From IMG/VR virus record IMGVR_UViG_3300046171_000042, positions 1-31,318 of that record: 31,318 nt of DNA; one strand, written 5' to 3'. The notes under the pieces are model-generated. The model searched no databases. It saw only the letters and a list, made by a program, of their open reading frames with translations, and was not told the DNA's origin. The translations under genes and the position numbers were made by a program. The stretch comes from a virus. How positions within the stretch are numbered: the stretch's first letter is position 1; each line of letters opens with the position of its first letter. Shown here piece after piece: positions 1 to 31,318 of the stretch.

Positions 1-8
1 AAAGCCAT
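1..8 (-). CDS. 5' end of HK97 gp10-like gene (continues at 31318)
   Basis: Reading the minus strand, ATG occupies positions 8-6, GCT 5-3, and the next codon is completed by base 31318. The frame then runs without a stop into the gene at 31318-30844. The ATG overlaps the stop of the upstream connector gene (TAA at 10-8) as TAATG, the same coupling seen at many other junctions here. This small piece only makes sense if the window is circular. Confidence 0.85.
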
Positions 9-493
9 TATCTAGTCAATCTTCTAAATCCATGTAAAGGTTCTCTCTCGTTAGATACAATAGTTCCAGAAGAATCTACATCATATTCTACACCATCTTC
101 TAATATCATTCTCCATTCGATATTGTATTGGCTCATGTAATATTCTTGCATTCTTTCAAATCTATCTTTTTCTGTTTCTGGTCTAAATTTAGTTAATGCT
201 GGTAAATAGAATCTTCCAAGAAATAGATAAACACCAGCCCGTTCAAACTGATCTAAATTAACTTTTGTATTAACCATCTCAGCAGTATTAAGAACTGTAA
301 TATCTGTAAATATATTTGTTTTATATACAGGCCACCATTCTATTCTTAACTGTCTGAAAATATCATTAGTAGTTTGTGCTAGAAAATTAGTTGTTTCTGT
401 AGCAGTTGTAGATATACCAAAATCAAACGCATCAGGTTGATATTTTAAAACATCTGATGTGGTAATAACATCTGCACCTGTATAATTAGCCAT
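8..493 (-). CDS. Head-tail connector/adaptor protein
   Basis: A 161-residue protein downstream of capsid and just before a gp10-like protein, tail terminator and tail tube. That position is normally held by the head-tail connector (HK97 gp6/gp15 role), which sits on the portal ring and joins head to tail. The sequence is mixed helical with aromatic clusters (RIEWWPVYK, FLGRFYLPALTKF) and has no signal peptide or membrane segment. A GGAAG ribosome binding site lies about 8 bases before the ATG. Its TAA overlaps the next ATG across the window join. The function rests on gene order more than on a recognised motif. Confidence 0.6.
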   Translation of the reverse strand: MANYTGADVITTSDVLKYQPDAFDFGISTTATETTNFLAQTTNDIFRQLRIEWWPVYKTNIFTDITVLNTAEMVNTKVNLDQFERAGVYLFLGRFYLPALTKFRPETEKDRFERMQEYYMSQYNIEWRMILEDGVEYDVDSSGTIVSNEREPLHGFRRLTR

Positions 494-496
494 AAT

Positions 497-586
497 TTAC
501 TTCCAAATTAAATAAGCAATTATTAAGACTAGAGGAATAGAATACATTGGGTTATTAATGCTTTTCTCCAAACCCATTTTGACCAT
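497..586 (-). CDS. 29-residue single-pass membrane peptide
   Basis: A tiny open frame fills the gap between two structural genes. After MVKMGLEKSINNP comes a hydrophobic stretch, MYSIPLVLIIAYLIWK, long enough to cross a membrane once. The ribosome binding site is weak (GGAAA placed too far upstream), so it may depend on coupling to the gene ending at 590. No function can be assigned. It could be chance, but the composition is unlike random AT-rich DNA and tiny membrane peptides are frequent in this genome. Confidence 0.4.
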   Translation of the reverse strand: MVKMGLEKSINNPMYSIPLVLIIAYLIWK

Positions 587-589
587 TTT

Positions 590-832
590 CTAGTTTGTTT
601 CCAAATCCACTTGTTCATCTTTTTTCTTCCTTGTTTTTCGTTTCTTTTTTAAAGGTACTACATTTTCTGTAACAACCTCTTTAACTTCTTTTACAACATC
701 TTGTTCTAGTTTAAAACCTCTAAAATCATACATACCTTTATTAGTTTGATAATCTAATTCACTTCTAGTAATTGTTTTGTTACCTCTTTTAAGAGTAACC
801 ATCTTCTCATTTGATAATACTAATTTAACCAT
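590..832 (-). CDS. Hypothetical protein with basic tail, capsid-adjacent
   Basis: An 80-residue protein directly downstream of the capsid gene, started by AGGAG six bases before the ATG. The first two thirds look like a small beta-rich domain (MVKLVLSNEKMVTLKRGNKT). The C-terminal part is highly charged with a lysine/arginine block (LKKKRKTRKKK) followed by an acidic end. Position suggests a head accessory or head-completion role, and the basic block could touch DNA. This is inference; I do not recognise the family. Confidence 0.6.
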   Translation of the reverse strand: MVKLVLSNEKMVTLKRGNKTITRSELDYQTNKGMYDFRGFKLEQDVVKEVKEVVTENVVPLKKKRKTRKKKDEQVDLETN

Positions 833-890
833 TTTATTCTCCTATGTTAGTTGCGAGGGCAGTTTCCCACCCTCACAAAGTATCCAATTA

Positions 891-2453
891 TTATTGGATT
901 GATGAATCGAAATGTAACTCAACACCATATGAATCATGGATTTCTCCAACACCATATACTGAAGTAGCAACAATCTCGTCTGCTCTAAGAGAAGCATCTC
1001 TTTGAGTTTCGATTTTAACATCTTCCATCATAGCGATTGCAAGTGCATCTCTGTGGAACGCACCACCTTTGTAATCTCCAGCATTACCTGTATTAGCAAT
1101 GTTTGAAGTTTCAAAGACAGGCATACCAGCTAATCTACCAACAAAACCTGATCTTAATGCTTCGTTTGATAAGTCATTTGCATTTGCGTTTGCAAAAGTA
1201 TTAGTCAAACCAGCTTTTAAGTCATAAGCGATTTTAGGGTGTAGAACAACTGCACAATCGTCAATGTTAAGAGCATTTTCTCTTAAAGTTGAAAGTGCTT
1301 GGAAGATTGAAGCAGATGAAATAGCACCTGTACCATCTCCTAATGCACTTGAAAAGCCATCAAACAATGCAGTTAAATCTGCGTCTTGTTTTCTTGCTAG
1401 TGCTTCTCCAAACAATTTACCAATATCTCCAGCAACATTTCTTGGTGCTGAATTTCTTGCTAAGTCTGTTAGAGTAGTCATAACACCAACCTCTGATGCA
1501 GTAATAGTTACTGAACTAGGGTTGATTGCTGTGTTAGATAAGTCAGTTGCTTCTGCTACTGCTGATGCTGATACATTTGCATAAACAGGAACTTCAACTG
1601 CTTTTCCACCACCTGTGATCGCATAGTTTTTAACTAAGTTTCTCATGATGGATTTTTCAGAAGCTACGAATTGTGCTTCTGCTACTATCTCTGTGTATAG
1701 TTCCGATAGCGTAGAACTTGTGCTTTCGTTTGCCATTTTATTACCTATTAAGTTTATTTTGTTTAAATTAATCTCAACAGCACCTGAATCTCGTTTCTTC
1801 CTATATTCTGCATAGGCTTTACGATCTTCTGGCTTTGTTAAGTCCAAGTCCTGTAGGTTAAAAGGTTTAACAGTTTTACCACCAATAGCACTCTGGCTTC
1901 CTGAACCAGACAACGACCCTTGACGGAAATGTGGGTTGCTATCTAAGAACTCCTTAACTCGATCTTCAATTGTAAGTAGTTCTCCTTGTGCGTTATATCG
2001 TACATTAGAATTATTATCAACTACTTCTATTCTACCATCATCATTGTACTTAACTTCGTTTTTTAACAAAGCTACAACTTGTTGTGCATTGATAGATTTT
2101 TCTTTGTTAGCAATAGAAAGTATTGAATTATCTACTTTTTCTTTTTTGATTTGATCTTTAACTTTTGCAAGTTCTTGTTCTTTTTCAGATAATCTTTCTT
2201 GCATAATCTTTTCAAGATCAGATTTAGTTTTTGCTTCTTTTAACTGTTCTTGTTTTAAGATTTCTTGTTTTTGCTTTTCTTCTTCTTGAAGTTTTTTCTC
2301 ATACTTATTTTTTTCTGCTTCAAGTCTTGTTTTGATTATGTTGTCTAATTGTTCTTGGGTAAAAGTATTTTGTTTTGTTTCTTCTACTTTTACTTCTTCT
2401 TTTGGTGTTTCAGTTGCAACTTCTGGTGCAACATTTGTTTGTTCTTCGGACAT
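891..2453 (-). CDS. Scaffold-major capsid protein in one frame
   Basis: A 520-residue frame with two parts. Residues 1-239 begin with a disordered acidic segment, then a long charged coiled coil (about 45-130) and a linker, as in DUF4355-like phage scaffolds. Residues 240-520 read as an HK97-fold major capsid protein starting MANESTSSTLSELYTEIV, with the capsid-type end VATSVYGVGEIHDSYGVELH. TAGGAGA precedes the outer ATG. In most related phages these are two genes. Here no stop separates them, and the second part has its own ATG and a possible ribosome binding site at 1734-1747. The product may be a processed polyprotein, or capsid may be made separately from the inner start. Confidence 0.85.
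   Translation of the reverse strand: MSEEQTNVAPEVATETPKEEVKVEETKQNTFTQEQLDNIIKTRLEAEKNKYEKKLQEEEKQKQEILKQEQLKEAKTKSDLEKIMQERLSEKEQELAKVKDQIKKEKVDNSILSIANKEKSINAQQVVALLKNEVKYNDDGRIEVVDNNSNVRYNAQGELLTIEDRVKEFLDSNPHFRQGSLSGSGSQSAIGGKTVKPFNLQDLDLTKPEDRKAYAEYRKKRDSGAVEINLNKINLIGNKMANESTSSTLSELYTEIVAEAQFVASEKSIMRNLVKNYAITGGGKAVEVPVYANVSASAVAEATDLSNTAINPSSVTITASEVGVMTTLTDLARNSAPRNVAGDIGKLFGEALARKQDADLTALFDGFSSALGDGTGAISSASIFQALSTLRENALNIDDCAVVLHPKIAYDLKAGLTNTFANANANDLSNEALRSGFVGRLAGMPVFETSNIANTGNAGDYKGGAFHRDALAIAMMEDVKIETQRDASLRADEIVATSVYGVGEIHDSYGVELHFDSSIQ
1734..1747 (-). promoter_or_regulatory. Internal start and ribosome binding site for capsid part
   Basis: On the minus strand TAGGT (1747-1743) lies seven bases before an in-frame ATG (1736-1734) at residue 240 of the scaffold-capsid frame. 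Translation from here would give a 281-residue capsid protein, the usual size for this fold, at high level independent of the scaffold. The site is weaker than the outer TAGGAGA. Confidence 0.5.
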
Positions 2454-2466
2454 TGTTTTCTCCTAG

Positions 2467-3458
2467 TTATATTATTAGTTCGCCTTTGCTGTCATACCAA
2501 TCAGGATTGACATAAGACCATTGATGACGACAATTATAACCACCTCGAACAATTAAAGGGTTTCCAGATTTTTTACCTTTCCAACTTCTACTTGTCCAAA
2601 GTGCATTGACTTCATCAACTGTGAAAAGTCCACTTTTCCTCTTGTTATATACTCCATTAATTATATTTCTGCAATGATCTCTAGTGGTAGGTATTACATC
2701 TCCATAATATTTAACAAAAGTTAAACCAGCGTCTTGAGATTTATTAAAGTTTAAGGTTGCATCAAAATCTCTTAGTGAATCATTAAGTATTTGACCAGCA
2801 TATCTTTTCATATTTTCTCCAGCCCTATCTCTAGCAAATTTAGATTGTAATGTTTGAACAGACTTATCAACTTCTGCTTGTTTAGACTTATCAGAATTTA
2901 TTTCTATTTATATAAGTAATCAATCTAGTTATTTCTGGGTCATCTGCACTTGCATAAATACCATTGATTGTTTGTCTTAGTTCTTTTTCTAATACTGCAA
3001 ACTCGCTACCAACTAATGTGTTTTGATAAACCTTTTCTGATAGTCGTCTTGTAAATGTATTAGATACATCTTTAAACTGAGTAAAGTATTGTTGCTTTAA
3101 ATTTTGTACTAATGCTAGATCGCCTTTAGTTAATTCTTGAAACTCTGGTGGTATATTACCAATTAACTTAAATGCTTTTTCAATTCGTTTAGCTTGTTTA
3201 TTAAAACCCTCTCTAACAACTGTATCTGACCATTTAAGATATTCTCTTTCAAGAATAGCTTTTATCTGTGGTCTTATTGCTATAGCTGATTGTAGTTCAA
3301 TTAACTTACCATCTGTTAAAGGTAATCTACTAGCAAGAGATACTACTTCTCGTTCTATTCTATCTAATGTTGCAATTAATGTTTTATAATATTCAGCTTC
3401 AGCTAAGTTCTATTTGCTTGATTCGATATAATGTTGCTTTTTTAACTTTATCTGCCAT
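2467..3458 (-). CDS. MuF/SPP1 gp7-type minor head protein, broken by two frameshifts
   Basis: Minor head protein that attaches to the portal and enters the head with DNA. The C-terminal 114 residues (2811-2467) carry the signature of the MuF domain: TRDHCRNIINGVY, LWTSRSWKGKKSGNPLIVRG and GGYNCRHQWSYV. The upstream part starts MADKVKKATLYRIKQ at 3458 and continues through LASRLPLTDGKLIEL and FTRRLSEKVYQNTLVGSEF in a second frame. One extra base near 3405-3412 and one near 2893-2906 break the gene. Removing both gives 329 residues, a normal length. The span of 992 bases (3n+2) fits exactly two single-base insertions. Located between portal and capsid as expected. Start is uncertain because no good ribosome binding site is seen. 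Confidence 0.75.
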
Positions 3459-3511
3459 TTGTTCTAATTTTGTTCTACTAAAAGTTTAGCATTTACTAGG
3501 TTTTAATTTAT

Positions 3512-3540
3512 TTGACCTTTATATCAATTTTTACTAATAT
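3512..3540 (+). promoter_or_regulatory. Sigma-70-type promoter of moron gene
   Basis: TTGACC (3512-3517), a 17-base spacer, then TAATAT (3535-3540). This is the best consensus promoter I found in the window and is placed to give a short leader before the gene at 3564. It reads against the surrounding late genes. Confidence 0.75.
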
Positions 3541-3563
3541 TTATATATAAAAAAGGAGAGAGC

Positions 3564-3812
3564 ATGAACAAACAAAAAATCAAAACTAAATACGAAAAAA
3601 CTTGGGATGCACATAATGTTCAAGTAATTTTGAATGGTGTTAAATTTCCAAAAGAAAGAGGCGAATGGTATAGACCATCTGCTGAAACTGAAAGTGATGC
3701 AAAAGCTAAAGCTACTGAATGGGCTATTGCAGAATCTAATGGTAAATATCTTTCTTCTGGTGGAATGATTTACAATTCAAAAAAAGAATTTTTAGATTTA
3801 ATAAATAATTAA
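3564..3812 (+). CDS. Moron-like 82-residue protein of unknown function
   Basis: A plus-strand gene between minus-strand portal and minor head genes. It has its own promoter (3512-3540), an AAGGAGAG ribosome binding site before the ATG, and an intrinsic terminator (3832-3856). The product is soluble, with no signal peptide or membrane segment. It shows an N-terminal beta-type segment (WDAHNVQVILNGVKFPKERG), a Trp-rich middle (GEWYRPSAETESDAKAKATEWAIAE) and a C-terminal glycine turn followed by a helix. I do not recognise a family. Independent transcription unit, opposite strand and insertion between conserved head genes are the classic moron arrangement. Such genes usually affect host defence, superinfection or host physiology, but nothing here shows which. 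Confidence 0.85.
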   Translation: MNKQKIKTKYEKTWDAHNVQVILNGVKFPKERGEWYRPSAETESDAKAKATEWAIAESNGKYLSSGGMIYNSKKEFLDLINN

Positions 3813-3831
3813 TTAATAAACTAATGAAAGA

Positions 3832-3856
3832 GGCGATCTTTATGGTCGCCTTTTTT
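3832..3856 (+). terminator. Intrinsic terminator of moron cassette
   Basis: GGCGATC (3832-3838) pairs with GGTCGCC (3844-3850), seven pairs including one G-U, over a five-base loop, followed directly by six T. The reverse strand has no T run after the stem, so it acts only on the plus-strand gene and should not stop late transcription. Confidence 0.85.
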
Positions 3857-5268
3857 ATATCTGCTCTTGCTCTACTTCTTGATCTTCTTGTGCTGGTTCG
3901 TCTTGTGTGAACTGACCTACTTCTGCTTGCTTGGTCTATCTCATCAAATATTTCATTTAGTTTATTATCATCATCAACAACTGCTCTAGCTATTTCTTTA
4001 TCAACTTCTTTAGCAAAAGTTGGAGAGCCAATGTTTAATGCTTTAGCTTGTTGGAAGTACATAAGATCACTTGCGTAATCTCTAATGTTAAATGAATCTG
4101 GATAATTAATTTCTCCATCAAATGTAGCATCTTGGAATAAAGCATATAGTCTAAATAGTTGTTCTTCTGCTATTTGTAAGTTGTCAGCTTTCTCAGATAG
4201 TCTAGCATTTAATAATTCAAATTCTGTTTGTAGTGCAACACCAGATGTTATTCCTGTCTTTTGAGTTCTAACAGCACCCGTATGTGCAATTCTGTTTATA
4301 GAATTTACTTTGCTGTTTATAGACTCCATAATAGCTTGTAAGTTTTGGCCAGATGGTTGAAGTAAATATGGTTTTAAGTTTGGCTCAAGTTCATCAGGCA
4401 TTTCTATTACTGCACCAGCACCAGCACTAGCATTTACACTTGGAGTTTTAACTAATGATGGGTGGTTAGTTAATCTGATTAATTGTTCCATTTCAGAGTA
4501 TTCGTTGTAAATAGATTTTTGTAGATCAGCAATATCAGTTAAATCTGATTGACCTATTCCTCTTTTGTGTGATTTAGCATTGTATAAAATAACTGCTGGT
4601 ATTTTACCAATCATGTTTGGAACACTATCTATCAATCTAGGCTCTGATCTTTCTTCCATGTAAATAGTATCTATTCGATCTGGATACCAAATTCTCATGT
4701 AAGTTCCACCATTTCTATCTACTTCTTCTCTAACTTTTAAATAGTTTAATTCATACTTACCATTAACTTGTCTTTCAAAGTTCCAATCTAAAACATTCTC
4801 AGGAGTAACGATTGATAAGTATGGTCTAATATCTTGATCTAATTCTTCGGCTCTAGTGTTTGTAGTTACATTAGGTTTATCTAACATTAAAAAACAATGA
4901 CCATAAATAGACGCATAGTTTTGAGCCTGTTTAATTACAGAGTTTAAATTGTTACCCTCAAGGTCAGCATCTTTTAAGAATGATTCTAAACTAGGTTCAT
5001 CTTGCATAGAACCAAAATCTCTACTTGGTCTAACTCTAAAAAGGAATGATGAATAAATTTGAATAATATTTTTACAATGGTTATCGCATGGAGTGTTAGC
5101 TAGTCTTTGATTGAACTCGTTATCTAATTCTAAATTATATCTGTTTAGGTATTGGCCTATCATGTAATCATAGCCACCATTGTATGATCTAATATAATAC
5201 TCCCAATTATTAATTGTTTCGGAGTAGTCTTTGTGGGTGTCTAATGCTTGATCTCTAGTGTATGCCAT
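3855..5268 (-). CDS. Portal protein, with a frameshift near the C-terminus
   Basis: The portal forms the dodecameric ring at the head vertex through which the terminase pumps DNA. The frame starts MAYTRDQALDTHKDYSETI, continues with IIQIYSSFLFRVRP, a core containing GIGQSDLTDIADLQKSIYNEY (first 20 residues of this typical portal wing region) and TGAVRTQKTGITSGVALQ, and lies directly after the large terminase (4-base gap). The longest open frame runs on to 3736 through an Arg/Ser-rich stretch. The credible end is in another frame: QAEVGQFTQDEPAQEDQEVE and a stop at 3857-3855. One extra base at 3924-3934 explains this; the span 1414 is 3n+1. About 470 residues when corrected. Confidence 0.85.
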
Positions 5269-5271
5269 AAA

Positions 5272-6507
5272 TTACTTCATTGTCCATCTTGTAGGAGAAT
5301 TAAATCTTGCCTGAGTAGTTAATGGTTTTAAATAATCAATCATATAGCCCAAAGCATCATTCATATGATCGAATCCATCTTCCTTATCAGGAATATTTGT
5401 ATTCTCTTTGTATATTTGCCTTTGTAACCCTTTTATCAGCGTTTTGCAAGAATGTGAAACAAAAATGTGTCTTTCGCCATTAGAATCTTTGAGCCTACTA
5501 TTCACAGCATTGACTCTATCTCGTATAGCTGGGTGTTTATGTTTAACCTTAACTTTAAATCCAGCGTTTTGTAAAATAGATAAATCAGTTCTCCCACCAG
5601 CAGATGTTTTTCTTTGTTTAGATGCTGGGTCAGGATATATAAATATTTGCATTTTAGTTCCGTAACGATCTCTAAGTTCTTGCACCATTTCATCAGTATT
5701 ACTTCCATAAATGATAACCTCATCTACAAAATAAACTTTATCTTTTTCTATTTGCCCAACACAGGCTGACATAGGGTCAACATTAAAGTCCATTCCAATA
5801 TGTAAAGGTTTCTCCCAATCTATCTGTCGTTTAACAACATTATCTACAGGGTGGAAGTTATAATAAACACTACCAGCATAGTTCTCAAATGTACCCTCAA
5901 ACTCTTGTCTAAAAGTTCTAATATCAATATCTTGTTTAGCTTGTTCTATTTCCTCAGCAGATACCATACCACCTTGAATAGTTGTATATTGAAAAGACTC
6001 CCAATCGTTATCTTGCTTACCTTTTAAATATAATTCATAAGACCAATTACCATATCCCTTTGGAGTTCCACAAAATAGTACATGGCCTAATCTGTCAGAT
6101 ATACTAGCTCTCAAGACCTCATACCAAGTTCGCTTATCTATATCTGCAAACTCATCTAAGATTAAAAAGTCTAATCCTGTACCTCTAAGTGAATCATAAT
6201 TATCAGCACCCTTTAGTGAGATTGTACTATTCGATTGTCTTATCGTAATAGTCATTGTTGTTTCGTTTATATCCTCAATCCAATTAAACTGATTAAGCAT
6301 TTCTTTGAGTGTTCCCCAGACGATCTCTTTAGCCATTTTAAATGTAGGTGCTACATACCAAATTCTTCTATTTGGCTGACACGCATATTTCATCATCTCA
6401 GTTACAGCTAAATAAGTTTTACCAAATCTACGACCTGATATTAAAACTCTAAACCTTGATTTACTTGATGATACTTTAAGTTGTGGTTTTGTCAGAGTTA
6501 TTTTCAT
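5272..6507 (-). CDS. terL: Terminase large subunit
   Basis: ATP-driven motor and nuclease that cuts and packages DNA into the head through the portal. With the start at 6507 (MKITLTKPQLK, 411 residues) I see Walker A SGRRFGKT at 24-31, Walker B LDFLILDEF with D118-E119, and a coupling motif near CGTPKG (146-151). The RNase H-like nuclease acidic residues are D240 (HIGMDFNVDP), D293 (YPDPASKQ) and D384 (GFDHMNDALGY). A longer start at 6555 exists, but it adds 16 unlike residues and overlaps the upstream gene more. Followed by the portal and preceded, after several microproteins, by the small subunit. Confidence 0.95.
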   Translation of the reverse strand: MKITLTKPQLKVSSSKSRFRVLISGRRFGKTYLAVTEMMKYACQPNRRIWYVAPTFKMAKEIVWGTLKEMLNQFNWIEDINETTMTITIRQSNSTISLKGADNYDSLRGTGLDFLILDEFADIDKRTWYEVLRASISDRLGHVLFCGTPKGYGNWSYELYLKGKQDNDWESFQYTTIQGGMVSAEEIEQAKQDIDIRTFRQEFEGTFENYAGSVYYNFHPVDNVVKRQIDWEKPLHIGMDFNVDPMSACVGQIEKDKVYFVDEVIIYGSNTDEMVQELRDRYGTKMQIFIYPDPASKQRKTSAGGRTDLSILQNAGFKVKVKHKHPAIRDRVNAVNSRLKDSNGERHIFVSHSCKTLIKGLQRQIYKENTNIPDKEDGFDHMNDALGYMIDYLKPLTTQARFNSPTRWTMK

Positions 6508-6697
6508 TACAAAAGTAAGATATGTATAATTTTTCCTCGTTAAATTTTTGTTCAAATTCGTTAGTTACATTTATAGTAACTGATGCACCAGCTTTAGTGC
6601 AATCTGTCCAAGTGTCAAACTTTATAGGGTGTACTGCTGGTGTATTACAGAATCCTGTTATGGCAGAGCAGATAGTATAAGCTAAAACGAATTTCAT
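6476..6697 (-). CDS. Small secreted cysteine-containing protein
   Basis: A 73-residue protein with a hydrophobic N-terminus (MKFVLAYTICSAITGFC) resembling a signal peptide or short anchor. A polar part follows with Cys in WTDCTKAG and YFCNEN. Small exported proteins of this layout are common beside terminase genes in marine phages, from memory of such genomes. Its ATG overlaps the stop of the gene at 6694-6920 (ATGA) and its 3' end overlaps terL by about 32 bases. Function unknown. Confidence 0.65.
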   Translation of the reverse strand: MKFVLAYTICSAITGFCNTPAVHPIKFDTWTDCTKAGASVTINVTNEFEQKFNEEKLYISYFCNENNSDKTTT

Positions 6698-6920
6698 TTG
6701 TCAGATACTATCTTTTTAATTGACTTACTTCCATCTATATTTTCTTCTAATTCAGCTTGTACTTTGCCACACTTATATTCAATGTTATCTCCTGTGTTTG
6801 TTCTTTCAGCAAGTCTTTTACCTTTAAACAATCTGACATTTTATCTTGGATTCTATGTTCTTGTAGTTCTCCAGCTACAAACATACACAAAGCAACGACA
6901 CTACTAATGATTGTTTCCAT
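6694..6920 (-). CDS. Small membrane-anchored protein, frameshifted
   Basis: Starts METIISSVVALCMFVAGELQ (hydrophobic anchor) and reads to MSDCLK. The frame is then lost, and the credible continuation in another frame is GKRLAERTNTGDNIEYKC followed by VQAELEENIDGSKSIKKI to a stop at 6696-6694. One G missing from a G run at 6815-6826 would restore a single 75-residue protein; the span 227 is 3n+2, as expected for one deleted base. Overlaps the preceding gene and, by ATGA, the next. Its two Cys after the anchor suggest an exported domain. Confidence 0.6.
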
Positions 6921-7266
6921 TTGCTCTTACCTTATCTTTTAGTTCTTCAATATCTTCTAATGCTTTTTCTAACTGTGCCTCTATGTGATCTAACATAACT
7001 TGAGTGTGAATATTTTTATCTAAAAGTTCTTGGTGCTTTTCTACTGTTTCGTATAAATCTTCCAATAAAAGATATTGCTCTTTATCAGTTGTAGTTTGTT
7101 CAGACTTTTTAAGTAGATCAGAGTTCATTAATTCTCTAGATGTTTCTAAACTTGTTAATCTTGCAGTAACTTCTGTATAGGCAAAGATACCCATAGCAAC
7201 TCCTACAATTATTCCAACCATGTTTTTGATTGGCATAGCTACAGATGTGTTCTCAGATATTTTCAT
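6904..7266 (-). CDS. Membrane protein with coiled coil, holin- or spanin-like layout
   Basis: Starting at 7266 (MKISENTSVAMPIKNMVG), which overlaps the stop of the previous small gene as ATGA, it encodes 120 residues. One membrane segment lies at about residues 15-33 (MVGIIVGVAMGIFAY). A long charged helix runs almost to the end (LEDLYETVEKHQELLDKN, LEKALEDIEELKDKVR). This layout occurs in phage holin-like and spanin-like proteins, but gene order beside terminase does not confirm a lysis role. An upstream ATG at 7281 is less likely. Confidence 0.6.
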   Translation of the reverse strand: MKISENTSVAMPIKNMVGIIVGVAMGIFAYTEVTARLTSLETSRELMNSDLLKKSEQTTTDKEQYLLLEDLYETVEKHQELLDKNIHTQVMLDHIEAQLEKALEDIEELKDKVRANGNNH

Positions 7267-7346
7267 AGTGGTTTCATACAAAGTGCTAAAAATACAAATC
7301 CTAAAATCAATACTCCTGTAAAATAATAATTCATAATCCTACCCAT
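7263..7346 (-). CDS. Short membrane peptide (23-27 residues)
   Basis: The open frame reads MGRIMNYYFTGVLILGFVFL and continues ALCMKPL, one transmembrane helix. The second ATG is preceded by TAGGATT and is the better start, giving 23 residues. The stop overlaps the ATG of the coiled-coil membrane protein (ATGA), implying coupled translation. Confidence 0.5.
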   Translation of the reverse strand: MGRIMNYYFTGVLILGFVFLALCMKPL

Positions 7347-7347
7347 A

Positions 7348-7512
7348 TTATTTAGCAACCTTGCCTTTGTTAATACCTTTTTTAATTACATACTGTTGAG
7401 TGCCATTTGCACCATGATTTACTTCTTGTTTTAAATTCTTAAATATATTCATTTCCTTTAGCTTCTTCTCAGCGTGTTTCTTAAACGATTCTAAAACTTT
7501 AGTATCTCTCAT
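7348..7512 (-). CDS. Small basic helical protein
   Basis: A 54-residue protein (MRDTKVLESFKKHAEKKLKE at the start, QQYVIKKGINKGKVAK at the end) with strong lysine content and a helical N-terminal half. The start overlaps the preceding stop as ATGA. Unknown family; charge suggests nucleic-acid contact, which is inference. Confidence 0.55.
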   Translation of the reverse strand: MRDTKVLESFKKHAEKKLKEMNIFKNLKQEVNHGANGTQQYVIKKGINKGKVAK

Positions 7513-7625
7513 TTCTTTTTCTTTTTCTTTTTAAGTCTAGGGTCATCAGATATAAACCTATCAAATAAATAACCCATAAAGTTATCTACCATTCCAAAGA
7601 CTCTGTAAATTATATTATCAATCAT
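7509..7625 (-). CDS. 38-residue protein with poly-lysine tail
   Basis: Reads MIDNIIYRVFGMVDNFMGYL, then FDRFISDDPRLKKKKKKK. An amphipathic aromatic helix is followed by a run of seven lysines. The start overlaps the stop of the gene at 7622 as ATGA and the stop overlaps the next start, so it belongs to a chain of coupled microgenes. Function unknown; peripheral membrane binding is possible. Confidence 0.55.
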   Translation of the reverse strand: MIDNIIYRVFGMVDNFMGYLFDRFISDDPRLKKKKKKK

Positions 7626-7894
7626 ACTTTGAATCCTTTTTGCCATGCTCTGATACTCCAATATGCTGGAGATAGAGTCTTTTGGCCTCTTACCTTTTTA
7701 AGAACTCCACCCATACGAGCCATGAATGATCTTTTCCTTGCTGGAATATGTTTCTTTATAGACATTTCTTTAGAGCCAAAATTAACCTTTTTAACTCTCC
7801 CAGATGATTTGTCTTTTACAAATACTTTAAATTTCTTAACATCTCCACGCATGGGTTTGTTAAGTTTAACAGTTTTATTTTTGTATTTAGCCAT
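7622..7894 (-). CDS. Small basic protein family common in marine phages
   Basis: A 90-residue, lysine/arginine-rich protein with the family-like core KVKKVNFGSKEMSIKKHIPA-type segment (FGSKEMSIKKH), then RKRSFMARMGG and SPAYWSIRAWQKGF. I remember similar proteins (VKKVTFGDPNM...R.NFRARHNC...YWSCRMW) in cyanophages and other marine phages, with no known role. Compared with those, the central Cys residues are absent here. No membrane segment. Confidence 0.65.
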   Translation of the reverse strand: MAKYKNKTVKLNKPMRGDVKKFKVFVKDKSSGRVKKVNFGSKEMSIKKHIPARKRSFMARMGGVLKKVRGQKTLSPAYWSIRAWQKGFKV

Positions 7895-7914
7895 ATGGCA
7901 TAAATATCACAAAA

Positions 7915-8124
7915 CTATCTCTTAAAATACCTTTTTCTCCATTCGTGGCAAACATAAGTATCTTTAACTCCCTTAGCACCCCACCTACCACAGAATGATC
8001 TTTTGTTAGAGTATAATCCACAATCTCCACATGAAGCACCCTTTAATGCTTTAGTAAATGATTGTGGTAGAGAATAATCTATGATCTCTCCACTAGGATA
8101 AAAGTTACTTCGTTTCTGTTCCAT
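7915..8124 (-). CDS. Four-cysteine putative zinc-binding small protein
   Basis: A 69-residue protein with Cys spaced as CGDCGLYSNKRSFCGRWG followed by YVCHEW, consistent with one zinc site. The ends are basic. The start overlaps the coiled-coil gene ending at 8105. Similar four-Cys microproteins occur in phages, but I cannot name this one. Confidence 0.6.
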   Translation of the reverse strand: MEQKRSNFYPSGEIIDYSLPQSFTKALKGASCGDCGLYSNKRSFCGRWGAKGVKDTYVCHEWRKRYFKR

Positions 8125-8284
8125 TCTCTACTAACTTTCTTAAATCTTTTGCTATTGCTAATGCTTTGTTTAATTTTCGTAAAGCAATATCTCTTTGAAT
8201 CTTTACTTGCTCTAACTCAGATTTTAACTGTGATTTTTCTTCTCTTAATTTTAAAAATGTATTCTCTCCGATTAGTTCACTCAT
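8105..8284 (-). CDS. Small coiled-coil protein
   Basis: I place the start at 8284 (MSELIGENTFLKLREEKSQL) because AAGGAAG lies about seven bases upstream and it follows the preceding gene by one base. That gives 59 residues, almost entirely a coiled coil (LKSELEQVKIQRDIALRKLN). The longer frame to 8368 only reads the preceding gene out of frame. Unknown function. Confidence 0.6.
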   Translation of the reverse strand: MSELIGENTFLKLREEKSQLKSELEQVKIQRDIALRKLNKALAIAKDLRKLVENGTETK

Positions 8285-8285
8285 A

Positions 8286-8423
8286 TTATCTTCCTTGTCC
8301 TTTATATCGTTTTTGTTTTTGTTGTCGTTTTTCTTGTTTGTTTTTATTTTTCTTATGTTTTCCAGCACCTCGTTTTGGTGGTTTATCTCTTGGTATGAAG
8401 TGCGTGAATTTTTGTTTAGCCAT
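8286..8423 (-). CDS. Lys/Arg-rich marine-phage microprotein
   Basis: A 45-residue protein: MAKQKFTHFIPRDKPPKRGA, then GKHKKNKNKQEKRQQKQK and the end RYKGQGR. From memory, the pattern F.PR.KP.KR.G.HKKN.NK...Y.GQG recurs as an uncharacterised microprotein in marine podo- and siphophages. The extreme positive charge suggests DNA, RNA or capsid interaction. It overlaps the end of the small terminase gene by eight bases. Confidence 0.65.
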   Translation of the reverse strand: MAKQKFTHFIPRDKPPKRGAGKHKKNKNKQEKRQQKQKRYKGQGR

Positions 8424-8787
8424 CTACATCTTCTGCTTTAGCATCTATAACCAATGGTAAAGGCTCGTTAATGTTTTCAGTTTGAGTTCTATCTTTCATT
8501 CCTAGATAGTTTTTACTTAACCAAATCTGCATATGGGTATTATCTTTTTTAACTGCCTTATCCCACATCTTCTTTCTTAAACTAGCTTTACCTTTTTCTT
8601 TAAACTGTTCTATAATATCTGCATAATTTCTTTTGAGTGTTTTAGCTGATATATTTAACACACTTGCTATTTCATAGTCAGGACAGCCAATAGAGGCTAA
8701 ATTCTTTAGGATTTCTATATCGACCACTATTCTAGGTCTTCCAGCACCCTGTCTTTTTTCTGTCTTATTTGCCTTAATTTTGTCCAT
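8416..8787 (-). CDS. Terminase small subunit (helix-turn-helix)
   Basis: A 123-residue protein. After a basic N-terminus with GAGRPRIVVD it has a helix-turn-helix (IEILKNLASIGCPDYEIASV then LNISAKTLKRNY), a helical middle (KGKASLRKKMWDKAVKKDN) and WLSKNYLGMKD, the usual shape of small terminase subunits that recognise the packaging site. The IWLSKNYLGMKD end is shared with many phage small terminases. It overlaps the methyltransferase gene by 14 bases and lies upstream of terL, with the microprotein block in between. Confidence 0.8.
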   Translation of the reverse strand: MDKIKANKTEKRQGAGRPRIVVDIEILKNLASIGCPDYEIASVLNISAKTLKRNYADIIEQFKEKGKASLRKKMWDKAVKKDNTHMQIWLSKNYLGMKDRTQTENINEPLPLVIDAKAEDVDG

Positions 8788-9919
8788 TTTCTAACTCTGC
8801 CTTTTTCCCTGTAAAGTTTTCCCATCTTTTAATAATAACATCACAATATTTAGGGTCTAATTCCATACCATAACATATTCTATCCATTTTTTCACAAGCA
8901 ATTATAGTGCTACCAGAACCTAAAAATCCATCATAAACAGTTTTTTTATCTTTTTGATCTTCTAGTGCCATAGTAATTAATTCAACAGGCTTCATAGTGG
9001 GATGTAATGTATTTTTTTTTCTTTTAAGATTCCAGACATCTCCTCTTAATGTTTTTTGACCACCAAAATCTCCATAATAATAAATAATTTCATGTTGTTT
9101 AAAATATTTATCTAAATGTTGTGCTGGATTAACTTTATCCCATATAATCATCGCTTTAGGTTTTCTAGCTATTTTAATCATAGCTTCTCTGAATAAATGA
9201 GCATACTGCCAACTACAACAAACATACATAGTTTCACAACCCAATAAAGAAGAAGTTAAAAAATCTACAAAAGACTCATCGTCCATTTTATCGTTTTTAA
9301 TTTTTCTTTTATCTTTAACTCCTTGATAATCTATGTTGTAGGGTGGGTCAGTAAAAACCATATCTATTTTTTCTTTCTTAGTAAGTAAATCTATATTATC
9401 AATAAAAGTGCAATCTCCACACATAACTCTATGATTACCAAGTTTCCAAATATTTCCTAATTTAGTTATAGGTTCTTCAGGTGCTTCAGGCACTTCATCT
9501 TCATCAGTTAAACCTTGTTTTTCCTCAAATAACATATCGTTTAGCTGATCTTCATTAAAACCTAATAAATCTAATTTAAAGTCTTTAGCTTCTAGTTCTT
9601 TTATTTCCATTTTAAGTAATTCGCTATCCCACTCAGATTCTTCAGCAGTTCTATTATCAGCAATTCTATATGCGTTTATCTGTTCAGGTGTAAGATTATC
9701 AGCAATAGTTATTGGTACTTCTTTTAGGCCCAATTTTTTAGATGCTCGGTATCTAGTATGGCCCACAACAATAATTCTATCTTTATCAACTACTATAGGC
9801 TGTCTAAAACCATATTCTTTTAAAGACATAGCAACCTTTTCTATAGCTGAGTCTTTTAATTTTCTCGGATTGTTCTCATAAGGTTTTATAGTGTTTATAT
9901 CGGCTGTTTCTATTTTCAT
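8774..9919 (-). CDS. ParB-domain / DNA methyltransferase fusion
   Basis: A 381-residue protein. Residues 1-115 match the ParB/Srx-type nuclease fold (IKPYENNPRKL, GHTRYRASKKLG at 53-64). Residues 165-375 are a DNA amino-methyltransferase of beta order: DPPY at 191-194, then HPTMKPVEL at 306-314, then the SAM-binding FLGSGST at 332-338. DPPY indicates N6-adenine (or N4-cytosine) methylation. Such fusions are frequent in phages of Alphaproteobacteria and may protect phage DNA or mimic host methylation; the target site is not visible. A strong AGAGGATAAT site precedes the ATG. No cognate restriction gene is present. Confidence 0.93.
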   Translation of the reverse strand: MKIETADINTIKPYENNPRKLKDSAIEKVAMSLKEYGFRQPIVVDKDRIIVVGHTRYRASKKLGLKEVPITIADNLTPEQINAYRIADNRTAEESEWDSELLKMEIKELEAKDFKLDLLGFNEDQLNDMLFEEKQGLTDEDEVPEAPEEPITKLGNIWKLGNHRVMCGDCTFIDNIDLLTKKEKIDMVFTDPPYNIDYQGVKDKRKIKNDKMDDESFVDFLTSSLLGCETMYVCCSWQYAHLFREAMIKIARKPKAMIIWDKVNPAQHLDKYFKQHEIIYYYGDFGGQKTLRGDVWNLKRKKNTLHPTMKPVELITMALEDQKDKKTVYDGFLGSGSTIIACEKMDRICYGMELDPKYCDVIIKRWENFTGKKAELENGQN

Positions 9920-9920
9920 A

Positions 9921-10229
9921 TTATCCTCTTAATAATTTAGTTAATAGTATCCATAATCTTGGGTTTTGTTTAAATATCTTAGTAAAGCCATTTCCTATCT
10001 CTATTGCCATTGGTTCTTCTCCCATAGTTCTAAATTTAATTTTAGATAAATGTGCAATTAAATGGAATATCTCGTGAATTATTGTGTTAAAGAGTCTTTT
10101 GCCTTTTATTCTGCTATCCAACACGATTATTTTCTTCTCGGTTTCGTAATATCCATCAAGATTTTTAAGTGGTCTAAAATGCACCTTAATTTTCTTTCTC
10201 CCATACAAAATGTGTTCTAATTGTGGCAT
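9921..10229 (-). CDS. Small HExxH zinc-metallopeptidase-like protein
   Basis: A 102-residue protein with HEIFHLIAH at 52-60, an HExxH zinc motif. The following acidic residues EEPMAIEIG could supply the third ligand. The N-terminal half is beta-rich (KKIKVHFRPLK, KKIIVLDSRI), as in minimal zincins. The ATG overlaps the stop of the preceding gene (TAATG). Substrate unknown. It could be an ImmA-like protease acting on a phage repressor, but nothing beyond the motif supports this. Confidence 0.75.
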   Translation of the reverse strand: MPQLEHILYGRKKIKVHFRPLKNLDGYYETEKKIIVLDSRIKGKRLFNTIIHEIFHLIAHLSKIKFRTMGEEPMAIEIGNGFTKIFKQNPRLWILLTKLLRG

Positions 10230-10363
10230 TAATGTTTTTTAGAATTATCACTTTCCACAATCGCTTTGTAAAATTCAAGTTGCATCTTTAACCTTTTATT
10301 TTCAATAGACAGATTAATCAATCTTTTTCTGACATATTTGAATATTCTTAATATCGCACTCAT
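10229..10363 (-). CDS. 44-residue helical protein
   Basis: Reads MSAILRIFKYVRKRLINLSI followed by ENKRLKMQLEFYKAIVES, a basic amphipathic helix leading into a short coiled coil. It is stitched to both neighbours by stop/start overlaps (ATGA at 10363-10360 and TAATG at 10231-10227), good evidence that it is translated. Confidence 0.6.
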   Translation of the reverse strand: MSAILRIFKYVRKRLINLSIENKRLKMQLEFYKAIVESDNSKKH

Positions 10364-10932
10364 TGGTATTCTTTCAGAGGCTCATCTTTCCATTTATGTT
10401 TTAGATATTTTTTAGAGTCTTTGAGCAAGATAGTATATTCTCCCCATTCCCCAATTTTCTTATATTCTTCCTTGCTAGACTTCTTTGGAGATATATTAGA
10501 TTGTAGTGTATTAGTATTGTTTATTAGATATGCGTGGTCGTTGGTGAGTTGTTGGTTATCCACAGGGTCAACATATTGAAATTTATCGTAATTAAGCACA
10601 GAAATTATAGTTATTTTGCTAAACTTAAAATCTTTCGTTGGTTTCAATGTGGTGAGTCGGTGGTTTATCATGCCTCGTCTTTTCAACCTTAAAATGAAAG
10701 TTCGCATAGCGGTATAAGGTATATTCCAAATCTTAGCATTTTTTCTTAAAGGAAATATTAACTCGCCTCGTTTTATAAATATTTCGTTATCTAAATATCT
10801 AGCTGTCTTATCTTTGTGACTAGCTGAACTTATCATGTAAAGCCAAATAGCTGACTCTACTAAATTTTTAAATACAGGGTGTTTCCAAACATCTCTATAA
10901 ACTAAAAAATATCCTGACTTTCTACTTTGCAT
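10360..10932 (-). CDS. Winged-helix phage replication-type DNA-binding protein
   Basis: A 190-residue protein with an N-terminal domain like that of phage replisome organiser/replication initiator proteins: GYFLVYRDVWKHPVFKN, SAIWLYMISSASHKDKTARY, RGELIFPLRKNAKIWNIPY, then a recognition-type helix TAMRTFILRLKRRGMI. The C-terminal part is polar and linker-like. In many small phages this class binds the origin and recruits host replication proteins, which would fit a genome with no polymerase or helicase. Classification is by overall pattern. Confidence 0.65.
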   Translation of the reverse strand: MQSRKSGYFLVYRDVWKHPVFKNLVESAIWLYMISSASHKDKTARYLDNEIFIKRGELIFPLRKNAKIWNIPYTAMRTFILRLKRRGMINHRLTTLKPTKDFKFSKITIISVLNYDKFQYVDPVDNQQLTNDHAYLINNTNTLQSNISPKKSSKEEYKKIGEWGEYTILLKDSKKYLKHKWKDEPLKEYQ

Positions 10933-11086
10933 TTTTACTCTCTTTCTCGATCATCTCGATTAATTGTTTTTTTGAATATCTATTTAACAGAGTCTTAATT
11001 ATATTTGTGGTCTTTTTTTGTTTTTCATAAACTCTAGCACGATTGCTAGATATTACTTCAAAGTGTTCATCTCTCATTTCAGCCAT
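10922..11086 (-). CDS. 54-residue basic helical protein
   Basis: MAEMRDEHFEVISSNRARVY, then a helical region QKKTTNIIKTLLNRYSKKQL ending EMIEKESKNAK. GGAGAGAACA just before the ATG is a strong ribosome binding site, inside the end of the HNH gene. Overlaps both neighbours. Unknown function, probably a small DNA-associated or regulatory protein by location. Confidence 0.65.
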   Translation of the reverse strand: MAEMRDEHFEVISSNRARVYEKQKKTTNIIKTLLNRYSKKQLIEMIEKESKNAK

Positions 11087-11420
11087 TGTTCTCTCCTTTT
11101 AGGTTAAAAAAATCATTTACTTGTTCTAAACTTTTAATTTCTTTTAGAGTCCTATGTAATAGTTCTGCCTCAGTTCCATACATAGCTTCAAACTGTCTTT
11201 TGGTGTTATGAATACTGAAAGCACCAACATGGTGGCTTGGACACAAAGGTATAACTTCATAGTGATTTGCTCTTTTTGAAAATCCAATGTTACCTTTACC
11301 ATCTCCACGATTTCTAATGTGATGACAGATAGCTGGTTGCTGACAAATTAAACAGCCTAAACTAGCAACTAACTCTAAGTGTTTTTTTTCTTTAGCAGTA
11401 GCTACTTTTTTCTTTGCCAT
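11079..11420 (-). CDS. HNH-type nuclease (Ref/DUF968-like)
   Basis: A 113-residue protein with a zinc-binding pair CLICQQP, then CHHIRNRGDGKGN, and VIPLCPSHHVG, the beta-beta-alpha metal finger layout of HNH nucleases. The H-H and LC..HH pattern resembles phage Ref-like recombination nucleases. It sits among early DNA-handling genes on the minus strand. Substrate unknown. Confidence 0.8.
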   Translation of the reverse strand: MAKKKVATAKEKKHLELVASLGCLICQQPAICHHIRNRGDGKGNIGFSKRANHYEVIPLCPSHHVGAFSIHNTKRQFEAMYGTEAELLHRTLKEIKSLEQVNDFFNLKGENNG

Positions 11421-11698
11421 ACGATTGCTTGTTTCCCATATTTAGTTTTTCTAGTCTTACCAGAATTTTCTATTAAGTTTAATTCTTGTAACTCATGCAC
11501 TCTACCACAAACAGAACTTAAAGGCATATCTAACTCATCAGCTATTTCATAATTAGTTAGTGCGTTAAGTTTTATAAGATCATAAACTTGTTCTCTTTTA
11601 GTTTTAATCTTAGGCTTTATTGTGGCTAATGCTTCTTGGCTAGTCTTGGTGTAATTACAAGACTCGTAATCAGTATCAAATATATCTAGTTGTTTCAT
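11402..11698 (-). CDS. Winged helix-turn-helix DNA-binding protein
   Basis: A 98-residue protein with a wHTH at about residues 33-85: TKREQVYDLIKLNALTNYEI, ADELDMPLSSVCGRVHELQE, and the wing ENSGKTRKTKYGKQAIVW. The N-terminus (MKQLDIFDTDYES) is a flexible arm. AGGGAG precedes the ATG. Likely a transcriptional or replication regulator; the partner site is not identified. Confidence 0.75.
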   Translation of the reverse strand: MKQLDIFDTDYESCNYTKTSQEALATIKPKIKTKREQVYDLIKLNALTNYEIADELDMPLSSVCGRVHELQELNLIENSGKTRKTKYGKQAIVWQRKK

Positions 11699-11931
11699 CT
11701 TAACTCCCTTATTCTTTTTAATTCGTTATTCCAAAATTCTACTTCTTTTTTATAGATTTCAGGAATATCAGTTCTTTCTATTCTTTTAAAAGATGCCCAA
11801 CAAATATTACCTTTTGATTGACCATATTTCCAAAGACCTACTCCAATATGTTTTTGAAATACTTGTTGATCTTTTTTGTTTGTGATTGACTCTACACCTC
11901 TATGACAAAGTGGACATTTTATTTTTTTCAT
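11695..11931 (-). CDS. Small zinc-ribbon-like protein
   Basis: A 78-residue protein starting MKKIKCPLCHRGVESI. One CPLC pair is visible, and possible further ligands are H28 and C44 (QKHIGVGL, GNICWASF). The remainder is a charged helix. Coupled to both neighbours by 4-base overlaps. Function unknown. Confidence 0.65.
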   Translation of the reverse strand: MKKIKCPLCHRGVESITNKKDQQVFQKHIGVGLWKYGQSKGNICWASFKRIERTDIPEIYKKEVEFWNNELKRIRELR

Positions 11932-12065
11932 TTCTCTTTCTCTCTATTAGTGGCCGACCCAAAGTAGAGAGAGGACTCTGAGTCAGCCAAAGTATTTTTG
12001 TGATATGAAAATAAATACTTATCCTTACGGATAAATCTCTCTAACATTTTTTTATTTATAATCAT
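11928..12065 (-). CDS. First minus-strand gene, 45-residue basic protein
   Basis: From ATG 12065: MIINKKMLERFIRKDKYLFS followed by YHKNTLADSESSLYFGSATN. The frame can be extended upstream only to a TTG, so I use the ATG. This is the promoter-proximal gene of the long minus-strand unit. A small hairpin and the palindrome GACTCTGAGTC (11974-11984) lie inside its coding sequence. Unknown function. Confidence 0.5.
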   Translation of the reverse strand: MIINKKMLERFIRKDKYLFSYHKNTLADSESSLYFGSATNREKEK

Positions 12066-12145
12066 ATCTTTAATTGATTCGTTTTTTATATTTGATTTGT
12101 TTAAATTGCAAGAATTAAAACACAAGTTGTTAAAATAGTTAAAAA

Positions 12146-12186
12146 AGCTATATTTTATGCGATAAATTAGCTATTGCATAATGCAA
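12146..12186. promoter_or_regulatory. Divergent control region with two palindromes
   Basis: Within the 185-base gap between diverging units: (1) an imperfect inverted repeat AGCTA...TAGCT at 12146-12172, with inner arms TTTAT and ATAAA around GCG; (2) a perfect TTGCAT-A-ATGCAA palindrome at 12174-12186. The second overlaps the candidate -35 of the early promoter and is a good candidate operator for the XRE regulator at 13537. The flanking DNA is almost pure A/T. A weak minus-strand -10 (TAAAAT, 12157-12152) is also present. Confidence 0.5.
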
Positions 12187-12202
12187 CCTATTTTTATAGA
12201 TT
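12174..12202 (+). promoter_or_regulatory. Candidate early promoter
   Basis: TTGCAT (12174-12179) and TAGATT (12197-12202) with a 17-base spacer; TATAGA (12195-12200) is an alternative -10. It would start a transcript about 40 bases before the first early gene. The -35 is half of the TTGCATAATGCAA palindrome, so a bound repressor would block it. Confidence 0.45.
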
Positions 12203-12250
12203 ATTCGTATGTTAAATAAATTAACTAACAACAAACAAGGAGAGAGTAAA

Positions 12251-12517
12251 ATGGACGAACCAACATTAAAAGAAAAAATAAAATTGTTAGAGGAACTTAA
12301 AGACCTTATGGAACAATTAGAAAAAGTAGAACATAGAACTTGTTTTACTAATTATTTTTCAAATGATTTTAAAGATAAGTATTATGCAATGTCTAATGAT
12401 ATTGATTTTGAAATAAATTGGTTAGAAGATGAAGAAGTTAAACCAATTGAAAGTAAAGATATAAAAGTTAATGTTGATAGATTACAAAAACTTGGAATTA
12501 TAAAAGAGGAGGCATAA
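12251..12517 (+). CDS. First early gene, acidic helical protein
   Basis: Start set at 12251 (MDEPTLKEKIKLLEELKDLM) because AAGGAGAGAG stands just before this ATG; an ATG at 12209 has no such site. An 88-residue, strongly helical and acidic protein (WLEDEEVKPIESKDIKVNVD). No recognised domain. As the first early gene it is a candidate host-takeover or regulatory protein by position only. Confidence 0.7.
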   Translation: MDEPTLKEKIKLLEELKDLMEQLEKVEHRTCFTNYFSNDFKDKYYAMSNDIDFEINWLEDEEVKPIESKDIKVNVDRLQKLGIIKEEA

Positions 12518-12612
12518 TGAAAAAAATAGCATACTACACTTTAGGTTTTATTTTTTCAGCTTTTTGTTTAACTGCAATCATGTTAGGTTGCTTACATATG
12601 TGGAGTATATAA
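12517..12612 (+). CDS. 31-residue membrane peptide or mini-lipoprotein
   Basis: MKKIAYYTLGFIFSAFCLTA then IMLGCLHMWSI. It is a basic start plus one hydrophobic helix. The MLGC tetrapeptide resembles a lipobox, though mature sequence would be only a few residues. GAGGAGG lies before the start, and the gene is joined to both neighbours by TAATG overlaps, which supports real translation. Confidence 0.6.
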   Translation: MKKIAYYTLGFIFSAFCLTAIMLGCLHMWSI

Positions 12613-12890
12613 TGATTGTAAAAAAACAAAATCGTAAAAACTCAACAGTTCATACTTTAATACAAGGCGATAGATATTTTCAATTTACAGAATATTTTGA
12701 AGATTCTTACAGTTGCCTTTTTGATAAAAAAAGAAACAAACCAACTTTTAAAAAAGGTCATATTCATTTTAGTTATCTACTACCTAAAGATGAATGGATA
12801 ATGGCTTCGCCTACTTGGTTTCCTGTTTCTAAAAAAATTACAAATCTTAAAGATGCAAAAAGGTTTGTTAAAAATAGGGAGTATCTATAA
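12612..12890 (+). CDS. Hypothetical 92-residue basic protein
   Basis: Starts at 12612 (MIVKKQNRKNSTVHTLIQGD), the ATG overlapping the previous TAA; the longer frame from 12564 only re-reads the peptide gene. Beta-rich and aromatic (DRYFQFTEYFEDSYSCLFDK, SPTWFPVSKKI), with a basic C-terminal helix (LKDAKRFVKNREYL). I do not recognise the family. Confidence 0.65.
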   Translation: MIVKKQNRKNSTVHTLIQGDRYFQFTEYFEDSYSCLFDKKRNKPTFKKGHIHFSYLLPKDEWIMASPTWFPVSKKITNLKDAKRFVKNREYL

Positions 12891-13180
12891 TGAGAATACC
12901 AACTAACTCAACTTTTACAAAAGAGATGTCTAAAAGACTACAAAGAATAATTAACCCTCAAACTACATTAGAGGAGTTACAGAATTTACAGGAAGAAGTT
13001 AATATGATTAATCCTGTAGATACTTATTTGCAAAAGCAAGTAAGTCATTTGGAGAAAAACAATGAACCCAAAACAAATGTTCAAGGTTCAAGAACAACTA
13101 GACAAGAAAAAACAAATGGAGAAAGATTTGTTACAAAGGTTGTTAAAGAACAAAGAACAGCAGAAGAATTTGGCTTTTAG
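12890..13180 (+). CDS. Hypothetical early protein, 96 residues
   Basis: MRIPTNSTFTKEMSKRLQRI, a predicted helical middle (TTLEELQNLQEEVNMINPVD), and a polar C-terminal part (TRQEKTNGERFVTKVVKEQR). The ATG overlaps the preceding stop (TAATG). From 13062 its sequence also encodes a second open frame with its own ribosome binding site, so the C-terminal third may be dual coding or, alternatively, an indel may hide an earlier end. Confidence 0.6.
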   Translation: MRIPTNSTFTKEMSKRLQRIINPQTTLEELQNLQEEVNMINPVDTYLQKQVSHLEKNNEPKTNVQGSRTTRQEKTNGERFVTKVVKEQRTAEEFGF

Positions 13181-13217
13181 ATTACATTTCTTAAAGTATC
13201 ATCAGCCAATTTTATAG
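13062..13217 (+). CDS. Overlapping 51-residue coiled-coil protein
   Basis: An alternative frame within and beyond the previous gene: MNPKQMFKVQEQLDKKKQME, then KDLLQRLLKNKEQQKNLAFR and LHFLKYHQPIL. GGAG lies about eight bases before the ATG. The heptad pattern is good and unlikely in random DNA. It overlaps the 12890 gene by 119 bases in another frame and fills the gap before the lipoprotein gene. Confidence 0.45.
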   Translation: MNPKQMFKVQEQLDKKKQMEKDLLQRLLKNKEQQKNLAFRLHFLKYHQPIL

Positions 13218-13235
13218 AGAGGAAAAAAAAACGAT

Positions 13236-13514
13236 ATGAAAAAAACAATACTTTTATGTGGGCTACTTGCCACCCTATTACAAGGCTGTGCTTATAAACC
13301 CATCATAGATACTGCTGGAAGATCAGGTACATTCGACAGCGATAGAGCAAATCTAATAACTGACGATCAATTACATTGTAAAACACTTGCAAAAGAAAAC
13401 ACTACTTTTGTTGGTAATATTTTATTTTGGTCAGTTAGTCCAACAATGGACACAAAATACGAGTCTATTGTTAGAAAATGTTTAACAAAGAGAGGTCATA
13501 GTGTACTTAACTAA
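13236..13514 (+). CDS. Lipoprotein
   Basis: A 92-residue protein with a clear lipoprotein signal: MKKTILLCGLLATLLQGCAY, lipobox LQGC with Cys18 as the lipidated residue. The mature part contains DTAGRSGTFDSDRANLITDD, QLHCKTLAKENTT, a short hydrophobic stretch (FVGNILFWSV) and KCLTKRGHS; two further Cys could form a disulfide. Similar lipoproteins occur in marine alphaproteobacterial phages and hosts, from memory. An early-expressed lipoprotein suggests a role in the envelope, such as blocking superinfection; this is inference. Confidence 0.8.
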   Translation: MKKTILLCGLLATLLQGCAYKPIIDTAGRSGTFDSDRANLITDDQLHCKTLAKENTTFVGNILFWSVSPTMDTKYESIVRKCLTKRGHSVLN

Positions 13515-13536
13515 CAATAACCAAATAGGAATACCA

Positions 13537-13935
13537 ATGCACAAAAGAACAAACACAACAATAGAAGAAGTAAATCAATCAATCCAAGAACTAACTTTAC
13601 AATGGAATGTTAGTGAGCAAGACAATCTTAAAATAGCAACTTGTTTAATAGGATTGCAACTTAGAAAACTTAGATTGATGAGAGGTAAAACCCAATCAAG
13701 AGTCGCTAAAGCTGTAAATGTGACATTCCAACAAATACAGAAATATGAGAGAGGACAAAATGCAATTTCATTAAATATAGCTAAAAAATTATGCGAATAT
13801 TTAGATGTATCTATTGACTATTTCATTAAACCAATGGAAGATAAGAACTTAACATTTTTAAAAAGGAGAGAAGCTAATGTATATCCGTTCAAAAAAAGAT
13901 TTGTGGAAAACCAAGCGAATCAAAGCCATGAATAG
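13537..13935 (+). CDS. XRE-family (Cro/CI-type) regulator
   Basis: A 132-residue protein with an HTH_3 domain at about 38-97: GLQLRKLRLMRGKTQSRVAK, AVNVTFQQIQKYERGQNAIS, LNIAKKLCEYLDVSIDYFI. The N-terminal 35 residues are a helical extension, and the basic C-terminus lacks a protease or cleavage site. I set the start at 13537, where AGGAA precedes ATG, rather than the GTG at 13501. This architecture is common in Alphaproteobacteria. The likely operator is the palindrome at 12174-12186. It could repress or time the early unit. Confidence 0.85.
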   Translation: MHKRTNTTIEEVNQSIQELTLQWNVSEQDNLKIATCLIGLQLRKLRLMRGKTQSRVAKAVNVTFQQIQKYERGQNAISLNIAKKLCEYLDVSIDYFIKPMEDKNLTFLKRREANVYPFKKRFVENQANQSHE

Positions 13936-14062
13936 AATAATAAGTAAAAGTAAAGCTAAGAAAGAAACTACAGAACACTATCTAGCAGAATATAATAGGG
14001 TATGTGTTTCTAACGCAGAAAATAAACAACAATATAAGGGAGAGAATAATGGCAATACATAA
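13877..14062 (+). CDS. 61-residue basic protein
   Basis: MYIRSKKDLWKTKRIKAMNR, a lysine/arginine-rich N-terminus, then a helical part AKKETTEHYLAEYNRVCVSN. The strong AAAAGGAGAG site before the ATG supports it, although it overlaps the end of the XRE gene by 59 bases. Overlaps the nuclease start by 14 bases. Unknown function. Confidence 0.6.
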   Translation: MYIRSKKDLWKTKRIKAMNRIISKSKAKKETTEHYLAEYNRVCVSNAENKQQYKGENNGNT

Positions 14063-14825
14063 GTTAGAACATGGTCATACGATTGAGTTTAATGAAGAAA
14101 AGCATGTATATATTCATAACAACGAATATGTAGTTGGTATGAGTACACTACTTGGAAAGTTAGCGAGTCCAATGTTAGAGAATTGGAAGATTAGCCAACA
14201 AGTAAATGCTATCAAAACTGAAATGGAACGAGAGGGTATTCCAATCGACCAGATACAGAAGATAGTTACTAATGCTAAAGCTAATGCAAAAAAGTCAGGA
14301 GATAATATTTTAAATATAGGCTCTATGGTACATAAGTTTTGTGAGATGTGGCTTAAAGGAGAAAAATTTACCGACCCAAGCGACCCTGTAATATTAGGTT
14401 GCTTTGAAAAGTTTAAAAGGTTTTGGACAAAACATAAACTAAAAGTTATTGAGTCCGAAAAAGTTTTATATTCTGAACGAGGGTTCTGTGGAACTTTAGA
14501 CTTAATTGCTAAAGACTCTGACAATAATCTTTGGCTCATAGATATAAAAACTTCTAAGGGTTTGTTTCTAAATATGGTTCATCAACTGCATGGATATAAG
14601 TTGGCCTATGAAGAACAAACAGGAAAGAAGATCAATAAGATGTATATAGTTAGACTCCCTAAAGATAGTGGAGATTTTGAGGCTAGACACATCTTATATA
14701 AAAAGGAACACTTAAAAGCATTTCTTGGATTATTGAGTTGTCATAAATCCGAACTAATGTTTAACGAGTCAGTACGAAAATATAATCAACTAAAAAAAGG
14801 AAAACAAAATGTACGAAAAAACTAA
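14049..14825 (+). CDS. PD-(D/E)XK (RecB/Cas4-like) exonuclease
   Basis: A 258-residue protein starting at 14049 after GGGAGAG. It has the RecB-type nuclease motifs: H95 in GSMVHKFCEMW, E137 in VIESEKVLYS, GTLD at 148-151, and DIK at 165-167, followed by the QLHGYKLAYEEQ helix typical of motif with conserved Gln and Tyr. These predict a metal-dependent exonuclease for recombination or processing of phage DNA ends. Next to an SSB-like protein, it probably forms a recombination/replication pair. The longer frame upstream lacks a ribosome binding site. Confidence 0.88.
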   Translation: MAIHKLEHGHTIEFNEEKHVYIHNNEYVVGMSTLLGKLASPMLENWKISQQVNAIKTEMEREGIPIDQIQKIVTNAKANAKKSGDNILNIGSMVHKFCEMWLKGEKFTDPSDPVILGCFEKFKRFWTKHKLKVIESEKVLYSERGFCGTLDLIAKDSDNNLWLIDIKTSKGLFLNMVHQLHGYKLAYEEQTGKKINKMYIVRLPKDSGDFEARHILYKKEHLKAFLGLLSCHKSELMFNESVRKYNQLKKGKQNVRKN

Positions 14826-15273
14826 ATTCGATAAGCCGTTCTGTGGGTTACAAATGAGATTATTCCCTACAGGAAATGTAAGCCCAAAGTATGAGTATTC
14901 TGGCGAGGCAAGTAAGGTTAAATTTACTTGTAGCTTAACCAAAAGAAAATATGGTTTATCACAAGTTAATGAATGGTTTAATACACCTGAGGTTCAAGAA
15001 TATACTAAAGCTGGATATGTTTTAAAATATATGACTAAGACTCAGGAAATGCAAAACCCACCACAATATGCAAAGGGTAATCTTGAACAGATACTTTGTT
15101 TGATTATGGTTAAGCCATATAAACCTCAACCCAATGTAGATGGATTTAAGCCTGTAGGCCAAACTATGCCTAGATATACACCTCAACAAATGACAGAGGC
15201 TCAACCATCAGCACCAGATCATGCTATGCCTGTTGAGAAGATGTCAGATATGGATGATGAGATTCCGTTTTAA
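14809..15273 (+). CDS. Single-stranded DNA-binding-like protein
   Basis: A 154-residue protein with a beta-rich N-terminal two thirds (KFDKPFCGLQMRLFPTGNVS, KVKFTCSLTKRKYGLSQVNE), then a proline/glutamine-rich linker. It ends in the acidic tip MSDMDDEIPF, as in bacterial SSB, whose last residues recruit partner enzymes. The fold itself is not recognisable by eye, so SSB-like rests on the tip, architecture and the neighbouring exonuclease. AAAAGGAAAA lies before the ATG. The stop overlaps the next ATG. Confidence 0.7.
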   Translation: MYEKTKFDKPFCGLQMRLFPTGNVSPKYEYSGEASKVKFTCSLTKRKYGLSQVNEWFNTPEVQEYTKAGYVLKYMTKTQEMQNPPQYAKGNLEQILCLIMVKPYKPQPNVDGFKPVGQTMPRYTPQQMTEAQPSAPDHAMPVEKMSDMDDEIPF

Positions 15274-15488
15274 TGGTTAAGCTATCTAAAACTCAAGAAG
15301 AACTTATTAGCGATTTCTTTAATCTTAAAAAAGATTTCGCTTTTAAGGTTGAGGAATTACAAGCTATGTATTTAGAAAATAAAGGATTACACAAAAAGAT
15401 AGATGCTTTAGAAAAAGAAAATCATAGCTTTAAACAACAAATAAAACAATTAGAACAAGACGCTGAAGAAATGCTCTTGTATCCCTAA
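15273..15488 (+). CDS. 71-residue coiled-coil protein
   Basis: MVKLSKTQEELISDFFNLKK followed by a continuous heptad pattern (GLHKKIDALEKENHSFKQQI). TAATG overlap with the SSB-like gene indicates coupled translation. Possibly a helper of the recombination proteins; function unknown. Confidence 0.65.
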   Translation: MVKLSKTQEELISDFFNLKKDFAFKVEELQAMYLENKGLHKKIDALEKENHSFKQQIKQLEQDAEEMLLYP

Positions 15489-15498
15489 GGAGATAATT

Positions 15499-15609
15499 AT
15501 GTTAATTTTTGGAAAATCAAAATCAGATTGGAAAGTATTAGAACTTCATTACAGACGAGAATGGATTTGCTTTGTAGTAGGATTTATATTAGGAGTTATA
15601 TTGATATGA
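15499..15609 (+). CDS. 36-residue single-pass membrane peptide
   Basis: MLIFGKSKSDWKVLELHYRR then EWICFVVGFILGVILI: a basic cytoplasmic part and a C-terminal transmembrane helix. AAGGAGATAATT before the ATG is a strong site, and the stop overlaps the next start as ATGA. Unknown role, perhaps regulating a membrane process early in infection. Confidence 0.65.
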   Translation: MLIFGKSKSDWKVLELHYRREWICFVVGFILGVILI

Positions 15610-15932
15610 ATTTAAGCGATCAATTATATAAAAAATTAGAAGATGCCTCTAATGATTGGGCTGAGTGGCAAAAGAAAACTATTATTTTAGATGAGGGTAG
15701 AAAAGCAGTTTTTTCTTCATGTGTGATTAAACATAAAAAGTTAGTTAAGACTATGAGTGAGGCAGAGCATGAAGCAAGAATAGATCCTGATTATAAAAAT
15801 ATAGTACAACAATATGCAGAAGCTGAAAAAGAATTAATTAAAGCTAGATATAGATATACAAATATTGATAGGTATGTCAGCTTAAAACAATCAGAGTTAA
15901 AAAGAGATTTAGCTTTGAACAATAAGGTTTAA
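15606..15932 (+). CDS. Helical early protein common beside phage ssDNA-annealing genes
   Basis: A 108-residue, all-helical protein starting at 15606 (MNLSDQLYKKLEDASNDWAE). It contains the pattern W...K....LDEG.K.V........K..MSEAEHEAR and KELIKARYRYTNIDRYVSLK. I recall proteins of this pattern after SSB or annealing genes in phages of Alphaproteobacteria, without known function. The upstream frame start at 15528 only re-reads the membrane peptide gene. Confidence 0.7.
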   Translation: MNLSDQLYKKLEDASNDWAEWQKKTIILDEGRKAVFSSCVIKHKKLVKTMSEAEHEARIDPDYKNIVQQYAEAEKELIKARYRYTNIDRYVSLKQSELKRDLALNNKV

Positions 15933-16069
15933 TGAATTCTACTAACGATATATTGATTTGCTCCCCATATATGAGTTTAGTAGATAGAGTGGTCAGCGAG
16001 AGTTGGCCACTTGTTAAAAAGAATTTTGGGAAGAATAACGATAGTTTATATAAACGGCTATCACTTTGA
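15932..16069 (+). CDS. Last early gene, 45-residue protein
   Basis: Starts in a TAATG overlap with the preceding gene: MNSTNDILICSPYMSLVDRV followed by VSESWPLVKKNFGKNNDSLY and KRLSL. Probably real because of the coupling and protein-like composition. No separate ribosome binding site is visible. It contains a hairpin (15989-16010) and the palindrome GTTTATATAAAC (16044-16055). Confidence 0.45.
   Translation: MNSTNDILICSPYMSLVDRVVSESWPLVKKNFGKNNDSLYKRLSL
15989..16010 (+). terminator. Hairpin near the end of the early unit
   Basis: GTGGTCA (15989-15995) pairs with TGGCCAC (16004-16010) over an eight-base loop; seven pairs with one G-U. It is followed by TTGTTAAAAA, not a proper T run, so it may slow rather than stop transcription. 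It lies inside the possible 45-residue gene. Confidence 0.3.
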
Positions 16070-16082
16070 ATTGACCCAAAAT

Positions 16083-16120
16083 AGCTAGGGTAGTTTTGCT
16101 CTCTCTTTACTGCCCTAGTT
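16083..16120. terminator. Hairpin between converging transcription units
   Basis: CTAGGGTAG (16085-16093) pairs with CTGCCCTAG (16110-16118), extendable by two outer pairs, over a 16-base loop. It sits exactly where the plus-strand early unit (ends 16069) meets the minus-strand late unit (stop at 16117-16115). Neither side has a strong T run, so a bidirectional terminator is likely from position rather than from perfect form. Confidence 0.5.
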
Positions 16121-16351
16121 TCTAGTAATATCTAAATCTTTTAAATTAGTTTTTTCTGTGATCGGAGTTTCTGTGTATTGATAATCTATTACTTCAACAT
16201 CTTCGTGTCGTTCTAATTCATATAACGCATTTAACAATCTTGGTTTGTGAGGTTTCTGATCTACAAAACGAAACGCAACCCAATGATTATATTCTTTCCA
16301 TTTTGAAGATACTTCAAACTCTACATCTATAATTACTGCGTCTATGTCCAT
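16115..16351 (-). CDS. Last late gene, hypothetical acidic protein
   Basis: A 78-residue protein (MDIDAVIIDVEFEVSSKWKE, YNHWVAFRFVDQKPHKPRLL, RHEDVEVIDYQYTETPITE) that reads as a small alpha/beta domain. It is the final gene of the minus-strand unit and its stop lies within the convergent hairpin. Family not recognised. Confidence 0.6.
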   Translation of the reverse strand: MDIDAVIIDVEFEVSSKWKEYNHWVAFRFVDQKPHKPRLLNALYELERHEDVEVIDYQYTETPITEKTNLKDLDITRN

Positions 16352-16363
16352 TTGGACACTATA

Positions 16364-16741
16364 CTATTTTTTACGCATGATGTCTGCACCTTTAAGACCA
16401 TAGATTGCAGAAACTACTCCAATAAAAATAGCTTGATACCAATAAGGAAGCTGATTAAAATACTCAAAAAATAAATCTAGTTTATTACGAATTTCAACAT
16501 CGTCAGAGAAGATAGACCAACCCAATATAAGAATAGGAATAGATATAAGAATAAGGACAAATTCGTCTTTGAAACCATTGTCATTACTTTCAATAACTTT
16601 TGCTTTATATTCAATTTCGCCTTTACTCATTTTCTCTGCATGAAGCATTTGAGCATCTGACATTAATTGTTTTGTTCGTTGTTTATTTTGGTAAATCTTA
16701 GCCCCTGTCTTTACACCCAACGATAATAAATTCAACCACAT
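16364..16741 (-). CDS. Holin-like membrane protein of marine phages
   Basis: A 125-residue protein. The N-terminal helical part is WLNLLSLGVKTGAKIYQNKQ followed by RTKQLMSDAQMLHAEKMSKG. Two membrane helices follow, about residues 60-78 (EFVLILISIPILILGWSIFS) and 99-117 (YWYQAIFIGVVSAIYGLKG). From memory this is a recurring protein in marine podo- and siphophages, usually left unnamed. Two helices and location among late accessory genes make a holin-like role possible but unproven. Confidence 0.65.
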   Translation of the reverse strand: MWLNLLSLGVKTGAKIYQNKQRTKQLMSDAQMLHAEKMSKGEIEYKAKVIESNDNGFKDEFVLILISIPILILGWSIFSDDVEIRNKLDLFFEYFNQLPYWYQAIFIGVVSAIYGLKGADIMRKK

Positions 16742-16968
16742 TTTAATTCCTTTGCTAGTTCACAATAATGAATTATTTTATCATATCTTTCTCTAGGATT
16801 CTCGCCTTTTTTATTCCTAACTGCATATTTAACTATATTACCATCTATAAAGTCTAAATTATGCGATACAATGAGTTCTATTGGCTGTATTTTACCTTTG
16901 TAATGGTTGCCACCTATTTGCTTGTCAGTAGCCCTCTCTGTGGCTCTCTGTGGCTTTAACTTAAACAA
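16732..16968 (-). CDS. DUF3310-like protein (TTG start)
   Basis: A 78-residue protein with the DUF3310 signature TDKQIGGNHYKGKIQPIELI, then FIDGNIVKYAVRNKKGENPR and YDKIIHYCELAKEL. This small family is widespread in phages, sometimes described as nucleotide kinase-like, without a firmly known function. No ATG precedes the conserved part. TTG at 16968 with AGG six bases upstream is the probable start, overlapping the phosphoesterase stop by eight bases. Confidence 0.8.
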   Translation of the reverse strand: MFKLKPQRATERATDKQIGGNHYKGKIQPIELIVSHNLDFIDGNIVKYAVRNKKGENPRERYDKIIHYCELAKELKCG

Positions 16969-17665
16969 TTTTACCTATCCAATCCCCTTTTTCGTCTAAA
17001 ATCATAGGATAGAGCATAGGTTGTCCATTTATGATAGCCCCTGTACCAATTACAAATCTTAAACGAAAATTTTTTGAATACCCAAAAGCAAGACTCGATT
17101 GTTTTGTCAGACAACCACATTGTAAAGACCAAACTAAATTATCAGGATTGCTAAAATATTGTATGTTAAACTTGGAGTGGAAATGAAATTGGCAAACATT
17201 TTTTCCATACTGCATAGCTAATTTTAAACCATCTGCTGACATTCCATGCGTAAAATAACATTCTGAACCATCACTTAATTTAAGGTTTAAATCCTCTACC
17301 CATTTCCAACCATTATCCACTTCTAAAAATTCATTATATGATCTTAAATAGGCTCTAGGCATACCACTTTTTAATGCTCGTCTATAAATTAAAGATGAAT
17401 GATTAGAATGTAATATAGTCATTTTAGGAAATATTTTTTTTAATTGCCAAATGTATTTTTTAGATTGTCTTAGTTCATCTCCAGCACTTGGCAAATCTAC
17501 ATCTGAATCCCAAAACGACAATCCATGCTGGTCTAATTCATCTCCCCCACATAAAATATAATCAGGTTTTATTTTTTTCTTTAATGCTTTTAAAAAATCA
17601 AATGCTTGTGGGTGGTGGTAAGGTATATGTAAATCCGATATACATAAAATTGATTTGTAACTCAT
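16961..17665 (-). CDS. Calcineurin-like metallophosphoesterase
   Basis: A 234-residue protein with the two-metal phosphoesterase motifs in order: D11-x-H13 (CISDLHIPYHH), GGDELDQHG with D42, N88-H89 (LHSNHSS), H140 (YFTHGMSADG), and H161/H163 (QFHFHSK). It may be a nuclease, nucleotidase or protein phosphatase; the substrate cannot be told from sequence. Similar enzymes are common in marine phage accessory regions. Confidence 0.88.
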   Translation of the reverse strand: MSYKSILCISDLHIPYHHPQAFDFLKALKKKIKPDYILCGGDELDQHGLSFWDSDVDLPSAGDELRQSKKYIWQLKKIFPKMTILHSNHSSLIYRRALKSGMPRAYLRSYNEFLEVDNGWKWVEDLNLKLSDGSECYFTHGMSADGLKLAMQYGKNVCQFHFHSKFNIQYFSNPDNLVWSLQCGCLTKQSSLAFGYSKNFRLRFVIGTGAIINGQPMLYPMILDEKGDWIGKIV

Positions 17666-17706
17666 GCAATTAATACTTGTACCTATTTTTAGGTGTTTGT
17701 AAAGGT

Positions 17707-17901
17707 TTAGACCCTATCTATCAAAAGCATAATTACATATGCCATAGAACTTATTAATGCACCAACAGAAATAAGCATTATCTTTTCAATTCTATTTATT
17801 TGTGATTGTAGATCGTGAATTTTATCGTGTGTTGCTTTTTGCATAATACGACAAAGTTTTTCGTGAGATTCTATTTTTTGTAATGCAGTTCTATCACTCA
17901 T
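17707..17901 (-). CDS. Single-pass holin-like protein (DUF7201-like layout)
   Basis: A 64-residue protein: helical N-terminus with ALQKIESHEKLCRIM, DKIHDLQSQINRIEKIM, then one membrane helix (ISVGALISSMAYVIMLLIDR). The pattern H...C....H..I..L...I.RIE followed by a helix is common in small phage holin-like proteins. Overlaps the next upstream gene by four bases. Lysis role is inference, supported weakly by the nearby M15 peptidase. Confidence 0.65.
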   Translation of the reverse strand: MSDRTALQKIESHEKLCRIMQKATHDKIHDLQSQINRIEKIMLISVGALISSMAYVIMLLIDRV

Positions 17902-18143
17902 TTTTTTTTCTTTCTTCTTAAATCTGTATCATGTTTTCTGCTTCCTCTTAAATAAGAATTTACTCTGGCCATTGCCCATCCTGACATTGGTATTTTTGGT
18001 CTTGAACCAGATGATAGCCAAGCACCTTGTCCTCTACGATAAACTTTCTTTAATTGTCCTAATGTAATATTTTTTCTGTTCTTTGCTTTTGCTCTAAGTG
18101 TAGAAATAACTTGAGCAGATAATGGTTTTCTTCTTACAGCCAT
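17898..18143 (-). CDS. DUF5824-like basic protein
   Basis: An 81-residue, very basic protein with TLRAKAKNRKNITLGQLKKV, YRRGQGAWLSSGSRPKIPMS, GWAMARVNSYLRG. The combination LKKVYRRGQGA.LSSGSRP....WAM.RVNS.L is characteristic of DUF5824 proteins of marine phages and viruses (family name from memory). Function unknown. The ATG overlaps the previous stop (TAATG). Confidence 0.75.
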   Translation of the reverse strand: MAVRRKPLSAQVISTLRAKAKNRKNITLGQLKKVYRRGQGAWLSSGSRPKIPMSGWAMARVNSYLRGSRKHDTDLRRKKKK

Positions 18144-18316
18144 TACTTAACTCTCGCTTTAAACATTGATAAAGGAATAGTAGCACCAGATTTATATAGA
18201 CCTGACATTTTCTTTAATAGCTTTGATCTTGATGATCGCTTTTTACCCTTTAGTCCAGATAGGTACTTCTTAGGTATTTTAGTCTTTTTATCTTTTGCTA
18301 CTTTCCTTTTTTTCAT
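18143..18316 (-). CDS. 57-residue basic protein, DUF5872-like
   Basis: MKKRKVAKDKKTKIPKKYLS, then GLKGKKRSSRSKLLKKMSGL and YKSGATIPLSMFKARVK. The pattern PKKYLSGLKG.KRS.R resembles small basic proteins found with DUF5824 in marine phages. Joined to both neighbours by TAATG overlaps, which supports the short frame. Function unknown. Confidence 0.65.
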   Translation of the reverse strand: MKKRKVAKDKKTKIPKKYLSGLKGKKRSSRSKLLKKMSGLYKSGATIPLSMFKARVK

Positions 18317-18402
18317 TACTTCTTCTTTTTTTTAGTTTTTTTCTTTTTCTTCATTGGTGGTCTGCCTCTTTTAGACCCATAAGTTCCTTTTCCCATTGGC
18401 AT
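18316..18402 (-). CDS. 28-residue MPMGKGTYG microprotein
   Basis: MPMGKGTYGSKRGRPPMKKK followed by a lysine-rich tail. The N-terminal MPMGKGTYGS..GRP motif recurs as an uncharacterised microprotein in many marine phages, from memory. AGGAG seven bases before the ATG and a TAATG overlap with the next gene support it. Probably packaged or nucleic-acid-binding, by charge only. Confidence 0.65.
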   Translation of the reverse strand: MPMGKGTYGSKRGRPPMKKKKKTKKKKK

Positions 18403-18414
18403 GATAAACTCCTA

Positions 18415-18897
18415 TTAGTTAGTTAGTTTTCCACCTGACCATTTTGCTTCAGGTAATCCATTAGTATATGATTTGCCATCAAATGTTAATACTTGTTTTC
18501 TATTTGAGCCATCTGAATATGATACATGAACCCACCCTGATGATGGTTCTCCTGTGTAGTATTCTAAAATTAATTGGTCAAAATCGCAGTTATTAGAAAT
18601 GTAAATTGCGATAGCGAGATTAGATACACCAGCTATTTCAAAATCTACTGCTTGTCCTTTTGCGTGTTGTGATGTTTTTTTACTTCCTATTGCTTCGCAT
18701 AGTTCCTCTGATCTAAAACCAGATGTAATTGTAACAGGCTTATCATCAAATTTAGTACGAACTTTCTCTAATATCTCATAACAAATATCGCCTAAGTTTT
18801 TAATCTCTCCAGCACCAGCTTTATTTTTAATACCAAGCCTAATAGCAGTAGAACTTTTTTCCATCTCCTCAAGGCTAAAATTTTTAGAAAGTTTCAT
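18415..18897 (-). CDS. M15-family peptidase (endolysin-type)
   Basis: A 160-residue zinc peptidase that would cut peptidoglycan cross-links. Motifs: TSGFRSEEL near 58-66, SQHAKGQAVDFE with zinc ligands H78 and D85, and GWVHVSY with H124. This is the M15 (D-Ala-D-Ala/L,D) carboxypeptidase pattern. No signal peptide, so export would need a holin. It follows the tail fibre genes and may be the endolysin or a virion-associated lysin. AGGTAATT precedes the ATG. Confidence 0.88.
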   Translation of the reverse strand: MKLSKNFSLEEMEKSSTAIRLGIKNKAGAGEIKNLGDICYEILEKVRTKFDDKPVTITSGFRSEELCEAIGSKKTSQHAKGQAVDFEIAGVSNLAIAIYISNNCDFDQLILEYYTGEPSSGWVHVSYSDGSNRKQVLTFDGKSYTNGLPEAKWSGGKLTN

Positions 18898-18899
18898 AA

Positions 18900-19934
18900 T
18901 TACCTCGCAGTTGTTGGGATTCCTGTAGATGTAACAAATGGATTTTCAGCAAACGCCATGTAGATGTATGTTTCACCAGAATTATTCAAATCAGTATCTG
19001 TATTTCTCATTTTAAAACCATTTGAGAGCATATCCCATGGTTGAGCATCTTCTTCTGCACCACCTCCATTTGCATATAAAGTTTTAACAGCAGGATTATA
19101 TGTATCTCTTTTATTATCTCTCATAAACCATTGACCTGAACTTGTAGAATCTTTAACCATAACAAAAGCTGGTTTAAATCCGAGATGAATGTAGCTTCCG
19201 TCACTCGAACCATTTCCAACATAGTTTCCGAATTTAGAAAACGATTTGACTTCGCTAAAACAATAAGCCACAAAAGTATTACCACTTCCATTAATATCTC
19301 CAGCAGTATCTACTGTAAATACAGAAGATGTTGGTTCTGTGTTCGCAAAATATGGTTCATATGCACTTGCAGCACCAGTTCCATTTAAAGATAAATATTT
19401 TGTTGCACCTGTTTTATTATGATAAACTATCCAATCTGATGATGAATTTGTTCTTTTAAAAATTATCATTTTAGGTACAGCTCCTAATCCATGACCAACA
19501 GTTTGATTTGCAGAGCCATTACCTGTATATTGAACAATACTAAATCCACTTGTTGTATTAGCACTAACAGTTGAGGTTATGCTTCCATTTGTGTTTGATG
19601 ATGCTGTGCCACCAGCTTTCCATGACCAACCTACCCAATTTGTTGTAGGGCCTGTACTGTTTAATCCAGAATCTATTGTGTAACCAGTTGATGTAAATGC
19701 TGTAACTTCAGATGAAGCTGTATCTTCTGCATTTGTTCCATTACTTCTTAATCTTTTAGTAGCACCTCTGACACTATCAAATAATCTGTGTATATAAGCT
19801 TGATTTCTTGATTTTATCCAAACCCAATCTGTTGCATGAGTTGTTGTAATACTTCTTGGATTACTGTCATCTGCTGACCACAAATTAGTATTAAAATAAT
19901 CTGTTGGTTTATCTAGTCCGTTAGTGTAACTCAT
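18900..19934 (-). CDS. Tail fibre/appendage protein, DUF7483-like
   Basis: A 344-residue protein with DFVW/VWIKSRNQAYIHRLFDSV-type start (VWIKSRNQ, LFDSVRGATKRLRSN), WVGWSWKAGG, two similar modules (GFSIVQYTGNGSANQTVGHG and FSKFGNYVGNGSSDGSYIHL) each followed by PKMIIFKRT or PAFVMVKDS, and a FAENPF end. This is the DUF7483 pattern of marine phage tail proteins. In many phages it is fused to a LamG/SPRY part; here that part is the preceding gene, linked by a TAATG overlap. Likely host-recognition appendage. Confidence 0.75.
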   Translation of the reverse strand: MSYTNGLDKPTDYFNTNLWSADDSNPRSITTTHATDWVWIKSRNQAYIHRLFDSVRGATKRLRSNGTNAEDTASSEVTAFTSTGYTIDSGLNSTGPTTNWVGWSWKAGGTASSNTNGSITSTVSANTTSGFSIVQYTGNGSANQTVGHGLGAVPKMIIFKRTNSSSDWIVYHNKTGATKYLSLNGTGAASAYEPYFANTEPTSSVFTVDTAGDINGSGNTFVAYCFSEVKSFSKFGNYVGNGSSDGSYIHLGFKPAFVMVKDSTSSGQWFMRDNKRDTYNPAVKTLYANGGGAEEDAQPWDMLSNGFKMRNTDTDLNNSGETYIYMAFAENPFVTSTGIPTTAR

Positions 19935-21367
19935 TATCCATACTCCGCTAAGTTTTTTGTGTTAAGTGCATAATATCCACTAGGTACTGCATATTCAAAG
20001 TTTCCATAGCCATTACCATCACTATTTCCTGATGAGATTGTGAATGTTGGGTTGCCAAAGTTTGTAGTCATTGTAAATGCAGAACCACCTGCTTGACCAA
20101 CAATCCAAGGTAAATAAACTTGTTCTGATGGAAAACCATCTGATGAACTTGTACCAGAAAAAGCCGAATTGGTTGTTGTACCAGCTTCTATTTCAGATTG
20201 AGTTGCTGAATTTTGCCATGCTCCATTTTTAGAAAACCATATTGCATTATTATCTAAATCTAATGCAATTCCAATTATATCATTATTTGAAAAAGTACTT
20301 CCATAAGAACTTCCACCTGATGATGCGTTATAAACTTTGTTTCCATCATTTGTGTAATACATAGATGGTGTTCCTGTTGCACCAGAAGTTGAAGTTAAAT
20401 CACTATTAGCAGATTTTATTCCTATGTAATGAGTATTTCCTGAATTTATTATTTTATGTTCCCAATACCATTTTCCTTTAGATACACCAAAAGTTCCACC
20501 AGCATTATCTTGACTTCCATTTCCAAAAGATAAATCTAAATTACCTTGTGAATATCCTGTTCCAGAATCTATCAAAGGATTTGATGTTGCATAGTTTAAG
20601 GTACAAGTATCAGTAGTTTGATCTATGCTAGTTAAATTATTTACAGTAAAGTTATTTCCATTTCCTGATACATCTGCACCTAGACTACCAGAGTTTTCAA
20701 AGTCTAAATAGAATCCATTTGTGCCAAAGGTTAAACCAGATACATCTTTTGGTTTCCATATTCCACTATCTTCGTCAAATTCTCCAAAATCTCCTGCACC
20801 TGTGTGTGCAACTCCGTCTTGAAAAACTACTTCTGCCATATAGCCATCCCATTCATTATCACTTAAGCCAGTATTAGTTCCACCTAAATAATGTTTTACA
20901 TTATCGTTAATCCCTCCGTCATAATTTTGATCATAATTAGTTCTATATGTAAAACTAGTTACTTCTGTTCCATTAACCCACAATCTATTTCTATTATTTG
21001 CTGTACTTAATGTTGTGTCTATTGAAACTAAAATGTGCATCCAAGCTAAAGGATCTCTATAAACTGCATCAGTTTGTAAATAACATGCTGTTCCTCCACT
21101 TACTGATTGATAATAAACAAGATTACTATTATTATTAAACATTATACGACTAAAAGTATTACTAGAAGTTCCTACAGCAAAAAGATTTGGCTGACCAGTA
21201 AACTCAATTCCTCTTTTAATCCAACCACTCCAACTCCATTTTTTTTGATTACCAGCACTTCCATAAGTAATGTGCATGTGTGCATCACTTCCACTATCAA
21301 ATCTACATGAGTTAGCTACATCGAAGCCTGTATCTTTTATGGAGTTAGTTCCAAGTATTAATGGCAT
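19934..21367 (-). CDS. LamG/SPRY tail fibre protein
   Basis: A 477-residue protein. The N-terminal concanavalin/LamG-like domain (about 10-190) contains SWSGWIKRGIEF, WMHILVSIDTTLSTANNRNR, LWVNGTEVTSF, GYMAEVVFQDG. A link with FYLDFENSGSLGADVSGNGN follows, then a SPRY-like domain (about 285-455) with SKGKWYWEHKIINSGNTHYI, GIALDLDNNAIWFSKNGAWQ. Both are beta-sandwich folds used to bind glycans or proteins. GGAGATTT is a strong start site. It probably forms the distal tail fibre together with the next gene. Confidence 0.8.
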   Translation of the reverse strand: MPLILGTNSIKDTGFDVANSCRFDSGSDAHMHITYGSAGNQKKWSWSGWIKRGIEFTGQPNLFAVGTSSNTFSRIMFNNNSNLVYYQSVSGGTACYLQTDAVYRDPLAWMHILVSIDTTLSTANNRNRLWVNGTEVTSFTYRTNYDQNYDGGINDNVKHYLGGTNTGLSDNEWDGYMAEVVFQDGVAHTGAGDFGEFDEDSGIWKPKDVSGLTFGTNGFYLDFENSGSLGADVSGNGNNFTVNNLTSIDQTTDTCTLNYATSNPLIDSGTGYSQGNLDLSFGNGSQDNAGGTFGVSKGKWYWEHKIINSGNTHYIGIKSANSDLTSTSGATGTPSMYYTNDGNKVYNASSGGSSYGSTFSNNDIIGIALDLDNNAIWFSKNGAWQNSATQSEIEAGTTTNSAFSGTSSSDGFPSEQVYLPWIVGQAGGSAFTMTTNFGNPTFTISSGNSDGNGYGNFEYAVPSGYYALNTKNLAEYG

Positions 21368-21985
21368 TTAAATCTCCTTTGGAAATTCAGCTAATGGTCT
21401 TTCAATTACAGGGTTTTCTTCTGTTCCTGTATTTACATATTCATAAAGAGTTTTTAGTTCATCAACAGTAGTACAGTTATCTATTTGAGTTTCCATTTCA
21501 TTAGATTTAGTTCTAACATCTGCTCTAAAAGATAATATATTTGCTGGAACATCATAGTCAGCTACCTCAGTTGATTTAACTACATACCAATCAGTAGGTG
21601 CTAATAATCCTGATGCTTGTTGTTTAACTATTCTTTTCTTTTCAGTTTTTAAACCATAGTTAATTACTTGAACTCCATCTTCTATAATATTATTACCATC
21701 TTCATCTACTGCGTTTTCATCATTTAATCTTTTAGCAGTTGCAGTTCCCCAAGATTTAGTAACTTGACCATCTGCAAAATTATATTGTTCGTTAGTGTTA
21801 ATGTAATATGCTTCGTCTTTGTAATTAGTTGAATCAGTTATAACTTCATAAACACCTATCGCATTTAATTCTGACTCTGACCACAACTGAAATATTTTAG
21901 CTGGGTATCTTACATCTCCAATCACTACTGATTTAGGATAATTAATGTATTGTGTAATATTATTATCTTCTACTATTGCGTACAT
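21368..21985 (-). CDS. Tail fibre assembly/accessory protein
   Basis: A 205-residue protein between two fibre genes: MYAIVEDNNITQYINYPKSV, RYPAKIFQLWSESELNAIGV, YEV.....Y, and a helical C-terminal part LLAPTDWYVVKSTEVADYDV then FRADVRTKSNEMETQID. The order of a small N-terminal domain with P..F..WSE.EL...G and a helical DWY..R region is typical of fibre assembly chaperones and short fibre-associated proteins. Role from pattern and context. Confidence 0.65.
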   Translation of the reverse strand: MYAIVEDNNITQYINYPKSVVIGDVRYPAKIFQLWSESELNAIGVYEVITDSTNYKDEAYYINTNEQYNFADGQVTKSWGTATAKRLNDENAVDEDGNNIIEDGVQVINYGLKTEKKRIVKQQASGLLAPTDWYVVKSTEVADYDVPANILSFRADVRTKSNEMETQIDNCTTVDELKTLYEYVNTGTEENPVIERPLAEFPKEI

Positions 21986-21988
21986 ATT

Positions 21989-22879
21989 TTAACTTTCACT
22001 TAAATTTAATGTTCTACCTACTTCTTGCCATACAGCACCATTATATTTGAAAACTAAAATATCAGTTTTACCATCTGTTGAAGTAAATGTTGGTGCTGTG
22101 CTTCCAGCAAATTCAAATACAGTATTAAAAGCTATTGTGTGTGAACCATTGTAATTAATTTCAACACAAATAAAAGCACCCTCAACTGCATTAGTAGGTG
22201 CAGAGAATGTAGTGTTTTCTGATGTTAGATGATATGCGTTTGGTTTAGCTTGAGTATCCCAAGCAACAGCATTTGATGATGAAGTTAATGCTTGTTGTGG
22301 AATGTAAGCTAGATCGTTAAATTTAATTGTTCCTGTGCCATTTGTTGTAAATTGAATATGACCATTAGCACCATCTTCTAAAGTTATGTTTCCAGCATTA
22401 GTGCCATTGTTTGTATTAAGAATTAAATCTCCTGTACCTTGTGTTGTTAGAGTTGCGTTAGCATTGTTATCGCCAATTTGTACTGTATCAGCACTTAAAT
22501 TTACATCTCCTGTTCCATTAGGAATAATATCTATATCTGCATTTGATGTTGAAACAATATCGTTTCCATTAACATCTAAATTTCCACCAAGTTGAGGAGA
22601 AGTATCTCCTAATAAATCTGCACTAACTGTACTATCTAACCAATTAACTGTGTTTGCTGAATGGTCTAAAGTTGCAAGTGATATATCTCCAGCACCATCA
22701 TAGTATTTAAGAGTAGGAGTGGTTGCTGATGTAGTGTCTAGCCAAATAGTACCAGCTACAGCAGAACTTGGTCTTGAAGTTCCTGAATTAGATGAATTAA
22801 TAGCACCTAGAACATTGTTTAGATCAGTTCTAAAAGCTGGGAATGATTGGTTCGCTATATCGTAATCGTGTTGTGACAT
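21989..22879 (-). CDS. Tail fibre shaft protein with beta repeats
   Basis: A 296-residue protein. The N-terminal part MSQHDYDIANQSFPAFRTDL and SRPSSAVAGTIWLDTTSATT is typical of fibre proteins that attach to the tail tip. It is followed by Asn/Gly/Thr repeats (GNDIVSTSNADIDIIPNGTG, QTGTGD-like LILNTNNGTNAGNITLEDG) of beta-prism or triple beta-spiral type. The C-terminal NITF..AFNTVFEFAGSTAP region is a small beta domain. Located between the J-like hub and the lectin-like fibre genes. Confidence 0.75.
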   Translation of the reverse strand: MSQHDYDIANQSFPAFRTDLNNVLGAINSSNSGTSRPSSAVAGTIWLDTTSATTPTLKYYDGAGDISLATLDHSANTVNWLDSTVSADLLGDTSPQLGGNLDVNGNDIVSTSNADIDIIPNGTGDVNLSADTVQIGDNNANATLTTQGTGDLILNTNNGTNAGNITLEDGANGHIQFTTNGTGTIKFNDLAYIPQQALTSSSNAVAWDTQAKPNAYHLTSENTTFSAPTNAVEGAFICVEINYNGSHTIAFNTVFEFAGSTAPTFTSTDGKTDILVFKYNGAVWQEVGRTLNLSES

Positions 22880-22897
22880 AATTGTTTTATACTCCTT

Positions 22898-25771
22898 TTA
22901 AAAGCCTTTTGCAATAAAATCAAATGTTTTTGATATTGCTGTATTACTTGAATTTTTAAATGTTACATCAAATCCATTAATAGTTTTATTTTCTACAAGA
23001 AAGAAATCTCCTGTGGCCATTCCTTGTCCTGTAATTCCAATTGCATAATTAACAGTTTTATATGGATTTGTAAATGTTACAGTTTTAGTTCCAGCACCAG
23101 AAACTATATCGTTTCCACTAAATATTCTATCAGGCATATCAATCGTTACTGTTACTGCTGAAACTCTAGGTGTAGAAGCACCATCTCTTGAAATTAAAAC
23201 AACTCTAAATTTAAAGTATCTTGCTGTGTAATCTCCAATTACAAAGTTTTGGAAAGCTGTATAAGTTACATTATCATCACTTGTTGCAACTTCTATATGA
23301 GCATTTGCATTAGCTGGTGTATCTCCATCAAAGTTAGAAGAAGCAGAATCAAAATTACCTGATCTGTTATCAAATAAGTCGTCTGGGTTATCTGATGTTT
23401 GCGTTAATGATGCTGTAATTCTAGCTGTGTGTTTAGCACCTATATCAATTACATCTGCGAATAGATAATTACCACTTGCAAAGAAGTCAGCATTAGCAAC
23501 ACCAGAATCAAAAAATCTAGTTGTTTCAGAATCAAAGTTCCCTGACGCACTATCAAATAATTCAGAAGAATCTAATTCAATAGCATCATCTGTGATTACA
23601 GTATTAGTTAAAGTTCCATCAAAATCTGGGTGTTCTGATTGTGTTGAAATAGTATTAAAATTAGCAACTCCTGTTACATTAGAAATAATTGCTGTAGCAT
23701 TTGAACTAAAGTTTCCTAGCTTATCAACAGCTTTTAAAAGATAAGTTCCAGCCCTAGCTGGTACAGATATTGAAGTTGCTGGTCTTGATACTTTTTCTAC
23801 TAATGCTACTGAGTTTTGCCAATCAGCAGTTCCATCAGTTTCTTCACTAAATCTTAAATTATAATATGCTAAATCAAGATCTGGTATTTGTGTCCATGAT
23901 AAGTGAGCCTCTTGACCTACAATATTACAAGCAAAATCTTCTACATCACTAGGTGGTTCAATAGCACCAACGATTGTTCTTTGTGCAGATACATAAGTTG
24001 ACGAAACACCTAAACTATTTACAGCTTTAACTCTTACATCATAAGTAGATTGGTCAATTACATTTAAAACTCTGTGGTTTAATCCTGAGCCTTGTGCATA
24101 AATAATAAAATCTGAATCTGTACTTTTTTTGTACTCTACTTGGTAATAATCAATAAAGCTATCGGGAGAAGCACCTATTGATACATCTAAAGCTACAATT
24201 ACAGTTCCATCATTATATTCAATTAATGTATCATCTAAACTAACACTTGCTGGTGGCTGGATTGTAAATGGATTAGGTAAATTAGTTGATGGTGTTGCTG
24301 TCGCTTGTGTTTTTGTAGCCCAAGTATAATGACTATCTTGGTGTTCAACTAAAGATAAACCAACAGTAAAATCTTCATTAAAAGTTATTCCAAGAACTCT
24401 AAAAGGTTTAGCAGAGAATCCTAAAGAAGAATGTGTAATATTAACTATATCTCCTATGGCTAAATCATAAGCATCTAAACTAACTGTAATTCCTAAAGAT
24501 AATGCTTCTCTACTTCTTCTAAGTATTACTTCTGCCATTTCTTCTGCTTGATATTGGCTTGTAATTGTACTGAATGAAAATCTACCCTCTAATAAGAATC
24601 CACCATCAGCAGTTTTCATTGTTGCGTGTTGATCTGCACTTGGTAATCCTGAATCGTCAATAGGTGGCCATTGAATTTCATTAACTTGATAATTTCTATC
24701 TGGGTCAACAAAGCCAACTATAACTCTATTATATTTTTCGTTTTTATCAGGAGTTGTTAAACTATATCCACCTATAATATCATCTTCTGTTAATGTGATA
24801 CTTGCTGTTCCTGTTGTTTCAATAACTAAACTATATTTACCAGCACTATATGGAAGATAGCCTCTGCAACCTTTTATAATTTCTCTAACATTAGTTAAGA
24901 TATTTTTTGAGGTATCTAATGCAGTATTTGTGTCAAAAATATTTATATCACTACCACCTGAATATGGGGTTACTTGTGTTGTACAAACAACTGAGGCATC
25001 ATAAAAACTTTGTAAATCTATTTCGCTTGTTGTTAAACCTTTTCCATATCTAGTATTAGTTAAGTAATCTAATAAACACCATGCTGGATTTGTTGAATAT
25101 GCTGGAGTTTGAGCAACTAAACTTGAATTATAAGATACAACTTTTTTACCTTGTATCTTTGCTTGTATTTTTGGAAGTCCAGCAAATGCGTCTGAGTTCC
25201 ATTTTAATCTAATTGCTAAATAACAAAGACCAGATAATTTATGATTACTTCCCCATGATGATAATGTAGATAATAAAGATGATGCTGATTGACCATCAGT
25301 TCCATAATGAGGCTCTACTCTAATTAAACTTTCACTATCTTTATAAAAATTAGCATCTCCACTATCAACTTCAACTGCTGTACCATCTGAAAAACTAGAT
25401 GCAAATGTTACAACTTTATCATCTACTCTTATTTCTTCTATATCGTTAATCTCTCCCTCTGCCATAACGATAGCCATGTATAAGTAAGTATTATCTGTAC
25501 CAGAAGTTTCCATAAATACTCTAGTTCCCCCTGTAAGTCTTTCTCCATAAATTACAGGAATATTTGCGTCATTAGATTGTTTATTAACTAATAATCCTCT
25601 TTCAAAATCATCAAATTGATTAGTTCCAAAATCTTCCATTTCAGGAACTTTTGGTCTTAATATCCAAGATAAAAATAGACTAATACCTAAAGCAACAAAA
25701 GGATTAATTGGTATTTTTAAAATTTTAACTACAGGAGAGAAAACTTTTCCTACAACATCTTTCCAACCCAT
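22898..25771 (-). CDS. J-like tail tip attachment (host specificity) protein
   Basis: A 957-residue protein, the largest intact gene. A hydrophobic segment (NPFVALGISLFLSWIL, 23-38) is followed by NANIPVIYGERLTGGTRVF-like sequence (IPVIYGERLTGG), a J-type baseplate region (GKGLTTSEIDLQSFYDASVV, YNRVIVGFVDPDRNYQVNEI, ISLGITVSLDAYDLAIGDI), and fibronectin type III-like domains about 510-700 (YYQVEYKKS, YDVRVKAVNSLGVSSTY, YNLRFSEE). A repeat region carries LFDSASGNFDSETTRFFDSG and LFDNRSGNFDSASSNFDGD. A C-terminal beta domain ends the protein. Forms the tail tip that contacts the receptor. Confidence 0.85.
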   Translation of the reverse strand: MGWKDVVGKVFSPVVKILKIPINPFVALGISLFLSWILRPKVPEMEDFGTNQFDDFERGLLVNKQSNDANIPVIYGERLTGGTRVFMETSGTDNTYLYMAIVMAEGEINDIEEIRVDDKVVTFASSFSDGTAVEVDSGDANFYKDSESLIRVEPHYGTDGQSASSLLSTLSSWGSNHKLSGLCYLAIRLKWNSDAFAGLPKIQAKIQGKKVVSYNSSLVAQTPAYSTNPAWCLLDYLTNTRYGKGLTTSEIDLQSFYDASVVCTTQVTPYSGGSDINIFDTNTALDTSKNILTNVREIIKGCRGYLPYSAGKYSLVIETTGTASITLTEDDIIGGYSLTTPDKNEKYNRVIVGFVDPDRNYQVNEIQWPPIDDSGLPSADQHATMKTADGGFLLEGRFSFSTITSQYQAEEMAEVILRRSREALSLGITVSLDAYDLAIGDIVNITHSSLGFSAKPFRVLGITFNEDFTVGLSLVEHQDSHYTWATKTQATATPSTNLPNPFTIQPPASVSLDDTLIEYNDGTVIVALDVSIGASPDSFIDYYQVEYKKSTDSDFIIYAQGSGLNHRVLNVIDQSTYDVRVKAVNSLGVSSTYVSAQRTIVGAIEPPSDVEDFACNIVGQEAHLSWTQIPDLDLAYYNLRFSEETDGTADWQNSVALVEKVSRPATSISVPARAGTYLLKAVDKLGNFSSNATAIISNVTGVANFNTISTQSEHPDFDGTLTNTVITDDAIELDSSELFDSASGNFDSETTRFFDSGVANADFFASGNYLFADVIDIGAKHTARITASLTQTSDNPDDLFDNRSGNFDSASSNFDGDTPANANAHIEVATSDDNVTYTAFQNFVIGDYTARYFKFRVVLISRDGASTPRVSAVTVTIDMPDRIFSGNDIVSGAGTKTVTFTNPYKTVNYAIGITGQGMATGDFFLVENKTINGFDVTFKNSSNTAISKTFDFIAKGF

Positions 25772-26337
25772 TATGCTTTACCCCACTTAATATCTAATAC
25801 AGTTTGAGAACTAAAATCCATTCCAACATCTGTACTAAAAAATCTTTGTTGTGATACATTATTTGTTTTTCGACCATTTTTTTTTTCAAAATCTGCCCAA
25901 TGAGATACAACAGATAAATTAACTATACTATCTTTTTCTGATTCTTGTATTCCAAAGCTTTCTATATGACCTTTATATAAAAGAAATGGGTCAGCTATTA
26001 ATGTGTTAGAATTATTTAAAAAACCTCTATAAATATCTACTGTGTCATTAGTTACATTTTCATTTAAAACTAAAGATATAAATGTTTGGTCTGCACCAGA
26101 TAATGATAAACTTAAACTAGCCTTAGTTAAATCTGTTTGTTCAGTATGATTAGATATACCTAACACAAAATCACTAGCTGAATAAGTAACTGATGAACCT
26201 GAAACTGATGATGTTAGATCAAATGAGCAATCTGTTATATTAACAGGAGTAGCAAAGCCAATAGTTATAAGATGAACAGGGCGAATATCATTTGTCGCTA
26301 GTTTGTTTTTTATCGCTGTTGTTAGGCTTCTCGTCAT
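25771..26337 (-). CDS. Tail tip hub assembly protein (DUF2163-like)
   Basis: A 188-residue protein preceding the J-like gene: TRPVHLITIGFATP-like start (DIRPVHLITIGFATPVNITD), ADFVLGISNHTEQTDLTKAS, LSLSGADQTFISLVL, and the end GRKTNNVSQQRFFSTDVGMD then SQTVLDIKWGK. The pattern N..SQ...F..D.G.......D..I.WG is shared by tail proteins preceding J in many phages. The DUF2163-like assignment is a comparison from memory. Its stop overlaps the J start (TAATG). Confidence 0.7.
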   Translation of the reverse strand: MTRSLTTAIKNKLATNDIRPVHLITIGFATPVNITDCSFDLTSSVSGSSVTYSASDFVLGISNHTEQTDLTKASLSLSLSGADQTFISLVLNENVTNDTVDIYRGFLNNSNTLIADPFLLYKGHIESFGIQESEKDSIVNLSVVSHWADFEKKNGRKTNNVSQQRFFSTDVGMDFSSQTVLDIKWGKA

Positions 26338-26518
26338 ATAGTTCGTAGTTAGTTTGAGTTACACTTTCTGTACCTTTTAACATAGTATATTCAAATTTGC
26401 TATTAGGTTTCTTGTATTCTTTAAGATCGTTAATAGTAGCATCTATTTCATCTTCATTGACAATAGCTTCAGCAATAAAATCGGCAGTTATCTTATGGGT
26501 TATTTTATATTTTTTCAT
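26288..26518 (-). CDS. Hypothetical 76-residue tail-region protein
   Basis: MKKYKITHKITADFIAEAIV, NEDEIDATINDLKEYKKPNS, and a polar, basic tail. It resembles a small alpha/beta domain. It begins four bases after the stop of the preceding tail protein and overlaps the next gene by 50 bases. No family recognised; could be an assembly factor. Confidence 0.55.
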   Translation of the reverse strand: MKKYKITHKITADFIAEAIVNEDEIDATINDLKEYKKPNSKFEYTMLKGTESVTQTNYELYDEKPNNSDKKQTSDK

Positions 26519-26521
26519 TTA

Positions 26522-27135
26522 TTAGAGTGCTTCTTCTACATCAAATTCAAATTGATATAAAGCATTACCATCTTTATCTGCACCAGCTACACCAAACTCT
26601 TGAACATCATTTGTTAAGTGAACTGTAAATGGAACATTATCAAAAGTTATATTTGATGAAGAAACTGCTGTAGTTAAAGGTGGCTCAATAGTTAGAGTTC
26701 CTGTTGAAATATCTGAACATCTGCTACAATCATATATACTTTATCATGACTAGCAAATTTTATAAAATCTCCTGACTTAAATGCGTGTGGATTATCATTG
26801 TGGTGTCCGTCCATAGCAATCGTTGTATCTCCTACTGCGTGAACACCATTAACTCTTACTGTATTTGTTTCATTACCTCTAGCATCTTCTACTTCTGGTG
26901 GGATTATAGTAAAGTTTTCTTTGCCTGATCTTTGTTTAACTATAAAGGCCATTAACTCTCCATAAACATCTGATCTAGTTGCTGTAACAATACGAACAGT
27001 AAAAGCCCATCTTTGATTGTCTATTTGTCTAGCAAGTTTCTTACCAGATACAGTTTTTGAGATAATAGTATTTTGAATAGACTTTATTCCTAAAGATTCA
27101 AACTTAGCAGTAGATATTGGAAAAGCACCTGACAT
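26522..27135 (-). CDS. Tail protein after tape measure, with one frameshift
   Basis: Starts MSGAFPISTAKFESLGIKSI in a TAATG overlap with the tape measure. It has SKTVSGKKLARQIDNQRWAF, ELMAFIVKQRSGKENFTIIP and NPHAFKSGDFIKFA. The uninterrupted frame stops at 26692, but the sequence continues convincingly in another frame (SDISTGTLTIEPPLTTAVSS, FTVHLTNDVQEFGV, YQFEFDVEEAL) to 26522. A base missing at 26714-26724 (probably from GATTGT, giving ADCSD) restores a 204-residue protein; the span 614 is 3n+2. Its position is that of a distal tail protein. Confidence 0.7.
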
Positions 27136-29099
27136 TAGATTAAGTTTTTACTCCCTCTTTCATTAACTGCATTATTAATTAATTGTGTAATAGTTCCTCT
27201 TGATCTTACAAGTAATTCTTCAAAGCCAGAAGCATCTACTGTATTGATATTAAAATTAACTGTTGTAGCACCACCCCCTGTGCCTCTTGCTGATTGTGTA
27301 ATTTGTCCTGTTGAGTTCGGTACAAACATTTCTGGCCCATTTTCTCCAACTACAATTGGTTGTCCTTTTGATACTGCACCACCTTTAGCCATACCAAAGG
27401 CTTTACTAAAAGAACCAAAAAATGAAGCACCTTGTAAAGCTATTTGTTTTCTTTTCTCATTTGTAATCATTTTTTCTATAGCTAATTCTACACCTTTTCT
27501 TGCAACAACTTCAATTAATGAACTTATTATATTTGCTAAAACATTTTGTGCCATACTTCTTAATGTATCTGATAATTTTTCTCCAAAAACAAATGCTCTT
27601 GCAAGACCCTCTGACATTTTTGTAATACCACTATTAATACCCTCTTTAATAGTAGTTGATACATTTGTAAATTTCTTTTCAAGATTTTTTAAAGCAGTTT
27701 CATTCATTTCTTGGAATGTTTCTTCTGTTTTTTTACTTGCATTAGCCATTTCAAACATATGATGATTAGACATAGATGTAAATTTAACTATTTCTTTTTG
27801 TTCTTCTTTTATTTTTTGAACATTATTTGCCATTTCAAACATATGATGATTTGATTCTGATAAAACACCATTTTTAATTTTTTCAAATTTAATAAAATCC
27901 TCAAGTTCTGATTTTTGTTTTCTTAAAGTTTTTAATTGATCTTCACTTAATTTATTATAATTTTCTACAATTATTGTTCCTTTATTTCTTACATCTATAA
28001 ATTCTAATTCTTTTTTTAACCCATCTTCTAATTGTTTATTAATTTCTGCTAATCTTATTTTTGCTTCTTCAATATTGGCAACATCAATTAAACCACTTCC
28101 AATTCTTTCTTTTTTTAATAAATCACTAACTTTATCAATTACAAAACTTATTCCAGCTAATCCTACTGCACCTTTTTTACCCAATAAAAATGCTCCAATT
28201 ATCCCAACTTCCCTTGCAAATTCTGGCATAGCCATAAATCCATCAAAAATACTTTTTAAACCTGAACCTATTTTATTTATTGTAGGAATTAAATCTTTAC
28301 CTACTTGAACTACTCTTACCATTCCTTGTGCTAGGTTTTTGCCAACTGATGTTGCAATTCTATCTATATCTTTTGCATTATCTTCCAAAAATTTATCTAA
28401 ATCTCCAAATTGTTTTTTTAGTTCTTCAAAAAATCCAGCTTCTAATAATACCTTTTTAAAATTAAATACTTTATCTCCTATCATTGATAAAGTACCCTCA
28501 AATGTTTGTGCTAATTCATCTGTTGCTTTACCAAATCTTCCACCCTTACCAAATACTTTTTCAAAGGCTTGTACTGTTTCTTCAATAGATACAGTTGCAC
28601 CAGCTTTAAACCCAAGCATATTTCTAACACCTTTTTCTCTAAATATATCTGCTGAACCTATACCAGCACTAAATGATCTTTGTATTTGTTCTCCAGCAGT
28701 TCTAAAATCTAATCCTGTAACTGATGCAACATTCCCTGTTATCTCTAACATTTTTTGTAAGTCATCAGCATTGTCTGTAACTGTTGCAAGAATACCAGCA
28801 CCAGCCTGTATTTCCTCAAGTGAAAAAGGAACTTTAGATGCAAATTTCGACATATTGTCAAATGCCTTTTGCACCCTCGTTTGTATCTTTAAGTAAGAAC
28901 TTTAATCTAGTTCTTAAATTCTCTAATTGCTTTCCTGTATTAACTAAATTTCTAACAACAAGCCCAGCACCTAAACCTAAAAAGCATTTCTTAAATTAAA
29001 TACAGAATTTTTTAATCTTCCTAAAGATTTTTGGACACCATTTAAAGCCTGTTTAGACTTATCTCGTGCTACAATATCTATATTGAGTTTTTGTGTCAT
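27135..29099 (-). CDS. Tail tape measure protein, broken by two compensating indels
   Basis: Sets tail length and leaves the tail at infection. The start at 29099 (MTQKLNIDIVARDKSKQALN) is coupled to the chaperone stop. One base is missing from a run of five T (28979-28983) and one G is extra at 28864-28868; corrected, the protein has 654 residues. Known features: N-terminal helical region with FASKVPFSLEEIQAGAGILA, hydrophobic middle (VGIIGAFLLGKKGAVGLAGI), long coiled coil, then the tape measure end motif VVGENGPEMFVPN. The stretch NHHMFEMAN occurs twice. The span 1965 is a multiple of three, as expected for one gain and one loss. Confidence 0.85.
27745..27851. repeat. Pair of 23-base direct repeats in tape measure gene
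   Basis: The same 23 bases stand at 27745-27767 and 27829-27851, 84 bases (28 codons) apart, and encode NHHMFEMAN twice. The spacing is in frame, so gain or loss of a unit would change tail length by 28 residues of helix. Confidence 0.75.
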
Positions 29100-29628
29100 T
29101 ATTTAAACTTCCTTGCTTCTGCTAGTGATTGATTTGTTTTATACTGTTCTTGCTCTTTTTTCAAGTAAGCTAACCAAAGATTATAATGGCTAACAGGCAT
29201 ATCAAGAACTTGTTGGATTGTGATGTGTAATCTATCTGCTAATATTAAAAGCGACCTAACATCAGGGTCGCTATCTACTTTTTTTCAGCGTCCTCGTAAT
29301 GAGTATCTAAAAGGATTTTATTGGCAACATCAGATATAATATTTGAATCTGCTTTTTTTCTAAGTGCAAATTTATCTTCTGGGCTAAAGGCTTTAATCAT
29401 TTCGCCTTTATCATTCTTAACTAATAACTTCATTATAAGCAAATCAACAAGAACAGTTAAGTCTTGAAAATTACTAGACTTCTTAAAGATAATGTTTTTT
29501 TCTTCAAGGGTTAATGGCTCTGAATAGAATACACTAGCGTTACCATGCTCGTCTTTCCACTCCTCAACTTCAATAGTGATAGTTTTAAGAGTTTCAAAAT
29601 GAGATTTAACTCTATCAATAACTGACAT
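29099..29628 (-). CDS. Tail assembly chaperone long form (GT-type, by -1 frameshift)
   Basis: The frame starting at 29628 reads 117 codons to AAA-AAG before TAG. A -1 slip on A AAA AAG continues as VDSDPDVRSLLILADRLHIT, QQVLDMPVSHYNLWLAYLKK and QSLAEARKFK to a stop at 29101-29099, a 176-residue fusion. No ribosome binding site or ATG suits the second part on its own. Location directly before tape measure is where lambda-type G/GT chaperones lie. The long form binds the tape measure and recruits tail tube protein. Confidence 0.85.
29250..29284 (-). promoter_or_regulatory. Programmed -1 ribosomal frameshift signal
   Basis: Slippery heptamer A AAA AAG at 29284-29278, in frame as GAA AAA AAG, with the zero-frame stop TAG next. 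After a spacer of 5-6 bases comes a hairpin, AGCGACC (29272-29266) with GGTCGCT (29256-29250), seven pairs and a nine-base loop. Heptamer, spacer and stem have the canonical arrangement. The stem followed by TTTT might also act as a weak terminator. Confidence 0.85.
29275..29628 (-). CDS. Tail assembly chaperone short form (G-type)
   Basis: The 117-residue zero-frame product: MSVIDRVKSHFETLKTITIE, EWKDEHGNASVFYSEPLTLE, ALRKKADSNIISDVANKILL. Its small beta part, then helical part with a ..LEE...I...S, is typical of tail assembly chaperones that bind the tape measure. The TAG stop lies just beyond the slippery site, so most ribosomes would make this form and a minority the 176-residue fusion. 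Confidence 0.85.
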   Translation of the reverse strand: MSVIDRVKSHFETLKTITIEVEEWKDEHGNASVFYSEPLTLEEKNIIFKKSSNFQDLTVLVDLLIMKLLVKNDKGEMIKAFSPEDKFALRKKADSNIISDVANKILLDTHYEDAEKK

Positions 29629-29637
29629 AAATTAGGA

Positions 29638-30024
29638 TTATACAGTACCTATAGTTAAAGCACCTGTTCCTTGAAAAGTAACAGTTCTTGAAACGATTGC
29701 GTCCATTGAGTTATTAACTGACATTCCTGTAACAATTCCTGTACCAGCAAAACTTCTGTCGCCACTTGCATTACCCTCAGGTAATAAAATAAAAGCGATT
29801 GAAGAACCAGCAGTTAAACTTGTTTGTGGGCTATCTGTTTCGTCAAAGTGCATTTCTAATGTTCCAGAGAATGAAGTTCGACCAGCAACAAATGATTTAG
29901 TAGCATCTGTTAAAGCTGTATCTTCTACAACATCTCCTGTAGTTTCAAGTGTGAATGATGTTAGTTCCCCAACAGCAGTTCCACCAGCAGTAACTACGCC
30001 TTCTTTTCCGTGATGTGTTGCCAT
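29638..30024 (-). CDS. Major tail tube protein
   Basis: A 128-residue, beta-rich protein: MATHHGKEGVVTAGGTAVGE, LTSFTLETTGDVVEDTALTD, FSGTLEMHFDETDSPQTSL, RSFAGTGIVTGMSVNNSMDA and RTVTFQGTGALTIG. The pattern of a tube fold with a TSFTLE...D..EDT.L and a final V.R..TF.G.G is typical of lambda V/HK97-like tail tube subunits that stack as hexamers. It lies between tail terminator genes and the chaperones, as expected. Confidence 0.85.
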   Translation of the reverse strand: MATHHGKEGVVTAGGTAVGELTSFTLETTGDVVEDTALTDATKSFVAGRTSFSGTLEMHFDETDSPQTSLTAGSSIAFILLPEGNASGDRSFAGTGIVTGMSVNNSMDAIVSRTVTFQGTGALTIGTV

Positions 30025-30158
30025 TTTTTGTCCTTGTTTGATTTAGTTTGTTTGTTTTCTTTTTCTTGCTTATAGCCTAAACTTAAAAAATGTTCAAGAT
30101 TAGATTCATTAATAACTATCTCTGAATTACCTTTATATAATTTAATATCTTTAGCCAT
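29994..30158 (-). CDS. 54-residue protein overlapping tail tube gene
   Basis: MAKDIKLYKGNSEIVINESN, then LEHFLSLGYKQEKENKQTKS. KxL....EI.I.ES.L..FL..GY is a short domain pattern seen in small phage tail-region proteins (an LEHFL-type motif), with a lysine-rich end. AAAGGA precedes the ATG. It ends 30 bases inside the tail tube gene in another frame. The C-terminal part beyond the tube ATG may be unimportant. Confidence 0.6.
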   Translation of the reverse strand: MAKDIKLYKGNSEIVINESNLEHFLSLGYKQEKENKQTKSNKDKKWQHITEKKA

Positions 30159-30166
30159 AAGTCCTT

Positions 30167-30400
30167 TTACAGTTTATCGTCTTCTTCGTCAATATCTTCT
30201 TCATCTTCTTCAAAATCTTCTTCAAAGTCATCTGATACATCTTCTTCTTCCCAAGTACCATCTTCATCTTCTAAAGAGTTTTCTCTAATTTCTTCTACTA
30301 AGTCTTTTACTTCCTCGCAAAGCATAGACTCTTTATCGTGTAACTTTTCTATCTGATCTATTTTCTTAGATATTTTATCTAATAGTTTTTCGTTTTTCAT
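30167..30400 (-). CDS. Strongly acidic small protein
   Basis: A 77-residue protein: a coiled-coil N-terminal half (KLLDKISKKIDQIEKLHDKE) and a C-terminal half almost wholly Asp/Glu (SDDFEEDFEEDEEDIDEEDD). GGATAAATT precedes the ATG. Acidic tails of this kind may mimic DNA or act as assembly chaperones for basic tail proteins. This is inference; no family recognised. Confidence 0.65.
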   Translation of the reverse strand: MKNEKLLDKISKKIDQIEKLHDKESMLCEEVKDLVEEIRENSLEDEDGTWEEEDVSDDFEEDFEEDEEDIDEEDDKL

Positions 30401-30408
30401 AATTTATC

Positions 30409-30847
30409 CTATGGTGTTCCAGCTTGATATTCGTACATACACCTAATTGTCATTCTTATTCCACCAACAGGAAATAAAGAACCCTCGTCAGTTTCTACTT
30501 GTATAACTTCTGTATCAAGTGCATTACCATTTCGAGTAATATCAGTTTCTAATGCAGTTTCAATAGCTGTAATTAATTCATTTCTTTTAGTATCTATATT
30601 GGCCTCTGCACCTTTAACAAATCCTAAGTATTACAAAATCAATAGTACCATGCCTAGTTTTAGCACCACTTCCTAATTCAGAGTCATCTCTGTTTTCTTC
30701 TGATGTTTGAACTATTACTGCTGGATATTGTTTATCTGATAATTCGTCTAATAAAAAAGGTTGTCTAGTAGCCTTTATAATATCTGGGCTAGATATAGCA
30801 GATATAACTGACAATAAATTAGATGCTATGTTTTCTCTTACACTCAT
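30409..30847 (-). CDS. Tail terminator/completion protein, with one frameshift
   Basis: Starts MSVRENIASNLLSVISAISS (ATGA overlap with the gp10-like gene) and includes QPFLLDELSDKQYPAVIVQT and RHGTIDFVILR, a tail terminator-like alpha/beta core. The frame stops early at 30614, but GFVKGAEANIDTKRNELITA, ETALETDITRNGN, TEVIQVETDEGSLFPVGGIR and MTIRCMYEYQAGTP follow in another frame to 30409. One extra base at 30622-30634 explains the break; the span 439 is 3n+1. Corrected length is about 145 residues, normal for gpU/gp17-like terminators. Confidence 0.75.
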
Positions 30848-31318
30848 ATTCTTGCTTTCCTAAATTCCTTTGCAACAAATCTGTTAAATTGTTTTCTTAT
30901 TATATTTGCTGTTCTATCATTAAATCCAAAAAATTCCCTCTTATTTTTTCCTAATACTTGATTAAATACTGCTCTTTGCCTCATCTGTGAATTACTAAAA
31001 TTAACAGTAACTTTATTAGTTCCTGTTTTTCTAATAGTTCTACCAGATGGAGTTAATGCACCTAACATTCTACCAGAATAGAATAAATCTACTTTTGTTG
31101 ACTTACCCTCTTTTTGTAATTTTTTTAAATAGCCTGATGAATATGGAACAAAAGGTACATCTCTAAAATCAATACCTTTTTGAGTCTTAGTTCTAATAAT
31201 ATCTAGTAATTGAAATCCAGCTTGTAGTATTCCTTTTTGGATTATACCTTTAAATCTTTTCTCTATTCTCTTAAATCTTTTTTCAACTAATTTAGAATTG
31301 GTTTTGATCTTTAAATCT
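30844..31318 (-). CDS. HK97 gp10-like head-tail protein (5' end at positions 8-1)
   Basis: Within this stretch the frame is open to the window edge and continues through 1-8, giving 160 residues. It starts MALDLKIKTNSKLVEKRFKR, then FQLLDIIRTKTQKGIDFRDV, PFVPYSSGYLKKLQKEGKST, LFYSGRMLGALTP, VNFSNSQMRQRAVFNQVLGK, and ends FFGFNDRTANIIRKQFNRFV. The pattern G..F..PYS..Y...K.....VDLFYSGRML and a late FFGF...... IN...+ helix matches the HK97 gp10/lambda Z-type tail completion family. Placed between connector and tail terminator. Confidence 0.8.
   Translation of the reverse strand, partial: DLKIKTNSKLVEKRFKRIEKRFKGIIQKGILQAGFQLLDIIRTKTQKGIDFRDVPFVPYSSGYLKKLQKEGKSTKVDLFYSGRMLGALTPSGRTIRKTGTNKVTVNFSNSQMRQRAVFNQVLGKNKREFFGFNDRTANIIRKQFNRFVAKEFRKARI

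Follow-up and report, generated by a model that had tools for sequence, protein, structure and literature searches.

The DNA analysed here, referred to throughout as the window, is 31,318 bases long and constitutes the whole of a public IMG/VR record (IMGVR_UViG_3300046171_000042). The record has no sequence past either edge. In addition to the database matches given with individual genes below, family searches name an HK97-fold capsid, a scaffold, a tape measure and a distal tail protein; tRNA genes are absent from the window, as is an integrase from the window proteins searched. The features used in the following account, in order along the window, are:

1–8, minus strand: 5′ end of the neck/virion-morphogenesis gene (ATG at 8–6 plus two codons, the last one split); same start in 105 of 109 related loci.
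8–493, minus strand: putative neck/connector protein, 161 aa; 86% identical to HTVC111P gp38, function assigned by position.
891–2453, minus strand: a 520-aa open reading frame (ORF) covering both scaffold and major capsid protein; the 89 relatives tested all have them as separate genes.
2467–3458, minus strand: minor head protein gene (HTVC111P gp33 homologue) with two frame shifts, seen by comparison with relatives.
3736–5268, minus strand: portal protein (SPP1_portal) with a frame shift near 3925 that affects its C-terminal end; PF05133 E 1.3e-10, phrog_145 E 1.8e-62.
5272–6507, minus strand: terminase large subunit, 411 aa; Terminase_6N/6C, phrog_2, 96% identical to HTVC111P.
8416–8787, minus strand: terminase small subunit candidate; phrog_309 E 4e-8.
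8774–9919, minus strand: ParB-N/DNA methyltransferase fusion; Pfam, phrog_498 E 2.5e-125.
10360–10932, minus strand: DnaD-like helicase loader; phrog_2514 E 2.5e-15.
13501–13935, plus strand: helix-turn-helix regulator of the early (plus-strand) module; HTH_3 E 1.4e-16.
14049–14825, plus strand: exonuclease; phrog_298 E 3e-40, 97% identical to HTVC111P gp04.
15917–15933, no strand: point to which the ends of the HTVC111P record map; window continuous, point also crossed by 55 related loci.
16961–17665, minus strand: metallo-phosphoesterase; Pfam, phrog_221 E 1.4e-52.
18415–18897, minus strand: M15-type peptidase endolysin; phrog_894 E 3.5e-44.
22898–25771, minus strand: central tail protein (J-like); phrog_31 E 1.5e-86.
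26525–27135, minus strand: distal tail protein gene with a frame shift near 26716, seen by comparison with relatives.
27135–29099, minus strand: tape measure protein gene, cut short near 28977 by an in-frame stop that a private single-base slip of the window creates; the sequence is different in 80 of 81 relatives.
29099–29628, minus strand: tail assembly chaperone G, whose stop directly follows the slippery heptamer A-AAA-AAG, with a predicted −1 frame extension (GT), from the sequence and its relatives.
30412–30847, minus strand: HTVC111P gp40 homologue, downstream of the join gene, broken near 30625–30626; all 104 covering relatives differ.
30844–31318, minus strand: remainder of the join-spanning 160-residue neck/virion-morphogenesis (gp10- or Phage_tail_S-like) protein; ORF and fold match.

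The central question is whether the two edges of the window are adjacent in the virus. At the right edge lies an ORF of 157 codons (30844–31317, minus strand) that is still open where the record stops. Joining base 31318 to base 1 adds ATG-GCT-TTA and completes a protein of 160 residues (MALDLKIKT...), whose ATG at positions 8–6 overlaps the TAA of the ORF at 8–493 (minus strand) by a single base to form TAATG. The original prediction had described this frame running through base 1, its length and its overlap with the connector stop, and all three are confirmed when the ends are joined. It had also noted that such stop/start coupling recurs at other junctions, and TAATG is indeed found at seven starts in the window, with the join counted among them. 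The frame is open as predicted, but the 83 codons given for it cover just the stretch upstream of an internal ATG at 31068; the complete open frame has 157 codons.

The protein completed by the join has no significant Pfam or PHROG match, and none is found for the neighbouring neck/connector protein (8–493, minus strand). Distant members of the join protein's family give sub-threshold matches to PF05069 (Phage_tail_S; E 0.0098) and, in one case, to PF04883 (HK97-gp10_like; E 0.038), while neither the join protein nor these distant members score above the curated value of either family. A first structure model was too poor for use (pLDDT 46), and a usable one (pLDDT 73) was built from 37 sequences. 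When compared with BFVD, this second model retrieves phage virion morphogenesis proteins at E 4e-4 to 5e-4; among phage entries of the PDB, the tail completion protein of SaPI1 ranks first (TM 0.65 on target), at a non-significant E of 4.3. The gene lies between those for the connector and the tail terminator. Predicted fold and position together identify the product as a neck/tail-completion protein; its likeness to Phage_tail_S and HK97-gp10_like is one of predicted fold, in the absence of any match above the curated scores of PF05069 and PF04883. The earlier label of a protein like HK97 gp10 is accordingly right in kind, by fold and position, although no significant Pfam or PHROG match accompanies it.

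An open frame that meets a correctly phased start codon had been taken as sufficient to make chance unlikely. We modelled chance with 200,000 false joins, in which the right end was attached to randomly chosen positions of the same genome: 5.5% of them place an in-phase ATG within five codons, and 0.8% generate a TAATG start. By itself the open frame therefore represents a coincidence of 1–5%, which is suggestive and of moderate weight, not decisive; it is the relatives that decide, and with them chance is excluded. The exact 27-base join sequence occurs in 31 other IMG/VR contigs, each of which aligns over the join in one piece. Since a search with these 27 bases requires the join to be present, a second set was assembled independently of it, from contigs fetched by the terminase gene 5–6 kb away. 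Ten of these cross the join, nine with zero gap and one (L136) with an insertion of approximately 134 bases. Across all loci holding both genes, TAATG is found at zero gap in 105 of 109, a count in which some contigs figure twice, having been retrieved in both orientations. This zero-gap TAATG in relatives, together with the terminase-fetched contigs, rules out a chance join. The cultured phages HTVC111P, HTVC112P and HTVC026P each span the join in a single alignment, and HTVC111P has the same TAATG at its neck-gene junction as the window.

A small group of relatives differs at this point. HTVC202P (L034, 16391–17005) and the contigs L136 and L132 carry a variant neck protein with some 45–50 extra N-terminal residues, located exactly at the connector/neck junction. 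The approximately 135 extra bases found where the join gene begins in HTVC202P and a few contigs, which the window does not have, are a natural variant with an extended N-terminus of the neck gene.

These observations bear on the possibility that the window is a linear fragment, broken in the same gene at both sides, with sequence missing between its ends. Such a fragment would account for the lack of an end repeat: the record has no exact suffix–prefix overlap, its first 1,000 bases share no exact match longer than 11 nt with its last 1,000, and neither direct nor inverted terminal repeats are present at the window ends. The search for terminal redundancy, one of the checks proposed at the outset, thus came back negative; the missing repeat is not counted against the join, since trimming of an overlap would leave no repeat behind. 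The extra sequence between the two parts of the gene in HTVC202P, L136 and L132 would likewise suit a fragment. Against this, the parts are joined at zero gap with the same TAATG in those 105 loci and in three isolates, a joined protein of 100% identity is encoded by L037, the closest contig, and the gene content and length of the window are those of complete isolates, four of whose genomes measure 31,577–32,480 bases, a range with which 31,318 is consistent. We regard a broken fragment as exceedingly improbable.

Continuity is not confined to the join. No position on the circle is spanned by fewer than 27 related loci, and the window also runs without interruption through the place where another record ends: bases 16 and 31577 of HTVC111P, whose record is linear, map to window positions 15917 and 15933, placing its ends at approximately 15,925. 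Other relatives close elsewhere, as the end repeats of two of them lie at other positions. In one contig of 30,755 bases (G004), an exact end repeat of 91 bases corresponds to window positions 25083–25173 or thereabouts, and another of 33,619 bases (G001) has a 138-base end repeat of 99% identity near position 943; a third (G006) is cut near 8,086–8,273 and has ends that are diverged but overlapping. A chimera, in which the assembler joined two related phages, has precedents in the family. The 55,775-base record IMGVR_UViG_3300030103_001381 (G008; L277–L279) contains two structural modules of HTVC111P type, with copies of the join protein at 94% and 41%; the gp10-like protein of its second module is a 100% match to that of contig IMGVR_UViG_3300030376_000122, and the record is probably two phage genomes joined by assembly. 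The window, however, has one copy per module in the order of the isolates and no duplicated or conflicting segment, so that a chimera is very unlikely. Relatives that are continuous from 31318 to 1 and all the way round the circle, and the unbroken sequence where the HTVC111P record ends, thus support the claim of a complete genome that closes on itself. From sequence comparison, the window is almost certainly a complete genome map, taken once around, of an uncultivated tailed pelagiphage of HTVC111P type, with bases 31318 and 1 adjacent in the virus. The map would have been cut at an arbitrary point inside the neck gene, and the cut point would carry no meaning. A record that lacks an end repeat, and is ‘linear’ to automatic pipelines, can in this manner be recognized as full length when its join is checked against related sequences.

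The circle is that of a genome map, and circularity of the map is not the same as circular DNA in the virion. Most likely, the virion DNA is linear and circularly permuted, and it would also be terminally redundant. A headful terminase packing from a concatemer would yield an assembly that closes into a circle with a meaningless cut point, and the assembler would have removed the redundant overlap to leave a record without an end repeat. It is possible, though less likely, that the genome is complete and its virion DNA has fixed ends, either cohesive or in the form of a fixed direct terminal repeat, the circle having formed in the cell or during assembly. IMG/VR metagenomes include cell fractions, in which phage DNA is concatemeric, and contig ends pile up mildly at two places (27,001–27,250 and 1–500), as would be compatible with fixed ends. 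This enrichment can be produced by sampling on the gp10 gene (30.8–31.3 kb), which predicts an excess in these places, although a preferred end keeps some probability. Fixed ends are also opposed by the loci that cover every point, by near-complete relatives cut at different points, and by the contig ends themselves, which form no sharp cluster and number at most four within 10 bases of one another. The literature consulted contains nothing on the DNA ends of HTVC111P. Circularly permuted virion DNA is the more probable of the two readings.

The sequence is full length and yet most likely contains single-base errors, a caveat that any use of the word ‘complete’ requires. Alignment with relatives revealed 16 private frame-changing indels in the window; for approximately six of them, dozens of relatives provide strong support. 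Single-base indels break the portal, minor head, tape-measure and distal tail genes and the gp40 homologue, while the annotated homologues in HTVC111P are without frame breaks. The 520-aa scaffold/capsid ORF was most likely fused by a single-base indel in this record only, judging from the alignment; a true scaffold–capsid fusion is rejected, as a stop lies between the two in every one of the 89 relatives. Polished long-read viral assemblies have been reported to retain 22.78 indels per 100 kb (PMC6487183), which amounts to about 7 per 31 kb, compared with about six strong private indels in the window. The record would then stem from long-read sequencing whose assembly retained single-base errors and was circularized and trimmed: assembly errors of this type would explain the broken conserved genes, and trimming of a circularized assembly the absent end repeat. 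The added value of the analysis lies in a closure demonstrated through relatives, coupled with a warning that a full-length sequence may be imperfect. The window provides one more complete map for an abundant group of SAR11 phages, the genes of which should be read with single-base errors in mind.

Closest terminase, portal and capsid, shared gene order and a size of 31–33 kb place the window, on sequence grounds, among the HTVC111P-type phages, a type of unclassified pelagiphages so named in PMC10504331. HTVC111P itself (MN698245.1) is collinear with the window round the circle, with 84% identity over 66% of its length; terminase and portal are each 96% identical and the capsid is 98% identical, whereas several tail-fibre and early genes differ and overall similarity is approximately 55%. 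HTVC202P (MN698248.1) is also collinear, at approximately 57% overall similarity, and has more tail-fibre genes in common with the window. The highest value among the near-complete relatives fetched, approximately 70%, belongs to the already mentioned G006 (IMGVR_UViG_3300023109_000080, 31,381 bases). The usual line for a genus is 70% overall similarity. As none of the four isolates used for comparison exceeds approximately 57% overall similarity, the window appears, on balance, to represent a genus-level lineage of HTVC111P-type pelagiphages that is not yet cultured and is otherwise of standard design. By analogy with the cultured isolates, and with them only, the host is presumably Candidatus Pelagibacter (SAR11). 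A search for proviruses of this kind in host genomes, with one genome per species, gave no SAR11 match; it returned a single 79% terminase match on a 6-kb MAG contig, which is probably misbinned.

Several genes outside the join merit comment. The tail assembly chaperone is predicted to undergo a programmed frameshift of the lambda G/GT type, which is without annotation in GenBank records of HTVC111P-type phages. Its −1 frame is open for 59 codons, up to the TAATG where the tape measure gene starts. All 66 distinct relatives keep this extension open, 56 of them with AAAAAAG; in HTVC202P and HTVC026P the run of A at the slippery site is longer and ends in C. At 8774–9919 (minus strand), a ParB N-terminal domain is fused to an N6/N4 DNA methyltransferase, and near that place HTVC111P has a different methyltransferase gene, annotated as a DNA cytosine methyltransferase. 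HTVC111P also has a copy of a lysine-acyltransferase, of which the window contains no homologue; in some relatives, a gene annotated as a toxin-activating lysine-acyltransferase is located between tail genes (L033, 21239–21646; L036, 21400–21813).

Follow-up and report, generated by a model that had tools for sequence, protein, structure and literature searches.

An antisense cassette between the portal and MuF genes

The window analyzed here is the whole of a 31,318-base virus contig (IMG/VR record IMGVR_UViG_3300046171_000042), which is assigned to the group of Pelagibacter phage HTVC111P, i.e., pelagiphages whose hosts we take to be the ocean bacteria of SAR11. Using the intact portal of a close relative as the query (91% identical to the contig's own portal), we observe portal identities of 82–90% to HTVC111P, HTVC112P, HTVC202P and HTVC026P, and the order of the genes in the head region of the contig is that of HTVC111P. 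The contig also encodes both an exonuclease (PHROG 298) and a RecA-dependent-nuclease-like protein; a search for RNA families and tRNAs found none, and a profile search that was positive in 14 of 14 control genomes found no match to the phage-integrase family PF00589 in the contig. Indels break the portal (3736–5268), MuF (2467–3458) and tape-measure (approximately 27135–29099) frames, all of which are intact in relatives, with an indel near the 3′ end of the portal gene leaving the portal end out of frame in the contig. In addition, scaffold and capsid, which are separate genes in relatives, are fused in one 520-residue open reading frame (ORF; 891–2453). These broken frames and this fusion look like sequencing or assembly errors in the contig.

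The two core genes flanking the region under study can be delimited with the intact genes of related loci (L002–L005). The MuF-like gene has its start codon at 3456–3458 (minus strand), from where the intact MuF of these loci aligns, and which is the core-gene boundary on the promoter side of the cassette. The portal, which ends ...EQI-stop in the same loci, has its TAA stop codon at 3855–3857 (minus strand) in the frame common to relatives. Our analysis of the 396-base intergenic stretch confirmed the arrangement proposed in the initial annotation, where a promoter, a ribosome-binding site, an 82-codon ORF and a plus-strand terminator lie between portal and MuF and are opposed to the late genes.

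The cassette has its own predicted sigma70-like promoter, made up of a −35 element seen in the sequence as TTGACC (3512–3517, plus strand) and, after a 17-nt spacer, a −10 element TAATAT (3535–3540, plus strand). Both lie in a conserved promoter/leader block, TTTATTTGACCTTTATATCAATTTTTACTAATATTTATATATAAA (3507–3551, plus strand), which includes a perfect palindrome, TTTATATATAAA (3540–3551, plus strand), that spans the expected transcription start and is possibly an operator. A Shine-Dalgarno sequence, AAGGAGAG (3553–3560, plus strand), is followed by the 82-codon gene (3564–3812, plus strand), with its ATG at 3564 and its TAA at 3810–3812. Downstream, an intrinsic terminator (3824–3858, plus strand) is predicted as a 15-bp stem with the loop TTTAT, where the stem core GGCGATC (3832–3838) pairs with GGTCGCC (3844–3850), and the run of six T (3851–3856) does overlap the portal stop codon, as had been claimed. 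The fold energy of this hairpin is −20.5 kcal/mol (z = −6.8), and none of 200 shuffles was equally stable. A consensus terminator scanner gave no call at the hairpin, which is probably explained by the stem pairing onward into the T run. We also noted a 15-nt inverted repeat, 93% complementary, that flanks the ORF at 3545–3559 (ATATAAAAAAGGAGA) and 3846–3860 (TCGCCTTTTTTATAT); it may be incidental, with several other cassettes disrupting it by leader insertions.

When the intergenic stretch was shuffled 2000 times by mononucleotides, one shuffle contained an ATG-initiated ORF of 82 codons or more. A protein 80–90% identical to the one encoded here, represented by two distinct versions, is present at four IMG/VR loci in the same place and orientation, and the promoter, Shine-Dalgarno and terminator DNA is almost identical at these loci. 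The dN/dS between members of this family is 0.24–0.80, i.e., mildly purifying on few changes, and supports a coding ORF. At a fifth locus, L105 (fetched a second time as L154), an 89-residue homologue that is 46% identical lies behind the same leader. The description of this gene as belonging to no recognized family holds: the protein and the 46% identical homologue have no match in Pfam, PHROGs or PADLOC, a profile search of the PDB returned a best E value of 0.37 to an unrelated protein, the family has no match among the cultured phages of our phage collection, and the collection of bacterial and archaeal genomes yielded no homologue. Structure prediction had been proposed in the initial annotation. 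Using close homologues only, the AlphaFold model was poor (pLDDT 49), and adding the distant homologue to the alignment raised it to a pLDDT of 72 and a pTM of 0.57, with the predicted order β-β-β-α-β-α for a soluble protein. The fold itself could not be recognized, with Foldseek searches of the PDB and of viral models returning nothing at E < 0.1. AcrIIA4 was considered as a structural match and rejected as noise (E 3.1).

A slot with a conserved frame and diverse cargos

We surveyed the portal-MuF junction in the best 80 of 422 portal-matched loci, plus four cultured phages. Of the 80 junctions that could be resolved, 49 were empty and 31 occupied, a ratio that is not a population frequency, as it describes the best 80 of 422 relatives with near-duplicate contigs included. 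Empty junctions read ...ATATAGATGAATGGC... or ...ATTTAATGAATGTC..., and the portal stop lies a few bases from the MuF start. For example, the junction is empty in HTVC112P and HTVC026P, and it holds gp32 (152 residues, minus strand) in HTVC111P and gp29 (70 residues, minus strand) in HTVC202P. Presence in some relatives and absence in others, between the same two genes, is a feature of morons, and the moron reading of the initial annotation is strongly supported by these empty junctions and by the other genes found in most of the remainder; the gene is not one that all relatives conserve as part of the head module.

Our BLASTP comparison sorted the cargos into 31 ORF families, all antisense to portal and MuF, where one family is the second ORF of a two-ORF cassette (the L068/L070 type) and a single ORF is usual. 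With boundaries taken from ORF calling, the cargos span approximately 60–215 codons. The first leader is common to 17 of these families, and the block TTTAT-TTGACC-17-TAnnnT-TTATATATAAA is almost invariant over all 17, which are otherwise unrelated. The pattern TTGA(C/T)(C/G)-17-TAnnnT is present in every one of them; because the search pattern included the −35 region, part of the conservation seen there was selected for in advance, whereas neither the −10 box nor the palindrome formed part of that pattern. The −10 element varies in relatives (TAGATT, TAAATT and TACATT) with T1, A2 and T6 retained in 17 of 17 families, which is how a genuine −10 element should behave. GGAGAG is located 3–5 nt 5′ of the ATG in 16 of the 17, the remaining family having GAAAGAGAG, and in all 17 the 3′ end of the Shine-Dalgarno lies 3–5 nt from the ATG. 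It is this conservation among relatives that makes the promoter convincing; a hexamer match in this AT-rich DNA is by itself no better than chance (7 such sites in 2.5 kb, with 12.6 expected from shuffles).

Systematic scans placed the frame at this one junction. The leader scan identified 51 contigs, which after deduplication gave 47 places among the fetched loci, all adjoining MuF and/or portal, and the terminator scan identified 52 contigs and, after deduplication, 51 places, all compatible with the portal-MuF junction. Wherever there was enough flank, MuF lay upstream and portal downstream, and the truncated places were compatible with this order. In the HTVC202P-type cassettes one terminator stem pair is changed on both sides, from G-C to C-G, i.e., a compensatory change. 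The leader occurs once in the contig and once, without mismatch, in HTVC111P, where gp32 follows it (once per genome in the two genomes tested), and its pattern was found in none of approximately 85,000 bacterial and archaeal genomes. We rejected the idea that the leader promoter is a phage-wide early promoter, since neither the contig nor HTVC111P holds a second copy.

The constant frame is not universal, as other leaders are present in the L037, L078, L081 and HTVC202P types and some cassettes, namely L022 and those of the L036 family, have no such terminator. Another leader type, AAACGCAAAAAGTGTTTTAGTGTCGCATC, unrelated to the first, was identified in 15 contigs; it too is located at the portal-MuF junction and adjoins MuF in 12 of the 12 places examined. 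This second leader (L037, L078, L081, L150 and L156–L166) is associated with at least 8 other cargo families, and the usual terminator is mostly absent there. HTVC111P gp45 hinted at another antisense slot, ahead of the tape-measure gene, and examination of this position in the contig showed no convincing antisense gene.

The clear PHROG matches of the cargos are families of unknown function, none of 25 cargo representatives matches a known defense family in PADLOC, and a structural-family search gave no match apart from a marginal one (E = 0.043). Since none of 30 cargo sequences contains a membrane-type hydrophobic or signal-like segment (maximum 19-residue hydropathy 1.31), we judge the cargos to be probably cytosolic. 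The L061-type family recurs as HTVC026P gp07, in an operon with a helix-turn-helix (HTH) regulator and outside the structural module. Several families have conspicuous sequence features. L023, L034 and their relatives encode a cargo with paired cysteines (CVICGKG...GSECYKK or CCICNKG...GSECGKK) and a zinc-ribbon-like look, without a library match; L037, L158 and L160 encode a 181-residue cargo with a conserved RLIHDMAH motif that resembles a metallopeptidase-like HxxxH signature; and in the cargo of approximately 200 residues present in L036, L059, L066, L095 and L111, the C-terminal half is similar to an uncharacterized domain (PHROG 2319 and 3628; 183 phage records) that many phages of Klebsiella and Vibrio encode.

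Exchange of cargos and their possible role

Examination of individual pairs of loci demonstrated two complementary patterns. Unrelated cargos lie behind 96–99% identical upstream DNA (100 bp to the start codon) in L064/L082, L052/L098 and L061/L118. Conversely, near-identical cargos sit in diverged flanks: cargo identity is 0.97 in L101/L127 (MuF 0.76, portal 0.80), 0.97 in L080/L099 (MuF 0.79, portal 0.84) and 0.96 in L110/L134 (MuF 0.78, portal 0.92). L024 and L052 share the same cargo and the same spacer after it, with different leader variants. Taken together, these two patterns identify the ORF itself as the swapped unit, and it is very probable, judging from the sequences compared, that this junction is a fixed slot with a constant expression frame in which ORFs move from phage to phage separately from the core genes on either side. 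The simplest placement of the crossover points is within the leader and at the terminator. No convincing direct repeats or target duplications were found at the cassette ends. On balance, the mosaic patterns favor homologous recombination as the simplest route of exchange, and the exonuclease and RecA-dependent-nuclease-like protein encoded in the contig are in keeping with it.

These observations can be assembled into a mechanism. Co-infecting phages would exchange cargos by homologous recombination, with the shared leader, the terminator and the neighboring core genes serving as arms. Host RNA polymerase would transcribe the cargo from its own promoter, with no need of the switch to phage late genes, and the terminator would keep the cargo transcript out of the portal gene. 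A pelagiphage RNA-seq study covers HTVC022P and HTVC027P (PMC12753301) and, as these belong to other groups, gives no timing for the HTVC111P-type slot. The cargo itself would be a small cytosolic effector acting on a target that differs from one host strain to the next, the likeliest being a defense protein or other host protein, and such a target would explain the turnover of cargos, their absence in many relatives and the lack of sequence relation between them. Overall, we consider it likely that HTVC111P-type SAR11 phages possess a fixed moron slot and that the cassette is one of its fillings.

The reading of the cargos as effectors is based on their small size, solubility, high turnover and optional presence, on their own promoter, and on the one cargo family found in a regulatory-type operon. 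Modulation of host defense, one of the functions suggested in the initial annotation, is a plausible role for predicted proteins of this kind, and counter-defense or host takeover taken together fall a little short of an even chance as the cargo function. The 82-residue gene is one of these interchangeable inserts, and its product probably aids the phage against particular hosts. A more speculative extension, which we put forward tentatively, is a dedicated plug-in slot, kept by a widespread lineage of SAR11 phages, where leader and terminator act as both expression socket and homology arms, the single ORFs that are swapped encode a reservoir of small inhibitors, about 30 or more and as yet undescribed, directed at functions or defenses of SAR11, and a phage regulator possibly exerts control via TTTATATATAAA.

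We weighed the effector reading against four other explanations. The cargos could be superinfection-exclusion or lysogenic-conversion proteins that shield the infected cell from related phages, which would fit the classical moron layout of own promoter and own terminator (PMC4378225) and the numerous related phages with differing cargos. However, the lack of any hydrophobic or signal-like segment sets all 30 cargo sequences apart from typical membrane exclusion proteins and, of the superinfection control that had also been suggested, disfavors the classic membrane type; signs of lysogeny are absent, i.e., no integrase was found in the contig and no leader in the bacterial and archaeal genomes scanned. 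We regard this explanation as unlikely. A role of the cargos as accessory proteins of the virion or of head assembly, antisense among the head genes by happenstance, is suggested by their position between portal and MuF but is highly improbable, as the cargos are missing from most relatives whose head modules are otherwise intact, lie on the wrong strand for the late operon, comprise approximately 30 unrelated sequences sharing one site, and match no structural family save for the marginal hit mentioned above. An element that is mainly regulatory, where an antisense promoter and terminator adjust the transcription of portal and MuF and the ORF is a bystander, would account for the promoter and terminator being the most constant parts and being opposed to the late genes. 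Such an element is hard to reconcile with ORFs that are complete in every case and that, in all 17 families, begin 3–5 nt downstream of a Shine-Dalgarno, with dN/dS below 1 in the 82-residue family, with a predicted terminator that would stop the transcript at the portal end, and with the lack of the element in more than half of the surveyed relatives; we give it very little weight. Finally, a chance ORF or assembly artefact, which the indels in neighboring genes and the chance-level promoter match might suggest, is almost certainly wrong, as assemblies of other samples have this gene at the identical position and the leader found here also precedes a homologue of 46% identity.

With some 30 fillings of one slot, constant arms, recent swaps and many empty sites, the route by which morons are exchanged becomes testable here. 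The slot also yields a list of approximately 30 small undescribed proteins from phages of SAR11, which is among the most abundant bacteria of the sea, and leader plus terminator provide a simple sequence rule for finding further cargos. If the cargos do act in counter-defense or host takeover, they would be pointers to unknown SAR11 defenses.

Comparison with known systems

Integron gene cassettes are interchangeable promoterless ORFs behind a fixed promoter, and the slot resembles them in its way of working only. It is not a member of that class, as the contig encodes no tyrosine-recombinase integrase and the cassette ends carry no repeat pair resembling recombination sites.

A moron is a coding region flanked by a promoter and a terminator and located between two genes that are adjacent in relatives (PMC4378225, PMC3029335). 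Like these, the cassette contains a single ORF with its own promoter and terminator, here predicted, between genes adjacent in relatives. Its G+C content is 27.6%, with 31.6% for the contig (the 8th percentile, with the ORF alone at the 20th percentile), a slight and uncertain difference from its neighbors. It differs in that the promoter/leader and terminator are constant and approximately 30 unrelated ORFs are exchanged between them, whereas a classical moron is inserted as a whole unit. Our literature search on pelagiphages and morons found no publication combining both, and the slot is not described in the available portions of two papers naming HTVC111P; the original description of HTVC111P was outside the search and may mention gp32.

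The regions of genomic plasticity of Pseudomonas Mu-like phages, including the anti-CRISPR region RGP G, are likewise fixed sites with small accessory ORFs; those regions are low in G+C, and part of their cargo is anti-CRISPR (PMC4378225). For Mu-like phages, no flanking sequences were found to explain moron acquisition, and the mechanism has been called mysterious (PMC4378225). The pelagiphage slot, in contrast to these regions, where no shared flank was recognized, has an evident shared leader and terminator, and similarity to anti-CRISPR proteins is shown for none of its cargos. The anti-phage hotspots of P2 and P4 also combine high gene turnover with two conserved flanking phage genes (PMC9122126), but are 1–5 kb regions beside cos that hold defense systems of prophages and satellites, whereas the pelagiphage slot holds mostly one ORF of approximately 60–215 codons, with 0 of 25 representatives matching PADLOC and no signs of lysogeny. 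A parallel to the arrangement of leader and cargo is seen in anti-defense genes of archaeal viruses, where diverse small genes are located behind one conserved early regulatory sequence upstream, by which they were identified (PMC11065993), just as 17 families here share one leader; the pelagiphage motif differs in being present once per genome (two tested), at one slot. Set beside these systems, the slot is a predicted moron hotspot with a fixed frame, and its new part is this constant frame with interchangeable ORFs at one site.
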